Assembly: GCF_900091515.1 (NCBI RefSeq)
Contig: NZ_LT607410.1
Coordinates: 4,774,001-4,838,000, forward strand
Source: Micromonospora purpureochromogenes
GTDB taxonomy: Bacteria > Actinomycetota > Actinomycetes > Mycobacteriales > Micromonosporaceae
Length of the DNA: 64,000 nt
Direction: 5' to 3'
Shown here piece after piece: positions 1 to 64,000 of this stretch. Position 1 is the stretch's first letter. Each line of letters begins with the position of its first letter. The notes beneath the pieces are model-generated. The model had not been told where the DNA came from, did not search any database, and saw nothing but the letters and a program-made list of their open reading frames with translations. Both the position numbers and the translations under genes were made by a program.

Positions 1-624
1 GCGCTGCGGCAGGCCGAGCACCGGGTGCCGATGTCGCTGATCCACCGGTCCATCGGGATGGGCTCGGACAAGCTCCTGGACCACCTGCTCGGCCCGGAAC
101 GGGATCGGGCCGCCGACGGCAAGCTGCGCGACGCGCACGACAGCCTCTTCGCCGAGTACTGGGAGCGCCTCGCCCCGCTGCCCGGCGCGGCGGAACTGCT
201 GCGCGCCTGCGCCGCCGGGGGCCTGCGGGTGGTGCTCGCCACCTCCGCCGCCGAGCACGAGGTCGGGGCGTTGCGCGCCGCGTTGGACGCCGACGACGCG
301 GTCGACACCGTCACCTCGTCGGCCGACGCGCAACAGAGCAAGCCGGCGCCGGACATCCTGGTGGCCGCCCTGGAGCAGTCCGGCCTGGACGCCCGGCGGG
401 TGGTCTTCGTCGGCGACTCGGTCTGGGACGTCGCCGCCGCCGCCAAGCTCGACATCCCCTGCGTCGGGCTGACCTGCGGCGGCACCAGCCGAGGTGAGCT
501 GGCCGGGGCGGGCGCGGTCGCCGTCTACGACGACCCGGCGGCCCTGCTGGCCGCGCTGGCCGACTCCCCCCTCCGCACACCGCGGCGGACGTCACCGCGG
601 GACAAGCCGGACACCGAGGCTTAG
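1..624 (+). CDS. HAD-family hydrolase, 5' truncated by window edge
   Basis: The reading frame is open from base 1, so the N-terminus with the nucleophile aspartate lies outside the window. The visible part has the cap-domain stretch IHRSIGMGSD. It is followed by the HAD motif II threonine/serine (LATSAAEHE), the motif III lysine in SKPAPDIL, and motif IV in VFVGDSVWDV, which supplies the Mg-binding aspartates. These are hallmarks of phosphatase/phosphoglycolate-phosphatase-like HAD enzymes that cleave phosphomonoesters in the cytosol. The substrate cannot be read from sequence. The next gene starts 68 bases downstream on the same strand. Confidence 0.85.
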   Translation, partial: ALRQAEHRVPMSLIHRSIGMGSDKLLDHLLGPERDRAADGKLRDAHDSLFAEYWERLAPLPGAAELLRACAAGGLRVVLATSAAEHEVGALRAALDADDAVDTVTSSADAQQSKPAPDILVAALEQSGLDARRVVFVGDSVWDVAAAAKLDIPCVGLTCGGTSRGELAGAGAVAVYDDPAALLAALADSPLRTPRRTSPRDKPDTEA

Positions 625-692
625 CCTCCCGGAGCACGGGGCACAGTCCCCACCTCGCGCGCGGGCGCGGGCGAGGTGCGAGAGGTGGTGCC

Positions 693-1979
693 GTGGAACC
701 GGTCGATGTCGCGTTCGCGCTGGTGGGCGTGGGCGCCCTGCTGGCCGGGATCCTGCCCCGGGTGCTGGAGCGCCGCCCGCTGTCCATGCCGATCGCGTTC
801 CTCGGGCTGGGCATGCTGGTCTTCCTGCTGCCCACCGGGCTGCCGTCGCCGGACCCGCTGGCCCATCCGGAGCTGACCACCCACCTGACCGAGATCGGGG
901 TGATCGTCGCCCTGATGGGCGCCGGCCTCAAGATCGACCGACCGTTGAGCTGGCGGCGGTGGTCGTCCACCTGGCGCCTGCTGGCGATCGCGATGCCGGT
1001 GTGCGTCGCGGCGGTGACGCTGCTCGGCTGGTGGTGGGCCGGCCTGGTACCGGCCGCCGCGCTGCTGCTGGGGGCGGCGCTGGCCCCGACCGACCCGGTG
1101 CTCGCCGCCGACGTGCAGGTGGGCGAGCCCACCGACGTGGAGGACTCCGAGGACGAGGTCCGCTTCGCCCTCACCTCGGAGGCCGGCCTGAACGACGGGC
1201 TGGCGTTCCCGTTCGTGTACGCCGCCATCGCCATCGCCACCACCAGCCTCGCCCCGGCGGACTGGCTCGCCGACTGGTTCACCGTCGACGTGCTCTACAA
1301 GCTCGCCGTCGGCATCGGGGGCGGCCTGCTCATCGGCTGGCTGCTCGGCAAGCTGTTCTTCCGCGCCCCCAGCGAGCTACGGCTGGCCCGGCACGCCGAG
1401 GGCTTCCTCGCCCTGGCCGCCACCTTCCTGGCGTACGGGCTGGTGGAGGTGGTCGGCGGGTACGGCTTCCTGGCCGTCTTCGTGGCCGCGCGGGCGATCC
1501 GGGCGGCCGAGCGGACCCACGAGTTCCACTCGGTGCTGCACGACTTCGCCGAGCAGGTCGAGCGGCTGCTGACGGTGCTGTTGCTGCTGCTCTTCGGCGG
1601 CGCGGTGATCGACGGCCTGCTGGCCCCGCTGACCTGGCCGGCGGCGGCGGTCGGACTGGCCCTGCTCTTCGTGGTCCGGCCGCTGGTGGCCTGGCTGTCG
1701 CTGCGGGGCGCGCCCGGCCGACCGGCCGAGCACTGGGTGATCTCGCTGTTCGGCATCCGTGGCGTCGGGTCGTTCTACTACCTGGCGTACGCGACCAGCA
1801 GGACCGACTTTCCCCAGGCCGACCTGATCTGGGCGACCGTCGGGCTAGTGGTGGTGGTGTCCGTGGTGGTGCACGGGATCGCCGCGACCCCGGTCATGCA
1901 GCTGCTCGACCGGGCGGGCGAGCGCACCGCCGACCCGTCAGAGCGGGGCGAGCCCGCACTCGGCGGCGTCCGGGGCTGA
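693..1979 (+). CDS. CPA1-type cation:proton antiporter (NhaP-like)
   Basis: 428 residues starting at a GTG, with about 11-12 hydrophobic segments and no large cytoplasmic tail. The family's ion-site region is visible as LAPTDPVLAADVQVG (the acidic ND/DP element of transmembrane segment 5 of the fold) and SEAGLNDGLAFPFVY, typical of monovalent cation/proton antiporters of the CPA1 group. It would exchange Na+ or K+ for H+ across the cytoplasmic membrane for pH or salt homeostasis. Its last 42 bases overlap, tail to tail, the end of the anti-sigma gene on the opposite strand. A second antiporter of the same superfamily lies at 29467-31047. Confidence 0.85.
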   Translation: MEPVDVAFALVGVGALLAGILPRVLERRPLSMPIAFLGLGMLVFLLPTGLPSPDPLAHPELTTHLTEIGVIVALMGAGLKIDRPLSWRRWSSTWRLLAIAMPVCVAAVTLLGWWWAGLVPAAALLLGAALAPTDPVLAADVQVGEPTDVEDSEDEVRFALTSEAGLNDGLAFPFVYAAIAIATTSLAPADWLADWFTVDVLYKLAVGIGGGLLIGWLLGKLFFRAPSELRLARHAEGFLALAATFLAYGLVEVVGGYGFLAVFVAARAIRAAERTHEFHSVLHDFAEQVERLLTVLLLLLFGGAVIDGLLAPLTWPAAAVGLALLFVVRPLVAWLSLRGAPGRPAEHWVISLFGIRGVGSFYYLAYATSRTDFPQADLIWATVGLVVVVSVVVHGIAATPVMQLLDRAGERTADPSERGEPALGGVRG

Positions 1980-2930
1980 CCGCGGCGCGGGCACCGTGGC
2001 CGGCGCCGGCAGGTCCAGGTGCACCCGGACGGTGGTGCCACCGTCGACCGTGCGGATGTCGACCAGGTCGCAGAGCTGCTGCACGAGCAGCAGCCCGCGT
2101 CCCCGCTCGGCCGACGGCGGGGCCGGGATCCGGCCGGCGAGCGGGTCGGCCAGCCTGCCATGGCTGCTGATCTCGCAGACCAGCTCGTCCGGCGCCGCCA
2201 CCCACCAGCGGGCCGTGGCGGGACCGCCCGCGTGGGTGATCGCGTTGGCGGCCAGTTCGGTGACGGCGATCCGCAGGTCGTCGACGCGGTCGGCGGGCAG
2301 TCCGGCGGCGACGGCGGTGGCGGCGACGGCGGCCCGCAGCGCGGCCAGGCCGGCCGCCTCCACCCGCAGCGTCGCCGCGTCGGCCGGGGCCGGGGGCAGC
2401 GCCTCGGCGCAGTCGGCCAGCACCGTCTCGGGATGCTGGTAGCCGGCGCTGGGCCGGGCCAGCGCCCCGCTGCGTACGAAGGGGTGGTTCCGCCCCACGT
2501 CGGCGAGGGCGTCGGCGGGCAGCCGGGAGCGGTCGAAGAGGCAGAGCGCGCTCACCGGGTACGCCCGGAGCGCCAGGTTGATCATGGCTTCGTGCTCGAC
2601 GCAGTGCCGGTACGCCGCCGGCCGGCGACCCGGCCAGAGCGACTCCCCCACGATGCGCAGCCGGCGGCCGGGGAACCGGTGCACGAAGTCGCGCAGGGCG
2701 GTGGGGATGATCGCCGCCGGGTTGCGCCCGATGGCGCTCATGTCGGCCAGGGTCACCCCGGCGACCCCGGCGAGAGCGGTCCCGACCTGGGCGAGCCGGT
2801 ACGCGGGAACGGCGACCAGGACCGGCTCGTCGGCCGCCCGGCCGGCCGCCACGAAGGCGGTGATGGCGTCGAGGTAGTCGTGGTCGTCGGCGTAGAGCAG
2901 CGCGTCGTGCCGCAGGCCCCGCCGGGTCAC
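1938..2930 (-). CDS. MEDS-domain sensor fused to an anti-sigma histidine-kinase-like ATPase (RsbA-like)
   Basis: 330 residues from a GTG at 2930 preceded by GGGGGA. Residues about 5-180 match the MEDS (methanogen/methylotroph DcmR sensory) layout, beginning RHDALLYADDHDYLDAI and containing HEAMINLAL. Residues about 200-310 form a GHKL ATPase domain with an N-box in ELAANAITHAGG and a G-box in ERGRGLLLVQQL. Such proteins act as serine kinases/anti-sigma regulators of SigB-type general stress responses. A SigB/SigF-family sigma factor is encoded at 13984, but no anti-anti-sigma gene is adjacent. The frame is open up to 3020, but the strong ribosome site favours 2930. Confidence 0.8.
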   Translation of the reverse strand: MTRRGLRHDALLYADDHDYLDAITAFVAAGRAADEPVLVAVPAYRLAQVGTALAGVAGVTLADMSAIGRNPAAIIPTALRDFVHRFPGRRLRIVGESLWPGRRPAAYRHCVEHEAMINLALRAYPVSALCLFDRSRLPADALADVGRNHPFVRSGALARPSAGYQHPETVLADCAEALPPAPADAATLRVEAAGLAALRAAVAATAVAAGLPADRVDDLRIAVTELAANAITHAGGPATARWWVAAPDELVCEISSHGRLADPLAGRIPAPPSAERGRGLLLVQQLCDLVDIRTVDGGTTVRVHLDLPAPATVPAPRSAPDAAECGLAPL

Positions 2931-3029
2931 GCCGTCCCCCGCCGTCCGGAATCCCCGTCCACGTCGCGCACACCTCCCCCGAGGCGACGATACGCCCCCG
3001 TCGGCGGCCGGTGCGCGCACCGGTACCGG

Positions 3030-3989
3030 TCAGCCACGCACGGCGAGCACCCGCTCGGCCAGGGCCCGCCCCAGGTCCCGCCCGGAGCGCCAGGCGCTCT
3101 GCACCCGGGGCCGGCCGAACGCGTCGCCGGCCAGCCCGACCCCGTCGTCGTCGAGGTGGTACGTCCCGTCCCCGCCGGCGGTCGGGCGGGCGTACGTCCA
3201 GCGGTGCACGTGCACCAGCTCCGCCTGCTCGGGCAGCCCGAGCAGGTCGCGCACCGCCTCCTCGACGGCCGGCCCCGCGGCGGTGGGCTGGGCCAGGTGG
3301 CCGGCGGCGAACTCCGGCGTGGTGTGCGCGACGAGCACCGCGGCGCCGTCGCCGCGCCGGTCGCCGTCGTCGCAGACCAGCGCGAGCAGCGGGTGGTCGT
3401 TGACGAAGGCGCCCCGGAAGTCGGGCCAGCGGCGGCTCGGGAACCTCAGCACCGCGGTGAGCGTCGGCGCCCAACGCTGCTCCAGCGCGGCGCGCGTCGC
3501 GTCGGCCAGCTCCGGGTCGAGCAGCAGCGCCGCCTGGGGGCCGGGCATGCACAGGGCCACCCCGGCGCACCCGGCTCCGTCCACCGTCGGGCCCGGCCGC
3601 ACCGACATGACCAGCCGGTCCACGCTCACCGGCAGGTCGCGGGCCAGCTCCTCGACCAGTGAGCGCAGGCCGCGCGGAGCGGCCCAGCGGGTCGGACCGG
3701 TCACCTCGCGCCGGCCGTCCGGGCCGTACGCCACGAAGGTGTCGGTCCACTCCCGGACCAGTCCGGCGGCCCGCCACCCCCGCACGACCTCGGCGAAGTC
3801 GGGGTCGTCGACGGTGAGGTACGCGGCGCCGGTGTCGGCGGGGCGGCCGTCGAAGCGGCGGCTGGCCATCCGCCCGCCCGCCACCCGGCCCCGTTCCCGG
3901 ATCTGCACGTCAACGCCCGCCCGGACCAGCTCCGTCGCGCACGCCACGCCGGCGATGCCGGCTCCCACCACGATCACGCCCGAGTTCAC
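3030..3989 (-). CDS. FAD-dependent oxidoreductase, renalase/amine-oxidase-like
   Basis: 319 residues. The N-terminus, VIVVGAGIAGVACATELV, is the GxGxxG dinucleotide-binding fold. It is followed by an arginine-rich GGRMASR element and DTGAAYLTV, as in the bacterial renalase-like family. Near the C-terminus GVGLAGDAFG is the second FAD-contact motif. The likely role is a cytosolic flavin oxidase acting on a reduced nicotinamide or amine; the substrate is unknown. I placed the start at GTG 3989 rather than the upstream open frame because a TACGAT box stands exactly 6 bases before it, suggesting a leaderless message. Confidence 0.75.
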   Translation of the reverse strand: MNSGVIVVGAGIAGVACATELVRAGVDVQIRERGRVAGGRMASRRFDGRPADTGAAYLTVDDPDFAEVVRGWRAAGLVREWTDTFVAYGPDGRREVTGPTRWAAPRGLRSLVEELARDLPVSVDRLVMSVRPGPTVDGAGCAGVALCMPGPQAALLLDPELADATRAALEQRWAPTLTAVLRFPSRRWPDFRGAFVNDHPLLALVCDDGDRRGDGAAVLVAHTTPEFAAGHLAQPTAAGPAVEEAVRDLLGLPEQAELVHVHRWTYARPTAGGDGTYHLDDDGVGLAGDAFGRPRVQSAWRSGRDLGRALAERVLAVRG

Positions 3990-3995
3990 CGGGTG

Positions 3996-4001
3996 ATCGT
4001 A
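3996..4001 (-). promoter_or_regulatory. Candidate leaderless promoter -10 box (TACGAT)
   Basis: On the minus strand TACGAT is followed by 6 bases and then the GTG at 3989, so transcription would start at or next to the start codon. There is no Shine-Dalgarno sequence. No clear -35 box is visible. Confidence 0.4.
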
Positions 4002-4077
4002 TGCGGGTCGTCGGCGGGCGGCATGAAGGACCGACACCATGGGTAGGGGTACACCTGTTCGAAGAAAGGTGGACACC

Positions 4078-4293
4078 ATGGCCGACCGCAACAGGCAGCA
4101 ACCCGACCCGCGGGGTGCGATCAAGGACCCGGACGACTGGGTGACCGGCGAGGAGCCGCCGACCGCCGCCCAGGAGTCGTACCTGCACACGCTGGCCCGG
4201 GAGGCCGGCGAGGAGGTGCCGGACGACCTGACCAAGGCCGAGGCGTCCCGGCGGATCGACGAGTTGCAGGAGGAGACCGGCCGGGGCCGGTGA
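4078..4293 (+). CDS. DUF3072 small hydrophilic protein
   Basis: 71 residues. The layout matches the DUF3072 family: an N-terminal NRQQPDPRGAIKDPDDWVTG, then TAAQESYLHTLAREAGEE and a C-terminal helix LTKAEASRRIDELQEETG. The function is unknown; the acidic, soluble sequence with a SAP-like helix pair suggests a small cytosolic protein. The start at ATG 4078 is set by the ribosome site GAAAGGTGG. A GGGTAC hexamer at 4047-4052, of the kind used as a -10 by SigB-type sigma factors, lies about 30 bases upstream, without a convincing partner box. It converges with the next gene with only 3 bases between them. Confidence 0.75.
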   Translation: MADRNRQQPDPRGAIKDPDDWVTGEEPPTAAQESYLHTLAREAGEEVPDDLTKAEASRRIDELQEETGRGR

Positions 4294-4296
4294 CCC

Positions 4297-4797
4297 TCAG
4301 CGCGGGGGCAGGCGGTGCAGCTCGACCTCGTCGAGCCGCCCCGCCGCCACCCGGGCGGTCAGGTAGGTGGCGTACGGCTGGGACCGCCGGTCGGTGGGCG
4401 AGCCGGGGTTGAGCAGCCGCAACCCGCCGGGGGCGACGCTGTCCCACGGGATGTGCGAGTGGCCGAAGATCAGCAGGTCCCGGTCGGGGAAGCGGGTCGC
4501 GCAGCGCTCCTCCCGCCGGGTCCTCGGCCCGGTCTCGTGCACCACCGCCACCCGCAGGCCGTCCAGGTCGACCCGGGCCACCTCGGGCAGTCGGGCCCGC
4601 AGCTCCGGGCCGTCGTTGTTGCCGTACACGCCGACGAGCCGGCGGGCCCGGGCGGTCATCGCGTCGAGCAGCGCCGCGTCGACCCAGTCGCCGGCGTGCA
4701 CCACCACGTCGGCGGCCTCCACCGCCGACCAGACGGGCGCCGGCAGGTCGCGCGCCCGCTTCGGTACGTGGGTGTCGGCGAGGATGACCAGGCGCAT
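4297..4797 (-). CDS. Calcineurin-like metallophosphoesterase (YfcE/MJ0936 type)
   Basis: 166 residues. All metal-binding blocks of the small phosphodiesterase family are present in order: ILADTHVP (DxH), HAGDW (GD), YGNND (GNND), VVHE, GHSHIP (GHxH) and the NPGS that follows. The family is Mn-dependent, cytosolic and cleaves phosphodiesters of nucleotide-like substrates. The physiological target is not deducible. Transcription may start at the ATG itself, since GAGAAT lies 6 bases upstream. Confidence 0.85.
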   Translation of the reverse strand: MRLVILADTHVPKRARDLPAPVWSAVEAADVVVHAGDWVDAALLDAMTARARRLVGVYGNNDGPELRARLPEVARVDLDGLRVAVVHETGPRTRREERCATRFPDRDLLIFGHSHIPWDSVAPGGLRLLNPGSPTDRRSQPYATYLTARVAAGRLDEVELHRLPPR

Positions 4798-4846
4798 CCC
4801 GTCATTCTCCGCCAGTCCTGGAGCCGGGTGGACACCCGGCGCGCGA

Positions 4847-5626
4847 TCAGGCGCCCTGGCCCTGGTTCTGCATCAGGCCGCCGTCCATGAAGTACGTCGA
4901 CCCGGTGACGTAGTCGGCGTCGGCGCTGGCGAGGAAGACGGCCAGCTTGGCGATCTCGCCGGGCTGGGCGGCCCGCTTCCACGGGATGGACTGCACCTGT
5001 TCCTCCAGGTACTGCGGGTCGTCGATGGCCCGCTGGTTGAACGGGGTGAGCACCATCCCGGGTCCGATGTTGTTGACGTTCATCCGCATCGGCGCCACCT
5101 CCAGGGCGAGGCTCTTGGCGAACTCCAACATCGCGCCCTTGCTGGTGTCGTAGTCCGCGCCGCCGGCCCGGGCCACCTCCTGGTGGATCGAGGTGATGTT
5201 GATGATCTTTCCCTGCCCGCCCTGGTCGCGGCGGTGCCGCACGAACCGGCGGGAGCAGAAGAACGTCCCGTAGACGTTGATCCGGATGGCCCGGTCCCAG
5301 GTCTCGGTGTCCAGGTCGGCCACCGGGATGCCGGAGGCGTCCACCCCCGCGTCGTTCATCAGGATGTCCAGCACGCCGAACTCGGCCAGCGCCTCGTCGA
5401 ACATCGCCTCCACCTGCTGCTCGACGCTGATGTCGCCCTGCACCACCATGGCCCGCTGGCCGGCCTTCTCCACCTCGGCCCTGGTGTGGTTCGCCCCGGC
5501 GTGGTCGTGCAGGTAGTGCACCACCACGTCGGCGCCCTCGCGGCCGAACTCGATCGCCGTGGCCTGCCCGATCCCCGAGTCCGAGCCGGTGATCAGGGCG
5601 GTCCTGCCTGCCAGTCGTCCGGTCAT
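4847..5626 (-). CDS. Short-chain dehydrogenase/reductase (glucose 1-dehydrogenase-like)
   Basis: 259 residues, classical SDR. The cofactor motif is TGSDSGIG near residue 14, the catalytic Ser region is NITSIHQE, and the active-site pair is Tyr/Lys in YDTSK. The C-terminal DYVTGSTYFMDGGLMQ is typical of glucose 1-dehydrogenase-like members. The usual NNAG motif reads MNDAG here, an Asn-to-Asp change in a structural position. It reduces or oxidises a sugar or other alcohol with NAD(P)H. The ATG overlaps the stop of the upstream glycosidase in a TGATG junction, so the two are translationally coupled. Confidence 0.85.
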   Translation of the reverse strand: MTGRLAGRTALITGSDSGIGQATAIEFGREGADVVVHYLHDHAGANHTRAEVEKAGQRAMVVQGDISVEQQVEAMFDEALAEFGVLDILMNDAGVDASGIPVADLDTETWDRAIRINVYGTFFCSRRFVRHRRDQGGQGKIINITSIHQEVARAGGADYDTSKGAMLEFAKSLALEVAPMRMNVNNIGPGMVLTPFNQRAIDDPQYLEEQVQSIPWKRAAQPGEIAKLAVFLASADADYVTGSTYFMDGGLMQNQGQGA

Positions 5627-7473
5627 CAGCGTGCTCCCTCCCTGGGTCCCGTACCGGCCGGCACGGGCTGTCGGTCGCCTTCCGCGGCCCTGCGGGCCCG
5701 CTCGTCGGCGGCGGTGAGATGACCCGCCGCGTTGATCAGGCCGATGTGCGAGAACGCCTGCGGGAAGTTGCCGAGGTGTTCGCCGGTCACCTGGTCGATC
5801 TGCTCGGCGTACAGCCCGAGGTCGTTCACCCGGGCGGCGAGCTGTTCGAACACCCGGCCCGCCCGGTCCCGCTCCCCCGCCCTGGCCAGGCAGCCGACCA
5901 GCCAGAACGAGCAGATGACGAAGCCCGCAGGATCGTCCTCCCAGCGGCGCAGCAGGCCGTCGCGAGACAGCCTCCGCTCCACCACGTCCATCGTGGAGCG
6001 CATCCGGGGGTCGTCCGCCGGCAGGAAGTCGACCAGCGGCATGAGCAGCACCGAGGCGTCCAGCTGGTCGGAGTCGAAGGCCCCGGTGAAGGCGCCGAGC
6101 CGCTCGTTCCAGCCGCGCGTGAGCACCGCCGCCCGCACCTCGTCGCGGGCCGCCGCCCAGCGGGCCACGTCCGCCGGGTCGCCCAGCCGGGAGCCGAAGC
6201 GGACCGCCCGGTCCAGCGCCGTCCAGCACTGCACCTTGGACGAGACGTAGTGCCGCTCAGCGTCGCGCGCCTCCCACATCCCGGCATCCGGCCGCCGCCA
6301 GTCCGACACCGCCCGGTCGGCCAGCGCGCGCAGCAGGCGGCGAACGTCCGGCGACATCGGATCCAGGTAGTACCGCATCAGCCACGCCGCGTCGAGGATC
6401 TCGCCCAGCACGTCGGTCTGCCGCTGCCGCCAGGCGTCGTTGCCGACCAGGACCGGCCGGCTGCCGTCGTAGCCGGAGAGGTGGCCGAGGGCGTGCTCGG
6501 TGAGGTCCCGTCCGCCGTCGACGCCGTACATGATCGGCACCGGCTCGTCGCCGATCCGGCCCATCGCCTGGCCCACCCAGGAGAACTGCCGGTTCGCCTC
6601 GTCCGGGCAGGCCGCCAGCCAGAGCGCCTGGAGGGTGAGGCTGAAGTCGCGCACCCAGACGAAGCGGTAGTCGTAGTTGCGGTCACCGCCCAGCTGCTCG
6701 GGCAGCGACGTGGTCGCCGCGGCCACCACCGCTCCGCTGGGCCCGTAGGTCATGCCCTGCACCACCATCGCGCTGCGCCGCACGGCGTCGCGGTAGCGGC
6801 CCTGGTAGTCGTCGTGCAGCCCCGCCCAGGACCGCCAGCCGGCGACGGCGTCGGCGACCACCTGGTCGGCGTCGGGCGTGGCCGGCTGCGCGTCGCCGTA
6901 GGCCGGGGCGTGCCCGAGGGTGAAGCGGTAGGTCTCGCCGGCGCGGACCGTGATCCGGGCGGTGGCTCCGTCCTCCCCGCAGTCCAGCGCGACGTCGGCG
7001 CGCAGTCGCAGTCGGCAGCCGCCGCCGGCCGCGTCGATCATTCCATCGGAGTTCGTCAGGTAGGCGCTGACCCTCCCGTACTCGAACCGGGGCTGGTAGT
7101 CCACCAGCACCGGCACCTCGCCGGCGAGTCCCTCGACCACCCGGGCGAGCACCCGCGGGGAACGCCGGCCGATGTCGTGCCCGCGCGCCCCGGGCTCCAG
7201 CGCCAGGGCGTCGGTGACGGCCACCGCGCCGGTCGCGGTGGTGAAGACGGTACGCAGCACCAGCGTGTCGTCCAGGTAGGAGCGTTCGCTGGTGTACCCG
7301 CCCTCGGGCCGGATCGACCAGTGCCCCGCCCGGTCGTCGAGCAGCCGCCCGAACGCCGACGGCGCGTCGAACCGGGCGGGGCACCACCAGTTCACCGAGC
7401 CGGCACGATCCACCAGCACGGCGCTGCTGCCGTCGGCCAGGAACCCGTGCTCACTGATCCGTCCGCTCTGCAC
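5626..7473 (-). CDS. Glycoside hydrolase family 15 (trehalase/glucoamylase-like)
   Basis: 615 residues. The N-terminal beta-sandwich begins GFLADGSSAVLVDRAGSVNWWCPARFD, as in actinobacterial GH15. The catalytic (alpha/alpha)6 barrel follows from about residue 230 (FVWVRDFSLTLQ). The general acid glutamate is in MWEARDAERHYVSSKVQCW and the general base glutamate in LYAEQIDQVTG. Characterised actinobacterial relatives are trehalases, so hydrolysis of trehalose to glucose is the best guess; glucoamylase is the alternative. There is no signal peptide. The frame runs open much further upstream, but the conserved domain starts next to GTG 7473 and the stress gene diverges there. It is coupled to the SDR gene downstream. 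Confidence 0.85.
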   Translation of the reverse strand: MQSGRISEHGFLADGSSAVLVDRAGSVNWWCPARFDAPSAFGRLLDDRAGHWSIRPEGGYTSERSYLDDTLVLRTVFTTATGAVAVTDALALEPGARGHDIGRRSPRVLARVVEGLAGEVPVLVDYQPRFEYGRVSAYLTNSDGMIDAAGGGCRLRLRADVALDCGEDGATARITVRAGETYRFTLGHAPAYGDAQPATPDADQVVADAVAGWRSWAGLHDDYQGRYRDAVRRSAMVVQGMTYGPSGAVVAAATTSLPEQLGGDRNYDYRFVWVRDFSLTLQALWLAACPDEANRQFSWVGQAMGRIGDEPVPIMYGVDGGRDLTEHALGHLSGYDGSRPVLVGNDAWRQRQTDVLGEILDAAWLMRYYLDPMSPDVRRLLRALADRAVSDWRRPDAGMWEARDAERHYVSSKVQCWTALDRAVRFGSRLGDPADVARWAAARDEVRAAVLTRGWNERLGAFTGAFDSDQLDASVLLMPLVDFLPADDPRMRSTMDVVERRLSRDGLLRRWEDDPAGFVICSFWLVGCLARAGERDRAGRVFEQLAARVNDLGLYAEQIDQVTGEHLGNFPQAFSHIGLINAAGHLTAADERARRAAEGDRQPVPAGTGPREGAR

Positions 7474-7530
7474 GCCGGTGCCTACCCGGGCCGGCGAAGC
7501 AGCATTCCTCGACGTCGGCCGTGGTTGGGC

Positions 7531-7555
7531 GTTACCGGTGGGGACCGTCGGGAAG
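7531..7555 (+). promoter_or_regulatory. Candidate SigB/SigF-type stress promoter
   Basis: GTTA at 7531-7534, a 15-base spacer, then GGGAAG at 7550-7555. This resembles the GTTT-N14-16-GGGTAY pattern used by actinobacterial SigB/SigF-type sigma factors, with one mismatch in the -35 and two in the -10. It sits about 15 bases before the AGGAGG of a general stress protein gene, which is where such a promoter would be expected. Confidence 0.35.
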
Positions 7556-7581
7556 ACGGGTGGTCGACGAAGGAGGCAGCG

Positions 7582-8169
7582 ATGACCAGACCCTCGAACC
7601 CGACCGCGGCCTGGCGTCCCGGGATGCCGGGCGACGAGAACCTCCCGTCCGGTCCGGCCGGCCGGCCGGCCGCGCCCAGCGGTGACGGGCACGGCCCGCA
7701 GACCGGGTCGCCCACCGTGACGATCGGCTCGTACCCGGACTATCCGTCCGCGCAGCGGGTGGTGGACTACCTGGCCGACAACCGGTTCCCGGTGGAACAC
7801 ACCGCGATCGTGGGGACGAACCTGACCCTGGTGGAGACCGTGCTCGGGCGGTTGACGACCGGGCGGGCCGCGTTGCTCGGCGCGGGCACCGGAGCCTGGT
7901 TCGGGCTCTTCATCGGCCTGCTGTTCGGCATCTTCACGGTCGGCAACTGGCTGGCGGTGATCCTGGTCGGGCTGGTCATCGGCGCGATCTGGGGTGCCGT
8001 CTTCGGTGCGGTCGCGCACGCCATGTCCGGCGGCCAGCGCGACTTCACCTCGGCCAGTTCGCTGCGCGCCGGCCAGTACGCGGTGACCGTGGACGCGAAC
8101 CTCGCCGACCAGGCGCGTCAGCTGCTGGGCCGGATGCACCTCACCCCGACCGGCGCGACCGCCCGCTGA
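7582..8169 (+). CDS. General stress protein (YflT-like) with two membrane segments
   Basis: 195 residues. A proline-rich tail of about 45 residues leads into a YflT/heat-induced stress domain: VTIGSYPDYPSAQRVVDYLAD...FPVEHTAIVGTNLTLVE. Two long hydrophobic stretches follow (about residues 92-140, rich in Gly/Ala/Ile), then a soluble tail ending at YAVTVDANLADQARQLL. It is a predicted inner-membrane protein of the general stress response with no known catalytic role. The perfect AGGAGG at 7571-7576 fixes the start. It is divergent from GH15 and ends at a strong hairpin. Confidence 0.8.
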   Translation: MTRPSNPTAAWRPGMPGDENLPSGPAGRPAAPSGDGHGPQTGSPTVTIGSYPDYPSAQRVVDYLADNRFPVEHTAIVGTNLTLVETVLGRLTTGRAALLGAGTGAWFGLFIGLLFGIFTVGNWLAVILVGLVIGAIWGAVFGAVAHAMSGGQRDFTSASSLRAGQYAVTVDANLADQARQLLGRMHLTPTGATAR

Positions 8170-8180
8170 GCACGTTCCCG

Positions 8181-8209
8181 ACGCCCCGGCGCACCACGCG
8201 CCGGGGCGT
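8181..8209. terminator. Strong hairpin terminator between convergent genes
   Basis: A perfect 12-bp stem ACGCCCCGGCGC with its complement, loop ACCAC, lies 12 bases after the stress gene and 13 before the end of the convergent DUF1684 gene. There is no U-tract, so it would act as a GC hairpin in either direction. Confidence 0.7.
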
Positions 8210-8221
8210 CGCGACGTGGGG

Positions 8222-8812
8222 TCAGGCCCGGTGGTACGCCAGCTCGCCGGCCCGGATCGGCACGTCCACCCGGTTCTCCCGCGGGGCGAGCGGGCAGGCC
8301 CACCGGTCGTCGTAGGCGCAGCTCGGGTTGTAGAGGTAGTTGCCGTCCAGGCGTACCCGCCCGCCGGGCAGCACGGTGAGCCCCCGGCCGTACGTGCCCT
8401 TGACGGTGTCGGTCAGGTACCGGCCGCCGCCGTAGCTCTCCCGGCCGCAGGTGCCGTCGCGCAGCGGCACGAAGAGCCCGCCCCCGTACGCCTCGATCCA
8501 CCACAGGGTCAGCGGGCCCCACGGGGTCTGCGCCACCGCCACCCGCCGGTAGGTCACCACGCCGTCCGGGCCGCCGGTGTCGATGCTCTCGGTGCCCGAG
8601 GCGGGGCGCAGCGCCGCCTCCACGACGGCCTCCGGGTTCGGCGGGAACCAGCCCAGCCCGGTGAAGGCCGCCCGGTCGGCGGCGGGCACCGGACTCTGCG
8701 GGTGCCCCGCGAACAGCTCGTCGCGGGCCGCCCGGAAGCCGGCCAGGTCGAGGTCGGAGAGGTAGAGCCGGGCCACCCGCTCCCGCCAGTCGAGCAGCTC
8801 GAGATCGTCCAC
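8222..8812 (-). CDS. DUF1684 domain protein
   Basis: 196 residues. The conserved C-terminal half of DUF1684 is clear: GGGRYLTDTVKGTYG, then LDGNYLYNPSCAYDDRWACPLAP and a final NRVDVPIRAGE. The family forms a beta-rich fold with a conserved NPSCAY/CPLAP signature; its biochemical role is not established. There is no signal peptide, so it is cytosolic. It starts 9 bases after the upstream acetyltransferase stop and is very probably co-transcribed with it. Confidence 0.8.
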   Translation of the reverse strand: MDDLELLDWRERVARLYLSDLDLAGFRAARDELFAGHPQSPVPAADRAAFTGLGWFPPNPEAVVEAALRPASGTESIDTGGPDGVVTYRRVAVAQTPWGPLTLWWIEAYGGGLFVPLRDGTCGRESYGGGRYLTDTVKGTYGRGLTVLPGGRVRLDGNYLYNPSCAYDDRWACPLAPRENRVDVPIRAGELAYHRA

Positions 8813-8821
8813 CCGCCGAGC

Positions 8822-9364
8822 CTAGCCGGGCCCCGGGTCAGGGTCCGTCGCCAGCCGGGCGTGCAGGTGCTCGTCGTGGCGGCGGCCGTCGCCGTACCGG
8901 TGGGAGTCGCGCATGGTGCCCTCGATCGGGTACCCGGCCCGCGCGGCGACCCGGCAGGAGGCCGGGTTGGCGACCGCGTGGCAGAGCTCGATGCGGTGCA
9001 CCCCCAGGTGGGCGAAGGCCCACCCGCCGAGCGCGGTGACGGCCCGGGAGGCCACCCCCCGGCCTCGCGCGGCGGCGGCCGTCCAGTAGCCGATCGAGGC
9101 GTTGCCGTCGTGGATCTGGAAGAGCGAGGCCCCGCCGAGCAGGCTGCCGTCGGCCGCGTCGGTCACCGCCAGGGACAGCCGGTCCAACGCCGTCGGGTCC
9201 GCGCGCCGGCGCAGCCACTCGCGCGCCCCGGCCTCGTCCCGGACGCCCTGCGGGTTCCACCGCTCGACCTCGGGTTCCCGCAGCGCGGCGAGCACGGCGC
9301 GGGCGTCCCGCGCCCGCCAGGCGCGCAGCAGCAGGCCCGGGGCGGTCAGCTCGACGGGATCCAC
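8822..9364 (-). CDS. GNAT N-acetyltransferase, RimJ/RimL type
   Basis: 180 residues. It follows the RimJ/L-like pattern: LTAPGLLLRAWRARDARAVLAAL, the acetyl-CoA loop in ARGRGVASRAVTALGGWAF, and the C-terminal NPASCRVAARAGYPIEGTMRD. It should transfer an acetyl group to an amine of a protein N-terminus or a small molecule; the target is unknown. GTG 9364 is the first start in front of the domain. The upstream open frame covers the divergent marR gene and is a shadow. First gene of a two-gene unit with the DUF1684 gene. Confidence 0.75.
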   Translation of the reverse strand: MDPVELTAPGLLLRAWRARDARAVLAALREPEVERWNPQGVRDEAGAREWLRRRADPTALDRLSLAVTDAADGSLLGGASLFQIHDGNASIGYWTAAAARGRGVASRAVTALGGWAFAHLGVHRIELCHAVANPASCRVAARAGYPIEGTMRDSHRYGDGRRHDEHLHARLATDPDPGPG

Positions 9365-9491
9365 GGGCCGGAGTGTGGCACGGGGTGCCGCCGACCCGCC
9401 CGCGCTTTCCGCCGATCGTCTTCCTTCACAACTGAAATGCCCGCCCGCTCGCCCTCGCTCCGCCGGCCGCCGGCAGCTCAAAGAGGGCTTG

Positions 9492-9516
9492 TTTAAATTT
9501 GAAGGAGTGCTACAGT
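9492..9516 (+). promoter_or_regulatory. Operator and leaderless promoter of the marR-pirin operon
   Basis: TTTAAATTTGAA (9492-9503) is a 12-base near-palindrome and the most AT-rich patch nearby, a plausible MarR operator. TACAGT (9511-9516) stands 7 bases before GTG 9524 and fits a -10 for a leaderless transcript. Binding by the adjacent MarR protein would block the promoter (autoregulation), which is usual for this family. Confidence 0.5.
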
Positions 9517-9523
9517 CGTAGCC

Positions 9524-10003
9524 GTGACGGAGAGTCTGGACAGCGCGCGGATGGCCGGCTGGCGCGCGTACATCGAGGCGAGTCAGCGGTTGTTCACCCA
9601 GCTGGAGGACGATCTGCGCGCCGACCGCGGCCTGAGCTTCGCCGACTACCACGTGCTGGTCCTGCTCGCCGAGGCTCCTGGGCAGCGGCTGCGGATGGGC
9701 GAGCTGGCCGACCGCCTGGTCTTCTCCCCCAGCCGGCTGACCTACCAGATCACGTCCATGCAGCGGCGTGGGCTGGTCGCCCGGGAGTCCTGCCCGCAGG
9801 ACCGCCGGGGCAGCGAGGCGGTGCTGACCGCCGCCGGGCTGCTCGCCCTGCGCGAGGCCGCACCGGGGCACCTGGCCTCGGTCCGCCGGCACCTGATGGA
9901 CGACCTCGACGACGCCGAGGTCGCCACCCTGACCCGGGTCTTCGAACGACTCGGCCGGCGCCTGCGCGCCGACCGCGACGCGTCGTCCACCCTGAGCGAC
10001 TAA
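9524..10003 (+). CDS. MarR-family transcriptional regulator
   Basis: 159 residues. A winged-helix core is visible: LSFADYHVLVLLAEAPGQRLRMGELADRL, with the recognition helix in SPSRLTYQITSMQRRGLV and the wing in CPQDRRGSEAVLTAAG. MarR proteins bind palindromes as dimers and release them on binding phenolic or oxidant ligands. The pirin gene starts 10 bases downstream, so it most likely represses its own operon with pirin. Confidence 0.88.
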   Translation: MTESLDSARMAGWRAYIEASQRLFTQLEDDLRADRGLSFADYHVLVLLAEAPGQRLRMGELADRLVFSPSRLTYQITSMQRRGLVARESCPQDRRGSEAVLTAAGLLALREAAPGHLASVRRHLMDDLDDAEVATLTRVFERLGRRLRADRDASSTLSD

Positions 10004-10013
10004 GGAGTTCGCG

Positions 10014-11000
10014 ATGCCCGCCATCACCGTCGACGACGTCCTCGTCCTGCCCCGCCTGCCCCGGCTCGACGAGAGCACCGACTTCCGTCCGGTACGCCGC
10101 CTGATCACCGCCCCGCGCGGCTACGAGGGCGAGGGCTTCCCGGTGCGCCGGGCCTTCGCCGGGGTGCCGACGACCGAGCTGGACCCGTTCATCCACCTGG
10201 ACCAGATGGGTGAGGTGGACTACGCCCCGGGCGAGCCGAAGGGCACCTCGTGGCACCCGCACCGCGGCTTCGAGACCGTGACCTACATGATCGACGGGAT
10301 CATGGACCACCAGGACTCGCAGGGTGGTGGCGGCACCATCACCAACGGCGACACCCAGTGGATGACCGCCGGCCGTGGCCTGCTGCACATCGAGGCGCCG
10401 CCGGAGCACCTGGTGACGAGCGGCGGCCTCTTCCACGGCCTCCAGCTCTGGGTCAACCTGCCCAAGGTGGCGAAGATGAAGCCGCCGCGCTACCAGGACA
10501 TCCGGGGCCGGGAGGCGGCGCTGCTCACCACGCCGGACGGTGGGGCGCTGATCCGGGTGATCGCCGGCGAGGTGGCCGGGCACCGGGGCCCGGGCTCGAC
10601 CCACACCCCGATCACCATCGCGCACGTGACGCTCCAGCCCGGCGCCGAGCTGAGCCTGCCCTGGCGGCCGAACTTCAACGCGCTGGTCTACGTGCTGGGC
10701 GGCCGCGGCACCGTCGGCACCGACCGGCGGCCGGTGCGCACCGGCCAGCTGGCCGTGCACGGGCCGGGCGACGCGCTGCGGGTCACCGCCGACGCCCGGC
10801 AGGACGCCAACACCCCGGCGCTGGACCTCTTCATCATGGGTGGCCGGCCGATCCGGGAGCCGGTGGCGCACTACGGGCCGTTCGTGATGAACACCCGCGC
10901 TGAACTGGTCCGGGCCTTCGAGGACTTCCAGGCCGGCCGGCTCGGGGTCGTCCCCGCCAAGCGGCTGCCGCACACCGGCGGCCAGGGCGACCGTCCCTGA
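10014..11000 (+). CDS. Pirin family protein
   Basis: 328 residues, bicupin. The N-terminal cupin carries the metal ligands in WHPHRGFETVTY (two His), with the later HIEAP supplying the His/Glu pair. GGGGTITNGDTQWMTAGRGLLH is the pirin hallmark. Pirins bind Fe or other divalent metals; some have quercetinase activity and others act as redox-sensitive regulators. The start at ATG 10014 follows AAGGAG. It is co-transcribed with marR and followed directly by a strong hairpin. Confidence 0.88.
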   Translation: MPAITVDDVLVLPRLPRLDESTDFRPVRRLITAPRGYEGEGFPVRRAFAGVPTTELDPFIHLDQMGEVDYAPGEPKGTSWHPHRGFETVTYMIDGIMDHQDSQGGGGTITNGDTQWMTAGRGLLHIEAPPEHLVTSGGLFHGLQLWVNLPKVAKMKPPRYQDIRGREAALLTTPDGGALIRVIAGEVAGHRGPGSTHTPITIAHVTLQPGAELSLPWRPNFNALVYVLGGRGTVGTDRRPVRTGQLAVHGPGDALRVTADARQDANTPALDLFIMGGRPIREPVAHYGPFVMNTRAELVRAFEDFQAGRLGVVPAKRLPHTGGQGDRP

Positions 11001-11010
11001 TCGCACGCCA

Positions 11011-11037
11011 GGGCGCCCCGGTCCCCCCGGGGCGCCC
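11011..11037 (+). terminator. Hairpin terminator after pirin
   Basis: An 11-bp perfect stem GGGCGCCCCGG with its complement and loop TCCCC, placed 10 bases after the pirin stop. It also faces the end of the convergent small membrane gene, so it may work both ways. Confidence 0.7.
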
Positions 11038-11047
11038 CGCGTCGGCC

Positions 11048-11176
11048 TCAGGAGACGGCGAAGATTCCGGCGACCCCGAGGATCACCATGAGCAACACCG
11101 CCAACAGCGCACCCCGTTCACTCTCCACCGCCTGAGGGCGGTACTCGGTCACGGGGTTCGTCGTCTCGGCGGGCAT
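11048..11176 (-). CDS. Small single-pass membrane protein (42 aa)
   Basis: A hydrophilic N-terminus (MPAETTNPVTEYRPQAVESE) is followed by one transmembrane helix, ALLAVLLMVILGVAGIFAV, ending right at the C-terminus. ATG 11176 is preceded by GAGGAGG, a near-perfect ribosome site, which is why I accept such a short gene. I do not recognise a named family. It diverges from the phospholipase D-like gene. Confidence 0.6.
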   Translation of the reverse strand: MPAETTNPVTEYRPQAVESERGALLAVLLMVILGVAGIFAVS

Positions 11177-11312
11177 GGTGTGGCCTCCTCGCTGTGCGCG
11201 TCTCGGGTCCGACAGGTGCCACCACCAGGGCACGCGGAGCAGGCCCGGCGTGCGTACCGGCGGCAGGACACCTACCGTGAGGACGTTGTCGACGACCTCG
11301 GGGGGCTGGAAC

Positions 11313-12902
11313 GTGGCGATCCAGGATTGGTTCCTGACCGCTGACGAACGCGCCAACCCGGTCTCGGTGTTACCCGTCTGGACGGCGGGAAACCTCGCCG
11401 AGCCGTTGATTCACGGTGCGGCGTACTTCGACCGGCTGGTCAGCGAGGTGGAGGCGCTGCGCGCCGGTGACCACCTGTTCTTCACCGACTGGCGTGGCGA
11501 CCCGGACCAGCGGATGCGCCCGGACGGACCGACGGTGGTCCAGCTCTTCGCCGGGGCCGCTCAGCGGGGCGTCGTGGTCAAGGGGCTGATCTGGCGCTCC
11601 CACCTCGACGCCCTCTCCTACAGCGAGGCGGAGAACCGCAGCCTCAGCGAGGCGATCTGCGCGGCCGGCGGCGAGGTGCTGCTCGACCAGCGGGTCCGGC
11701 GCGGCGGCTCGCACCACCAGAAGCTGGTGGTACTGCGCCACCCCGGGGCGCCGGAGCGCGACATCGCCTTCGCGGGCGGCATCGACCTGTGCCACAGCCG
11801 GCGCGACGACGCGGCGCACCGGGGCGACCCGCAGGCCGTGCAGATGTCCCCCCGGTACGGCCCGCACCCGCCCTGGCACGACGTGCAGCTCGCCGTCCGC
11901 GGTCCGGTGGTCGGCGCGCTGGACACCACGTTCCGGGAGCGCTGGACGGATCCGATGCCGCTGGACTCGGAGAATCCGCTGGCCTACCTGCGCGACCGGC
12001 TGCGCGGCGCCGACCTCAGCCCCGATCCCCTGCCCGAGCAGCCGGCCGACCCGCCGCCCTGCGGCCCGCACCGGATCCAGGTGCTGCGCACCTACCCGGC
12101 GGTCCGCCCGCGCTACTCCTTCGCGCCGGACGGCGAGCGCACCGTGGCCCGTGGCTACACCAAGGCGGTACGCCGGGCCCGCCGGCTGATCTACCTGGAG
12201 GACCAGTACCTGTGGTCCACCGAGGTGGCCGAGCTGTTCGCCGACGCGCTGCGGGACAACCGCGACCTGCACCTGGTGGCGGTGGTGCCCCGCTACCCGG
12301 ACGTGGACGGCCGGCTGGCCCTGCCGCCGAACATGGTCGGCCGCGAGCAGGCGCTCTCGCTCTGCGACAAGGCCGCCCCGGACCGGGTGCACGTGTTCGA
12401 CCTGGAGAACCGCGAGGGCGAGCCGGTCTACGTGCACGCGAAGATCTGCGTGGTCGACGACGTCTGGGCGAGCGTGGGCAGCGACAACTTCAACCGCCGG
12501 TCCTGGACGCACGACAGCGAGCTGTCCTGCGCGGTGCTCGACGACACCCGCGACGAGCGGGCGCCCACCGATCCGGCCGGCGCGGGCGACGGCGCCCGGG
12601 TCTTCGCCCGGGAGCTGCGGCTGCGGCTGTGGCGCGAGCACCTCGACCGCGACCCGGCCGGCGGCGAGGACGCCGACCTGCTGGACCCGGAAGCGGCGGT
12701 GCAGGCGATCATCTCGGCGGCCGACGCCCTCCAGCGGTGGTACGACGGCGGCCGGCAGGGCCCCCGGCCCCCGGGCCGGCTGCGCCCGCACCGGCCGGAA
12801 CGGCTGCCCTGGCTGACCCGGCTCTGGGCGCTACCGGCGTACCGGCTGGTCTACGACCCGGACGGCAGACCGCTGCGGGCCCGGCGCGCCGGCACGTGGT
12901 GA
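11313..12902 (+). CDS. Phospholipase D-like protein (two HKD motifs)
   Basis: 529 residues from GTG 11313; GTG 11277 is an equally possible start. It begins with the actinobacterial signature IQDWFLTADERANP. The first HKD motif is SHHQKLVVLRHPG; here the usual Asp (HxKxxxxD) is Arg. The second, VHAKICVVDDVWASVGSDNFN, is complete. PLD-superfamily enzymes form one active site from both motifs and hydrolyse or transfer phosphodiesters of phospholipids such as cardiolipin. There is no signal peptide. The last 72 bases overlap the convergent downstream gene. Confidence 0.8.
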   Translation: MAIQDWFLTADERANPVSVLPVWTAGNLAEPLIHGAAYFDRLVSEVEALRAGDHLFFTDWRGDPDQRMRPDGPTVVQLFAGAAQRGVVVKGLIWRSHLDALSYSEAENRSLSEAICAAGGEVLLDQRVRRGGSHHQKLVVLRHPGAPERDIAFAGGIDLCHSRRDDAAHRGDPQAVQMSPRYGPHPPWHDVQLAVRGPVVGALDTTFRERWTDPMPLDSENPLAYLRDRLRGADLSPDPLPEQPADPPPCGPHRIQVLRTYPAVRPRYSFAPDGERTVARGYTKAVRRARRLIYLEDQYLWSTEVAELFADALRDNRDLHLVAVVPRYPDVDGRLALPPNMVGREQALSLCDKAAPDRVHVFDLENREGEPVYVHAKICVVDDVWASVGSDNFNRRSWTHDSELSCAVLDDTRDERAPTDPAGAGDGARVFARELRLRLWREHLDRDPAGGEDADLLDPEAAVQAIISAADALQRWYDGGRQGPRPPGRLRPHRPERLPWLTRLWALPAYRLVYDPDGRPLRARRAGTW

Positions 12903-13607
12903 GGCGTCGCCACGCGCCTCCGCCCGCGCCTGCTGCCCGGGGTACGGGGTCAGCCCACCCGGGTACGCGAACGCGGTACGCGGGGCGTAGAAGCCCCAGG
13001 TGATCAGCAGCGGGTTCTCCGGGCGCAGCGCGTAGACCGGGTGCCCGGGCTCCAGGAACTCCACCGACTCGATCTCGAACGGGTCGACCGTCTCGGAGAT
13101 GAACGGGTAGACGGAGCTGACCAGCTGCCCGGCGCAGCGGGTGAAGTAGCGGTTGTGCCCGGCGTGGACCACGTGCCCGGTCTCGCCGACCCGCGCCCGG
13201 GCCCGGATCAGCGGCGACCCGTCGGCCACGGTCTCGGCGACCAGCGCCTCGCCCCGCACCTCGATGCTGGTCCGGCCGAGCACCGCGGGAGCGCCGCGGG
13301 CGGCCGCGTACTCCCGCACCAGCGGGCTGGAGGTGACGTAGTGCGTCCACCAGCCGCCCGGCCTCACCCCACCGGGCGCGTTCACCCCCTCCAGGGCCAC
13401 CCCGAGGTAGGTCAGCGAGTAGGCGCCGAAGCCGGAGGTCTGGGAGTCGTCCTCCACCACGTACTGGTTCATGAAGACCTGCCGGTCCCGGCGGGGCCGC
13501 AGGCCGGGCGGCACGAGCGCGGCGACGGCGTCCGGATCCGCCGGCAGCCAGCTGAAGTGCAGCGTGCGACTGTCGACGACGAGTTGCGGATCCGCGGGGT
13601 CCAGCAC
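12831..13607 (-). CDS. Acetoacetate decarboxylase-like (ADC superfamily) protein
   Basis: 258 residues from a GTG at 13607 that follows GGAGG by 4 bases. An upstream TTG at 13658 is in frame but lacks a ribosome site. The middle of the protein (FGAYSLTYLGVALEGVN, then WWTHYVTSSPLVREYA and a beta-rich region up to GHPVYALRPENPLLITWGFY) resembles the ADC beta-cone fold. I cannot locate the Schiff-base lysine with confidence, so a decarboxylase role is uncertain. The last roughly 24 residues (Arg/Ala/Pro-rich) are encoded in the 72-bp overlap with the phospholipase D-like gene. Confidence 0.55.
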   Translation of the reverse strand: MLDPADPQLVVDSRTLHFSWLPADPDAVAALVPPGLRPRRDRQVFMNQYVVEDDSQTSGFGAYSLTYLGVALEGVNAPGGVRPGGWWTHYVTSSPLVREYAAARGAPAVLGRTSIEVRGEALVAETVADGSPLIRARARVGETGHVVHAGHNRYFTRCAGQLVSSVYPFISETVDPFEIESVEFLEPGHPVYALRPENPLLITWGFYAPRTAFAYPGGLTPYPGQQARAEARGDASPRAGAPGPQRSAVRVVDQPVRR

Positions 13608-13983
13608 GACGCCTCCGTACCGATGGGTGTAGGCCGACGCTACGTGCGGTCCTGTCAACGGGACAACGACGGAAAGCCGACACTCGTCCCCATGTCGGTT
13701 TCACGATTGACCGGTCGGTCGGGCCGGGCAGCCGACCGGACGGGACGAACGGGAGTCCGTCGGACACCGCCATCGGTCGAGCGACCCGGTAACGGTGATC
13801 ACAAGACGGCACGTTTTTGTCCGTTGCGTGCCTTTCATGACTCGAAATTACTTAAGTACATCGTCCTTTCGGCTAGATTTCGTCAAGCCGATCGGGCTAA
13901 GGTGAGTCCCGAACGGACCATCTGAAGCTAAACCAAAGCGTCACGTCTTTTTGTCCGCGGACGAGGTGCAGGGAGGACCACCC
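13608..13983. other. Long leader/promoter region before the sigma factor
   Basis: 376 bases with no convincing gene, and clearly less GC-rich from about 13800 on. It contains a direct repeat, CACGTTTTTGTCCG (13810-13823) and CACGTCTTTTTGTCCG (13942-13957). It probably holds divergent promoters for the ADC-like gene and the sigma factor and a long untranslated leader. Confidence 0.4.
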
Positions 13984-14808
13984 ATGACCGCGCCAGCGAC
14001 CACTGAGCAGCCGGCCACCGCCGCGCCGACCACCGAGAAGCTGGACCCGCGCGCGCTCACCGACAGCGCCGCCGACCTGCTCAACGCGATGGCCGCGCTG
14101 CCCGCCAACCATCCGTCCCGCGCCGCGATGCGGGACCGGGCGATCGAAGCCTGGCTGCCGCTCGCCAACCACCTCGCCCACCGCTACAGCGGTCGCGGCG
14201 AGCCCACCGACGACCTGGCGCAGACCGCCGCCGTCGGCCTCATCAAGGCGATCGACAAGTTCGACCCCTCCCGCGGCGTCGACTTCGCCGGCTACGCCAT
14301 CCCGACCATCATCGGTGAGCTGAAGCGGCACTTCCGCGACCGCACGTGGGACATCCGGGTGCCCCGCCGCCTCCAGGAGCTGCGGCTGGCCATCTCCGAC
14401 GCCAACAGCTCGCTGCTGCAGACCCTCGGCCGCTCGCCGACGGTCGCCGACATCGCCGCCCACCTCAAGCTCACCGAGGAAGAGGTCCTGGAAGGCCTGG
14501 AGGGTGCCCGCGCGTACAACGCGGTGTCGCTGTCCACCCCGACCGGCGACGGCGACCGGGCGACCGAGCTGGGCGACATGCTCGGCGGCGAGGACAGCGA
14601 GTTCGAGCTGGCCGAGCTGCGGGTGGCCCTCGGCCCGGCGCTCGCCACGCTCGACGAGCGCGAGCAGAAGATCCTCACCCTGCGCTTCTACGGCAACCTG
14701 ACCCAGTCGCAGATCGCCGAGCAGATCGGCGTCTCGCAGATGCACGTCTCGCGGCTGCTGGCCCGGGCGCTGACCAAGCTGCGGGGTCAGCTCGACGGAA
14801 CCTACTAG
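13984..14808 (+). CDS. SigB/SigF-family RNA polymerase sigma factor
   Basis: 274 residues from ATG 13984 after GGGAGGA. Region 2 is clear (LANHLAHRYSGRGEPTDDLAQTAAVGLIKAIDKFDPSRGVDFAGYAIPTIIGELKRHFRD). Region 3 is around TVADIAAHLKLTEEEVLEGLE. Region 4 ends in LDEREQKILTLRFYGNLTQSQIAEQIGVSQMHVSRLLARAL. The short length without region 1.1 and the GxYAxPTIIGELKRHFRD block place it in the SigB/F/G (stress and development) group. The MEDS-type anti-sigma protein at 1938 and the stress gene at 7582 are possible partner and target. It is followed by a strong terminator. Confidence 0.9.
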   Translation: MTAPATTEQPATAAPTTEKLDPRALTDSAADLLNAMAALPANHPSRAAMRDRAIEAWLPLANHLAHRYSGRGEPTDDLAQTAAVGLIKAIDKFDPSRGVDFAGYAIPTIIGELKRHFRDRTWDIRVPRRLQELRLAISDANSSLLQTLGRSPTVADIAAHLKLTEEEVLEGLEGARAYNAVSLSTPTGDGDRATELGDMLGGEDSEFELAELRVALGPALATLDEREQKILTLRFYGNLTQSQIAEQIGVSQMHVSRLLARALTKLRGQLDGTY

Positions 14809-14860
14809 GGTGCGCTGACGGCGGCCGGGTCGGCGGACCCGGTCACCGTCGCGTCCTTCG

Positions 14861-14889
14861 GGCCCGGTCGGCGGTTCGCCGACCGGGCC
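14861..14889 (+). terminator. Hairpin terminator after the sigma factor
   Basis: A 13-bp perfect stem GGCCCGGTCGGCG with its complement, 3-base loop, followed by TTTCC. It is placed between the sigma factor and the convergent acetyltransferase. Confidence 0.75.
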
Positions 14890-14916
14890 TTTCCGTGCTC
14901 CCGTCGGGTACCGGGC

Positions 14917-15510
14917 TCAGCGGCTGCCGGGCTCGCGCCACATCGGGTAGAACGGGGAGCCGTCGGGCAGCCGGAACGGCTCGCCAACCCGGTAGCCGTG
15001 CCGGGCGTACAGGTCGCGGCTGCGCTCGCTGCTCGCCTCCAGGTACGCCGGCACGCCGGCCGCGTCCAGCGCCGCGTGGTGGTGCCGCAGCAGGGCGGTG
15101 CCGACGCCCCGCCCCTGCCGCTGCGGAGCCACCGCCAGGAACGCCAGGTGGTGGTGGTCGGCGTGCGGGTGGTGCGCCTCGAACAGCGTGTCGAGATGCT
15201 GGAACCGCTCGGTCCACTCGCCGCAGGCCGCGGCCAGCCGCTCGTCGTAGTCGGCCGGTGGCGGCGCCGGGTCGCCGGACTGCGGGAACCAGACCGCGAC
15301 GCCGGACCGGTCGGCGGTGGCGTGGACCAGGCCGTGCCGCATCGCGTACTCGACCAGGATCTCGAAGTTGTCCGCCAGCACGGCCTCCCGCTTGGCGGCG
15401 TCCGGCACCAGCCACCGCGTCGCCGCCAGCTCGTGGAACGCGCCGGCGATCCGCTCGGCGACCGCCCGGGTCTCCGCCGGCCCGAGCCGCTCGACGGTCA
15501 GTGCGGTCAC
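14917..15510 (-). CDS. GNAT N-acetyltransferase
   Basis: 197 residues. The acetyl-CoA loop is AFLAVAPQRQGRGVGTALLRHHH, followed by AYLEASSERSRDLYARHGYRVGEPFRLPDG, the common C-terminal half of small-molecule GNATs. The histidine-rich HHPHADHHHLA lies just before the loop. The substrate is unknown. GTG 15510 overlaps the permease stop as GTGA, so the two are translationally coupled and may act on the same amine or amino acid. Confidence 0.8.
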   Translation of the reverse strand: MTALTVERLGPAETRAVAERIAGAFHELAATRWLVPDAAKREAVLADNFEILVEYAMRHGLVHATADRSGVAVWFPQSGDPAPPPADYDERLAAACGEWTERFQHLDTLFEAHHPHADHHHLAFLAVAPQRQGRGVGTALLRHHHAALDAAGVPAYLEASSERSRDLYARHGYRVGEPFRLPDGSPFYPMWREPGSR

Positions 15511-17030
15511 CGCCGTACCCCCGCCCCGGCCGGCGTCGGCGGGCCCGGCTCCGGCAGCACGGCCGCCGCGGCGCTCTCCGCGCCCAGGCCGATCCGGGCG
15601 TACACGTCGGGGCGGCTGCGGCGCAGGACCAGGCCCCAGAGCACGCCGAGCAGCGCGGCGACCGGGTAGACCGCGGGGATCGCCCAGCGCAGCGGGGAGT
15701 CCGGCGCGACGCCGAGCAGGGTGGCGAAGTTGTCCAGCGCCACCACGATGATCACGGCCAGCGCGAGCGCCGCCAGGCCCGGGGCGATCGCCCGCCGCCA
15801 GAGGGTCTCCCGCACCCCCTGCCGGGCGAAGAACGAGATGACCGCGGCCGAGGTGGCCGCGATCAGCAGCAGCACCCCGAAGCCGCCGCCGGTGCCGGCC
15901 CAGTAGAACAGCTTCAGCACCGGGTCCCAGCCGTTCACCGCGTACAGCACGATCACCACCAGACCGAGGACGCTCTGCGCGAGCGACGCCACCCGGGGCG
16001 ACCCGGTGCGCGGCGAGGTCTGCCCGAACGCGGGGGGCAGCACCCGCTCCCGGCCGAGCGCGAAGGCGTACCGGGCGGTGGTGTTGTGAAACGAGATCAT
16101 CGCGGCCAGCACGGACGTCACGAAGAGCGCCTGGCCGATCAGCACCGCGGTGTCGCCGAGGTGCTCGCCGGCCAGGTTGAAGATGAGCAGGACGCTGTCC
16201 TGGCCGGCCCGCTCGGCGATCCGGTCCGGCCCGGTGGCCACCGTCATCGTCCAGGACGACAGGGCGTAGAGCGCCGCGATGATCGCGACCGAGAGGTAGG
16301 TGGCCATCGGCACCGTCCGGCGCGGGTCCTTGCTCTCCTCGCTGAACACCACCGAGGACTCGAAGCCGACGAAGCCGGTGATGGCGAGCACGAGCGCCGC
16401 CCCGGCGCCCGACACGAAGAGGTTCTCCGGCGACAGCGCGGCGACGCTGACCTCCCCGCCGGCCGGGTGGGTGAGCTGGGCGAGGTCGTAGACCACGATC
16501 ACCGCGATCTCGGTGACCAGCAGCACCGCCAGCACCAGCCCGTTGATGTCGACCCGCAGCAGGCCCAGCACGGCGACCAGGCCCCAGGCGACCAGGGCCA
16601 CCACCCACCACTGCGGGTGCCCGCCGAAAAGCCGGTCGAGCACCGGCTCGGCGGCGATGCCGATGGTGCCGTAGAGCCCGACCTGCAGGGCGTTGTACGC
16701 GATCAGCGCCACCCAGGCCGCGCCGACGCCGGCCGGCCGGCCCAACCCGCGGGAGATGTACGCGTAGAACGCGCCGGCGTTGGCGACCCGGCGGGCCATC
16801 GCCACGTAGCCGACGGAGAAGAGCACGAGCACCGCCGCGACCGCCAGGAAGGCCAGCGGGATGCCGGTCACGCCGGTGACCGCGTACCCGGTGGTGACCA
16901 CCCCGGCGACCACCGTGAACGGCGCGGCGGCGGAGAGGACGAAGAAAATGACCGAGGGGACGCCCAACCGGCCACGGGCCAGGGCGTCGGAGACGTTGCT
17001 GGGGCGTTCCAGCGTCGACGTGGGAGACAT
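15507..17030 (-). CDS. APC-superfamily amino acid permease
   Basis: 507 residues with about 12 transmembrane helices. The start of the APC core (VPSVIFFVLSAAAPFTVVAGVV) and the unwound helix motif GFVGFESSVVFSEESKDPRRTVP are typical of amino acid/polyamine uptake permeases of the cytoplasmic membrane. The open frame extends upstream, but ATG 17030 directly precedes the first conserved block. It follows the GPP34 gene by 50 bases and overlaps the acetyltransferase by 4 bases, indicating a three-gene operon. Confidence 0.87.
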   Translation of the reverse strand: MSPTSTLERPSNVSDALARGRLGVPSVIFFVLSAAAPFTVVAGVVTTGYAVTGVTGIPLAFLAVAAVLVLFSVGYVAMARRVANAGAFYAYISRGLGRPAGVGAAWVALIAYNALQVGLYGTIGIAAEPVLDRLFGGHPQWWVVALVAWGLVAVLGLLRVDINGLVLAVLLVTEIAVIVVYDLAQLTHPAGGEVSVAALSPENLFVSGAGAALVLAITGFVGFESSVVFSEESKDPRRTVPMATYLSVAIIAALYALSSWTMTVATGPDRIAERAGQDSVLLIFNLAGEHLGDTAVLIGQALFVTSVLAAMISFHNTTARYAFALGRERVLPPAFGQTSPRTGSPRVASLAQSVLGLVVIVLYAVNGWDPVLKLFYWAGTGGGFGVLLLIAATSAAVISFFARQGVRETLWRRAIAPGLAALALAVIIVVALDNFATLLGVAPDSPLRWAIPAVYPVAALLGVLWGLVLRRSRPDVYARIGLGAESAAAAVLPEPGPPTPAGAGVRR

Positions 17031-17080
17031 GGGGGCGGCTCCGGTTCGAGGGGGGATGAGGGGGATGGTGGTGGCGCAGG

Positions 17081-17707
17081 TCAGGGAATGCCCCGCAGCA
17101 CGGCCGCGCCGACGGCGGCCTCGGTGTGCGCGACGAGTTCCCGCAGCGGGGCGGGCAGGGCGGGGATGAGCACACCGAGCCGGTGGTGCGCCCGGGGTCC
17201 GGCGCTCCAGAGCACCTCCCGGCTCAGCCCGGCGGCGCAGACCAGGCCGAGCAGGGCGGCGTCCGGCACGCCAGGGGGATCCGGCCGTTCCAGCAGGGCG
17301 CGCAGCCGGGTGGCCGGCCAGGCCACCACGTTGAGGTCGATCGGGACGTAGCTGACGCTGGTACGCAGCAACCGCCGGCTCTCCTGCCGGCGCAGCACCC
17401 CGGCGCGGGCCAGCCGCTCCCCCACCGACGTGGTCGCCGTCTGGGCCAGGAAACTCAGCCAGGTACGCAGCGACTGGTGCTGCGACTCGCCGATCAACTG
17501 GTCCAGCACGGTGTGCGCCAGGGCGTCCGGCGGTGGACGCCGGTCCAGCACCGTGACGAGCCCACCGGAGACGGTGATCTGTCCGAACAGGATCAGCTCG
17601 CCGAGGAGGGCGCCGGCGAGCCCCAGCCCGGTCGCGGCCGGGTGCAGTTTCGCCTTGCCCCGGCTGTCGTTGTGGGCGATGAGGAAGAACTCGTCGGCGA
17701 TGAGCAA
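17081..17707 (-). CDS. GPP34 (GOLPH3-like) phosphoinositide-binding-fold protein
   Basis: 208 residues. The pattern LLIADEFFLIAHNDSRGKAKLHPAATGLGLAGALLGELILFGQITV is the N-terminal half of the GPP34 family (bacterial relatives of eukaryotic Golgi phosphoprotein 3). The middle contains VLDQLIGESQHQSLRTWLSFLAQTA. Bacterial members are common in actinomycetes with no settled role. TTG 17707, preceded by GGAGG at 5 bases, is the best start. Its operon position before an amino acid permease suggests membrane-associated work. Confidence 0.8.
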   Translation of the reverse strand: MLIADEFFLIAHNDSRGKAKLHPAATGLGLAGALLGELILFGQITVSGGLVTVLDRRPPPDALAHTVLDQLIGESQHQSLRTWLSFLAQTATTSVGERLARAGVLRRQESRRLLRTSVSYVPIDLNVVAWPATRLRALLERPDPPGVPDAALLGLVCAAGLSREVLWSAGPRAHHRLGVLIPALPAPLRELVAHTEAAVGAAVLRGIP

Positions 17708-17777
17708 ACGAGCCTCCAACGCGGGTTGTCCACAAGTGATCGACGCCGGGTGACAGGATGCCCGCACCCTGCGACCA

Positions 17778-17845
17778 TTGCAACTCCCGGATTCGACGGT
17801 TGCACTCCGTGCTGGCGCGACCTGCGGATCTTGCCGTGCCAGACT
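17778..17845 (+). promoter_or_regulatory. Direct repeats and leaderless -10 before the XRE gene
   Basis: TTGCAACTCC (17778-17787) and TTGCACTCC (17800-17808) are direct repeats 22 bases apart. CAGACT (17840-17845) lies 6 bases before GTG 17852 and fits a leaderless -10. The repeats are candidate binding sites for the XRE protein itself. Confidence 0.35.
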
Positions 17846-17851
17846 CAGAGG

Positions 17852-18694
17852 GTGACCGCCAGCCCCACCGTCCGCCGCCGCCGGATCGCCCGCGAACTTC
17901 GTCAACTGCGCGAGCGCGCCGGCATGACGCTCGACGTCGCCGCCCGCCAGCTCGACATGTCCAAGAGCAACCTGTCCCGGATCGAGAACGCCCAGATCGG
18001 CATCAAGCCGCGCGACGTGCGCGCCGCCCTGGCGCTGTACGCGGTCACCGGCGCGGACGCGGAGGCGCTGATCGAGATCGCCCGCGGCGCGCAGCAGCGC
18101 GGCTGGTGGCAGAACTACAGCGACGTGCTGCCGGAGTGGTTCGAGTTCTACGTCGGACTGGAGGCCGAGGCGGCGACGCTGCGCACGTACGAGGCGGAGT
18201 CGGTGCCCGGCCTGCTCCAGACCGAGGCGTACGCGCGGGAGATCTACCGGCGCACCGCGGGCGAGGAGGGGCTGGAGCGCAAGGTCGCCGCCCGGCTGCG
18301 CCGGCAGGAGGTGCTGCGCCGGGAGTCCCCGGTCCAGCTCTCCGTGGTGCTCAACGAGGCGGTGCTGCTACGCCCGGTCGGCGGTGCGGCGGTGATGGCC
18401 GAGCAGCTGACCCACATGGCCCGAATCGCACAATCACCGAACGTGACTATTTACGTACTTCCATTCACGGCCGGGGCGCATCCGGCGATGAGCACCCCGT
18501 ACGTCATCCTGCAGTTCGCCGACGCCGCCGACGCCTCCGTGGTCTACCTGGACAATCTCACGATGGGGCTGGCTCTGGAGGATGCCGGTCACGTGCGCGG
18601 GTATAGCCTTGTGCATGAGGAGCTGTGCCGCATGGCACTGGATCCGGCGGACTCCGTGGCCCGCCTGGAGGCCGCGTCTCGTAACTTTGCGTGA
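17852..18694 (+). CDS. XRE-type helix-turn-helix regulator with DUF5753 (Scr1/WhiJ-like)
   Basis: 280 residues. The N-terminal HTH is RRRRIARELRQLRERAGMTLDVAARQLDMSKSNLSRIENAQIGIKPRDV. The DUF5753 domain follows from about residue 100: EAEAATLRTYEAESVPGLLQTEAYAREIYR through the C-terminal DAADASVVYLDNLTMGLALED. In streptomycetes such proteins pair with small DUF397 proteins and act in development or as toxin-antitoxin-like modules. The DUF397 gene lies 40 bases downstream, and the two are probably co-transcribed. Confidence 0.88.
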   Translation: MTASPTVRRRRIARELRQLRERAGMTLDVAARQLDMSKSNLSRIENAQIGIKPRDVRAALALYAVTGADAEALIEIARGAQQRGWWQNYSDVLPEWFEFYVGLEAEAATLRTYEAESVPGLLQTEAYAREIYRRTAGEEGLERKVAARLRRQEVLRRESPVQLSVVLNEAVLLRPVGGAAVMAEQLTHMARIAQSPNVTIYVLPFTAGAHPAMSTPYVILQFADAADASVVYLDNLTMGLALEDAGHVRGYSLVHEELCRMALDPADSVARLEAASRNFA

Positions 18695-18734
18695 CCGCAT
18701 TGCGGCACGCCCGCAGAAGACGAGAGGTACGGGA

Positions 18735-18935
18735 ATGACCGCGCTCGACCTGACCCGGGCGGACTGGCGCACCAGCACGCGCAGCAGTGGCAACGGAAAC
18801 TGCGTGGAGGTCGCCACCGTCGACGGTCGGGTCGCCGTCCGCGACAGCAAGGACCGGGGCGGGCCGCTGCTGGTCTTCTCGTCCGCGACCTGGGCCGCCT
18901 TCGTCACCGGCGTCGACGCGGTGCGCCCCGGCTGA
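18735..18935 (+). CDS. DUF397 small protein
   Basis: 66 residues. The family layout is complete: LTRADWRTSTRSSGNGNCVEVATVDGRVAVRDSKDRGGPLLVFSSATWAAFVTGV. DUF397 proteins are partners of upstream XRE/DUF5753 regulators. The start at ATG 18735 follows GAGGTACGGGA. It is the second gene of the pair. Confidence 0.88.
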   Translation: MTALDLTRADWRTSTRSSGNGNCVEVATVDGRVAVRDSKDRGGPLLVFSSATWAAFVTGVDAVRPG

Positions 18936-18950
18936 CCGCCGGGTGCCACA

Positions 18951-21476
18951 GTGGGCACCGTGCTCTCCGACGTACCCCTGAGACTGCCGGTAAGTCCGGT
19001 CCTGCCGGCGCTGGTCGCCGCCCTGGCCGAAGCGGGCGGCGCGGTGCTGGTGGCGCCGCCCGGCACCGGCAAGACCACGCTCGCGCCCCTCGCGGTGGCC
19101 GACCGGGTCGAGGGCCGGGTGGTGGTGGCCCAGCCGCGTCGGGTGGCCGCCCGCGCGGCGGCCCGCCGGATGGCCGACCTGCTTGGCGAACGGGTCGGCG
19201 GCCGGGTGGGATACGCGGTGCGCGGGGAGCGCCGGGTCGGCCCCGGCACCCGGATCGAGGTGGTCACCACCGGCCTGCTGGTCCGCCGGCTGCATCACGA
19301 CCCGGAGCTGCCCGGGGTCGGCGCGGTGCTGCTCGACGAGGTCCACGAGCGGCAACTCGACGCGGACCTGGCGCTGGCCTTCGCGGTGGACTCCCGGGCG
19401 GCCCTGCGCCCCGATCTGTGGCTGCTGGCGATGTCCGCGACGCCGGAGGCGGACCGGTTCGCCGCGCTGCTCGGCGCGGACCGGCCGGTCCCGGTGGTCC
19501 GGGCCGAGGCGGCGCTGCACCCGGTCACCCGGATCTGGGCGCCCCCACCCCGGCCGGTGACCCCGCCCGGTGCCGGTCGGGTGGATCCGGCCCTGCTCGA
19601 CCACGTGGCGGCCACCGTCCGGCGGGCGCTGCACGAGCGCGAGGGGGATCTGCTGGTCTTCCTGCCGGGGGCCGGCGAGATCGCCGGCGTCGCCCGGCGG
19701 CTGGCGGACCTGACCGACCGGGTCGCCGTCCTGCCGCTGCACGGGCGGCTGCCCGGCGCCGCCCAGGACGCGGCACTGCGGCCGACCGACCGCCGTCGGG
19801 TGGTGCTGGCCACCTCGGTGGCCGAGAGCAGCCTCACCGTGCCCGGCGTCCGGGTGGTGGTGGACGCGGGGCTGAGCCGGGTGGCGCGCACCGACCTGTC
19901 CCGCGGCCTGGGCGCCCTGGTCACCGTCCCGGTCTCCCGGGCCGCCGCCACGCAACGCGCCGGCCGGGCCGGCCGGGAGGCACCCGGCCACGTCTACCGC
20001 TGCTGGTCGGCGGCCACCCACGAGCGGCTGGCCGCGCAGCCCGAGCCGGAGATCGCCACCGCCGACCTGACCGGCTTCGCCCTGGAGCTGGCGGCCTGGG
20101 GCAGCCCGGACGGCACGGGGCTGGCCCTGCCCGACCGGCCCCCGCCGGCGGCGCTGACGGTGGCCCGGGAGACGCTGGCCAGCCTCGGCGCCGTCCATCC
20201 GGACGGTCGGATCACCGCGCGGGGCCGGGCGATCGCGGCCGCGGGTGCCCATCCCCGGCTGGGCCGGGCCCTGCTCGACGGCGCGCCGCGGGTCGGCGCC
20301 GACCGGGCGGCGGAGCTGGTCGCGCTGCTGGCCGAGGAGGGCCTGACCGGCCGGGACGACGACCTGGTCGCCGGCTGGCGGCGGCTGCGCGGCAACGCCG
20401 ACCCGGGGGCCACCGCCCGCTGGCGGACCGAGGTACGCCGGCTGCGCGCCGCCCTGCCCACCGGCGGCACCGGGTCGGGAGGCCGGGACCACCTGCCCGA
20501 CGACCTGGCCGCCGGGCTGCTGGTGGGGCTGGCGTACCCGGAACGGCTGGCCCGGGTCCGCCGGGCCAGCGGGCGGTCGTACCTGATGGCGGGTGGGACG
20601 GCGGCGGAGCTGGCGCCCGGGTCGGGGCTGGCGGGCGTCGACTGGTTGGCCGTCGCGGTGGCCGACCGGTCACCCGGGGCGCCGACCGCCCGGGTGCGGC
20701 TGGCGGCGGGCTTGGACGAGGCCACCGCCCGGGAGGCGGGCCGACCGCTGCTGCGCGAGGCGCGGGAGGTCGGCTGGGTCGACGGTGACGTGGTGGCCCG
20801 GGAGGTGGTCCGGCTGGGTGCGATCGAGCTGCTGACCCGCCCGCTGGCCCGGCCGGAGCCGGCGTTGCTGGCGGCGGCGCTGCGCGACGGGCTGCGCCAG
20901 GAGGGGCTGTCGCTGTTGACCTGGACGCCGGCGGCCCGGGCGCTGCGGGAGCGGATGGCGTTCTGTCGGCGGGCGCTCGGCGACCAGTGGCCCGAGGTCA
21001 GCGACGACGCGCTGCTCGCGGCCGTCGACGACTGGCTCGGCCCGGAGCTGGCCGCCGCGCGACGGCGGACCGACCTGTCCCGGGTCGACGTGGCCGCCGC
21101 GCTGCGCCGGCTGCTGCCCTGGCGCCAGGCGGCCCGGCTCGACGAGCTGGCGCCGGAGCGGATCGAGGTGCCCAGCGGCTCGAAGATCCGCCTCGACTAC
21201 GCGGACCCGGCGGCGCCGGTGCTGGCGGTGAAGCTCCAGGAGACGTTCGGCTGGCCGGCCGCGCCCCGGATCGCCGACGGCCGGGTGCCGGTGCTGCTGC
21301 ACCTGCTCTCCCCGGCCGGCCGGCCGGTGGCGGTCACCGCCGACCTGGCGTCGTTCTGGCGTACCGGGTACCCGCAGGTCCGCGCCGAGCTGCGCGGCCG
21401 CTACCCGCGCCACCCGTGGCCGGAGGACCCGGGCAGCGCCACGCCCACCCGGCACGCCACACCCCGGCGCCGCTGA
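18951..21476 (+). CDS. hrpB: ATP-dependent helicase HrpB
   Basis: 841 residues. DEAH-box helicase: Walker A APPGTGKTT, motif II DEVHERQLDADLAL, motif III MSATPEADRF, motif VI AATQRAGRAGREAPG. It ends in the HrpB C-terminal region SGSKIRLDYADP...LAVKLQETFGW. The HrpB family consists of DEAH-type RNA helicases of unclear physiological role. GTG 18951 and GTG 18960 are both possible starts. It lies 15 bases after the DUF397 stop and may be read through from that pair. Confidence 0.92.
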   Translation: MGTVLSDVPLRLPVSPVLPALVAALAEAGGAVLVAPPGTGKTTLAPLAVADRVEGRVVVAQPRRVAARAAARRMADLLGERVGGRVGYAVRGERRVGPGTRIEVVTTGLLVRRLHHDPELPGVGAVLLDEVHERQLDADLALAFAVDSRAALRPDLWLLAMSATPEADRFAALLGADRPVPVVRAEAALHPVTRIWAPPPRPVTPPGAGRVDPALLDHVAATVRRALHEREGDLLVFLPGAGEIAGVARRLADLTDRVAVLPLHGRLPGAAQDAALRPTDRRRVVLATSVAESSLTVPGVRVVVDAGLSRVARTDLSRGLGALVTVPVSRAAATQRAGRAGREAPGHVYRCWSAATHERLAAQPEPEIATADLTGFALELAAWGSPDGTGLALPDRPPPAALTVARETLASLGAVHPDGRITARGRAIAAAGAHPRLGRALLDGAPRVGADRAAELVALLAEEGLTGRDDDLVAGWRRLRGNADPGATARWRTEVRRLRAALPTGGTGSGGRDHLPDDLAAGLLVGLAYPERLARVRRASGRSYLMAGGTAAELAPGSGLAGVDWLAVAVADRSPGAPTARVRLAAGLDEATAREAGRPLLREAREVGWVDGDVVAREVVRLGAIELLTRPLARPEPALLAAALRDGLRQEGLSLLTWTPAARALRERMAFCRRALGDQWPEVSDDALLAAVDDWLGPELAAARRRTDLSRVDVAAALRRLLPWRQAARLDELAPERIEVPSGSKIRLDYADPAAPVLAVKLQETFGWPAAPRIADGRVPVLLHLLSPAGRPVAVTADLASFWRTGYPQVRAELRGRYPRHPWPEDPGSATPTRHATPRRR

Positions 21477-21488
21477 ACCGGCTCCGGC

Positions 21489-22214
21489 TCACTCCTCGAC
21501 GATGTCGGCGATCAGCACGGTGACGTTGTCCGGGCCGCCGGCCCGCAGCGCGAGGTCGATCAGACGGCGGGCGCACAGCTCCCGGTCGGCGGTCTCGGCC
21601 AGCACCTCGGCGAGGGTGTCCGGGCGGACCACGTTGGAGAGGCCGTCGCTGCACAGCAGCCAGCGGTCCCCCGCCCAGGGGACCATGGTCGCGTACGCCG
21701 GGGAGACGTCCTCACCCTGCAGCGCCTGGGTGACCACCGCCCGCCGGGGGTGGCTGGCGGCCTCCTCGGGGCCGATCACGCCCTGGTCGACGAGCATCTG
21801 CACGAAGGTGTCGTCCCGGGTGACCTGCTTGAGGGTGCCCTCGCGGAACAGGTAGGCCCGGGAGTCGCCGATGTGGGCCAGGGCGAGGCAGCTGCCGGTC
21901 CGGGAGAAGAGCAGGGCGGTCAGTGTGGTGCCCATGCCCTGTCGTTCCGGATCCTCGGCGACCGCCTGGCGGATCCGCGCGGTGGCCAGCTCGATGCCGC
22001 CCTGCAGCGCCGCCACCAGAGCGTCCTCGGGGGTCTCCACGTCCAGGGGGGCGATCGCGTCGATGGCGATCCGGCTGGCCAGGTCGCCGGCCGCCATCCC
22101 GCCCATGCCGTCGGCGACGGCGACGAGCCAGGCACCGGCGTGCAGGGCGTCCTGGTTTCCGCTGCGGATCAGCCCACGGTCGCTCGTCCCGACGGAACGA
22201 AGCTTCAGGGTCAT
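21489..22214 (-). CDS. PP2C-family serine/threonine protein phosphatase
   Basis: 241 residues. Metal-binding motifs are complete: [43 protein letters not shown] and [12 protein letters not shown]. It is a Mn/Mg-dependent cytosolic phosphatase (PstP/PrpC type) that reverses Ser/Thr kinase signalling. There is no transmembrane tail, unlike PstP. It converges on hrpB with a 12-base gap and no hairpin. Confidence 0.9.
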
Positions 22215-22350
22215 GGGAGGCAGCCTGCCAGGCGAAGGGCGCTGTTGTCTCTAGGAGATCACGACGACGGGTCGTGGCGCGGCGAATCTCACTGTCCTTC
22301 ACGTTCCCGGAGCCGCCGATCCCGGCCGGAAGGTCATCCAGCCCGATCAA

Positions 22351-22404
22351 TTGACACGGACGAGCTGCGCTGGAAACATCGGGACGAAGCTGGGAGCGCT
22401 CCCA
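22351..22404 (+). promoter_or_regulatory. Cellulase promoter with a perfect CebR/CelR operator
   Basis: TTGACA (22351-22356), a 17-base spacer and AAACAT (22374-22379) form a SigA-like promoter. TGGGAGCGCTCCCA (22391-22404; the palindrome extends one base pair each side) is identical to the operator recognised by the LacI-type cellobiose-sensing repressors CebR/CelR of actinobacteria. It lies just downstream of the expected start site, a position suited to repression relieved by cellobiose. No such regulator gene lies in this window. Confidence 0.85.
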
Positions 22405-22454
22405 GCCGTCGCTCCTCCCCGACCTCACCGCTCCCCCGCCCGGAAGGAATCCCC

Positions 22455-25064
22455 GTGATCCCAATCCGACGCCGCCATCTCGCGTTATTGACGGCGACCG
22501 CCCTGGCCCTCACCAGCGCCGGCGCCGGCGTGGCGCACGCCGAGGTCCCGCCGGACGCACCCGAACAGCTCAGCAACGGCGACTTCAGCGCCGGTGTCTC
22601 CCCCTGGTTCTCCTACGGCACCGGAACGCTGGACGCGGCCGACGGCCGGCTCTGCACCACCGTCCCCGGCGGGTCGGCCAACCCCTGGGACGCCGGCATC
22701 GGCCAGGACGGGGTACGGCTCAACGCCGGCGCGGAGTACCGGCTGGGCTTCGACGTCTCCGCCATCCCCGGCGCCGCCGTCAAGGCCGTCCTCCAGCTCG
22801 GCAGCGCCCCCTACACCACGTACGCGGCCGTGGGCGCCACCGCCGGCTCCGAGAGCACCCGGGTCGGGCAGACCTTCACCGTGCCGGACGACAACCCTGC
22901 CGCGCAGCTGATCTTCCAGGTCGGCGGGTCCGCCGCCGAGCAGCGGATCTGCCTCGACAACGTCTCGCTGCGCGGCGGCGAGGTGGCCCCGCCCTACCAG
23001 CCGGACACCGGCCCCCGGGTCCGGGTCAACCAGGTCGGCTACCTGCCGGGCGGGCCGAAGAACGCCACCGTGGTGACCGAGGCGACCGACGCGCTGCGCT
23101 GGGAGCTGCGGTCCGCCGCCGGCGCGGTGGTGGCCAGCGGCGAGAGCACCACGCACGGGGTGGACGCCGCCTCCGGGCAGCACGTGCAGACCGTCGACTT
23201 CTCCGCGTACCGCACGCCGGGCACCGGCTACACCTTGGTCGCCGACGGCGAGACCAGCCACCCGTTCGACATCTCCGGCGACCGCTACGACCGGCTGCGC
23301 GCCGACTCCCTCCAGTTCTTCTACGCCCAGCGCAGCGGCATCCCGATCGACGGCGACCTGATCGGCGCCGAGTACGCCCGCCCGGCCGGCCACGTCGGCG
23401 TCGCACCCAACCAGGGCGACACCGAGGTGTCCTGCCAGCCCGGCGTCTGCGACTACTCCCTCGACGTGCGGGGCGGCTGGTACGACGCCGGCGACCACGG
23501 CAAGTACGTGGTCAACGGCGGCATCGCCACCTACCAGCTGCTGAACACCTTCGAGCGGACCAAGACGGCGGAGACCGCCGACGGCGGCGCGGCGCTGGGC
23601 GACGCGACCCTGCGGGTGCCCGAGCGCGGCAACGGGGTCCCCGACGTGCTCGACGAGGCCCGCTGGGAGCTCGAGTTCCTGCTGCGCATGCAGGTGCCGG
23701 CCGGCCGGCCGCTCGCCGGGATGGCCCACCACAAGATCCACGACCGGAACTGGACCGGGTTGCCGCTGGCCCCGCACGAGGACCCGCAGCCGCGCGAGCT
23801 GCACCCGCCGTCCACCGCGGCCACCCTCAACCTGGCCGCCGTCGCCGCCCAGTGCGCCCGCCTCTTCGCCCCCTACGACGCCGCCTTCGCCGCCCGCTGC
23901 GGCACCGCCGCGAGGACCGCGTACGCGGCGGCCAAGGCGCACCCGGCGAGCTACGCCAGCGCGGCCGACGGCACCGGCGGCGGGGCGTACGACGACACCA
24001 GCGTCACCGACGAGTTCTACTGGGCGGCGGTCGAGCTGTACCTGACCACCGGAAAGAAGAGCTATCTGGACGACCTGGCCGCCTCGCCGCACCACGGCGG
24101 CGACGTCTTCGCCGCCGGCGGAGCCTTCGGCTGGCAGAGCGTGGCCGCCCTCGGCCGCCTCGACCTGGCCACCGTGCCGAACGGCCTGCCGGCCGCCGAG
24201 AAGGCCCGGATCCGCGCCTCGGTGACCGAGGCCGCCGACCGGTACCTGGCGGCGCTGCGCGCCGAGGCGTACGGCCTGCCGCTGCCCGCTGACGCCGGCA
24301 GCTACGTGTGGGGCAGCAACAGCACCGTCGTCAACAACGCGATCGTGCTGGCCACCGCCTTCGACCTGACCCGGAACGCGACCTACCGCGACGGGGCGGT
24401 GCAGGCGATGGACTACCTGCTCGGCCGCAACGCGCTCAACATGTCGTACGTGACCGGCTGGGGCGAGCAGCACGCCCGCAACCAGCACAGCCGGATCTTC
24501 GCCCACCAGCTGGACCCGAACCTGCCGAATCCGCCGGCCGGTTCGCTGGCCGGCGGCCCGAACGCCGCCCTCCAGGATCCGTACGCCGCCCAGCTGCTCG
24601 CCGGCTGCAAGCCGATGTTCTGCTACGTCGACGACATCAACTCGTACGCGACCAACGAGGTGGCGATCAACTGGAACTCGGCGCTGGCCTGGCTCGCCTC
24701 GTTCCTCGCCGACCAGGGCGACGCCGGGGCGGTGCCCGCGCAGAGCTGCGCCGCCACGTACCAGGTGCACGGCGGCTGGCCGGACGGCTTCAACACCCAG
24801 GTGACCATCCGCAACACCGGCACGAGCGCGGTGAACGGCTGGACCGTCCGGTACGCCTTCACCGGCGACCAGAAGGTCGAGCAGGCGTGGACGGCCCAGG
24901 TCAGTCAGTCCGGTGCCACCGTGACGGCCCGGAACCTGGCGTACAACGGGAAGATCCCGCCCGGCGGCAGCATCACCTTCGGCCTGCTCGGCAAGGCCGG
25001 CACCCTCGCCAACCCCGCCCCCAACCTGATCACCCTCAACGGCGCCGCCTGCACCCTGCCCTGA
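22455..25064 (+). CDS. Secreted GH9 endoglucanase with CBM4 and CBM2
   Basis: 869 residues. A signal peptide (cleavage likely after AHA, residue 29) is followed by a CBM4/9-type module (about 30-180), a CelD-type Ig domain (about 195-275, starting [16 protein letters not shown]), a GH9 catalytic domain (about 280-755) and a CBM2 (about 765-869, with terminal cysteines). The catalytic Asp pair is in [13 protein letters not shown] (Asp344/347) and the proton-donor Glu735 in NEVAINWNS. It should hydrolyse beta-1,4-glucan outside the cell. The start at GTG 22455 follows AAGGAA. Controlled by the CebR-type operator upstream. Confidence 0.92.
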
Positions 25065-25109
25065 CCCCCACCCCGGCGCCCCGCGCCGCCGGTCAAAGAT
25101 CCGCGCAAA

Positions 25110-25159
25110 TTCACGGAAAGAGTGGCCTCCCGGCTCCGGAAGGCCACTCTTTCCGTGAA
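25110..25159. repeat. Dispersed palindrome, copy A
   Basis: A 19-bp perfect inverted repeat (arms 25110-25128 and 25141-25159) with a 12-base loop, between the cellulase and a convergent acetyltransferase. It shares the core GAAAGAGTGGC and its complement with copies B-D; the outer part of each arm (TTC-ACG-GAA and TTTC-CGT-GAAA) is itself a mini-palindrome. It could serve as a bidirectional terminator. Confidence 0.8.
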
Positions 25160-25206
25160 ACTGCCGCCACTTCGGGGCGGAGTGAGGCGTTCGGCGGCGG
25201 CGACCG

Positions 25207-25719
25207 TTAGGGCGTCGGCCGGCGCATCGCGACCCGGTCGGTCATGTCGAGCCCCAGCGCCGCCTCGGCCGCCAGCACCTCCGCCAGGCCGGGGCCGACC
25301 TCCGCCGCTGACAGCGCGACGAAGCCGCAACGGGCGTAGTACGGCGCGTTCCACGGCACGCTGCGGAAAGTGGTCAGCGTCAGCGCCGGCAGATCCCGCT
25401 GCTCCGCCCAGCCGGCCACGTGGTCGAGCAGCCGCCGGCCGACGCCCCGGCGGGCGTGGGTGGGGTGGACGCTGAGCTGCTGGACGTGGGCGCAGCCGTC
25501 GACCGGGTGCGCCACGGCGAAGGCGATCGGCTGGTCGTCCGGCCCGACCGCCACCCAGACCCGGCCGGCCCGCTGCCCCTCCCCGAGCACGTCCAGGTCG
25601 AGCGGCGGCGCGTCGGCGATGTCGACCATGCCGATCTCCCGGAACGGCGCGCCGGAGGCCACCTCGATCCGTTGCAGGTCAACGAGTTGGTCCGTCCGGG
25701 CCGTTCTGATCCGCTCCAC
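25207..25719 (-). CDS. GNAT N-acetyltransferase
   Basis: 170 residues from GTG 25719. It begins with the family N-terminus [29 protein letters not shown]. The acetyl-CoA loop is [22 protein letters not shown], followed by [24 protein letters not shown]. The DLQRIE...FREIGM and [11 protein letters not shown] pattern is common in actinobacterial acetyltransferases of unknown substrate. The large upstream open frame runs through the antisense of the protease intergenic region and is not part of the gene. Confidence 0.75.
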
Positions 25720-25976
25720 GGCCCAGACCCAACCACCTGCGGCGGTTGCCGCCCACCGAATTTCGAGCCGCCCGGCCGACCCGGACCGCCCGCCCGGACC
25801 GGCCGCGGTCACGCCGCCCGGCCCGGGCTGCCCGGCCGCGCCCGAGCGGTTGGCGGTAACGCCGAGCGAACCGGGCCGCCGCGACCGCCTCCGGGAACGG
25901 CGGCGGCCGGGGCGGCCCGGTGGGGCGTCCGCGCCCGTTGCGGAAGGAACGGACACCCCGGGGGTACGGGTCGCGC

Positions 25977-27167
25977 TCAGGCAGGCAGGCCGCCCACCTG
26001 GGTGTTGATCCAGGAGCGGATCGACGGCAGGTCGACGTAGATGGACGGGCCGGTGGCGCAGGTGGGGTTGTTGTTGCCGGCCCGGCTGGTGGCGCCGATC
26101 AGGTTCCACACCCCGTTGATCCGCCGCACCTGCGGGCCGCCGGAGTCGCCGTAGCAGGCGCCGGAGTTGCCGTTCGTGTTGTTGGTGCAGATCTCGTACG
26201 TCGCGTTGATGCCGCTGCAGCGGCTGTCCGCGACGATGGAGGTGTCGAGCTCGTTGGCGACCGCGGGCGCGGAGCCGCAGCCCCGTTGCGGGCAGGTCTG
26301 CCCCCAACCGATGATCCGGGTGGCCGTGCCGACGGCGCCGGAGGTGCCGGGGATCGGCGCTGGGGCGTAGCTGACCGAGCTGGCCAGTTGCAGCAGCTTG
26401 ACGTCCACGGACGGGTGGCTCACCGCCCTGCTCACCCGGACCACGGTCCCGCCGGTGGTGCGGTTGACGCTGCCCACCCGCACCGACGACGGGGTCGAGC
26501 AGTGCCGGGCGGTGACCGCCCAGTTCGCCTTGATCAGCGTGCCGGTGCAGCCGGAGACGTAGACCATCCACGGGTAGTTCTCGCTGGCCGGGCGGCCACC
26601 GACCACGAACGGCCCGGGATCCTCGGCGCCGGTCCAGGTGTAGCTGACCCCGGTGGTGGGCGCGGTGAGCGTGCCGCCGAACAGCGAGTTGACCCGGGAC
26701 GCCTCGGCGGCGCTCGGGTACGCGTTCCGGCAGGACACCGGCGCGCTGCTGCCGGACATCAGGTCGGAGCAGAGCCCGGTACGCCGGTCGGGCAGGCCGA
26801 GGATGTGGCCCATCTCGTGGGTGGCGATCCGGGTCCGGTCGTACCCCTGGTTCACCGCCTGCCGGCCCATCCACACCCGGCCGGAGCCGAGCCCGGTCGG
26901 CTGCGCCCGGGGCCAGCCGTCGTCGACGTAGATGGTGACGTTGCCGGGCGTACGCGGCGCGAGTCGGACGGTGCTCACCGAGCTGTTCCAGATCGTGGCG
27001 GCCTGGTCGAAGTTGGTGCGGAACTCGCCGGCCCGGCTGGCGTCGTAGTAGACGGTCCGGACGGCCGCCGAGGCCGTCGTCGCCTCGACCGCCACCAGGC
27101 CGAGCGCCGCCAGCACCATCGCGAGCAGGGCGCCCGCCGTACGCGGAAGATTGTGTCGTCGGAACAT
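25977..27167 (-). CDS. Secreted two-domain protease: snapalysin-like (M7) fused to trypsin-like (S1)
   Basis: 396 residues. The signal peptide ends around ASA (residue 34). Residues about 36-165 are a snapalysin-type metalloprotease with the zinc site [11 protein letters not shown] (His117, Glu118, His121, Asp127) and the family-specific [32 protein letters not shown]. Residues about 188-396 are a chymotrypsin-fold domain with triad His222 (TARHC), Asp255 (SVDVKLLQL) and Ser342 (GDSGGP) plus paired cysteines. Snapalysin is normally a stand-alone enzyme, so this is a fusion of two proteases. ATG 27167 follows GGGAGG. A palindromic element lies just upstream. Confidence 0.88.
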
Positions 27168-27174
27168 CCGACCT

Positions 27175-27215
27175 CCCATCGATAAATGTCCATTGATGCT
27201 AGACGCATCGATGGG
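27175..27215 (-). promoter_or_regulatory. Nested inverted repeat upstream of the fused protease
   Basis: CCCATCGAT (27175-27183) pairs with ATCGATGGG (27207-27215). Inside it CATTGATGC (27191-27199) pairs with GCATCGATG (27205-27213) with one mismatch. The patch is AT-rich for this genome and lies just before the protease ribosome site. It is a candidate operator in the 150-bp divergent promoter shared with the MFS gene. Confidence 0.45.
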
Positions 27216-27305
27216 TGTCTGTGGAATACCGGAATCGTCATATGCCGGCCATGGATGTGACCGTCGTCGCCCGCGCCGGGACACCGGCGGCATCAGCTGG
27301 GCCCC

Positions 27306-27311
27306 TACCGT
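27306..27311 (+). promoter_or_regulatory. Candidate leaderless -10 (TACCGT) of the MFS gene
   Basis: TACCGT is followed by exactly 6 bases and ATG 27318, with no ribosome-binding sequence in between. Confidence 0.4.
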
Positions 27312-27317
27312 CGACCC

Positions 27318-28592
27318 ATGAGGGTCCACACGCGCTGGTCGCCACTGCCGCCGCCCGGCCGGCTGCGCACCCTGGCCCTGGCCACGCTCGCCAACACCGT
27401 CGGCTCGGGGCTCTGGCTGGCGGGCGCGCCCCTCTACCTGACCCGGGACGTCGGGCTGAGTCCCGCCTCGGTCGGGCTGGGGCTCACCCTCGCCGGGCTG
27501 CTGGGGCTGACCGCCGCCGTCCCGCTCGGCGGACTGGCCGACCGCCGCGACCCGCGTACGCTGCGCGCGCTCGTGCAACTGCTGCAGGCCGCGGTCGCCG
27601 GGGCGTACCTGCTGGTCGCGTCCTTCCCCGCGTTCCTGGTGGTGGCGGTGCTGGACGCGCTGCTCACCGCCGGCAACCTCGCGGTCCGCGCCGCCCTGGT
27701 CGCCGCCGTCGGTGGACCCGAGGGGCGGGTGCACGCGTTCGCCACCCTGCGCGCGGTGGCGAACCTCGGCATCGCGCTCGGCGCCGGGCTGGCCGGGTTC
27801 GCCCTGGCGGCCGACACCCATCTGGCGTACCAGGTGCTGGTGGTCGGCAACGCGACAACCTATCTGGTGTCGGCGGCGCTGCTGATGCGACTGCCCGGCT
27901 ACCCGCCCACAGCGACGCCGGCGCGGCCGGCGACGTCGGGTCGGGCGCGGGCGCTGCGGGACCCGCCGTTCCTGGCCGTCAGCGGGGCGTCGGCCGTGCT
28001 GGCACTGCACGCGACGGTGCTCACCCTGGTCGTGCCGCTGTGGACGGTGAGCCGGACCGGGGCCCCACCTGCCGTGGTGTCGGCGGTGCTGCTGGTCAAC
28101 ACGTCGCTCACGGTGCTGCTGGCGGTGCGGCTCGCCCGGGGCGCGGACACCGCCGTCCCGGCCGCCGCGGCGATGCGCCGGGCCGGCCTGGTGCTGGCGA
28201 TGGCGATGCTGCTGTACTCGGCCACCACCGGCAGGCCGGCCGGGCCGGCGACCGGCCTGCTGCTGCTCGCCACCGCCGTCTACACCGTCGGCGACCTGTG
28301 GCACAGCACCGCCGGCGCGGGGTTGGCCTACGGCCTGGCCGCGCCGGAGTCGATCGGGGCGTACCAGGGGGTGGACGGGTTGCTCGCCGGCCTGGCCCGG
28401 GCCGTCGGACCGGCGCTGCTGACCTGGGCGGTGCTGGACGGCGGGGTCACTGGATGGTGCGGCGTGGCCGCGCTGTTCGCCGCCGTCGGGTTGCTCGTCC
28501 CGGCCCTGACGCGGTGGGCGGTCGCCAGCCGGGACCGACGAGCGGCTTCCGGTTCCGGCGGACACGTCGCGCATCGACCCGCATCGCTGTAG
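27318..28592 (+). CDS. MFS transporter
   Basis: 424 residues with about 12 hydrophobic helices. The loop 2-3 MFS signature is GLADRRDPRTLRAL, and ATLRAVANLGIALGAGLAG (the region of helices 4-5) is typical of DHA1-like efflux carriers. The substrate is unknown. There is a leaderless -10 in front. An acetyltransferase gene begins 5 bases after its stop, so the pair may export and acetylate the same compound, as in drug self-protection; that is inference only. Confidence 0.85.
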   Translation: MRVHTRWSPLPPPGRLRTLALATLANTVGSGLWLAGAPLYLTRDVGLSPASVGLGLTLAGLLGLTAAVPLGGLADRRDPRTLRALVQLLQAAVAGAYLLVASFPAFLVVAVLDALLTAGNLAVRAALVAAVGGPEGRVHAFATLRAVANLGIALGAGLAGFALAADTHLAYQVLVVGNATTYLVSAALLMRLPGYPPTATPARPATSGRARALRDPPFLAVSGASAVLALHATVLTLVVPLWTVSRTGAPPAVVSAVLLVNTSLTVLLAVRLARGADTAVPAAAAMRRAGLVLAMAMLLYSATTGRPAGPATGLLLLATAVYTVGDLWHSTAGAGLAYGLAAPESIGAYQGVDGLLAGLARAVGPALLTWAVLDGGVTGWCGVAALFAAVGLLVPALTRWAVASRDRRAASGSGGHVAHRPASL

Positions 28593-28596
28593 CAGC

Positions 28597-29139
28597 ATGT
28601 CGACCATGACCGATCAGCGAACCGTCACCATCCGGCCCGGCGGCCCGGCCGACGCGGCCACCGTGCTGCGACTGCTCGACGCCGCCACCGCATGGCTGGT
28701 GGCCCGGGGTCGCACCGGTCAGTGGGGCACCGAGCCCGCTTCCGGCGATCCGCGCCGGATCGCCCAGGCCGACAGCTGGGCGGCGGGCGGGGGACTCCAC
28801 CTGGCCCTGCTCGGCGACACCCCGGTCGGTGCACTGGTGGTCGGCGCGGCGACCGACTACGTTCCCCCGCCCACCGCGCCGGAGCTGTACGTCAACCTGC
28901 TGGTCACCGACCGGGCATACGCCGGCCGGGGAATCGGGGCCCGGCTGCTGGCCCACGCGGCGGAACTGGCCCGCGAACGCGGCCTGGACCTGCTGCGGGT
29001 GGACTGCTACGCCGGCGGGGACCGGGCACTCGTCGGCTTCTACGAGAGCTGTGGCTTCACCGCCACCGACCCGTTCACGGTGGAGCGCCCCGGCCGCGAG
29101 CCATGGCCCGGCCAGGTGCTCGCCCGCCGCCTGCCCTGA
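28597..29139 (+). CDS. GNAT N-acetyltransferase
   Basis: 180 residues. A classical GNAT: VTIRPGGPADAATVLRLLD at the N-terminus, the acetyl-CoA loop YVNLLVTDRAYAGRGIGARLLAHA, and the C-terminal LLRVDCYAGGDRALVGFYESCGF. ATG 28597 or ATG 28606 could start it. It follows the MFS gene by 4 bases, so it is read from the same message. Confidence 0.83.
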   Translation: MSTMTDQRTVTIRPGGPADAATVLRLLDAATAWLVARGRTGQWGTEPASGDPRRIAQADSWAAGGGLHLALLGDTPVGALVVGAATDYVPPPTAPELYVNLLVTDRAYAGRGIGARLLAHAAELARERGLDLLRVDCYAGGDRALVGFYESCGFTATDPFTVERPGREPWPGQVLARRLP

Positions 29140-29212
29140 GCCGGTGCACCCCCCCCGGGCCGACCCGCCATCTCGTCCGGCCGGCCGGCAGTGGGGCGTC
29201 GCCGCGGACCGC

Positions 29213-29470
29213 TCAGCCGATCTCCTCGTCCACGAAGCACCACCGCCAGGTCTCCCCCGGCTGGATGGAGCGCATCACCGGGTGCCCGCTGGACTCGAAG
29301 TGCTTCGTCGCGTGCTGGTACGGCGAGGAGTCGCAGCAGCCGACGTGCCCGCAGCTCAGGCAGGCGCGCAGGTGCACCCAGTAGTCGTTGCCGATGGCGA
29401 CGCAGTCCGGGCAGGCGTCCTCGGTCTGCGGCTCGGGGTTCCCCGCCTCGGTCAGGTGCTGGCAACTCAT
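29213..29470 (-). CDS. UBP-type zinc finger protein
   Basis: 85 residues. The zinc ligands follow the ZnF-UBP pattern: CQHL, EDACPDCVAIGNDYWVHLRACLSCGHVGCCDSSPYQHATKHFESSGHPVMRSI, then ETWRWCFVDEE. In eukaryotes this fold binds ubiquitin C-termini; bacterial copies have no known ligand. ATG 29470 overlaps the antiporter frame start-to-stop (4 bases), so translation is coupled to the antiporter gene. Confidence 0.88.
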   Translation of the reverse strand: MSCQHLTEAGNPEPQTEDACPDCVAIGNDYWVHLRACLSCGHVGCCDSSPYQHATKHFESSGHPVMRSIQPGETWRWCFVDEEIG

Positions 29471-31047
29471 TCGTCAACCTCCCGGGTCAGCAACGACTCC
29501 TCCAGGTCCAGGTCACGGTAGGCCCGCACCAGCACCTCCTCGGGGATCCGCCCGGAGTCGCGCGCGGCCCGGAACACCTCCCGCTCGGCGTCGATCATCT
29601 CGTGCCGCAGCCGGCCGTACGCCTGGGAGGGGGTCTCCCGGCCGCCGCCGCCGAGCTGTTCCCAGGCCAGATTGGTCCGTGCCTCCAGCAGCTCGCGCAA
29701 CCGCTCCACCACCGACGACGGCGCGCCGGGCGCCAGCTCGTACAGCCGGTCCCGGGCGGCCTTGCTGGCCTGCTGCTGCACCGCCGCGGCGGAGAGCGCG
29801 TCCTGCACCGGGTCGTCCGGCGGCAGCTTGAGCCGGCGGGCCACCACCGGCAGGGTGGCGCCCTGCGCCACCAGGGTCACCACGATCACCGCGAAGGCCA
29901 GCCAGATGAACAGCTCCCGCTGGTACGGCCGGCCGCCGGCCAGGGTCAGCGGCAGGGCCAGCGCGGCGGCCAGGGTCACCACCCCGCGCATCCCGGCCCA
30001 GCCCAGGACGATCGGCACCCGCCACGGCGGGGCCGGATCCCGCCGCCGCACCCGCGGCACCAGCCGGGCCAGGTAGGTGGCGGGGAAGAGCCAGACGAAC
30101 CGGGACAGGAGGACGGCGAGCAGCACCGCCCCGGTGACGACGGTCAGCCGGCCGAGCGGCTCGTCGAGGTCGCGCACCACGTCGCGCAACTGGAGGCCGA
30201 CCAGCAGGAAGACCAGCCCCTCCAGCAGGAACCGGGCCAGCCGCCAGAACGCGCCGATCTGGAGCCGGGAGGCCGCCGACAGCAGCCGCGGCATCTTGTG
30301 GCCGATGCCGAGCCCGGTCACCACGACGGCGACCACCCCGGAGGCGTGGATCCCCTCCGCGGCGAGAACCACCGCGAACGGCACGATCAGCGACAGGGCG
30401 TTGTCCAGCAGCGCGTCGGAGGTCCGGTGGTGCAGGTAGCCGAAGACCACCACGCCGAGCAGGCCCACCAGGACGCCGCCGCCGGCGGAGCGCAGCACCT
30501 CCAGGGCCACCTCCCCGAACTCCACCCGGCCACCGCTGGCCGTCGCGGCGATGATCGAGACGCGGAGCAGCACCAGCGCCGTCGCGTCGTTGAGCAGGCT
30601 CTCGCCCTCCAGAATGGTGACGATCCGGCGGGGCAGCCCGACCCGCCGGGCCACCGCGGTGGCGGCGATCGCGTCGGGCGGCGCCACCACCGCGCCGAGC
30701 GCCAGGCAGATCGCGTACGGCAGGTCCGGCAGGAGCAGGTGCACGACCGTGCCCACCACGAACGCGGTGAACAACACCAGCCCCACCGCGAGCAGCAGGA
30801 TCGGCCGCAGGTTGAGCCGGAACGCCGGCACCGACGTCTCCAGGGCCGCGACGTAGAGCAGCGGCGGCAGGATGCCGACCAGGACCAGGTCCGGGTCGAG
30901 CCGCACCTGCGGGAAGCCGGGCAGGAAGGACAGGGCGAGACCGAGGACCACCAACAGGATGGGCGCGAGCACGCCCAGCCGCCGGGCCAGCGCCGCGCCG
31001 AACGTCGCGATCGCGAGGATGACCACGACGTCGAACAGAGCCTCCAT
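29467..31047 (-). CDS. CPA1 Na+/H+ antiporter with long cytoplasmic tail
   Basis: 526 residues. The membrane part (to about residue 400) has the CPA1 signatures GILPPLLYVAALETS, LGAVVAPPDAIAATAV, LEGESLLNDATALVL and GWAGMRGVVTLAAALALP. A hydrophilic C-terminal tail of about 110 residues follows. It exchanges Na+ (or K+) for H+. The UBP zinc finger gene overlaps its 3' end by 4 bases, a pairing I take as functional: the zinc finger may regulate the tail. Confidence 0.9.
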   Translation of the reverse strand: MEALFDVVVILAIATFGAALARRLGVLAPILLVVLGLALSFLPGFPQVRLDPDLVLVGILPPLLYVAALETSVPAFRLNLRPILLLAVGLVLFTAFVVGTVVHLLLPDLPYAICLALGAVVAPPDAIAATAVARRVGLPRRIVTILEGESLLNDATALVLLRVSIIAATASGGRVEFGEVALEVLRSAGGGVLVGLLGVVVFGYLHHRTSDALLDNALSLIVPFAVVLAAEGIHASGVVAVVVTGLGIGHKMPRLLSAASRLQIGAFWRLARFLLEGLVFLLVGLQLRDVVRDLDEPLGRLTVVTGAVLLAVLLSRFVWLFPATYLARLVPRVRRRDPAPPWRVPIVLGWAGMRGVVTLAAALALPLTLAGGRPYQRELFIWLAFAVIVVTLVAQGATLPVVARRLKLPPDDPVQDALSAAAVQQQASKAARDRLYELAPGAPSSVVERLRELLEARTNLAWEQLGGGGRETPSQAYGRLRHEMIDAEREVFRAARDSGRIPEEVLVRAYRDLDLEESLLTREVDE

Positions 31048-31083
31048 GGGTACGAGCCTAGGGGGCGCGCCGGCGGGACGAGA

Positions 31084-32049
31084 TCAGGCGGTGGTCCGCA
31101 GCTTCGGCAGCACCTGCGCGCCGAACGTGTCGATGAAGGCGCGCTGCTCCTGCCCGACGTGGTGCAGGGCGATCTGGTCGAAGCCGAGCTCGACGTACTC
31201 CTCCAGCCAGCCGACGTGCCGGCCGGTGTCGGCCGAGATGTTGACGACCTCGGCGACCTTCTCCATCGGCACCTGCTCGGAGACCGCGTCGAAGTGCTCG
31301 GCGGTGTCCAGGTCCCAGCAGACCGGCGGGGCGAAGACGTTGCTGCGCCACTGGTCGTACGCGATCGCCTCCGCCTCGGCCTGCTCGGGCGCCCAGCTGA
31401 CGTGCACCTGCAGGTGCAGCGGGCCGCGACCGCCCGCGTCCCGGTAGGCGTCGATCATCTGCCGCAGGTGTGCGGTGGGCGCGTTGACGGTGATCAGGCC
31501 GTCCGCCCACTCGGCGCACCAGCGGGCGGTGGCGACGCTGACCGCCGCGCCGATCAGGGCCGGCGGCTGCTCCGGGCGGGTCCAGAGCCGGGCCCGGTCG
31601 ACCCGGACCAGGCCGTCGTGGCTGACCTCCTCGCCGGCGAGCAGCGCCCGGATGACGTCGACGCACTCGCGCAGCCGGGCGGCGCGCACGTCCTTGCGCG
31701 GCCAGCCGTCGCCGGTGATGTGCTCGTTGCTCGCCTCGCCGGTGCCCAGCGCGGCCCAGAACCGGCCCGGGTACATCGCGCCGAGAGTGCCGATCGCCTG
31801 CGCGATGATCGCCGGGTGGTAGCGCTGGCCGGGCGCGTTGACCACGCCGAACGGCAGGCTGGTGGCCTGGAGGGCGGCGCCGAGCCAGGACCACGCGAAG
31901 CCGGACTGGCCCTGCCGGGCGCTCCACGGCGAGAAGTGGTCCGAGGACATGGCGGCGTCGAAGCCGGCCTGCTCGGCGTGGATCACCGCATCCAGCAGCC
32001 GGCTCGGGTGGATCTGCTCGTGGGAGGCATGGAAGCCGAACACCGTCAT
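31084..32049 (-). CDS. LLM-class (F420-dependent type) oxidoreductase
   Basis: 321 residues, luciferase-like TIM barrel. It begins FGFHASHEQIHPSRLLDAVIHAEQAGFDAAMSSDHFSPW and has the typical GRFWAALGTGEASNEHITGDGWP. The closest naming is TIGR03557/LLM F420-dependent (glucose-6-phosphate-dehydrogenase-like) oxidoreductase. It likely uses cofactor F420 in the cytosol; the substrate is not known. ATG 32049, with AGGAG 5 bases upstream, is preferred to the in-frame codon at 32067. Confidence 0.82.
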   Translation of the reverse strand: MTVFGFHASHEQIHPSRLLDAVIHAEQAGFDAAMSSDHFSPWSARQGQSGFAWSWLGAALQATSLPFGVVNAPGQRYHPAIIAQAIGTLGAMYPGRFWAALGTGEASNEHITGDGWPRKDVRAARLRECVDVIRALLAGEEVSHDGLVRVDRARLWTRPEQPPALIGAAVSVATARWCAEWADGLITVNAPTAHLRQMIDAYRDAGGRGPLHLQVHVSWAPEQAEAEAIAYDQWRSNVFAPPVCWDLDTAEHFDAVSEQVPMEKVAEVVNISADTGRHVGWLEEYVELGFDQIALHHVGQEQRAFIDTFGAQVLPKLRTTA

Positions 32050-32091
32050 GGGCTCCTCCCTACCCATGACGGTGTCCGGCGAAAAGCGGGG

Positions 32092-33504
32092 CTACTCGGC
32101 GTGCGCGCCGGCACCGGCCGATGCCGCGCCCTCGCCCACCCAGACGGTCTTGGTGTTGCAGAACTCCCGCATGCCGACCGCGGACAGCTCGCGGCCGTAG
32201 CCGGAGTTCTTCACCCCGCCGAACGGCAGCTCCGGGTACGAGGTGGTCATCCCGTTGATGAACACGCTGCCGGCGTCCAGGTCGACGGCGAAGCGCTCCT
32301 GCTCCTGGGGGTCCGTGGTCCACGCGTTCGAGCCGAGGCCGAAGGCGGTGCCGTTGGCGACCTCGATCGCCTCGGCGTACGACGACACCCGGAACAGGCC
32401 GGCGACCGGCCCGAAGACCTCCTCCGACCACATCCGCATCCGCGGGTTCAGCTCGGTGACCACGGTCGGCGGGTAGAACCAGCCGGCGCCGGCGGGCTTC
32501 TCGCCGCCGCAGAGCACGGTGGCGCCGTGGTCGACCGCGTCCTGCACCTGGGCGTGGATCTCGTCCCGACCGCCCTCGCTGGCCAGCGGCCCCACATCGG
32601 TGTTCTCGTCCATCGGGTCGCCCACCCGCAGCGCGGACATGTTGGCCGCGAACTTCTCGGCGAAGGCGTCGAAGACGTCGGTGTGCACGATGAACCGCTT
32701 GGCGGCGATGCAGGACTGGCCGTTGTTCTGGCAGCGGGCGGTGGTGGCGACCTCGGCGGCGCGGTCCAGGTCGGCCGAGGGCATCACCACGAACGGGTCG
32801 CTGCCGCCGAGTTCCAGCACCGTCTTCTTCAGCTCCCGGCCGGCGATCTGGCCGATCGAGCGGCCCGCCCCCTCGCTGCCGGTCAGCGTGGCGGCGCGGA
32901 CCCGCGGGTCGCTGAGGATCGGGTCCACGGCCTCCGAGCCGACCAGCAGGGTGGTGAACGCGCCCTCGGGGAAGCCGGCGCGGCGGAACAACTCCTCCAG
33001 GTAGAGGGCGGTCTGCGGCACATTGGAGGCGTGCTTGAGCAGGCCGGTGTTGCCGGCCATCAGCGCCGGCGCGGCGAACCGCATCACCTGCCAGAGCGGG
33101 AAGTTCCACGGCATCACCGCGAGCACCGGCCCGATCGGCTGGTACCGCACGAACGCCCGCCTGGCCTTGACCGCGCCGGCGTCGGCCGGCTCGTCGGCGA
33201 GCATCCGCTCGGCGTTGGCGGCGTAGAACCGGCAGGCGGTGGCGCACTTGGTCACCTCGGCCTGCGCCGCGACGTACGCCTTGCCCATCTCGGTGGTCAT
33301 CAGCCGGGCGGTGGAGTCGCGTTCCGCGTCGAGCAGGTCGGCCGCGGCGTTCATCCACTGCGCCCGCTGGGCGAGCGTGGTGCCGTGCAGATCCCGGAAC
33401 GCCACGTCGGCCCGGTCGATCGCGGCGTCGATCTGCTCGGCCGACATCGGGTCGTACGACTTGAGCAGCTGGCCGGTGGCGGGATTGGTGGTGGCGATGG
33501 GCAT
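32092..33504 (-). CDS. gabD: NAD(P)-dependent succinate-semialdehyde dehydrogenase
   Basis: 470 residues, aldehyde dehydrogenase superfamily. It has MPWNFPLWQVMRFAAPALMAGN, the general base in LELGGSDPFVV and the catalytic cysteine in NNGQSCIAAKRF. PFGGVKNSGYGRELSAVGMREFCNTKTVWV is typical of the short GabD/Sad-type enzymes that oxidise succinate semialdehyde to succinate. It starts at ATG 33504 after AGGAG. The LLM gene follows after 42 bases in the same direction. Confidence 0.85.
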   Translation of the reverse strand: MPIATTNPATGQLLKSYDPMSAEQIDAAIDRADVAFRDLHGTTLAQRAQWMNAAADLLDAERDSTARLMTTEMGKAYVAAQAEVTKCATACRFYAANAERMLADEPADAGAVKARRAFVRYQPIGPVLAVMPWNFPLWQVMRFAAPALMAGNTGLLKHASNVPQTALYLEELFRRAGFPEGAFTTLLVGSEAVDPILSDPRVRAATLTGSEGAGRSIGQIAGRELKKTVLELGGSDPFVVMPSADLDRAAEVATTARCQNNGQSCIAAKRFIVHTDVFDAFAEKFAANMSALRVGDPMDENTDVGPLASEGGRDEIHAQVQDAVDHGATVLCGGEKPAGAGWFYPPTVVTELNPRMRMWSEEVFGPVAGLFRVSSYAEAIEVANGTAFGLGSNAWTTDPQEQERFAVDLDAGSVFINGMTTSYPELPFGGVKNSGYGRELSAVGMREFCNTKTVWVGEGAASAGAGAHAE

Positions 33505-33516
33505 CTCGTACTCCTG

Positions 33517-33780
33517 TCACTCGAAGAGTGAGTGCCGCACGCCCGGCTCCTCACGGCGGCGCGCGGCGCGGCGGCGCTGGATGACGACCAGGTCGACCGC
33601 GGCGACCACGGCGAAGACCGCGCACACCACGCCCAGCCAGACCACGTCGGCCCAGAACGCCAGTACCGCGAAGACGGTCATGGTGACCAGGCCGAACAGG
33701 GCCAGCGCGAGCCGGAGGTTCAACGCGCTGTACGCGTGGCCGACCGTGCCACGGGCACGCCGGGGCTGCGATCTCGTCAT
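33517..33780 (-). CDS. Small two-helix membrane protein, DUF6343-like
   Basis: 87 residues: a basic N-terminus (RARGTVGHAYSALNLRLALALFGLVTMTVFAVLAF), a second helix (VVWLGVVCAVFAVVAAVDLVVI) and a very basic tail QRRRAARRRE. The length and the SALNLRLALALFG and AAVDL elements resemble the actinobacterial DUF6343 family as I remember it. The function is unknown. It lies 12 bases upstream of gabD in the same direction, so the two are likely co-transcribed. Confidence 0.65.
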   Translation of the reverse strand: MTRSQPRRARGTVGHAYSALNLRLALALFGLVTMTVFAVLAFWADVVWLGVVCAVFAVVAAVDLVVIQRRRAARRREEPGVRHSLFE

Positions 33781-34085
33781 TCCTCCGGCCTACCCCCGCA
33801 GGACGGGCCCTAACCGCCCGCCCCAGCCGCCGCACCGACGCGCCGCCGTCCCACCCCGGAGCCGGACCCCGGCCCGGTCTGCGGCGTGGCGCGCCGTCCC
33901 GCCCCGACGTCACCGCCACCCGCCGCGAACCGTGGCCTGGGCCGACGGACGCCGGGAGGTCGGGACGGCGGGGCGGTGATGCCGGCCACGGAGCGGGTAT
34001 GCCGCGGACGCGGCCGGCGGTGGGTTGCGTTACACCGATGCGCCACGACCGGGCCGACACCGGCGCGGGCGGGAAGGATGAGGGC
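33781..34085. other. Intergenic stretch without a recognised gene
   Basis: 305 bases, GC-rich, between divergent genes. I found no convincing coding frame, strong hairpin or known operator. GGAAGGATG before 34086 is the ribosome site of the next gene. Confidence 0.4.
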
Positions 34086-34697
34086 ATGACCATGACCCAC
34101 GCGGTGCCGGTGACCGTCGCCATCGCCCGGCGCGCCGACCCCGCGCGCGCCCACGAGATGGTCGCCTGGATGCGGGCCGGCAGCGCGCTGGCCGAGAGCT
34201 TCCCGGGTTTCCTCGGCGTGGGCTGGGTACAGAGCGCCCAGGGCTCGCCGGAGTGGCACATGCTCTACCGGTTCGCCGACGACGAGACGCTGCGCCGCTG
34301 GGAGGAGTCCCCGCAGCGGAACTGGTGGCTCACCTCGGCCCAGGGCATCGTCGAGCACACCCGGGTCGAGCGGCGCACCGGGATCGAGGGCTGGTTCGAC
34401 CCGCCGGTCGACCACGTGGTCGAGACCCTGGCGCCGGCCGTCGGCGAGCCGGCCGCGCCGGTGTCCCCGCCGCGCTGGAAGCAGGCGGTGACCATCTGGC
34501 TGGCGTTCTTTCCGCTGAGCCTGACCGCCACCCTGCTCACCGCCCGGTTCATCGGCGGGGTGCCGCTGGCCGCGCGGACGCTGCTCATGACGCTCTGCCT
34601 GACGCCGCTGATGACGTACCTGGTGCTGCCCCGGATCACCCGGGCGCTGCACTGGTGGCTGCACGGGCAGCGACCGCCGTGGCGGGCGTCCCGCTGA
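34086..34697 (+). CDS. Antibiotic-biosynthesis-monooxygenase (ABM) domain membrane protein
   Basis: 203 residues. The N-terminal half is an ABM/ferredoxin-like domain (PVTVAIARRADPARAHEMVAWM, then FPGFLGVGWVQSAQGSPEWHMLYRFADDETLRRWEESP). The C-terminal half has two or three hydrophobic helices (WLAFFPLSLTATLLTARFI and LAARTLLMTLCLTPLMTYLVLPRITRAL). This arrangement matches a known group of membrane-anchored ABM proteins of unknown function. The start follows GGAAGGATGAGGGC. Confidence 0.78.
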   Translation: MTMTHAVPVTVAIARRADPARAHEMVAWMRAGSALAESFPGFLGVGWVQSAQGSPEWHMLYRFADDETLRRWEESPQRNWWLTSAQGIVEHTRVERRTGIEGWFDPPVDHVVETLAPAVGEPAAPVSPPRWKQAVTIWLAFFPLSLTATLLTARFIGGVPLAARTLLMTLCLTPLMTYLVLPRITRALHWWLHGQRPPWRASR

Positions 34698-34702
34698 CCC
34701 GT

Positions 34703-34741
34703 CCTATCAAATCCATGTTTCTAAATATTTACTCTGCCTGA
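34703..34741. other. AT-rich island with a TAAATATTTA palindrome
   Basis: About 40 bases that are mostly A/T in an otherwise very GC-rich sequence, directly after the ABM gene. It includes the 10-bp palindrome TAAATATTTA (34722-34731). It may be promoter or UP-element DNA for the esterase gene, or a foreign remnant. Confidence 0.4.
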
Positions 34742-34827
34742 AAGTCGACACGGGAGGCCCGACCCGGCCTACCACCCCCGTAGTGTTACGGCGCTGTCGC
34801 TCTGCGCCGCCGGACCGGGGGAAGACA

Positions 34828-35679
34828 ATGCCTCGACGCTGGGTCGCCGCCGTCGCCTGCCTGCTGGCGCTGGTCGCCCTCGCGTGCGAGGAGGGCGGCA
34901 GCGCCTCCCCCCGGCCGACGCGGGAGTCCGGCCAGTCCGGCCTGCCCACCACCATGGCCGCGCTCGGCGACTCGATCACCACCGGCTTCGGCTCCTGCCT
35001 CGTGCTCACCTCCTGCCAGCGCAACTCCTGGTCCACAGGGGACGGCATCCGGGTGGAGAGCCACTATCGCCGGCTGCTCGACGCCAACCCGGGCATCCGC
35101 GGCCGGGCCCACAACCACGCCGTGCCCGGGGCGCGCGCCGAGGCGCTCGCCGGGCAGGCGCAGGCGGCCGTACGCGACAAGGCCGACTACGTGACGGTGC
35201 TGATCGGCGCCAACGACGCCTGCCGCGACGACATCGACACGATGACGCCGGTGGCGACGTTCCGCACTGAGGTCGACCGTGGCCTGCGGGTGCTGCGCAA
35301 GGGGCGACCGAAGGCCCGCGTGCTGGTGGTGAGCATCCCCGACCTGTACCGGCTCTGGGAGGTCGGGCACACCGAATCGCGGGCCACCCGGATCTGGCGG
35401 GCCGGCATCTGCCCCTCGCTGCTGGCCAACCCGACCTCCACCGCCCCGGCCGACCGGGCCCGCCGCGCCAGGTTCCGCGACCGCATCGACGACTACAACG
35501 CCCAGTTGAAGGCGGCCTGCCGGGCGTACGGGACGCGCTGCCGGCACGACGGCGGGGCGGTGCACCGGGTGCGCTTCACCCTGGACGAGGTGAACGGGCT
35601 CGACTGGTTCCACCCCAACGTGGCCGGGCAGAACCGGCTCGCCGACGTCAGCTTCTCCACCGCCGGCTGGCGACTCTGA
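34828..35679 (+). CDS. Lipoprotein SGNH/GDSL-family esterase
   Basis: 283 residues. The N-terminus MPRRWVAAVACLLALVALAC is a signal peptide with a lipobox, lipid-modified Cys20, so the protein is anchored outside the membrane. SGNH blocks: ALGDSITTGFGSC (nucleophile Ser), the Asn of block III in VLIGANDAC, and the catalytic Asp/His in LDWFHPNVAGQ. It should hydrolyse acyl esters at the cell surface; the substrate is unknown. The start at ATG 34828 follows GGGGGAAG. Confidence 0.87.
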   Translation: MPRRWVAAVACLLALVALACEEGGSASPRPTRESGQSGLPTTMAALGDSITTGFGSCLVLTSCQRNSWSTGDGIRVESHYRRLLDANPGIRGRAHNHAVPGARAEALAGQAQAAVRDKADYVTVLIGANDACRDDIDTMTPVATFRTEVDRGLRVLRKGRPKARVLVVSIPDLYRLWEVGHTESRATRIWRAGICPSLLANPTSTAPADRARRARFRDRIDDYNAQLKAACRAYGTRCRHDGGAVHRVRFTLDEVNGLDWFHPNVAGQNRLADVSFSTAGWRL

Positions 35680-35800
35680 CGAGCACTCCGAGCGGGTCGC
35701 CGGGACGCTCGGGCCGACCGGCGGAGCCTGGGGCGGAACGGTCGGCCGCCGACCACGGGCGGCGTGGACCGCTGTCGCCCACCGCCACCGGGAACGCGAA

Positions 35801-35833
35801 ACGGCGGTGCCCCGGAGACCGGGACACCGCCGT
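35801..35833. terminator. Hairpin terminator between convergent genes
   Basis: A 15-base stem ACGGCGGTGCCCCGG with its complement and one mismatch, loop AGA, lies between the esterase and the convergent EcsC gene. Confidence 0.65.
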
Positions 35834-35846
35834 GCTGCCGTGCGGG

Positions 35847-36620
35847 TCAGGGACGGCGGGGCTGGGGCACGCCGCCCCGACCGGCCCGGTAGAGCGCGCA
35901 GGCGCGCTCGGCGAGGTCCCTGGTGGCCGACGAGTTGGCCCAGGTGCCGAGGATGATGGCGGCGCCCGGCACGACCTTGGCGAACATCCGCTTCGCCGCG
36001 CGGACCCCGGCCATCTGGGCCAGTCGCACGCCGAGGCGGAGCATCACCTTGCCGAGCGGGTTCTGCGCGCCGTGGCCGAACAGGGCCCCGGCGCGTTCCC
36101 GCCCCGCCGCCACGCCCAGCGCCAGCCGGGCGCTCTCGGCGACCTTGTGCACCTTCTGCAGCACCAGCAGGTCGGTGGCCCGGTCGGGGTGCACCGGGTC
36201 CACCCCGTACGCGGCGGCGACGTGCAGCACCAGGCGGGCCTGGGTCCAGGCCAGCACGCCGACGTCGATCACCGCGCCGGGGAGCCCGGCCACGCCGGAG
36301 ACCGCCCCGGAGAGGCGGGCCTGGTTGACGAACTTGCGGACCGCCTGCTCGGCGAGGTCGTCGGCGTCGACGTCGGGGCGCTCGGCACGGGCCCGAGCCG
36401 CCCACTGGGCGGCCTCCGGCCCCAGCCGGCGTACCGCCTCCAGGGCGAGGTGCTCCGGCGCGTACTGCGGGTCCTCCCGCATCCGGTCCCAGAGCCGGGC
36501 GGGCGGCGCCTCGGGGGCGTCCGGCTCCCCCGCCCGGGTGGCCGGCGGGGTGACCGCCGCCGCCGGGCTGGCCGGCGGCGGGGTGGTGGGTTCGTCGTCG
36601 ACGGGGGCGGAGTCGGTCAC
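35847..36620 (-). CDS. EcsC-family protein
   Basis: 257 residues. A Pro/Ala-rich acidic N-terminus of about 45 residues is followed by the EcsC domain: YAPEHLALEAVRRLGPEAAQWA, VRKFVNQARLSGAVSGVAGLPGAVIDVGVLAWTQARLVLHVAAAYG, and the C-terminal AKVVPGAAIILGTWANSSATRDLAERA. EcsC-type proteins are weakly hydrophobic and membrane-associated; their activity is unknown. It follows the 48-residue gene after 35 bases. Confidence 0.8.
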   Translation of the reverse strand: MTDSAPVDDEPTTPPPASPAAAVTPPATRAGEPDAPEAPPARLWDRMREDPQYAPEHLALEAVRRLGPEAAQWAARARAERPDVDADDLAEQAVRKFVNQARLSGAVSGVAGLPGAVIDVGVLAWTQARLVLHVAAAYGVDPVHPDRATDLLVLQKVHKVAESARLALGVAAGRERAGALFGHGAQNPLGKVMLRLGVRLAQMAGVRAAKRMFAKVVPGAAIILGTWANSSATRDLAERACALYRAGRGGVPQPRRP

Positions 36621-36655
36621 GGGGGCTCCCGGTGTCGAGGGCGAGCGGGGGACGA

Positions 36656-36802
36656 TCAGCGGCGGCGGCTGGAGAGCCGGTTGGCCACCTGCCTGAGCTT
36701 GGCCTGGTTCTCCGGCTTGGCCAACTCACGCCGACCCCGGTCGACCAGCTGCTGTCCCCGCGGCGAGCGCAGGAACGTCCTGATCCGTTGCACCAGTGAC
36801 AT
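36656..36802 (-). CDS. Small basic protein (48 aa), unknown
   Basis: The sequence begins MSLVQRIRTFLRSPRGQQLV, then RRELAKPENQAKLRQVANRLSSRRR, an amphipathic, strongly basic helix pair. The ribosome site CGGAGGAC lies 5 bases before ATG 36802, supporting the start; the longer in-frame extension is unlikely. Proteins with SPRGQQLVxxxRRxLxxPENQxKL are common and small in actinomycetes and have no known role. It lies upstream of the EcsC gene in the same direction. Confidence 0.65.
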   Translation of the reverse strand: MSLVQRIRTFLRSPRGQQLVDRGRRELAKPENQAKLRQVANRLSSRRR

Positions 36803-36875
36803 GTCGTCCTCCGTTCGGTGGTCGTGCATCATGTGTACCCCGAACGGACAACCGGCAACCGACAACCCGGGACGA

Positions 36876-37745
36876 TCAGGCCAGAATGGCCTCGACCACC
36901 TCGGTCGCCCGCCACTCGTGCTGGGCGTAGGCCCACGGGAACGCCGAGACCTGCACGGCCTGGGCCGCGTCGGTCAGCGCCAGGTCCTGCCAGCCGGGGA
37001 TCTCCAGCAGCGCGGAGAGGAACGCCTGGGTGGCGTACTCGGGGTCCATCAGGTCGCGGACCTCGCCCCAGCCGCTGCTGGGCCGCTGCTGGAACAGCCC
37101 GACCGAGTCGTGGTCCCAGCCGATGGCCTGGTAGGGGTAGTTCTGGGACTCGGGCAGCACGCCGCTGGCGTAGTTGTAGAGGTTGCTCTCCTGCATCGCG
37201 GTGGCCACGGCGATGATCAGGGCCTGTCGCGGCACGCCCATCTTCCGGCCGGCCTTGACGATGGCCTTGGCGTTGTCCATCTGGGCCTGGTCAAGGCCGG
37301 CGACGGGGGCGATCCGCTTCGGCTTCGGCTTGGGCTTCGGCTTCGCCTTCTTCGTCGCGGTCGGCGACGGCGAGGCGGTCGGGGTGGCGGCGGGGGTCGG
37401 GGTCGCGGTGACCGGGGTACGCGCCTGGCCTCGGGAGGCGGGGCCCTCCTGCGCCCGCTCGGTGAGCGCCGGCTGGGCGGCGACCGGGTCGAGCCGGTCG
37501 GCCGGCAGGACCTGCACGCCGGCGAAGGCCGCCACGCCGAGGCAGCAGACCACGCCGGAGGCGAGCGCCACCCGCGACGGGCGGCGGGTCAGGGGGTTAA
37601 TGAGGGCGCCGAGGCGGGTACGGAGCGAGGGAGCGGCCTCGGTGCCACGAAGAACGCCGACCTGAACGGACGAGGGGGTATCGTCCGAACGGCCAGTCGG
37701 GCCCTCGTGGGCGTACTGGTCGTCGATGGTGTCGTCGTCACGCAT
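36876..37745 (-). CDS. Membrane-anchored lysozyme-fold/transglycosylase-like protein
   Basis: 289 residues. A cytoplasmic N-terminus of about 57 residues, one transmembrane segment (about 58-78), an extracellular linker rich in Thr/Pro and (KP) repeats (about 110-143), and a C-terminal globular domain. The domain begins LDQAQMDNAKAIVKAGRKMGVPRQALIIAVATAMQESNLYN, with Glu185 in the place of the catalytic glutamate, and has DSVGLFQQRPSSGWG. This resembles actinobacterial peptidoglycan-processing domains. ATG 37745 is the start. Confidence 0.75.
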   Translation of the reverse strand: MRDDDTIDDQYAHEGPTGRSDDTPSSVQVGVLRGTEAAPSLRTRLGALINPLTRRPSRVALASGVVCCLGVAAFAGVQVLPADRLDPVAAQPALTERAQEGPASRGQARTPVTATPTPAATPTASPSPTATKKAKPKPKPKPKRIAPVAGLDQAQMDNAKAIVKAGRKMGVPRQALIIAVATAMQESNLYNYASGVLPESQNYPYQAIGWDHDSVGLFQQRPSSGWGEVRDLMDPEYATQAFLSALLEIPGWQDLALTDAAQAVQVSAFPWAYAQHEWRATEVVEAILA

Positions 37746-38164
37746 CCGACGACGTTAGGCAGGCGTTTCCCCGGCCACCCACCGTGAGCGAGTGGCCATC
37801 GCCACAATCCGACGGGTCGAACCGGGACGCGTCGACGGTGCCGTGTGGCTGCGGGGCGCAACCCCGCAGAACCGGCATCTCGGGAAGGTGCGCCGGCGGC
37901 GGGAGTCCCGGAACGACGGGGTCGACACCGCCGCCCCGGCCAGCATGATCGACCATATCCCCCGTTGGTATGAGCGATCGGTAGACCGACGGACAACCGC
38001 GCCTCGGATGATCGGCGAAATGCGCGCTTCGTCCGTCTTTGCTCGGCAGGATCGCCGCGAACCGCCCGTTGCTGGAATGGATACCGCGGGCGGGTACGTT
38101 CGGCGAACCGGGAGCCGTGCGCGCACGGCGGCCCGTACGCGCGTTTCCTCAGGAGGTCCGACCG
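37746..38164. other. Divergent intergenic region, 419 bases
   Basis: No gene is evident. The middle (about 37940-38060) is less GC-rich, containing CCATATCCCC and other AT patches, and should hold the divergent promoters of the lysozyme-like and PAC2 genes. I found no known operator or strong hairpin. Confidence 0.4.
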
Positions 38165-39085
38165 GTGCTCGACCCACACGAGCTCTACCAGCTCACCGAC
38201 GACCTGCCCGACCTCGGGCAGCCGGTGCTGATCCAGGCCCTGACCGGCTTCGTCGACGCCGGCAACGCGAGCCGCCTGGCCCGTGAGCAGCTGCTCACCT
38301 CGCTGGAGTCGCGTCAGATCGCCACCTTCGACGTCGACCAGCTCTTCGACTACCGCTCCCGCCGCCCGGTGATGACCTTCGTCGAGGACCACTGGGAGCA
38401 CTACGACGCCCCGGAGCTGGCGCTGCACCTGCTGCACGACGACGACGAGACCCCCTTTCTGCTGCTCACCGGCCCGGAGCCGGACCTGCAGTGGGAGCGG
38501 TTCGTGGCCGCGGTCGCCGCCCTGGCCACCCGACTCGACGTCCGGCTCACCGCCGGGCTCAACTCCATCCCGATGGCCGTGCCGCACACCCGCCCCACCG
38601 GGGTGACCGCGCACGCCACCCGGCGCGAGCTGATCTCCGGCTACGAGCCCTGGCTCCAGCGGGTGCAGGTCCCGGGCAGCGTCGGTCACCTGCTGGAGTA
38701 CCGGCTCGGCGAGGCGGGCCGGGACGCGATCGGCTTCGCCGCGCACGTGCCGCACTACGTCGCCCAGACCGAGTACCCGGCCGCCGCCGAGGTGCTGCTC
38801 TCCTCGGTCTCCCGCAGCACCGGGCTGCTGCTGCCCAGCGACAGCCTGCGCACGGCCGCCGAGGTGGTGCGGGTCGAGATCGACCGGCAGGTCGCCCAGA
38901 CCGACGAGGCCGCCGCGCTGGTCCAGGCCCTGGAGGAGCAGTACGACGCGTTCGCCCGTGGGCGCGGCGAGAAGAACCTGCTGGCCGCCGAGGCCGGGCC
39001 GCTGCCCACCGCCGACGAGCTCGGCGCCGAGCTGGAGCGGTTCCTGGCCGAGCAGACCCGACCCGGCGACACCCCGAACGGCTGA
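38165..39085 (+). CDS. PAC2-family protein (proteasome-assembly-chaperone-like)
   Basis: 306 residues from GTG 38165, 7 bases after AGGAGGT. PAC2 features: PVLIQALTGFVDAGNASRLAREQLL, ATFDVDQLFDYRSRRPVMTF, LHDDDETPFLLLTGPEPDLQWERF, and MAVPHTRPTGVTAHATRRELI. Actinobacterial PAC2 homologues are abundant, trimeric and ATP-independent, and their role is not settled. The C-terminal helix pair (EEQYDAFARG...ADELGAELERFL) is typical. An exonuclease III gene follows in the same direction. Confidence 0.83.
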   Translation: MLDPHELYQLTDDLPDLGQPVLIQALTGFVDAGNASRLAREQLLTSLESRQIATFDVDQLFDYRSRRPVMTFVEDHWEHYDAPELALHLLHDDDETPFLLLTGPEPDLQWERFVAAVAALATRLDVRLTAGLNSIPMAVPHTRPTGVTAHATRRELISGYEPWLQRVQVPGSVGHLLEYRLGEAGRDAIGFAAHVPHYVAQTEYPAAAEVLLSSVSRSTGLLLPSDSLRTAAEVVRVEIDRQVAQTDEAAALVQALEEQYDAFARGRGEKNLLAAEAGPLPTADELGAELERFLAEQTRPGDTPNG

Positions 39086-39105
39086 CCCGGCCGACCGCTG
39101 GGCCA

Positions 39106-39276
39106 GCGCGCGGCCGGTCCGGAGCGGATCATGCGGCGCGCCGGCCCGGCTGGCCCGGCCCGGACCGTGAGCCCGGATGCGGCAGGCCGACCGCCCGCGC
39201 GCGGCCGGTCCGAGCGGATCATGCGGCGCGCCGGCCGGGCTGGCCGGGCACGCGGGGGCCGGATACGGCAGGCTGA
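39106..39276 (+). repeat. Imperfect tandem duplication, about 91-bp unit
   Basis: Two diverged copies start at 39106 and 39197, both beginning GCGCGCGGCCGGTC, both containing AGCGGATCATGCGGCGCGCC and ending GGCAGGC(C/T)GA. The second copy is about 5 bases shorter and ends just before the exonuclease III start, so its ribosome region (GGCTGAAGG) comes from the repeat. Confidence 0.7.
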
Positions 39277-39280
39277 AGGC

Positions 39281-40078
39281 ATGCGTCTGGCGACCTGGAA
39301 CGTGAACTCGGTGAAGGCCCGCCTGCCCCGGCTGCTCGACTGGCTGGCCACCACCGGCCCGGACGTGGTCTGCCTGCAGGAGACCAAGTGCCCCGACGGC
39401 GCCTTCCCCAGCGCCGAGGTGGCCGAGCTGGGCTACGAGGTGGCCAGCCACAGCGACGGCCGGTGGAACGGGGTGGCGATCCTGTCCCGGGTCGGGCTGG
39501 CCGACGTGGCGGTCGGGTTCTCCGGCGAGCCCGGGTTCCCCGAGCCGGAGGCCCGGGCCATCTCGGCCAACTGCGACGGGGTCCGGGTCTGGTCGGTGTA
39601 CGTGCCGAACGGCCGCTCCCCCGACGACCCGCACTACGCGTACAAGCTGGCCTGGTTCGCCGCGCTGCGCGACGCGTTGGAGCCGGAGCTGGCCGGCGGG
39701 GCGCCGGTGGCGGTCTGCGGCGACTTCAACGTCGCCCCCACCGACGCCGACGTCTGGGACCCGGGGCTCTTCGTCACCTCCACCCACGTCACGCCGGCCG
39801 AGCGGGCCGCCCTGGCGGCGCTGCGCGACCTCGGGCTGGTCGACGTGGTGCCGACCCCGATGAAGGGCCCGCACCCCTACACCTACTGGGACTACCGGGC
39901 CGGGATGTTCCACCAGAACAAGGGCATGCGGATCGACCTCGTCTACGCCTCGGCGCCGTTCGCCCGGGCGGTCCGCTCCGCGTACGTCGACCGGGAGGCC
40001 CGCAAGGGCAAGGGCCCCTCCGATCACGCCCCGATCGTGGTCGACGCCGAGCTGGTGCCGGCCGTCGAGTCGTTCTGA
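39281..40078 (+). CDS. xth: Exodeoxyribonuclease III
   Basis: 265 residues. EEP-fold nuclease with all blocks: RLATWNVNSVKARL, VVCLQETKCPD (catalytic Glu), VAVCGDFNVAPTD, the NxD region, MRIDLVYAS and the C-terminal SDHAPIVVD (catalytic Asp-His). It repairs abasic sites and degrades 3' ends of duplex DNA in the cytosol. The start is ATG 39281; the upstream in-frame sequence is the tandem repeat. Confidence 0.92.
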   Translation: MRLATWNVNSVKARLPRLLDWLATTGPDVVCLQETKCPDGAFPSAEVAELGYEVASHSDGRWNGVAILSRVGLADVAVGFSGEPGFPEPEARAISANCDGVRVWSVYVPNGRSPDDPHYAYKLAWFAALRDALEPELAGGAPVAVCGDFNVAPTDADVWDPGLFVTSTHVTPAERAALAALRDLGLVDVVPTPMKGPHPYTYWDYRAGMFHQNKGMRIDLVYASAPFARAVRSAYVDREARKGKGPSDHAPIVVDAELVPAVESF

Positions 40079-40163
40079 GGCGCGTCTCGACGGGGGCGGT
40101 CCGGCGGGACCGGCCGTCGTCGCGGCGCGGGCGGGACGTCCGGCCGGCTGGTCGGCCGCTGGT

Positions 40164-40169
40164 TAGGGT
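40164..40169 (+). promoter_or_regulatory. Candidate leaderless -10 (TAGGGT) of the MhuD-like gene
   Basis: TAGGGT is followed by 6 bases and ATG 40176. No ribosome site is present. The surrounding TTAGGGT also matches one half of an iron box, but the other half is absent. Confidence 0.4.
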
Positions 40170-40175
40170 GGAGCC

Positions 40176-40496
40176 ATGGCAGTCGTGAAGATCAACGCGA
40201 TCGACGTCCCGTCCGGCGCCGGCGAGGAGCTGGAGAAGCGGTTCGCCGCCCGGGCCGGCGCGGTGGAGAACTCCCCCGGCTTCCTCGGCTTCGAGCTGCT
40301 GCGCCCGGTCGCCGGGGAGAGCCGCTACTTCGTCTACACCCGGTGGGAGAGCGAGGAGGCGTACCAGGCGTGGGCGGCCGGCCCGGCCCGGGCCGCGCAC
40401 GCCGGCGGCGAGGGCGGCGAGCAGCGACGGCCGGTGGCCTCCGGCGCCACGCTGCTGGAGTTCGAGGTCGTCCAGCAGGTCACCGGCAAGGGCTGA
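40176..40496 (+). CDS. mhuD: MhuD-like haem-degrading monooxygenase
   Basis: 106 residues, ABM fold. It parallels mycobacterial MhuD almost residue for residue at the start: VVKINAIDVPSGAGEELEKRFA, then VENSPGFLGFELLRPV and LLEFEVV. The MhuD active-site residues fall at the same numbers: Asn7, Trp66 and His75 (in ARAAHAGG). MhuD opens haem to mycobilin and releases iron without CO. It is cytosolic and would complement the siderophore genes at 46-63 kb as a second iron source. It converges on the sortase gene with a 12-base gap. Confidence 0.82.
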   Translation: MAVVKINAIDVPSGAGEELEKRFAARAGAVENSPGFLGFELLRPVAGESRYFVYTRWESEEAYQAWAAGPARAAHAGGEGGEQRRPVASGATLLEFEVVQQVTGKG

Positions 40497-40508
40497 GCGC
40501 CCGGCCGG

Positions 40509-41192
40509 TCAGGGCTGGCGGGTCTCGGCCAGCGAGGCGAAGGCGATGACATTGTCCTCGTAGCCGGTCCGGCCACCGACCCAGGCGCCGCCGCAGGTGA
40601 TCAGCCGCAGCGCCGGCGGCCCGTCGGCGCCGTAGACCCGGTCGGCCGGCAGATGGGACTTGGCGAAGTACTCGACCGAGTCGACGGTGAACAGCGCGAT
40701 CTTGCGGTCCTCCCGGGTCACCTCGATCCGGTCGCCGGGCTTGAGCTTGCGCAGGTCGTAGAAGACGGCCGGGCCGCTCTTGGAGTCGACGTGCCCGACG
40801 ATGATGGCCCGGCCCGGCTCCCCCGGGGTCGGGCCGCGGTCGTACCAGCCGGTCTCGTGGTGCCGGTTCAGCGGCGGCACGGCGATCGACCCGTCCTTCG
40901 CCTGCCCCACCGGGGCCACCGGGGCGGTCACCTGGATGGCCGGCACCGCGAGGCTCACCGGCCGGCTGGCCGGCAACCCGCCGCCCCGCCCGGCCGCGGG
41001 CCGCTCCTGCGCGTCCGCCGGGCGCTGCTGGCCGGCCGTCCAGTCCAGCGGCCCGACGGTACGACCGAGACCCGCGCCGGTGGCGAAGACGCCGAGCAGC
41101 ACCAGGGCTGCCGCGAGCGGCACCGACCAGGGGCTGCGTGCCGAGGTACGGTCGCCGCGGGCGGCCGGTGTCGAGGCGGGTTGCGGGGCCAT
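40509..41192 (-). CDS. Class F sortase
   Basis: 227 residues from ATG 41192. One N-terminal transmembrane anchor (about 22-43), a Pro/Ala-rich linker and a sortase barrel. The catalytic residues are His134 in IIVGHVDS, Cys200 in LITCGGAW and Arg208 in GGRTGYEDNVIAFA. Class F enzymes are the actinobacterial sortases that cleave LPxTG-like signals on exported proteins. It starts 8 bases after the exported-protein gene, so they form one operon. The C-terminal in-frame extension upstream of 41192 is not supported. Confidence 0.87.
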   Translation of the reverse strand: MAPQPASTPAARGDRTSARSPWSVPLAAALVLLGVFATGAGLGRTVGPLDWTAGQQRPADAQERPAAGRGGGLPASRPVSLAVPAIQVTAPVAPVGQAKDGSIAVPPLNRHHETGWYDRGPTPGEPGRAIIVGHVDSKSGPAVFYDLRKLKPGDRIEVTREDRKIALFTVDSVEYFAKSHLPADRVYGADGPPALRLITCGGAWVGGRTGYEDNVIAFASLAETRQP

Positions 41193-41200
41193 CGCGCCGC

Positions 41201-41788
41201 TCAGCCTCGGGCGGCGCCACGGGGGCGGCGGGCCGCGATGATGCCGACGGTCGCGCCGGCGATGGTCAGGGCCAGGCCACCGGGTACGAGCAGGCCGGCT
41301 AGGTTGGCGCCGGCGGCACCGCCGCCGAAGCCGGTGTGCGGGCCGGGGCTGGGCTTCATCGACTTGACCACCTGGAGCATCGTCGAGGCGGTCGCGCCGT
41401 CCCGGCATTCCAGCTTGACCCGGTAGTTGCCCGGCCGGGTCCGCTCCCGGACCTCCGCCGAGGCGGTCAGCTCACCACGCTGGGAGTGCACCTGCACGCG
41501 GCCGAAGGCGTCGGAGACCACCGTTGCCGGGATGGAGTTGTCCCGGCAGCTGGCCCGGATGCCGACCAGGTAGCCGGGCTGCACCGGGCTCGGGCGCACC
41601 TCGACGAAGACCACGCCGGGGGACGGCTGCGGCTCGCCGGGTTGCTCCGGCCAGCCCTGAGCCGGCTCACCCGGGGCCGGGGCCACCGCGGCTGGCGGTG
41701 CGGCGAGCGCCGCGCCCGCCCCGAACACTGCCGGGCTGAGGGCACCGAATGTGATGGCCAACGCGGTGCGCTGGAGCGTGATCGACAT
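41201..41788 (-). CDS. Exported protein with C-terminal membrane anchor, sortase operon
   Basis: 195 residues. Signal peptide (to about residue 30, AALAAPP), a Pro-rich segment, one beta-rich Ig-like domain (VFVEVRPSPVQPGYLVGIRASCRDNSIPATVVSDAFGRVQ...YRVKLECRDGATASTMLQVV, two cysteines), and a final transmembrane helix (LLVPGGLALTIAGATVGIIAA) with basic tail RRPRGAARG. The architecture is that of a sortase substrate, but no LPxTG-like pentapeptide precedes the helix; the nearest text is PGPHTGFGG. It is encoded directly upstream of the class F sortase. Possibly a sortase partner rather than a substrate. Confidence 0.65.
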   Translation of the reverse strand: MSITLQRTALAITFGALSPAVFGAGAALAAPPAAVAPAPGEPAQGWPEQPGEPQPSPGVVFVEVRPSPVQPGYLVGIRASCRDNSIPATVVSDAFGRVQVHSQRGELTASAEVRERTRPGNYRVKLECRDGATASTMLQVVKSMKPSPGPHTGFGGGAAGANLAGLLVPGGLALTIAGATVGIIAARRPRGAARG

Positions 41789-41889
41789 CCTGCCCCCTTC
41801 CGGCCGCCTCGGGCAGTGCCGGGACAGCGAGCGCCGGCCTGCCGTACGGGATGAATCGTCTCACCCCCGGGCGTACATCACATCCGATA

Positions 41890-41903
41890 CGACGGATCCG
41901 TCG
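41890..41903. promoter_or_regulatory. 14-bp perfect palindrome CGACGGATCCGTCG upstream of trmB
   Basis: A perfect palindrome located 17 bases before the GTG of trmB and within the divergent intergenic region. It overlaps the likely promoter (TACGCT at 41906-41911). A chance occurrence is possible in GC-rich DNA. Confidence 0.25.
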
Positions 41904-41920
41904 CGTACGCTCGGGTCGCT

Positions 41921-42634
41921 GTGACCTCCACCGACCAGAACCTCGCCGTCCCGGCGGCCCCGCCGGCCGCCCGGATCCTTACCTTCCACCCCCGCCGCGG
42001 CCGGATGAGCGGCCGCCAGACGGACGCGCTGGAACGGCTCTGGCCGGAGTACGGCGTCGACATCGCCGAGCTCGACGGCCCCTTCGACCCGGCCGCGCTC
42101 TTCGGCCGGGACGCTCCCGTGGTGCTCGAGATCGGCTCCGGCATGGGCGACGCCACGGCGGCGATGGCCGTCGCCGACCCGGGCCGGGACTACCTGGCCG
42201 TCGAGGTGCACACGCCCGGCCTCGGCAACCTGCTGGAACTCATGGAGCGGCACGGGCTGACCAACGTCCGGGTGGCCAAGGGCGACGCGCTGGACCTGGT
42301 CCGGGCCATGCCGACCGGCGCCCTGGACGCGGTGCACGTCTTCTTCCCCGACCCCTGGCCCAAGGCCCGGCACCACAAGCGGCGGATCATCCAGCCCGAG
42401 CACGTGGCCCTGCTCCGCTCCCGCCTGCGGCCGGGCGGCACCCTGCACTGCGCCACCGACTGGGCCGAGTACGCCGAGTCGATGCGGGAGACCCTGACCG
42501 CCGACCCCGGCCTGGCCGACCCGCACGGCGGCTTCGCGCCCCGACCCCCGTACCGCCCGGTCACCAAGTTCGAGCGCCGCGCCCTCACCGCCGGCCGCCC
42601 CGTCTTCGACCTCATCCACCACCGCCACCCCTGA
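41921..42634 (+). CDS. trmB: tRNA (guanine-N7-)-methyltransferase TrmB
   Basis: 237 residues from GTG 41921. SAM-binding VVLEIGSGMGDAT, then YLAVEVHTPGLGNLLELMERHGLTNVRV, the TrmB signature DAVHVFFPDPWPKARHHKRRII and the C-terminal TDWAEYAESMRETL. It methylates G46 in the variable loop of many tRNAs. The N-terminal ILTFHPRRGRMSGRQTDALE is the usual RTFxxRxGRxTxxQ block. A palindrome of the dispersed family lies downstream. Confidence 0.93.
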   Translation: MTSTDQNLAVPAAPPAARILTFHPRRGRMSGRQTDALERLWPEYGVDIAELDGPFDPAALFGRDAPVVLEIGSGMGDATAAMAVADPGRDYLAVEVHTPGLGNLLELMERHGLTNVRVAKGDALDLVRAMPTGALDAVHVFFPDPWPKARHHKRRIIQPEHVALLRSRLRPGGTLHCATDWAEYAESMRETLTADPGLADPHGGFAPRPPYRPVTKFERRALTAGRPVFDLIHHRHP

Positions 42635-42682
42635 CCCACCCCTCCCCCAGCCCGCCGCCGCCCCCACCCGGCCGACGCCGGG

Positions 42683-42744
42683 CGCTCTTTCCGAGAAAGA
42701 GTGCCTATCGCGGCGGGAATAGCCACGCTTTCTCTGAAAGTGCG
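42683..42744. repeat. Dispersed palindrome, copy B (degenerate)
   Basis: Arms 42683-42709 and 42718-42744 are 27-base inverted repeats with 22 matching positions. They contain the same elements as copies C and D: CTTTCCGAGAAAG on the left, AATAGCCACGCTTTCTCTG on the right. It lies between trmB and the helicase gene on the same strand. Confidence 0.8.
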
Positions 42745-42837
42745 ATGCGCGAAGGGCCGGGGCGCGAGGGGGCGGGGCGCGGGGGCGGCGTACCCGGTTG
42801 GCGGGTGGGGGTGTGGGGCGGGCACGATGGAGCGGAT

Positions 42838-45342
42838 ATGACGCTCACTGCCGCGCTGCCTCGAAGCGCCGACCCCGACACCCTCTACGACGCGTTCGCC
42901 GGCTGGGCGAAGGAGCGCGGCCTCGACCTCTACCCCCACCAGGAGGAGGCGGTCATCGAGATCGTCTCCGGCGCGAACGTGATCATGAACACGCCGACCG
43001 GCTCCGGCAAGAGCCTGGTCGCGATCGCGGCGCACTTCGCCGCCCTGGCCGACGACCGGACCACCTTCTACACCGCGCCGATCAAGGCGCTGGTGTCGGA
43101 GAAGTTCTTCGCCCTCTGCGAGGTCTTCGGCGCGGAGAACGTCGGCATGCTCACCGGCGACGCCAGCGTCAACGCGGACGCCCCGATCATCTGCTGCACC
43201 GCCGAGATCCTGGCCAACCTCGCGCTGCGCGAAGGGTCCCGGGCGGACGTCGGCCAGGTGGTCATGGACGAGTTCCACTTCTACGCCGAGCCCGACCGGG
43301 GGTGGGCGTGGCAGGTGCCGCTGATCGAGCTGCCCCAGGCGCAGTTCGTGCTGATGTCGGCCACGCTCGGCGACACCACCCGGTTCGTCGACGACCTGAC
43401 CCGGCGCACCGGGCGCTCCACGGCCGTCGTCCGCTCCGCCGAGCGGCCGGTCCCGCTGCTCTTCTCGTACGCGATGACCCCGCTGCACGAGACCCTGGAG
43501 GAGCTGCTGGAGACCAAGCAGGCCCCGGTCTACGTCGTGCACTTCACCCAGGCCGCCGCGCTGGAACGCGCGCAGGCGCTGATGAGCGTCAACGTCTGCA
43601 CCCGGGCCGAGAAGGACATGATCGCCCAGGCGATCGGCAACTTCCGATTCACCTCCGGCTTCGGCAAGACCCTGTCCCGGCTGGTCCGGCACGGCATCGG
43701 CGTGCACCACGCCGGCATGCTGCCCAAGTACCGCCGGCTGGTGGAGACCCTCGCCCAGGCCGGCCTGCTCAAGGTCATCTGCGGCACCGACACCCTGGGC
43801 GTCGGCATCAACGTGCCCATCCGCACCGTGCTCTTCACCGGCCTGTCCAAGTACGACGGGGTGCGTACCCGGCTGCTCAAGGCCCGCGAGTTCCACCAGA
43901 TCGCCGGACGGGCCGGGCGGGCCGGCTTCGACACCCTCGGCCGGGTGGTGGTGCAGGCCCCCGAGCACGTCATCGAGAACGAGAAGGCCCTGGCCAAGGC
44001 CGGCGACGACCCGAAGAAGCGGCGCAAGGTGGTCAAGAAGAAGCCGCCGGAGGGGTCGGTCGGCTGGGGGCAGCCCACCTTCGAGCGCCTGGTCGAGGCC
44101 GAGCCGGAGCCGCTGACCTCCAGCTTCCAGGTCAGCCACTCGATGCTGCTCAACGTCATCGGCCGCCCCGGCGACGCGTTCGCCTCGATGCGGCACCTGC
44201 TCACCGACAACCACGAGGACCGGGCCGCCCAGCGCCGGCACATCCGCCGGGCCATCGCGATCTACCGGGCGCTGCGCGCCGGCGGGGTGGTCGAACAGCT
44301 CGACGAGCCGGACGAGGCCGGCCGCCGGGTCCGCCTCACCGTCGACCTCCAGCTCGACTTCGCCCTCAACCAGCCGCTGTCGCCGCTGGCGCTGGCCACG
44401 ATCGAGCTGCTCGACGTCGAGTCCCCCTCGTACGCCCTCGACGTGCTCTCGGTCATCGAGTCGATCCTCGACGACCCGCGGCAGGTGCTCTCCGCGCAAC
44501 AGTTCAAGGCCCGCGGCGAGGCGGTGGCCGCGATGAAGGCCGAGGGCATCGAGTACGAGGCCCGCCTCGAACTGCTCGACGAGGTGACCTGGCCCAAGCC
44601 GCTCGCCGAGCTGCTGGAGGCCGCGTACGAGATGTACCGGCAGGGCCACCCGTGGGTCGCCGACCACCAGCTCGCCCCCAAGTCCATCGTCCGGGACATG
44701 TACGAGCGGGCGATGACCTTCACCGAGTACGTGCAGTTCTACGGGCTGTCCCGCTCGGAGGGCCTGGTGCTGCGGTACCTCGCCGACGCGTACAAGACGC
44801 TGCGGCAGACCGTGCCCGAGGACGCCAAGACCGAGGAGCTGGTCGACCTCATCGAGTGGCTGGGCGAGCTGGTCCGTCAGGTCGACTCCAGCCTGATCGA
44901 CGAGTGGGAGCGGCTGCGCAACCCGTCCGACGTGGCGGAGCTGGCCTCCTCGCTGGAGGACAAGCCGCCGGCGGTCACCCGCAACGCCCGCGCCTTCCGG
45001 GTGCTGGTACGCAACGCGCTGTTCCGGCGGGTCGAGCTGGCCGCGCTGCGCCGCTGGTACGACCTGGGCGAGCTGGACTCCGCGTCGGGCTGGGACGCCG
45101 ACGCGTGGGCCGAGGCGCTGGAGCCGTACTTCGAGTCGTACGACTCGATCGGGGTCGGCCCCGACGCGCGCGGGCCGGCGCTGCTGATGATCGAGCAGGG
45201 CCGGGAGCGCTGGACGGTACGGCAGATTCTCGACGACCCCGAGGGCGACCACGACTGGGGCATCAGCGCCGAGGTCGACCTCGCCGCGTCCGACGAGGCG
45301 GGCGCCGCGGTCGTCCGGATCACCGACGTCGGGCAGCTGTAG
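42838..45342 (+). CDS. Ski2-like DEAD/DEAH-box RNA helicase (DUF3516 type)
   Basis: 834 residues from ATG 42838. Motif I NTPTGSGKSLVAIAA, motif II VVMDEFHFYAEPDRGWAW (DEFH form), motif III LMSATLGDT, motif VI QIAGRAGRAGFD. The C-terminal half (after residue 480) corresponds to the DUF3516 region of actinobacterial helicases and is all-alpha. It probably unwinds RNA in the cytosol in RNA decay or ribosome biogenesis. It is downstream of trmB with a repeat copy between, and is followed by a clear terminator. Confidence 0.9.
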   Translation: MTLTAALPRSADPDTLYDAFAGWAKERGLDLYPHQEEAVIEIVSGANVIMNTPTGSGKSLVAIAAHFAALADDRTTFYTAPIKALVSEKFFALCEVFGAENVGMLTGDASVNADAPIICCTAEILANLALREGSRADVGQVVMDEFHFYAEPDRGWAWQVPLIELPQAQFVLMSATLGDTTRFVDDLTRRTGRSTAVVRSAERPVPLLFSYAMTPLHETLEELLETKQAPVYVVHFTQAAALERAQALMSVNVCTRAEKDMIAQAIGNFRFTSGFGKTLSRLVRHGIGVHHAGMLPKYRRLVETLAQAGLLKVICGTDTLGVGINVPIRTVLFTGLSKYDGVRTRLLKAREFHQIAGRAGRAGFDTLGRVVVQAPEHVIENEKALAKAGDDPKKRRKVVKKKPPEGSVGWGQPTFERLVEAEPEPLTSSFQVSHSMLLNVIGRPGDAFASMRHLLTDNHEDRAAQRRHIRRAIAIYRALRAGGVVEQLDEPDEAGRRVRLTVDLQLDFALNQPLSPLALATIELLDVESPSYALDVLSVIESILDDPRQVLSAQQFKARGEAVAAMKAEGIEYEARLELLDEVTWPKPLAELLEAAYEMYRQGHPWVADHQLAPKSIVRDMYERAMTFTEYVQFYGLSRSEGLVLRYLADAYKTLRQTVPEDAKTEELVDLIEWLGELVRQVDSSLIDEWERLRNPSDVAELASSLEDKPPAVTRNARAFRVLVRNALFRRVELAALRRWYDLGELDSASGWDADAWAEALEPYFESYDSIGVGPDARGPALLMIEQGRERWTVRQILDDPEGDHDWGISAEVDLAASDEAGAAVVRITDVGQL

Positions 45343-45355
45343 AAAAGAGTTCCGC

Positions 45356-45384
45356 GGGGCCGTCCGGAGTGTCCGGGCGGCCCC
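45356..45384 (+). terminator. Hairpin terminator after the helicase
   Basis: The stem GGGGCCGTCCGG with CCGGGCGGCCCC has one T/G wobble, a 5-base loop and is followed by TTTC. It stands 13 bases after the helicase stop. Confidence 0.75.
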
Positions 45385-45412
45385 TTTCGTACCCTGGGCG
45401 ATGTCACCCCGG

Positions 45413-45438
45413 TCGATTAGAATGTATGTACTAATCGA
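45413..45438 (+). promoter_or_regulatory. 26-bp operator-like inverted repeat before an unknown gene
   Basis: TCGATTAG (45413-45420), spacer AATGTATGTA, CTAATCGA (45431-45438): 8-bp arms, perfect. This AT-rich element lies 24 bases before the start GTG 45462 and is typical of an operator. No regulator gene is adjacent. Confidence 0.55.
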
Positions 45439-45461
45439 GTTCCTGACCTGGGAGGACGCTC

Positions 45462-46109
45462 GTGACCGCGCCCACCTCCGCCGCCCCGCTCACCCCCTAC
45501 GCCACGCTCCTCGGCTTCACCCGGTACGTCGACCGCACCGGGCCGACCAAGGCCACCTTCGTCGGTGGGCTGCGCAAGCAGCGGGCCAGCCGGCACGGGT
45601 TCAACCCGCACGGCCAGTTCGTCAAGGCCCTCAAGGCCGACATCGCCTTCCACACCGGCGGCACCCACCTCGCCGGCGTGGCCGACGTGGTCAAGCCCCG
45701 GTGGCGCCCGCTCTACCAGGCACTCGTCCCCGGGGCGACGGCCTGGCTGGAGTCCCTCGGCGAGCCGGCCGGCATCGACCTGGCCCAGACCCGCGACGCG
45801 CTTGCCATGCTGGGCGACCTGCCCGTCAAGATCAACCCGCACTTCGGCATCCGGTACGCCGACGGCCACGCCGAGGCGGTCCGGCTGCACTTCGACGAGG
45901 CTCCGCCGAGCGAGGAGGCGACGCTGGCCACCCTGCACCTGATGGCCCGGCACATGGACGCGGTGCTGCCGCACGCCGAGCCGGTCCTGGTCGACGTGCG
46001 GCGGGGCGAGGCCCACCGGATGCCCGACACGATCAAGCCCGAGCAGGTCGAGCAGTGGCTGGCCGGCGAGGCCGCCGCCTTCCGCGCCATCTGGTCCACC
46101 GCCGCCTGA
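45462..46109 (+). CDS. Protein of unknown function, operator-controlled
   Basis: 215 residues from GTG 45462 after GGAGGACGCTC. I do not recognise the family. It is cytosolic, with no signal or membrane segment. Conserved-looking stretches are LLGFTRYVDRTGPTKATFVGGLRKQR, FNPHGQFVKALKADIAF and LPVKINPHFGIRYADGHAEAVRLHFDEAPPSEEATLATLHLMARHMDAVL. There are no obvious metal or nucleotide motifs. It ends next to a tandem hairpin array that separates it from the convergent exporter gene. Expression is probably set by the inverted repeat upstream. Confidence 0.7.
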   Translation: MTAPTSAAPLTPYATLLGFTRYVDRTGPTKATFVGGLRKQRASRHGFNPHGQFVKALKADIAFHTGGTHLAGVADVVKPRWRPLYQALVPGATAWLESLGEPAGIDLAQTRDALAMLGDLPVKINPHFGIRYADGHAEAVRLHFDEAPPSEEATLATLHLMARHMDAVLPHAEPVLVDVRRGEAHRMPDTIKPEQVEQWLAGEAAAFRAIWSTAA

Positions 46110-46120
46110 CCCGACGTCCC

Positions 46121-46341
46121 CGTCCGGGCCGGCCACCGGTCCGGTCGGGTGCGACGTGCGGCCCCCCGGTCCGGGCCGGCTACCGGCCCGGACCGTGCAA
46201 CGCCGCCCGGGGCCGGGCCGGCCACCGGCCCGGACCGTGCAACGTGCCGCCCCGGTCCGGGCCGGCCACCGGCCCGGGCGGTGCAACGTGCCGCCCCGGC
46301 CGGGGCCGGCCACCGGTCCGGACGATGCGAGGTGCTGCTCC
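46121..46341. repeat. Tandem array of five hairpin units (about 43-47 bp each)
   Basis: Units begin at about 46121, 46168, 46211, 46254 and 46298. Each starts GGTCCGGGCCGGCCACCGG or a close variant and ends near GTGCAACGTGCCGCCCC. In the unit at 46168 the first part is a 12-bp perfect hairpin, GGTCCGGGCCGG with CCGGCCCGGACC, loop CTA. The array fills the gap between two convergent genes, so it could terminate both. Confidence 0.85.
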
Positions 46342-46408
46342 GGGCGCGCCGCCACCTCGGGATCGGTGGCGGCGCGCCAGGTCAGCCCGTGGGGCGGGGT
46401 CCGGCGGG

Positions 46409-47920
46409 TCAGCCAGAGCTGTCGGCGCGGCGCAGCAGCCCCGCGGTGACCAGGCCGCCGACGAGGACCGCGACGGCGCCCACCGTCTGCCCGGTCTCCA
46501 GCGCCGCGCGGAACGCGTCGGAGACGACCTGCCGTTCGGTCTCCGACCGGGCGGCGGCCACGGCGGCGGGGAGCGATCCCGCGCCGGCCAGGGCGGGCGG
46601 CAGCAGCGCGGCGAACCGGGCGTTCAGCACGGCACCCAGCACGGCGATGCCCAGGCTGCCGCCGACCTCGGTCATGGTGCCGTCCACGCCCGCACCGACG
46701 CCGGCCTTGCGCGCCGGCACGGTGCTCATCACCGCCTCGACGATGGCCGGGTTGGCCAGCGCGCAGCCGGCGCCCATCAGCAGCAGCCCGCCGAGCAGCA
46801 CGGGGTAGCCGTCCCCCGGTGCGTGCGTGACGACCGTGAGGCCGCCGGCCAGCAGCGCCATCCCGACGGCGATCGCCGCCGGCGACCCGAGCCGGCGGAT
46901 GACCCGGGCGGCGACGCCGGCGAGGTTGAGCACGACGATGCAGAGCGCGAAGGGCACCATCCGCAGCCCGGCCTCCCACGCCGAATAGCCGCGCACGAAC
47001 TGGAGATGCTGGGTCAGCAGGAACAGTGCGCCGGTGGCGCCGAAGGTGATCAGGACGACCCCGGAGACCGCGCCGACGAACCGGCGTTCGGAGAACAGGC
47101 TCATGTCCAGCATCGGGGCCGGGATCCGCCGTTCCCACGCCACGAAGAGCACCAGCAGGAGCACGCCGGCGCCGGCCGCGCCGAGCACCGCCGGCGCCGC
47201 CCACCCATGGTCCGGGCCGGAGATGATCGCCCAGACCACCCCGGTCAGGCCGGCCGTGGAGAGCAGCACGCCGAGCAGGTCGAGGCGGCCGTCCACCGGG
47301 TCGCGGGACTCCGGCACCAGCACCCGGGCGGCCAGCAGGCAGACCAGCACGATCGGGACGTTGACCAGGAAGATCGCGTTCCACGGCAGGTGGGCGAGGA
47401 TGGCGCCGCCGATCGGCGGCCCGGCCGCGAAGCCCAGCGCGCTGGTGGCCGCCCAGAGACCGATCGCCCGGGGCCGCTCGGCCGCGTCGAAGATCTGCAT
47501 GGCGACCGCGAGGGTGGCGGTGACCAGGAGGGCACCGCCGATCCCCATGCCGGCCCGGGCGGCGATGAGCTGACCGCTGGTCCCGGCGAGCCCGGCGGCC
47601 AGCGAGCCGGCACCGAACAGGACCAGGCCGGCGAGCAGCATCCGCCGCCGCCCGTACCGGTCGGCGGCGCTGCCGGCCGTGAGCAGCAGGCCGCACTGCA
47701 CCAGCGCGTACGCGTTGATCATCCATTGGACGTCGGCGGTGGTGGCGTCCAGTTCGCCGGTGAGCACCGGGATCGCCACGGTCAGCACGGTGTTGTCGAG
47801 GACCACGGTGACCTGGGCCAGGCAGAGCACGGCCAGGATCAACCAGCGGTGCCGGACCGGGCCGGCCGCCCGGATCCCCGCCGCCGGACTGCCGTCGCGC
47901 ACCGCGCCGGGGGCGCTCAT
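46409..47920 (-). CDS. MFS exporter, DHA2 (14-helix) type, in the desferrioxamine operon
   Basis: 503 residues, about 14 helices, EmrB/QacA type: LAQVTVVLDNTVLTVAIPVLTGELDAT, the motif A region GSAADRYGRRRMLLAGLVLFG, motif C in LGFAAGPPIGGAILAHLPW. These carriers export drugs and small metabolites with H+. ATG 47920 overlaps the desD stop as ATGA, so it is coupled to the siderophore synthetase; desferrioxamine export is the obvious inference. It is last in the operon, before the tandem hairpins. Confidence 0.85.
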   Translation of the reverse strand: MSAPGAVRDGSPAAGIRAAGPVRHRWLILAVLCLAQVTVVLDNTVLTVAIPVLTGELDATTADVQWMINAYALVQCGLLLTAGSAADRYGRRRMLLAGLVLFGAGSLAAGLAGTSGQLIAARAGMGIGGALLVTATLAVAMQIFDAAERPRAIGLWAATSALGFAAGPPIGGAILAHLPWNAIFLVNVPIVLVCLLAARVLVPESRDPVDGRLDLLGVLLSTAGLTGVVWAIISGPDHGWAAPAVLGAAGAGVLLLVLFVAWERRIPAPMLDMSLFSERRFVGAVSGVVLITFGATGALFLLTQHLQFVRGYSAWEAGLRMVPFALCIVVLNLAGVAARVIRRLGSPAAIAVGMALLAGGLTVVTHAPGDGYPVLLGGLLLMGAGCALANPAIVEAVMSTVPARKAGVGAGVDGTMTEVGGSLGIAVLGAVLNARFAALLPPALAGAGSLPAAVAAARSETERQVVSDAFRAALETGQTVGAVAVLVGGLVTAGLLRRADSSG

Positions 47921-49701
47921 CGCGGCGGGGCGAAGCGGGCGAGCGGGTTGGTCAGGGTGCCGACGAACTGCAACGCGGCCGACGGGTCGGCGAGGTCGAC
48001 CATCTGCCGGTTGTTGCGCAGTTGCAGCCGGTTCAGGCAGGACAGCGGGAACTCGGCGGCGAAGAGGTCGTGCCGGCGCAGCCGATCGGCCAGGTGCGGG
48101 ACGCTGCGGTGATAGTCGGCGGCGCACTCGGCCACCGTGCGCCAGAACTGGTCCTCGGCCAGGACGCCCTCGGTGACCAGGATGGCGTTGAGGTGGCGCA
48201 GGAAGCAGTCGAACACGTCGGTGAAGATCGACAGGATCTTCTCCTCGCCGGGGACGGCGACCCGGATGCGTCGCACCGCCGGTGGCAGGTCGGCCTCGGG
48301 GTCCATCACCGCGATCTCCTCGGCGATGTCCTTGAAGATCACCCGCTCCACCGCCCCGTCGTGCAGCACCAGGATCACGTTCTCCCCGTGCGGCATGAAG
48401 GCCAGGTCGTGGGCGTAGAGGCTGTGCAGCAGAGGGACCAGGTAGGCGTCGAGGTAGCGGCGCAGCCAGACCGTCGGCGCCAGCCCCGACTCCGCGACCA
48501 GCGCGCCGGCCACCGAGCGGCCGCCCCGGTCGACGTGCAGCAGGGACGCCATGGTCGCCAGCCGGCGGCCCGGCTCCAGCCCGTTCACCGGGCTCTCCCG
48601 CCAGAGCGCGGCCAGCATCTTCCGGTACGGGGAGTACCGGTCGGTCGCCGCCTCGTACTGCCGGTGGCGGTAGCCGATCGCGGCGCGCTCCCGGATGATC
48701 GTCAGCCGGCTGCGCCGGAACACGGGGTCGGTGGCGACGAGGTCGGCCAGCCAGTCGTTGATCGCCGGGGTGTGCTCCATGTACGCGGCGGACAGCCCGC
48801 GCATGAAGCCCATGTTGAGCACCGACAGGGCGGTCTTGACGTAGTGCTTCTCGGGGTGGGTGACGTTGAAGAAGGTGCGGATGGACTGCTGGGCGAGGTA
48901 CTCGTCGGGGCCCTCGCCGAGGCAGACCAACTGCCGCCGGGCCACCTCGCCGGCGAAGGTGACGGAGAGCTTGTTCCACCACTGCCACGGATGCACCGGG
49001 AGGAGCAGGTAGTCGGCCGGGTCCAGGCCCAGCCCGGTGAGGGTACGGGCGAAGGCGGCGAGCGTGTCGTCGTCGAGTTCGGCGCGGACCAGGGTGTCGT
49101 AGTCCAGGTCGGCGGCGCAGCTGAAGGTGGTGTGGTCGCGGTGTGCGGCCAGCCAGATCAGGCGGACCGGCCGGGCGGCCTCCGGGGCGTACCGGTGGTA
49201 CTCGTGCACCCCGAAACCGATCCGGCCGTTGTTGGCCACGAAGCAGGGGTGCCCCTCGGTCATCTGCGTCTCGACGTCCTGGAAGTCCGCCCGGGCCAGC
49301 TTGGTGGCGTCCATCGCCGGCTTGCCGAGCTTGTACGCGGTGCCGGCCAGCGTCGAGGTGATCTCCTCGAGGTAGACCGGCAGGATCTCGTCGGTGAGGC
49401 CGAGCGCCCCGCGCAGGTCGAGGCAGAGGTCGACGGCGTCCAGCGGCAACTCGCGGCCGCCGGAGTGCCGGCTGATGCTGGCCGCGTCGACCTGCCAGTG
49501 CCGCAGGGCGAGCAGCCGGGCGGTGAACCGGTACTCGACGGTGCCGTCGTCGCCGCGTACCCGGTAGCGGTCCGCGCCGAGCGGCTCCGGGGTGATCAGT
49601 CGTTCGTGGGCGAACTCCGCGAGGGCCTTGCGGACCAGCAGCCGGTTGGCCTCGGCCCAGTGCCCCGGGGTCAGGTGGTCCACGGATGCGAGGGGGTTCA
49701 C
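47917..49701 (-). CDS. desD: NIS siderophore synthetase (IucA/IucC family), DesD
   Basis: 594 residues from GTG 49701. The IucA/IucC fold: GHPCFVANNGRIGFG, LLPVHPWQWWNKL, SIRTFFNVTHPEKHYVKTALSVLNMGFMRGL, and AHDLAFMPHGENVILVLHDG, with the C-terminal FhuF-like part ending in LRNNRQM. DesD adenylates succinyl-N-hydroxycadaverine and joins three units to a linear or cyclic tris-hydroxamate (desferrioxamine). The start overlaps the desC stop by 4 bases (GTGA). Its position after desA-desB-desC is the canonical order. Confidence 0.93.
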   Translation of the reverse strand: MNPLASVDHLTPGHWAEANRLLVRKALAEFAHERLITPEPLGADRYRVRGDDGTVEYRFTARLLALRHWQVDAASISRHSGGRELPLDAVDLCLDLRGALGLTDEILPVYLEEITSTLAGTAYKLGKPAMDATKLARADFQDVETQMTEGHPCFVANNGRIGFGVHEYHRYAPEAARPVRLIWLAAHRDHTTFSCAADLDYDTLVRAELDDDTLAAFARTLTGLGLDPADYLLLPVHPWQWWNKLSVTFAGEVARRQLVCLGEGPDEYLAQQSIRTFFNVTHPEKHYVKTALSVLNMGFMRGLSAAYMEHTPAINDWLADLVATDPVFRRSRLTIIRERAAIGYRHRQYEAATDRYSPYRKMLAALWRESPVNGLEPGRRLATMASLLHVDRGGRSVAGALVAESGLAPTVWLRRYLDAYLVPLLHSLYAHDLAFMPHGENVILVLHDGAVERVIFKDIAEEIAVMDPEADLPPAVRRIRVAVPGEEKILSIFTDVFDCFLRHLNAILVTEGVLAEDQFWRTVAECAADYHRSVPHLADRLRRHDLFAAEFPLSCLNRLQLRNNRQMVDLADPSAALQFVGTLTNPLARFAPPR

Positions 49702-50267
49702 GCGGGCAGGTCTCCTCGGGTGGCGGCCAGGAACGTCTCACGGGTGCAGACGCTGAGCAGGGCGTCCTTCTCGGGCTTGCGGATCGGGCCGACGACGGTG
49801 AAGCCCACGGCGGCGTTGAGCGCGTGCACGGCGTGGTTGCGCACGTCCGGTTCGACGACGACGCGGCGGACGGCCGGGTCGGCGAAGAGCCACGCCATGA
49901 CCGTGGTGATCACGGCGCGGGTGAAGCCGTGCACGGGGGTGGCGGCGGGCGCGCAGAGGAAGTGCATGCCGACGTCGCCGTCGGCGGCGTCGTGCAGGCC
50001 GACGAGTTCGACGTGCGCGGGGTCGTACCGCTCGGCGAGGAAAGCCGGGCGGCCGCGCCACGTGCCGAGGTACGCGTCGTGGTGCGGGTGCGCGGCGATC
50101 CGCCGGTACTCGTGGGCCACCCGGGCCACGTCGGCGTCCTGCATCAGCCAGAACGCGGCCCTGGGGTGGGTGACCCAGCCGTGCAGCAGCGCGGCGTCGC
50201 CGTCCGGATCGAGGGTACGCAGGGCGAACTCGCCGAGCCGGTCGTCGACCCGACGGAACACCGTCAC
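49698..50267 (-). CDS. desC: N-hydroxycadaverine acyltransferase, DesC-like GNAT
   Basis: 189 residues from GTG 50267. A siderophore-type GNAT (IucB/RhbD/DesC group): [51 protein letters not shown] and [23 protein letters not shown]. DesC transfers acetyl, succinyl or longer acyl groups from CoA to N-hydroxycadaverine. GTG overlaps the desB stop (GTGA). A second homologue (57389-57940) carries the same [10 protein letters not shown] element. Confidence 0.9.
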
Positions 50268-51556
50268 GCGGTCACCGCCACCGGCGCGCCGAACTCCTGG
50301 AAGGCGATGCGCCGCTCGATCGGGTAGTGCTCGCGCCCGGTCAGCTCGCGGATGATCCAGGAGTTGCGGTACGCGCCCATGCCGAGGTCCGGCGAGGTGA
50401 TGCTGTGCGCCTGGGTGCCGGCGTTCTGGAGGAAGACGCCCCGGCCGGTGTGATCGACGGAGTAGTTGCGGGCGACGTCGAAGCGGCCGTGCGAGTCCCA
50501 GCGGAGCCGGTCGCGGATCGGCTCCAGGAAGTCGGGTACCCGGTAGTGGTAGCCGGTGGCCAGCACCAACCCCTCGGTGGTGAGGGTGAAGTCGCGGCCC
50601 TGCTCGACGTTGCGCAGGCCGAGCGTGTACGTCCCGCTCGCCGGGTCGTGGGTGGCGGTGCTCAGCGCGGTGTTGGTCATCAGCCGGGTGGGCACCGGGC
50701 CGGCCACGCTGCGGGCGTAGAGCAGGTCGAAGATGTCGTTGACCAGGTCGGCGTTGATGCCCTTGAACAGGCCCTTCTGCTCGGCCTCCAGCCGGTACCG
50801 GGTCGCCTCGGGCAGGGCGTGGAAGTAGTCCACGTAGTCCGGCGAGGTCATCTCCAGGGTGAGCTTGGTGTACTCCAGCGGGAAGAACCGCGGCGAGCGG
50901 GTGACCCAGTTGAGCTGGTAGCCGTGGGTGCCGATGTCGGCGAGCAGGTCGTGGTAGATCTCGGCCGCGCTCTGCCCGCTGCCGACCACGGTGACGCTGC
51001 GCTTGGCCCGCAGCGCCGCCCGGTTCTCCACGTACCGCGAGTTGTGGATCACGTCGCCGCCCAGGTCCCGGCAGGCGTCTGGGACGTGGGGCGGGGTGCC
51101 GGTGCCCAGCACCACGTGCCGGGCCCGGTGGGTGACCCGCCGGCCGGCCGCCAGGGCGTGCACGACGTACCGCTCGTCGGCCGGGTCGTACTCGATGGAG
51201 GTGACCTCGTGGCCGAACCGGACGGTGGACAGTCTCGCCGCCGCCCACCGGCAGTAGTCGTTGTACTCGCTGCGCAGCGGGAAGAAGCTCTCCCGGATGT
51301 AGAACGGGTACAGCCGCCCGGACTCCTTGAGGTAGTTCAGGAACGAGTAGGGCGAGGTGGGGTCGGCCAGGGTGACCAGGTCGGCGAGGAACGGCGTCTG
51401 CAGGCGGGTGGACTCGAGCAGCATGCCGGGATGCCAGTTGAAGTCGTCGCGGGCCTCGAGGAAGAGGCCGTCGAGGTCGCCGATCGGCGCGGTCAGGCAG
51501 GCCAGGCCCAGGTTGTACGGGCCCAGCCCGACGGCGATGAAGTCGTGGGTCGACAT
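50264..51556 (-). CDS. desB: Cadaverine/lysine N-hydroxylase, DesB
   Basis: 430 residues. A class B flavin monooxygenase of the SidA/IucD/PvdA group: FAD motif [62 protein letters not shown], the NADPH motif [15 protein letters not shown] and [12 protein letters not shown]. DesB N-hydroxylates cadaverine. It starts at ATG 51556, 26 bases after desA. Confidence 0.93.
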
Positions 51557-51582
51557 GGGTTTCTCCAGGGCGGGACGGCCGG

Positions 51583-53142
51583 TCAGCGGATGGGGCAGGA
51601 CAGCTCACCGGCCGTGCGGGTACGCACGTACCAGCCGGCGTGTTCGGCGATCAGGTCGAGGACGTGGGCGATGTCGGCCACGGTCGTCTCGGGGTTGAGC
51701 AGGGTGAACTTCAGGTGGTGCGCGCCGTCCACGGTGGTTCCCGCGACGAGGGCGGCGCCGGACGCGGCCAGCGCCTCGCGGGCGTACAGGTTGGCCTCGT
51801 CGACGAGTGCCCGGCCGGGACCGGAGGGCAGGTAGCGGAAGACCACGGTGCTGAGCTGGGACCGGGTCACCACCTCGAAGCGGGGGTCCTCGGTGAGCAG
51901 GTGCCAGGCGGCGGCGGCCCGGTCGATCACCTCGTCGAAGAGCGCCCCGACCGCGTCCGGGCCCATGATGCGCAGGGTGAGCCAGAGCTTCAGGGCGTCG
52001 AAGCGGCGGGTGGTCTGGATGCTCTTGTCGACCTGGTTGGGGATGTGCTGCTCGACCGCCCGGGCCGGGTTGAGGTAGTCGGCGTGCCAGGTGGCGTGCC
52101 GCAGCACCCGGCGGTCGCGCACCAGCAGCGCGCTGGAGCTGACCGGCTGGAAGAAGGACTTGTGGTAGTCCACGGTCACCGAGTCGGCCCGGTCGATGCC
52201 GTCGAGCAGGTGCCGCCGGGTCGGCGAGACCAGCAGCCCGCAGCCGTACGCGGCGTCGACGTGCAGCCACACGCCGGCCGCCGCGCAGATGTCGGCGATC
52301 CGCGCCAGCGGGTCGATGGTGCCGAAGTCGGTGGTGCCGGCGGTCGCCACCACGGCCATCACCCGCAGCCCCTCCCGACGGCACCGGTCGATCTCCCGGG
52401 CCAGTTCGTCGGTGCGCATCCGGCGCCCGGCGTCGGTGCCGACGGTGACCACCGCGTCGGCGTCGAGGCCGAGCAGCTTCGCCGCCTTCTGCACGCTGAA
52501 GTGGCCGGCCGCCGAGGTGAGGATCCGCAGCCGGGACAGTGACTCCGGGCGGGACGGGCGGGTGCCGCCCGACGTCCCCGCCCGGTCGACCGCCTCCTCC
52601 CGGGCCAACAGCATCGCCTGCAGGTTCGACTGCGTCCCGCCGCTGGTGAACACCCCGTCCGCGGCCGGCCCGAGGCCGACCCGGTCGATCGTCCAGTCGA
52701 TCAGGCGGCGCTCGATCAGCGTGCCGCCAGCGCTCTGGTCCCAGGTGTCCAGCGAGGAGTTGACCGCGCTGAGCACCGCCTCGCCGAGCAGCGCCGGGAT
52801 CACCACCGGGCAGTTCAGGTGCGCCAGGTAGCGCGGGTGGTGGAAGTACACCGCGTCGCGCAGGTAGACGTCCTGGAGCTCGTCGAGCGCTGCCCCGGTG
52901 TCGCCGAGCGGCCGGTCCAGGTCGATGCCGGCGATCCGGGGCGCGAGGTCCTGCGGGGTGACGCCGGTGAAGGGCCGGTCGGCAGCGGCGACCCGGTCGG
53001 CCACCCGGTCGACGCCCTCGGCCAGCACCCGCCGGTAGGCCGCGACGGTGCCGGCGGTGAACAGGTGGGCCCGGTCGGCGGCCACCTGGCCGGGGACGGC
53101 TCCGGTCGGGAGGGCCTGAACGGTTGCTCCGGGCAGACTCAT
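51583..53142 (-). CDS. desA: Lysine decarboxylase (PLP, group II), DesA
   Basis: 519 residues from ATG 53142 after TTGAGGAC. A group II PLP decarboxylase: [45 protein letters not shown], the Asp contacting PLP in [10 protein letters not shown], and the Schiff-base lysine in [18 protein letters not shown]. It makes cadaverine from lysine, the first step of desferrioxamine synthesis. The iron box lies 89 bases upstream. First gene of the five-gene operon. Confidence 0.93.
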
Positions 53143-53230
53143 GGCAGTCCTCAACGGTCGAGAGTGGACACGGCGGGCGGGCGGGCGACGGCGCGGCGGC
53201 CACCAGCGGTCCCGAGTTGATCGAGTGAAG

Positions 53231-53249
53231 TTAGGGTACCCTAACCTAA
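53231..53249 (-). promoter_or_regulatory. Iron box of the des operon
   Basis: TTAGGGTACCCTAACCTAA, 16 of 19 positions of the DmdR1/IdeR consensus TTAGGTTAGGCTAACCTAA; read on the minus strand its first ten positions match. It is located between the end of the importer gene and desA. It predicts repression by Fe2+-loaded DmdR/IdeR. Confidence 0.88.
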
Positions 53250-53256
53250 GTTCGGG

Positions 53257-54519
53257 TCAATGCCGCACCGGCTCGGCGCGCCGCGACTCGGCGATCGGCG
53301 GCTCCCCCGCGGCGTCGGACGCGGGCGCGGGTGCGAACCGGCGCTGGTGGGCGACGCCCACCGCGACGCCGAGCACCACCAGGACCACGCAGGCCCCCGC
53401 GACGGCGGGATAGCCCGCCCGGTCGGCGGCGGCCAGCCCGATCGAGGCCGCCACGAACGAGCAGACCAGCCCGAACGAGGACAGGACGGTGAAGTCGGTG
53501 CCGCCGGTGCCGGGCCGCGAGTAGTCCATGTTGACCGTGTAGAGCACCACGTTGGCCACGGTGTACGCGGCCATGAAGCAGCACAGCGCGGCGACCGTTC
53601 CGCCCACCGGCGCCCGCCCGGTCAGCAGCGGCAGCAGCAGCGCCGTGGAGACCGCGAGGGACACGCCCGCGACGACGAGCACCGCGCCGCGTCCGAACCG
53701 GCCCACCCCGGCCCCGGCGAGCAGTCCGGCCACGACGGCGGGAGCGCTGGTCACCACGCCGGTCACCACCCCGATCCGCCCCAGGGACCAGCCGGCGTCC
53801 ACCAGCGCCGGTGTGACCAGCGCGTACGCCGCGCCGGCGCCGGTGTAGACCAACGGCACGACGCCGAACGTCCACCACCGACAGCCGGGCTGGGCGAACA
53901 CCGACAGCAGCGCCCGGTACGCCTGCGCGGCGGAGCCCACCCGGTCGACCCGGTCCGGCTCCCGGAACCGCCACACCACCAGCAGCCCCAGCGCGGTCAG
54001 CCCGGCCAGCAGCAGGATCGCCGGCCGCCAGCCGAAACGGTCGTAGACGACCACGCAGGCGCCGCCGCCGAGCAGGTTGCCGAGATAGCTGGCGGCGACC
54101 TGGACACCGTTGCCGGCCCCCCGGGCGCGCGCCGACAACAGCCGGACGGCGACGGCGTCGACGGCGATGTCCTGGGTCGCGGAGAGGAACACGTACGCGG
54201 CGCAGATCGCCACGATCGGACCCAGCTGACCCGCAGGCCGGTCGAACGGCAGCAGGGCGAGCAGCGACAGCACCAGGCCGGCCTGGAGCACCAGCAGCCA
54301 GGACCGGTAGTGGCCCCGCCGGCGTGATCCGTACCGGTCGAGGATCGGCGCCCAGAGGAACTTGAGCGGCCAGACCAGGCCGACGAACTGCAGCAGCGCC
54401 AACGTGTCCAGCGAGGTGCCGCCGTCACGCAGGATGGCGGTCAGGCCGACGGTGATGAAGCCGACCCCGAGGTACTGGGTGACGTAGAGCGCGGTCAGGG
54501 TGCCGAGGCGGCCGTTCAC
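53257..54519 (-). CDS. MFS importer, FptX/RhtX- or AmpG-like, probable ferri-siderophore permease
   Basis: 420 residues from GTG 54519, 12 helices. It has the RhtX/FptX/AmpG-type blocks LLQFVGLVWPLKFLWAPILDRYGSRRRGHYRSWLLVLQ and FLSATQDIAVDAVAVRLLSARARGAGNGVQVAASYLGNLLGGG. Relatives import ferric siderophores or muropeptides across the inner membrane. GTG overlaps the SIP gene stop by 4 bases (GTGA), and the iron box of desA starts 8 bases beyond its own stop. Siderophore uptake is inferred from context. Confidence 0.75.
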   Translation of the reverse strand: MNGRLGTLTALYVTQYLGVGFITVGLTAILRDGGTSLDTLALLQFVGLVWPLKFLWAPILDRYGSRRRGHYRSWLLVLQAGLVLSLLALLPFDRPAGQLGPIVAICAAYVFLSATQDIAVDAVAVRLLSARARGAGNGVQVAASYLGNLLGGGACVVVYDRFGWRPAILLLAGLTALGLLVVWRFREPDRVDRVGSAAQAYRALLSVFAQPGCRWWTFGVVPLVYTGAGAAYALVTPALVDAGWSLGRIGVVTGVVTSAPAVVAGLLAGAGVGRFGRGAVLVVAGVSLAVSTALLLPLLTGRAPVGGTVAALCCFMAAYTVANVVLYTVNMDYSRPGTGGTDFTVLSSFGLVCSFVAASIGLAAADRAGYPAVAGACVVLVVLGVAVGVAHQRRFAPAPASDAAGEPPIAESRRAEPVRH

Positions 54520-55226
54520 CGGGCGGTCCAGTAGCCGAGCGAGGTCACCTGGTGCCGGCCGGCGCCGAGGGTACGCCGGACGTGCCGGGTGATGCTGCGC
54601 GTACTGGCCGCCTCGCAGGCGACCCAGTAGTGGGCGTCGGGGGCGGCGGGCAGCGCCGCGCAGACCGTTTCGACCAGGTGCCGCCCGTCGTCCCGGCGGG
54701 GCACCCAGGTGACCTCGTGTCCCGCCCGGGCGCGCGGCGTCAGGGCCTGCTCGCCCTCGTCCGCGTACTCGAGCCAGACCGTCGCCGGGATGCCGGCGGC
54801 GGTGTCGAGCAGGCTGTTCACCGCCGGCAGCGAGGCGGCGTCGCCGACCAGGTGGAGGTGCGCGGGCGCGGGGTCCGGCAGGTGGAAGGCGCTGCCCTGG
54901 ACGGTGGCGTCGATGGTGTCGCCGACCTCGGCCGTGGTGGCCCAGCGCGCGGCACACCCGTCGTGCAGGGCGAACTCCAGGTGGAAGCGCCCGGTGGCCG
55001 GGTGCGGGTCGACCAGTGTGTACGCGCGCTGGTGCGGTCGGCCGCCGTCGTCGAACCAGAGCCGGATCCACATGGTCGGGTGCACCCCGCACGACTCCAG
55101 CAGGCCGCCGCCGTCGATCAGCAGCCGCTGGTAGTGGCCGCCGACCGCCTCCGTGTCGAGCACGGTCAGCCGGAAGTCCCGGCCGCCCATGGCCTTGAGG
55201 ACCAGGGCCTCCCAGTTGCGTTTCAC
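54516..55226 (-). CDS. Siderophore-interacting protein (FAD-dependent ferric-siderophore reductase)
   Basis: 236 residues from GTG 55226 after CTGGAGGG. The SIP family pattern is visible: an N-terminal beta-barrel with the FAD motif RAYTLVDPH, then VGDAASLPAVNSLLDTA and the C-terminal WVACEAASTRSITRHVRRTLG. These enzymes reduce Fe3+ in siderophores with NAD(P)H in the cytosol to release iron. It is the first gene of a two-gene unit with the importer. It is divergent from the acylase and shares its iron-box promoter. Confidence 0.88.
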   Translation of the reverse strand: MKRNWEALVLKAMGGRDFRLTVLDTEAVGGHYQRLLIDGGGLLESCGVHPTMWIRLWFDDGGRPHQRAYTLVDPHPATGRFHLEFALHDGCAARWATTAEVGDTIDATVQGSAFHLPDPAPAHLHLVGDAASLPAVNSLLDTAAGIPATVWLEYADEGEQALTPRARAGHEVTWVPRRDDGRHLVETVCAALPAAPDAHYWVACEAASTRSITRHVRRTLGAGRHQVTSLGYWTAR

Positions 55227-55240
55227 GTGTCGCCCTCCAG

Positions 55241-55274
55241 TAAGGTTCGCCTTAGTTAGGGGAGGGTAACCTAA
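55241..55274. promoter_or_regulatory. Bidirectional iron-box promoter
   Basis: TTAGGGGAGGGTAACCTAA (55256-55274) matches 16 of 19 positions of the iron-box consensus. TAAGGTTCGCCTTA (55241-55254) is a second palindromic, iron-box-like half on the SIP side. The region separates divergent SIP and acylase genes, so one element may control both. Two adjacent sites suggest binding by two regulator dimers. Confidence 0.85.
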
Positions 55275-55325
55275 GTTGATATTCGATGAGCACGCGGCTC
55301 GCCGCCATTTCGCGCGGGCCGCGCG

Positions 55326-57392
55326 GTGACGGGCGTCTATCGCGACGCCCGGGGTGTACCGCATCTGCGCGCCGGGTCGGTCGACGAGTTGGCCCGGTTG
55401 CAGGGCCGGGTGGCCGCCCTCGACCGGGCCTGGCAGATCGAGGTCGAACGGTGGCGCTCGGAGGGCCGGCTCGCCGCGCAGGTCGGTCCGGACGCGCTGG
55501 GCTGGGACCGGTTCGCCCGGCGCGTCCGACTCGACGACACCGCGCGGCGGTGCTTCTACCGCCTCTCCCCCGCCACCCGGCGGTGGGTCACCGCTTACGT
55601 CGCGGGGGTCAACGAGGGGCTCGCCGAGGGGGCCGCCGGTGCCCCCGAGTTCGCGGCGGTCGGCGTGGCCCCCGGACGATGGCGGTCCTGGTCACCGCTG
55701 GGGGTCTTCCTCGTCCAGCACATCCTCTTCGCCACCTTCCCCAACAAGCTCTGGCACGCCCATGTCGCCGCCACCCTCGGCGCGGCGGCGACCGGGCTCT
55801 TCGCCGTCGAGGGCCCGGGCGGCTCCGGCAGCAACGCCTGGGCGGTACCCGGCGACGCCGCCACCGGCCGGGCGCCGGTCATCGCCGGCGACCCGCACCG
55901 CCTCCTCGAACTGCCCGGCATCTACCAGCAGGTACGCCTGGCCTGCCCCGAGTTCGACGTGCTCGGCTTCGCCTTTCCCGGCGTGCCGGGCCTGCCGCAC
56001 TTCGGCCACGCGGGCGAGGTGGCCTGGGCGGTCACCAACGCGATGGCCGACTACCAGGACCTCTACCGCGAGCAGCTGCGCACCGACGGCGACCGGGTGC
56101 TGGTCCGCGACGCCGACGGCTGGGTGCCCGCACACCGCCACGTCGAGCGGATCGCCGTCCGCGGCGGCGACCCGGAGACCGTGGAGGTCGTCGAGACGCC
56201 GCGTGGTCCCGTGGTGGACCACGACCGGCACACCGGCGAGGGGATCAGCCTGCGCACCCCGGCCCGGGTCGAGACGGACCTCGGCTTCGAGGCCCTGCTG
56301 CCGCTGCTGCGCTCCCGCACCGTCGACGACGTCGCCGACGCGCTGCGCGCCTGGGTCGAGCCGGTCAACAGCGTCCTCGTGGCGGACCGCAGCGGGGCCG
56401 TCCACCAACTGGTCGCCGGGCTGGTGCCCGACCGGGACGAACGCTGCCGGTCGGAACCGGTGCCCGGCTGGGACCCGCGGTACCGGTGGCGCGGCGGGTA
56501 CGCCGAGACGAAGCCGATCCCGGTCGAGGACATCGCCGTCTGCGCCAACGACCGCCGCCCCGACGTGGCCGACCTCGGCGCCGACTTCGCCCCGCCGCAC
56601 CGCGCCGGCCGGATCCGGGCCCTGCTGGCCGACGGCGTCGCGGCCGAGGACGTACACATGGACACCCGGCTCGCCGTGACGCCGCTGCGCGAGCTGCTCC
56701 ACCGGCTCGATCCCGACGACCTCGACCCGCCCGCCCGGGAGCTGCGGGACCGGCTCACCGCCTGGGACGGGTCGATGCGGGCCGACAGCACCGACGCGGG
56801 CGCCTTCGCCGCCTGGCGTACCGCGCTGGCCCGCCGGCTGCACGAGCATCCGAGCCTGCGCCCGTTGCGCGCCCCCGGCCCGTACGACGAGCTGTTCTTG
56901 CCGTGGACGGACCCGCTGTCGCGGATCGGCCACGCCCTCGACGGCGTCGTGGCCGGGTTGCACCGCCTCGGCGCCGACGTCGCGCCGGTGGCGGCCGCGG
57001 CGCTCGCGGACGTCGCCGCCGACGGGCCGCCGCCGGCCTGGAGGCGGCGACACCTGCTGCATCCGGTGCACCTGGGCGTGGCCCCCGCCGTCGACGCGGC
57101 GGTGGCCGCCATGCGAGCCGCGACCGCGCTGGCCGGCGACACCGACTGCGTGCTCGCCACCTCCAGCGTCCCCGGGGTCTCCGACGCCTGCTGGCGCGGG
57201 CCGGTCGCCCGGTACGTCTGGGACCTCGGCGACCGCGCCCGCAGCCGCTGGATCGTCCCGTTCGGCGCGTCCGGACGCCCCGACGACCCGCACTTCGCCG
57301 ACCAGCTTCCCCGGTGGGCGGCCGGTGAACTGGACCCGGTGGACACCGACTGGCGACACCTGACCCGACAACCAGGAGACGAGAACCCGTGA
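55326..57392 (+). CDS. desG: Penicillin-acylase-type Ntn hydrolase in the desferrioxamine locus (DesG-like)
   Basis: 688 residues from GTG 55326. Penicillin amidase family: an N-terminal VYRDARGVPHLRAGSVDELARLQGRVAALDR, then the autoprocessing site with the nucleophile Ser169 in GGSGSNAWAV, and later LATSSVPGVSD. There is no signal peptide, unlike the periplasmic enzymes, so it probably works in the cytosol. Homologues in actinobacterial desferrioxamine loci have been called desG (from memory) and linked to arylacyl-modified products. It overlaps the second acyltransferase by 4 bases and sits behind an iron box. The start is uncertain since no ribosome site is visible. Confidence 0.82.
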   Translation: MTGVYRDARGVPHLRAGSVDELARLQGRVAALDRAWQIEVERWRSEGRLAAQVGPDALGWDRFARRVRLDDTARRCFYRLSPATRRWVTAYVAGVNEGLAEGAAGAPEFAAVGVAPGRWRSWSPLGVFLVQHILFATFPNKLWHAHVAATLGAAATGLFAVEGPGGSGSNAWAVPGDAATGRAPVIAGDPHRLLELPGIYQQVRLACPEFDVLGFAFPGVPGLPHFGHAGEVAWAVTNAMADYQDLYREQLRTDGDRVLVRDADGWVPAHRHVERIAVRGGDPETVEVVETPRGPVVDHDRHTGEGISLRTPARVETDLGFEALLPLLRSRTVDDVADALRAWVEPVNSVLVADRSGAVHQLVAGLVPDRDERCRSEPVPGWDPRYRWRGGYAETKPIPVEDIAVCANDRRPDVADLGADFAPPHRAGRIRALLADGVAAEDVHMDTRLAVTPLRELLHRLDPDDLDPPARELRDRLTAWDGSMRADSTDAGAFAAWRTALARRLHEHPSLRPLRAPGPYDELFLPWTDPLSRIGHALDGVVAGLHRLGADVAPVAAAALADVAADGPPPAWRRRHLLHPVHLGVAPAVDAAVAAMRAATALAGDTDCVLATSSVPGVSDACWRGPVARYVWDLGDRARSRWIVPFGASGRPDDPHFADQLPRWAAGELDPVDTDWRHLTRQPGDENP

Positions 57393-57940
57393 CGTACCAG
57401 CAGGACATCCCCGGCTTCGGCGAGCTGCGGCTCGTCGTGGTCGACCCGGCCGCCCACGCCGAGCTGCTGCACGACTGGGTCACCCAGCCGCGCGCGACGT
57501 TCTGGGGCATGGGCGGGTACACCGTGGACGAGGTACGCGAGGTCTACGCGTTCATCGACGGGCTGGACACGCACCACGCGTACCTGATCATGCTCGACGG
57601 CGAGCCGGTCGGCCTGTTCCAGACCTACCTGCCGGAGGCGGACCCGGTCGGCGAGCGGTACCCGGTACGAGCCGGCGACATCGGGATGCACCTGCTGCTC
57701 GCCCCCGGCGGCCGGCCGCCGCACGGCCTGACCACCGCCGTCGGCCCGGCCCTGGCCCGCTTCCTGTTCCGCGACCCCACCCGGCAGCGGATCGTGGTGG
57801 AACCGGACGTCCGCAACCACCTCGCGCTGCGCCGCCTCGAACGCGAGGGCTTCACCTTCGACGAAAAGATCGAGATGCCCGACAAGCGGGCCCAACTCGC
57901 CTTCCTCACCCGCCCCCGCTTCGAATCCACCCACCCCTGA
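57389..57940 (+). CDS. desH: Second DesC-like acyltransferase (DesH-like)
   Basis: 183 residues, GTG 57389. It shares with DesC the length, ELLHDWVTQPRATFWGM, the DIGMHLL element and [21 protein letters not shown], so the two are visible paralogues. It probably transfers an acyl group to N-hydroxycadaverine or a related amine. It is coupled to the acylase by a GTGA overlap, so the pair is likely to alter acyl groups of the siderophore. Downstream lies palindrome copy C. Confidence 0.82.
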   Translation: MTYQQDIPGFGELRLVVVDPAAHAELLHDWVTQPRATFWGMGGYTVDEVREVYAFIDGLDTHHAYLIMLDGEPVGLFQTYLPEADPVGERYPVRAGDIGMHLLLAPGGRPPHGLTTAVGPALARFLFRDPTRQRIVVEPDVRNHLALRRLEREGFTFDEKIEMPDKRAQLAFLTRPRFESTHP

Positions 57941-57956
57941 CCCCCCTCCCTTCGGG

Positions 57957-58020
57957 GCGCACTTTCCGAGAAAGCGTGGCTATTCCTCGTCGAATAGCCA
58001 CGCTTTCTCGGAAAGAGCGC
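57957..58020. repeat. Dispersed palindrome, copy C
   Basis: 24-bp perfect arms (57962-57985 and 57992-58015) with a 6-base loop; a GCGC pair extends each side past one mismatch. The left arm contains CTTTCCGAGAAAG and GTGGCTATTC, the right arm the complement. It lies between the desH-like gene and the DUF559 gene. Confidence 0.85.
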
Positions 58021-58083
58021 GGGGAGGGGGCGGGTTGTCCACAGGGGGTGGTGGGGGTGGGGCGGGGGGTGGAGGGTGGTGGG

Positions 58084-58980
58084 GTGGCTCGTACTCCTCG
58101 ACGTCCTGATGCCCTGGTGGGGCGGGTGTTCTTTGCTCGCGAGGCGGTTCATGGTGGTTTGTTGACCAGGGGCGATCTCCGGAGCAGTGCCTGGCGGCGG
58201 GTCTTCCACAACGTCTACGCGGACGCCCGCCTCGACCTGTCCCATCGCGGCCGGTGCCGTGCCGCCGCGTCGTGGCTCTTTCCTCCCGGCTGCGCGATCG
58301 CCGGCCGGTCCGCCGTCGCGCTCTACGGCGGGGTGAGCCCACGGGCCGACGACCCGGTCGAGGTGCTGGTCCAGCCGGCGTCGCGATTCGGCCCGCTTTC
58401 CGGCCTGCTCATCCACGTCGCTCCCTGGCGCGAGGGCGAGGTCCGGCTCGTCGACGGATGTGCCGTCACCACGCCCGTTCGCACCTGCTGGGACCTGGCG
58501 AGCTGGCTCGACCTCGTCAACGCGATCGCACTGATCGACTCGCTCCGGCACGTCGGCGCCGTCGACCTGCCGGAGCTGGAGCACTACCTGGCCACGCGCC
58601 GTGGCGAGCGGGGCTGGCGGAGGTTCGCCCAGGCCGTGAGTTTGAGCGACGCCGGCGCCGAATCGCCACCGGAGTCGCAGCTGCGGGTACGACTCGTCGA
58701 GGCCGGCCTGCCCCGACCGGTAACCCAACACGTCATCGAACGGGCCGGCCGCTTCGTCGCCCGGGTCGACCTGGCCTGGCCCGAGTTGAAGGTCGCCATC
58801 GAGTACGACGGGCTCTGGCACCACGACCCGGACCAGTTCCACCGCGACCGGCGGCGTCTCAACCGGATGCTGGGCGACGACTGGATCGTCCTCCACGTCA
58901 CCAGCAAGCGGATGCGCGAGGACTTCGACACCTTCCTCACCGAGGTTCGCACCGCCCTGACCACCCGCACCCGCCGCTGA
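58084..58980 (+). CDS. AbiEi-like/DUF559 endonuclease-fold protein between two palindromes
   Basis: 298 residues from GTG 58084. Residues about 10-110 resemble the winged-helix/AbiEi-type regulator half (REAVHGGLLTRGDLRSSAWRRVFHNVYADARLDLSHRGRCRAAASWLFPPGCAIAGRSAVALYGGV). The C-terminal part (from about 200) is DUF559, a Vsr/restriction-like nuclease fold: PPESQLRVRLVEAGLPRPVTQHV, FVARVDLAWPELKVAIEYDGLWHHDPDQFHRDRRRLNRMLGDDWIVLHV, with the Glu/Asp residues of the PD-(D/E)XK type. It is flanked on both sides by dispersed palindromes C and D. The function is unknown. Confidence 0.8.
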   Translation: MARTPRRPDALVGRVFFAREAVHGGLLTRGDLRSSAWRRVFHNVYADARLDLSHRGRCRAAASWLFPPGCAIAGRSAVALYGGVSPRADDPVEVLVQPASRFGPLSGLLIHVAPWREGEVRLVDGCAVTTPVRTCWDLASWLDLVNAIALIDSLRHVGAVDLPELEHYLATRRGERGWRRFAQAVSLSDAGAESPPESQLRVRLVEAGLPRPVTQHVIERAGRFVARVDLAWPELKVAIEYDGLWHHDPDQFHRDRRRLNRMLGDDWIVLHVTSKRMREDFDTFLTEVRTALTTRTRR

Positions 58981-59166
58981 CCCCACCCCGCGCCCCGCCT
59001 CCCCCGCGCGCCCCGGGATGCCGGGACTGCCCGCGCGTCCTGCCGCCCATAGCCCCGCGCACACTCAGCGCCCAGGTGACCCTGACTGACGCGCACGCCA
59101 CACCCCGCCGCCACACGCCCCGCCGCACCCGCCCGTCCGCCGCGCCGCGAGGTCGGGGCCCTCATA

Positions 59167-59212
59167 CAGAGAAAGAGTGGCTATTCCACGTGGAATAGCC
59201 ACTCTTTCTCTG
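59167..59212. repeat. Dispersed palindrome, copy D
   Basis: A 46-base perfect palindrome with no loop (centre CCACGTGG), core GAAAGAGTGGCTATTC and its complement. The left side beyond CAGAG no longer pairs with the CTTTC element seen in copy C. It lies between the DUF559 gene and the convergent ABC lipoprotein gene. Confidence 0.85.
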
Positions 59213-59270
59213 AAAGTGCGCCCGCGAGGAGGCCGCGGCGGGGTGAGCGCGCCGGGGGGCGCGGGGGGGG

Positions 59271-60215
59271 TTAGGCGGTGAGGTGCTTGGCGAGGTCGTC
59301 GAGGATCTTGTTGGCGGCGCCGACGCCGATGCCGGTCATCCAGACCTCGTCGGAGACGACGTGCGCCTTGCCGGCCTTGACGGCCGAGAGGCCCTGCCAG
59401 AGCGAGCCGGCGGTGACCTTGGCCTGCTCGGCGGCGGCCTTCTCGCCGTACGCGGTCACGAAGATGACGTCACCGTCGACCTCGTTGATCCGCTCGGCGC
59501 TGACCAGGTCGAAGCGCTTGTCCTCCTTGCCCTCCAGGCGCTGCCGCTCGGGGCGGCCCAGCCCGGTGTCGCCGACGACGATGCCGGAGAAGGAGTCCGG
59601 GCCGTACACCCGGATGTTGCCGGGGATGAACCGCACGATGGAGACCTTGCGGGAGGCGGCGTCGCCCAGCTTCGCGCCGAGTTCCTCGGCCCGCTTCTCG
59701 TACGCGGCGAGCAGGTCGCGGGCCTGCTGCTCCTTGCCGAGCGCCTTGCCGTCGAGGAGCAGGTTCTCCTTCCAGGTGATGCCGACCTTCTCGGTGAAGA
59801 CGGTGGGCGCGATGGCGCTCAGCTCGTCGTAGAACTTCTCCTGGCGGAACTTGCTGCCCAGGATGAGGTCCGGCTTCAGCGCGGTGATCGCCTCCAGGTC
59901 GGGCTCGGTGAGCACCCCGACCTCCTTGATGCCGGCGAGCTTCTCCGCGCCGAAGTAGGTCGGCCAGCTCTTCGCCTCACCGGCGGTGGCGGCGCCGACC
60001 GGCGTGACGCCGAGCGAGAGCGCGGTGTCGATCTTGTCGGTGTCGAGGACCACCACGCGCTTCGGCTCGGCCGGGACCTTGGTGCTGCCCATGGCGTGGG
60101 TGATCTCCCGGGTCTCCCCGGTGGCGGTGCCGGCGACCGGGTCGCTCTCCCCGCAGGCGGTGAGGCCCACGCCGAGGGCGAGGACCGCGGTGAGGGTGGC
60201 GGCGAGACGACGCAT
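59271..60215 (-). CDS. Fe3+-siderophore ABC transporter substrate-binding lipoprotein
   Basis: 314 residues. Signal peptide and lipobox LTAC with Cys21. FecB/FhuD-type fold: EPKRVVVLDTDKIDTALSLGVTPVGA, KPDLILGSKFRQEKFYDELSAIAPTVF, and SAVKAGKAHVVSDEVWMTGIGVGAANKILDDLAKHL. It captures ferri-siderophore outside the membrane for the two permeases. It starts one base inside the upstream ATPase stop (TGATG). Last gene of the four-gene operon. Confidence 0.9.
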   Translation of the reverse strand: MRRLAATLTAVLALGVGLTACGESDPVAGTATGETREITHAMGSTKVPAEPKRVVVLDTDKIDTALSLGVTPVGAATAGEAKSWPTYFGAEKLAGIKEVGVLTEPDLEAITALKPDLILGSKFRQEKFYDELSAIAPTVFTEKVGITWKENLLLDGKALGKEQQARDLLAAYEKRAEELGAKLGDAASRKVSIVRFIPGNIRVYGPDSFSGIVVGDTGLGRPERQRLEGKEDKRFDLVSAERINEVDGDVIFVTAYGEKAAAEQAKVTAGSLWQGLSAVKAGKAHVVSDEVWMTGIGVGAANKILDDLAKHLTA

Positions 60216-61162
60216 CAGAGTCCTTTCGAGGGGTACGGGCCGACGCGCGGGGTGTACGCGTCGAGGGGAGTGCGGGCCGCCGGAGCGGTCGGGCCCACGG
60301 GATTCGCGCCGGCCGGGCCGGCAACGGAGGGCGTGCCGGCAGCCGGATCGGCGGGGGCCGGGGCGCCGGGCAGCGGGGCCAGCGACGGGGTGGTGAGACC
60401 GGGCACCACCAGCGGGGCGCCGGTGACCGGGCAGGGCACCACCACGCAGTCGAGCCCGAAGACGTCCCGGACCAGCTCCGCGGTGAGGATCTCCCGGGGC
60501 GGCCCGGCGGCGACCACGGACCCGGCCCGCATCGCCACGAGGTGGTCGGCGTAGCGGGCGGCCTGGTTGAGGTCGTGCAGCACGGCGACCACCGTGCGGC
60601 CCCGCTCAGCGCGCAGCCGGTGCAGCAGGTCCAGCACCTCGACCTGGTGGGCCAGGTCGAGGAAGGTGGTCGGCTCGTCGAGCAGCAGCGCCTCGGTGTC
60701 CTGGGCGAGGGTCATCGCGATCCAGACCCGCTGCCGCTGGCCGCCGGAGAGGGTGTCCACCGGCCGGTCGGCCAGCCCGGCGACGTCGGCCAGTGCCATC
60801 GCCCGGTCCACCGCGACGGCGTCCTGCTCCGACCACTGCCGCCACCACCGCTGGTAGGGCTGCCGGCCCCGCCCGACCAGGTCGGCCACGGTGACGCCCT
60901 CCGGCACCAGCGGGCTCTGCGGCAGCACGCCCAGCCGGCGGGCCACCTCCCGGGTGGGCAGGTCGCGGATGGCGGTGCCGTCCAGCAGCACCGCGCCCCG
61001 GCGGGGCGTGAGCAGCCGGGCCATCGTGCGCAGCAGGGTGGACTTGCCGCAGGCGTTCGGCCCGACGATGACGGTGAACGCGTCGGCGGGCAGCTCCAGG
61101 TCGAGCCCGTCCAACACGGTCCGTTCGTCGTAGCCGGCGACCAGGTCGCGGGTGGAGAGCAT
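60215..61162 (-). CDS. Fe3+-siderophore ABC transporter ATPase, with long C-terminal tail
   Basis: 315 residues from ATG 61162, AGGAGG 5 bases upstream. FepC/FhuC type: Walker [20 protein letters not shown], signature [41 protein letters not shown] and H-loop [12 protein letters not shown]. The normal fold ends at about residue 254, after the [14 protein letters not shown] block. A further 60 or so residues rich in Ala/Pro/Gly follow, which the family usually lacks. Confidence 0.9.
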
Positions 61163-61188
61163 CGCGCCTCCTGTGCCAGGGGTGGACG

Positions 61189-62271
61189 TCACGACGACCG
61201 CCGACGGCCGCGGACCAGCAGGAACATCAGGTACGGCCCGCCGATCGCGGCGGTGAGCACGCCCGCCGGCAGTTGGGTGGGGGCGAACAGCCGCCGGCCG
61301 GCGAGGTCGGCCAGCACCAGCAGCAGCGCGCCGAGCAGCGCGGCGCACACCATCGGCGGCCGCTCGGCCCGGACCAGCCGGCGGGCCACCTGCGGAGCGA
61401 CCAGGGCGACGAAGTCGACCGCGCCGACCTGGGCGGTGACGGTGGCCGCGACGACGACGCCGGTGGCGGCCAGACCGATCCGGCGGGCCACCGGCCGCAG
61501 CCCGATGCCCCGGGCGGTGTCGTCGTCCAGTGCGGAGCCGTTGAGCGCCCAGCCGGCCCAGGCCAGCACCGGCAGCAGCACGGCCAGGGTGAGCGCGATC
61601 CAGACCGTCTCGGTCCAGCCCTTGCCGGCGAGGGTGCCGATCAGCCAGATCTGCGCCCGCAGCCCGTCGATCGGGTCGGCGGAGAGCATGACCACCTCGG
61701 TCAGCGCCCGCAGGGCGAACGCGACGGCGACGCCGGCCAGCACGAACCGCTGCGCGGCCAGCCCGTGCCGGGCGCCGAGCGCGAGCAGCAGGACCGCGGC
61801 GGCCAGCCCGCCGACCAGGGCCGCCGGGGCGACCAGCACGGCCGCCGCACCGGTGGTGATCGCGACGGTGGCGGCCAGGCCGGCGCCCTGGGTGATGCCG
61901 ATGACGTCGGGGCTGGCCAGGGGATTGCGCGCGACGCTCTGGATCAGCGTGCCGGCGATCCCGAAGGCCGCGCCGGCCGTCGCGGCCAGCACGAGCCGGG
62001 GCAGCCGCAGGTCGAGCACGACCAGGTCGTACGGGGTGCCGGCGCCGGAGAGCGCGCGGAGCACGTCGGCCGGCGCGACGTACGGGGTGCCGAGGCAGAG
62101 GCTGAGCAGCGCGGCGAGGGCGAGCAGCACGGTCGAGGCGAGCGCGACGAGCACCGCGCGGCGGCGCACCTGGAGGCTGACCGGCCCGACCCGCACCAAC
62201 GACCGGCCGGGCAGCCCGGCGAGGCCCGTCGGGGCGGCGGCCGGGGCAATGGTCAGGTCGGGGGCGGTCAT
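61189..62271 (-). CDS. Fe3+-siderophore ABC permease (FecCD family)
   Basis: 360 residues, about 9-10 helices. FecCD signatures: [52 protein letters not shown], and [26 protein letters not shown]...[36 protein letters not shown] 62271 overlaps the upstream permease stop by 4 bases. Forms the membrane channel with the partner permease. Confidence 0.92.
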
Positions 62272-63314
62272 GCGGTCACCACCTTGGCGCGGCGGACCAG
62301 GTACGCCAGCAACGGCGCGCCGATCAGCGCGGTGATGATCCCGGCCGGCACCTCACCGGGCGGGGCGATCAGCCGGCCGACGATGTCGGCGCCGAGCAGC
62401 AGGGTGGGGCCGAGCAGGGCGGAGACGCCCAGCGTCCAGCGGTGGTCGGCGCCGACCAGGGCGCGGGCCAGGTGCGGCACGGCGAGCCCGACGAAGGCGA
62501 TCGGCCCGGCCGAGGCGACCGCGGCACCGGTGAGCAGCACGGCGGCCGCGCCGCCGCCGAGGCGTACCAGGCCGATCCGGTGGCCCAGGCCGCGGGCGAC
62601 GTCGTCGCCGAGGGCGAGCGCGTCGAGGCCCCGGGCGACCACCGCGGCCAGGGCCAGCCCGGCCAGGACGAACGGCAGCACCTGGGCGGCGACGCCGAGA
62701 TCCCGCCCGGTCAGCCCGCCGACGACCCAGAACCGGTACTCCTCGAAGGTGCGCGCGTCGATGCTGAGCAGCGCGTACACCACGGAGGCGAGGCTGGCGT
62801 CGAGGGCCGCGCCGATCAGCGCGAGGGTGACCGGGCTGGCGCCCTCGCGGGTCCGGTTGGCGACGGCGAAGACCAGCAGGCCGGCGCCGAGCGCGCCCGC
62901 GATGCCGAACCAGACGTACCCGGCGAGGCTGCCGACGCCGAGGACGGCGATGGCCAGCACGACGCCGAAGGAGGCGCCGGCGCTGATGCCGAGGATCCGC
63001 GGCTCGGCGAGTGGGTTGCGGGTGAGCGCCTGGAAGAGCACCCCGGCGACCGCGAGGGCGAGGCCGACGACCAGGCCCAGGGCGGTACGCGGCATCCGCA
63101 GCTCGCGCACGATGGTGCTCGCCGTTCCCCCGTCCGGGGCGACCAGGGCGGTCCAGACCTGACCCACGCCCAGCGGCCGGCTGCCGAGCGCGAGGCTGGC
63201 CAGGACGGCCAGGAGCAGCGCCAGCGCGGCCGCGACGGCGACGGCGGTGCGGCGGCCCCGCCGTCCGCCGGTGCGGCGGGCGGCGCCGACCGGACGTGCG
63301 GCGAGGGTGGTCAC
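62268..63314 (-). CDS. Fe3+-siderophore ABC permease (FecCD family), first gene of operon
   Basis: 348 residues from GTG 63314. FecCD signatures: [52 protein letters not shown] and [71 protein letters not shown]. The iron box starts 20 bases upstream, so the operon is expected to respond to iron. Confidence 0.92.
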
Positions 63315-63333
63315 GATGCTCCCGAGCTGGAAC

Positions 63334-63352
63334 TAAGGTACGCCTTACCTTA
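63334..63352 (-). promoter_or_regulatory. Iron box of the siderophore ABC operon
   Basis: TAAGGTACGCCTTACCTTA: perfect 7-bp arms TAAGGTA and TACCTTA around CGCCT. It matches the DmdR/IdeR box less closely than the other two (about 13 of 19) but has the typical AAGGTNNNCCTTACC form, located just before GTG 63314. A half-site AGGGTGACCTAACC follows at about 63365. Confidence 0.75.
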
Positions 63353-63438
63353 GCCGAGATGCGAAGGGTGACCTAACCGAGCACCGTCGATCAGTCACCG
63401 ACCCGGGCACACCGGAACCAACCGGGGGAAATCACCCC

Positions 63439-63444
63439 TACCCT
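63439..63444 (+). promoter_or_regulatory. Candidate leaderless -10 (TACCCT) of the YCII gene
   Basis: TACCCT stands 6 bases before ATG 63451; no ribosome site is visible between them. Confidence 0.4.
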
Positions 63445-63450
63445 GGGTCC

Positions 63451-63810
63451 ATGCGATTCGACCAGCACACCCTCGTCCTCTTCAGCCGCCCGGCGGACGC
63501 GCCGGAGCTGCCCCGGGACGCGGCGGATCTGCTGCACGACACCCACCTGGCCCACCAGGCGGGGCTGGCGGAGCAGGGGCTCGTGCTCGCCGCCGGCCCG
63601 TTCGTGGACCCGGACGACCCGAGCCTGCGCGGTCTCGCGGTGCTGCCGATCAGCCCGGACGAGGCCCGCGAGCTGTACGCCAACGACCCCGCGGTGCGCG
63701 CCGGCCAACTCGTGGTGCGGGTGGCGAGCTGGCTGGTGCCGGAGGGCAACGTGCGCTACGAGAGCGTCGGCGTGCCCCGCTCGATGCTGGAGGCCGCCGC
63801 CGGCGACTGA
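63451..63810 (+). CDS. YCII-related small protein
   Basis: 119 residues, ferredoxin-like YCII fold: HTLVLFSRPADAPELP, then LHDTHLAHQAGLAEQGLVLAAGPFVDPDDPSLRGLAVLPI (catalytic-type His in HDTHLAHQ and the GPF element), and SPDEARELYANDPAVRAGQLVVRVASW. Family members bind small ligands or act as dehydrochlorinase-like enzymes; the role here is unknown. It has a leaderless -10 and is divergent from the ABC operon. Confidence 0.78.
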   Translation: MRFDQHTLVLFSRPADAPELPRDAADLLHDTHLAHQAGLAEQGLVLAAGPFVDPDDPSLRGLAVLPISPDEARELYANDPAVRAGQLVVRVASWLVPEGNVRYESVGVPRSMLEAAAGD

Positions 63811-63865
63811 CCCGCCGCCGCAACGGGCCGAGGCGCCGCCGGCGAACTGACCCCGGGAGGCGGGA

Positions 63866-64000
63866 TCAGTCCTCGGAGGCCGGCCGGCTGCTCGGCACGC
63901 TGGGCATCGGCCACTGCCCGGTGCGCACCGCCATCGGCGCGTCGAGCTGGTGGTCGCCCCAGACGTACGTCTCGGGCAGCAGCTCGGCGACGGGCACCGG
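63866..64000 (-). CDS. C-terminal fragment of an unidentified protein, cut by window edge
   Basis: 44 codons and a stop are visible on the minus strand, beginning outside the window. The fragment reads PETYVWGDHQLDAPMAVRTG near its middle and ends in PSSRPASED. The frame is open and has actinobacterial codon choice (third-position GC). I do not recognise the family. Confidence 0.5.
   Translation of the reverse strand, partial: PVPVAELLPETYVWGDHQLDAPMAVRTGQWPMPSVPSSRPASED

Follow-up and report, generated by a model that had tools for sequence, protein, structure and literature searches.

The genome of the soil bacterium Micromonospora purpureochromogenes (G000, 6.67 Mb) carries a dispersed family of about 66 long palindromic sites, four of which lie in the window analysed here (the whole stretch of 64,000 nucleotides), and a putative nuclease gene between two of these four is likely the partner of the palindromes. 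Palindromes flank homologues of this gene far more often than control genes, and their sequence differs among genomes but tracks the nuclease clade. That the family is real and associated with the nuclease is well supported, and we hold it with high confidence. The best reading is a repeat system resembling REP/RAYT, with a PD-(D/E)XK-type nuclease as partner and not a Y1 transposase. In the following, R1 denotes the palindrome type of the G000 family, other G numbers are related genomes, and g numbers are other genera.

A dispersed palindrome family

The four window copies (Table 1) were found where a preliminary description had placed them, with the perfect 19-bp stem of copy A and the convergent gene pairs around copies A and D as described. 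The perfect 24-bp stem of copy C continues, after one mismatch, with 4 more pairs outside, and the 23 bp given for the perfect stem of copy D hold if its self-complementary centre is counted. Copy B is indeed imperfect, with 21 of 27 Watson-Crick pairs in the register used here instead of the 22 of 27 reported. The two side hairpins proposed for a folded copy did not appear, as the minimum-energy fold of each of the four is a single, very stable stem. The motif TTTCTCT comes right after the inner stem on both strands (3' arm); the suggested family of terminators without a U-tract is thus not quite rightly described, while a terminator role is possible. In the 64-kb window no Rfam family reached its gathering score, with sub-threshold hairpin matches only.

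Table 1. Palindrome copies and the putative partner gene, in positions of the window; sites are coordinates in G000
Feature	Position	Strand	Remarks
Palindrome copy A	25105..25164	.	Site 4799099; flanked by convergent genes, one GH9 cellulase-like and one for a GNAT acetyltransferase
Palindrome copy B	42684..42743	.	Site 4816678; imperfect; follows a Methyltransf_4 gene by 49 bp in a tandem gap
Palindrome copy C	57957..58020	.	Site 4831953; follows a GNAT gene and lies upstream of the nuclease gene
Putative partner nuclease gene	58126..58980	+	Start GTG at 58126 or TTG at 58162; AbiEi-like front part, Vsr-like/DUF559-type C-terminal part
Palindrome copy D	59160..59219	.	Site 4833154; stem 59167-59212 perfect; nuclease gene and a periplasmic-binding-protein gene converge on it

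Across the whole G000 genome, the core GAAAGMGTGGCTATTC with at most one mismatch gave 70 matches, 33 of them exact, against 0 in the reversed control, an excess over chance that bears out a dispersed family. All 70 fall inside the about 66 full palindromes recovered with a covariance model built from 25 copies, and neither isolated half-sites nor single-hairpin copies of the core were found in G000. The model search covered 150 of 1135 first-look candidates and may have left sites beyond the 66 undetected. The 66 form 63 clusters and include three weak sites (E 4e-4 to 0.008); two of them lie between 2.79 and 4.04 Mb. Each copy has the consensus arm GCGCACTTTCAGAGAAAGMGTGGCTATTC, followed by six free bases and the complement.

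The arms covary, as had been suspected from the window copies. Cells changed on both sides numbered 35 in 25 copies, compared with 16.2 in shuffles, and 112 in a set of 62 copies (leaving out 4 sites with more than 10 arm mismatches), compared with 52 in shuffles and 68 in the highest of 500. Selection for structure had been offered as the reason, and a like signal would arise from template switching in which one arm serves to correct its partner.

Position relative to genes

The intergenic position of the window copies extends to the family: 65 of the 66 G000 sites lie outside called genes, as judged by our own simple codon-usage gene finder trained on the window, and the remaining one, 1258489, may reflect an error in gene calling. 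An orientation bias was also evident when paired copies sharing one gap were counted separately, with 42 of the 65 extragenic R1 copies in convergent gaps, 13 and 7 in the two tandem classes and 3 in divergent gaps, against 12, 18 and 19, and 45 of 94 element-free gaps at the same loci (convergent excess p 1e-11). A gene 3' end adjoins 62 R1 copies at a median distance of 36.5 bp. Twenty R1 copies of G011 were distributed over 10 convergent, 8 tandem and 2 divergent gaps, and 20 copies of another type, T4, from two g32 genomes over 8 convergent, 10 tandem and 1 divergent, with 1 inside a called gene.

The nuclease gene and its flanking palindromes

AbiEi antitoxins bind inverted repeats, and Vsr-like homing endonucleases have a role in homing. 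The preliminary description had passed over the gene between copies C and D, whose product (P0001) has an AbiEi-like front part and a Vsr-like/DUF559-type C-terminal part. Its front part matches PADLOC AbiEi models in 17/17 family members, and its C-terminal part has the conserved residues E171, D203, E214-x-D216 and H220 (numbering of P0001). By itself P0001 stays below the Pfam cut-offs (PF18741 E 0.001, PF04480 E 0.013), and its family matches are of the REase/DUF559 type only; among its relatives at E 0.01, REase MTES_1575 was matched in 17/17 and DUF559 in 14/17, and some homologues exceed the PF04480 cut-off. The nuclease domain has a weak profile match to PDB 3r3p, 'Mobile intron protein' (E 0.062), and a single-sequence structure prediction gave a pLDDT of 40. 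Homologues at E 1e-20 occur in 102 of 150 Micromonosporaceae genomes.

The homologue survey, which took best matches only, yielded 58 loci: 39 reach 50% identity, 35 of these with full flanks, and 19 fall below it, 18 of these with full flanks. In the upper group a long inverted repeat lay at most 350 bp away in 27/35 and on both sides in 12/35, compared with 25/312 and 0/312 for control genes from 20 stretches of 20 kb at round coordinates in 14 genomes, the score limit of 17 and the 350 bp having been fixed on the nuclease loci first and then applied to the controls. The p value for both-sidedness ranged from 3e-14 to 0.01 as score limit and distance were varied and controls were limited to genes with gaps on both sides. 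The 12 both-sided loci comprise 7 from Micromonospora, 3 from g32 and one each from g48 and g26; at L186, a poly-C/poly-G run makes up one of the two repeats downstream. Eight of the 35 had no flanking palindrome, and below 50% identity one was present in 6/18 and both-sided in 0/18. A wider partner class of all PF04480 (DUF559) genes was tried and rejected: among 24 usable of 30 loci, of which L138, L139 and L151 overlap the homologue set, a palindrome was near 9 and both-sided at 1.

Palindrome types and nuclease clades

On a tree of 42 nuclease proteins, 21 rows have one of four palindrome types named by eye (R1, T2, T3, T4). Their distribution can be explained with 3 changes, and that of the three types among the 14 Micromonospora rows with 2, in both cases the minimum. 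A name-free test agreed: palindrome similarity correlated with protein identity at r 0.73 over 351 pairs of loci that are not independent, since 95 of these pairs share flanking DNA and Micromonospora contributes 7/12 both-sided loci, and at r 0.60 (p 0.0002, the lowest value that 5000 permutations can give) over the 256 pairs left once those sharing flanking DNA were set aside. Palindromes beside one gene were alike in 12 of 13 comparisons (scores 24-58, against a between-locus median of 11), the exception being G174, whose two flanks are of different types (score 9). By eye the palindrome of G157 was called T6, yet the R1 model also matches beside its nuclease.

The R1 nuclease clade unites G000 and G011 of Micromonospora with G087 of another genus, g26 (100/97), and a single clade of all 16 near-type Micromonospora nucleases, a group named after seeing the tree, was rejected (AU p 0.0015). 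The AU test was used instead of a count of genus changes, which proved useless as a contrast: with 11 genera the minimum is 10 changes, and this was also the number counted. Moreover, G017 possesses one T2-clade and one T3-clade nuclease, each beside its own palindrome type, and three clades occupy the locus next to the periplasmic-binding-protein gene, where the cassette is R1 in G000 and G011, T2 in G002, G017 and G020, and T3 in G016. In G022 about 65 bp, containing a plain hairpin, separate the two neighbours of the G000 cassette, compared with 1330 bp in G000. Three clades at one locus together with this empty site indicate that palindrome, gene and palindrome are gained, lost or replaced as a whole unit.

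Turnover and copy number among relatives

The R1 model matches 14 of 41 genomes, its own included, with 1 to 117 matches each (both strands counted), and at least 32 of 150 Micromonosporaceae genomes in at least 9 of 44 genera. Five named records, each from Micromonospora, contained perfect R1 copies, in a search that may have omitted records of the window's own genome. When 20 of the about 57 R1 sites of G011, among the best-scoring, were compared with the G000 sites, 4 shared both flanks, 2 one flank and 14 none. The anticipated empty gaps in sister strains are seen for the whole cassette in G022, while for single R1 copies the comparison points to different sites and, with the G000 gaps matching the 14 sites not located, does not extend to empty ones.

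Single gene ends also differ among relatives. Behind the gene next to copy A, G011 has a decayed R1-like copy, G017, G170 and G183 have T2-like palindromes, G018 and G007 other long repeats, and other congeners plain short hairpins; likewise, the orthologues of site D in other species hold palindromes of different sequence. One clean gain is seen for another palindrome type in G019, where a 140-bp gap contains a palindrome while the genes overlap by 4 in G000, G011 and G006, and the gaps of G021, G022 and G002 (137, 95 and 80 bp) are palindrome-free.

Copy number or presence was set against the nuclease for T4 and T2. T4 occurs in 11 of 150 family genomes, which are all 11 g32 genomes sampled, at 4-154 sites (reversed control 0); 22-154 sites were counted in the six genomes with an intact close homologue and 4-44 in the five where the homologue is split, truncated or only more distant (p 0.03, kinship ignored). 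Strict T2 copies, few (1-6) and partly the nuclease's own flanks, were found in 6/9 Micromonospora genomes with a T2-clade nuclease and in 4/27 without (p 0.006). R1 number did not depend strictly on a nuclease of the matching clade. No R1-clade nuclease was found in G020, G018, G016 and G010, which have 65, 42, 40 and 16 R1 matches (both strands counted), and G010 has no nuclease homologue at E 1e-25; G107 and G174 also combine many R1 matches, their counts having reached the scoring limit and thus being lower bounds, with no R1-clade nuclease found. This abundance is the main result against the view of one driver, and it could reflect relics, action in trans or another agent.

Mechanism and alternative explanations

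We lean, by a little, towards the view that the palindromes are short non-autonomous repeats whose spread, present or past, was assisted by the nuclease encoded between copies C and D. Dispersal driven by the nuclease is the likeliest mechanism, though unproven, and we put it at even chances or slightly better. The AbiEi-like front part, or the whole protein, would recognise its own palindrome, either in duplex form as an inverted repeat or extruded as a hairpin, the Vsr-like domain might nick or cut DNA, and repair or template switching might then copy the palindrome into another gap or, more rarely, the entire palindrome-gene-palindrome cassette. Copies would persist chiefly downstream of genes, as the places where an insertion is least damaging, and might act there as two-way terminators. 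An unsystematic look met no duplication of target bases.

A rival view, in which selection keeps the palindromes at gene ends as two-way intrinsic terminators and the nuclease is a chance neighbour, agrees with several observations: the excess of convergent gaps (42/65 against 12 of 94) and the scarcity of divergent ones (3 against 45), the closeness of 62 copies to a gene 3' end, the very stable stems with TTTCTCT on both strands, and plain GC hairpins at the same gene ends in congeners. The position of the copies fits terminators; a terminator scan with narrow criteria listed none at copies C or D. Terminators need not share their sequence among dispersed copies as these do, the family is absent from 27 of 41 related genomes, and both the flanking of the nuclease (12/35 against 0/312) and the match between palindrome type and nuclease clade would be left unexplained, and we consider this view unlikely.

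Another reading keeps the association but not the spreading role, with the AbiEi-like part using the palindromes as operators or docking sites (autoregulation, decoys) and their spread being due to another agent or to recombination. It agrees with the AbiEi-like matches in all 17 members, with both-sided flanking and with R1 copies in genomes that have no R1-clade nuclease, yet no other candidate mobiliser was found, Y1 genes had no link, and T4 copies are more numerous where a close homologue is intact (a small sample); it seems to us improbable. Movement of a REP/REPIN family by a transposase, whether an ordinary Y1 (RAYT) or another, would fit the size range, the location and the covarying stems, and G000 has two Y1 genes. 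Y1 genes occur in 11 of 41 genomes with no clear relation to R1 number, 10 Y1 loci contained 0 R1 matches and, taken together, one long inverted repeat, and isolated core half-sites are absent from G000. No link to a Y1/RAYT transposase as partner was found in 41 genomes, and we give this origin very little credence.

Nuclease-assisted spread may point to a new class of selfish repeats, a proposal to which we give about even chances: Vsr-like/DUF559-type nucleases with an AbiEi-like DNA-binding part would recognise private palindromes, drive the dispersal of these and of their own flanked gene to gene 3' ends, co-diversify with them, cross genus borders and replace one another at one locus.

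Comparison with known systems

ERIC repeats are likewise long imperfect palindromes between genes, and we know of no partner gene for them; the family is set apart from ERIC by description, not by sequence. A MITE of an insertion sequence found no support in G000, where no core match lies outside full palindromes, or at the Y1 loci, Y1 being the transposase family covered. The AbiE type IV toxin-antitoxin system has a counterpart in the AbiEi-like front part, which is here fused to a nuclease-type domain, and Vsr-like homing endonucleases (3r3p) are possibly distant relatives of the nuclease domain, with palindrome flanks here instead of an intron or intein.

REP and RAYT are the well-known case of a single gene paired with palindromes across a genome. 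According to parts of the published accounts, REP/REPIN/BIME repeats and RAYTs (REPtrons) comprise a gene flanked by two cognate palindromes and many dispersed extragenic copies with covarying stems, the repeat type matches the phylogeny of the partner gene, and copies persist without the partner (PMC2817692, PMC3733652). The system described here shares the partner gene between two cognate palindromes, in G000 and 11 more loci of 35, and the dispersed extragenic copies, about 66 in G000 (65 outside genes) and up to 154 T4 sites. The earlier comparison with REP/BIME-like mobile repeats hence stands in kind, with copies that are dispersed, behind genes, covarying, patchy among congeners and mostly at different sites in a relative, but not as REP proper, since no Y1 (RAYT) gene is linked. 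The partner is a DUF559/Vsr-like nuclease and not a Y1 tyrosine transposase (PF01797), copies are full palindromes of about 60-80 bp and not single hairpins, and the base composition by column of 62 copies, covering columns 7-33 with their partners, shows no GTAG (or CGTC) tag. Because the enzyme differs and the GTAG tag is absent, the R1 system is not a member of REP/RAYT. TIRtrons, RAYT-like genes with long terminal inverted repeats, are similar in that their repeats, in the part of the source that treats them, also form moderately abundant families (PMC3733652). Their enzyme is a tyrosine transposase, unlike the nuclease here.

In the open-access literature we found no published link between such nucleases and dispersed palindromes, and no such repeats in Micromonospora; by word search, the available text of the RepRanger paper mentions neither Micromonospora nor DUF559 (PMC12306157). 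A DUF559-bearing Vsr-like protein is responsible, according to a published account, for a DNA-damage response in Caulobacter cells without a methyltransferase (PMC12907096), which indicates that such proteins can act on chromosomal DNA. The four palindrome types with their matched nuclease clades are candidate enzyme-substrate pairs, and our reading would offer a role for the DUF559/Vsr-like genes present in 36 of 41 related genomes. If it is true, a way of life that joins one gene to a palindrome family arose more than once, here on the basis of a restriction-type nuclease.

Distribution of R1 and other repeats

R1, the dispersed long-palindrome family of the M. purpureochromogenes genome (G000), includes three pairs of copies, each occupying a single convergent gap with a spacing of 130-152 bp and identical orientation within the pair. 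Only two of the 66 R1 sites lie between 2.79 and 4.04 Mb of this genome. The GC-rich inverted repeats of the window bear no relation to the R1 family.

Coordinates of repeats and gaps in the window, the genome and the compared loci
Feature	Source	Position
R1 pair	G000	4720963/4721115
R1 pair	G000	5562001/5562131
R1 pair	G000	5693021/5693164
Inverted repeats CCGGGCCGGCCACCGG	Window	46122-46277 (between 46109 and 46409)
140-bp gap with palindrome GATCTTGCACTTGCTGCCCC	G019, L316-L317 (joined, reversed)	33920-34060
Three T3 palindromes	G017, L190	2335-2877
C run, then G run	G011, L186	1378-1416

Palindromes and nuclease genes in other genomes

Another palindrome, GATCTTGCACTTGCTGCCCC, lies in a gap in the genome G019 at a position where the genes of G000, G011 and G006 overlap, and the counterpart in these three genomes is a clean empty site. 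Next to nuclease genes, three near-identical palindromes of type T3 stand in series behind a single gene in G017, and in G011 the homopolymer runs adjoin the downstream R1 palindrome. In three genomes (G019, L210; G021, L211; G018, L212) a distinct long palindrome type, AGTGGAACGCCATGGGTGTCT, lies downstream of one paralogue, a more distant gene of the DUF559 type; the two perhaps form a further nuclease-palindrome pair. The arrangement of a DUF559 gene flanked by palindromes may also extend past Micromonosporaceae, since both sides of such a gene carry the matching long palindrome CGACTGAGTAGAGATCGACGTC in a genome from a different family of the same order (G035, L147).
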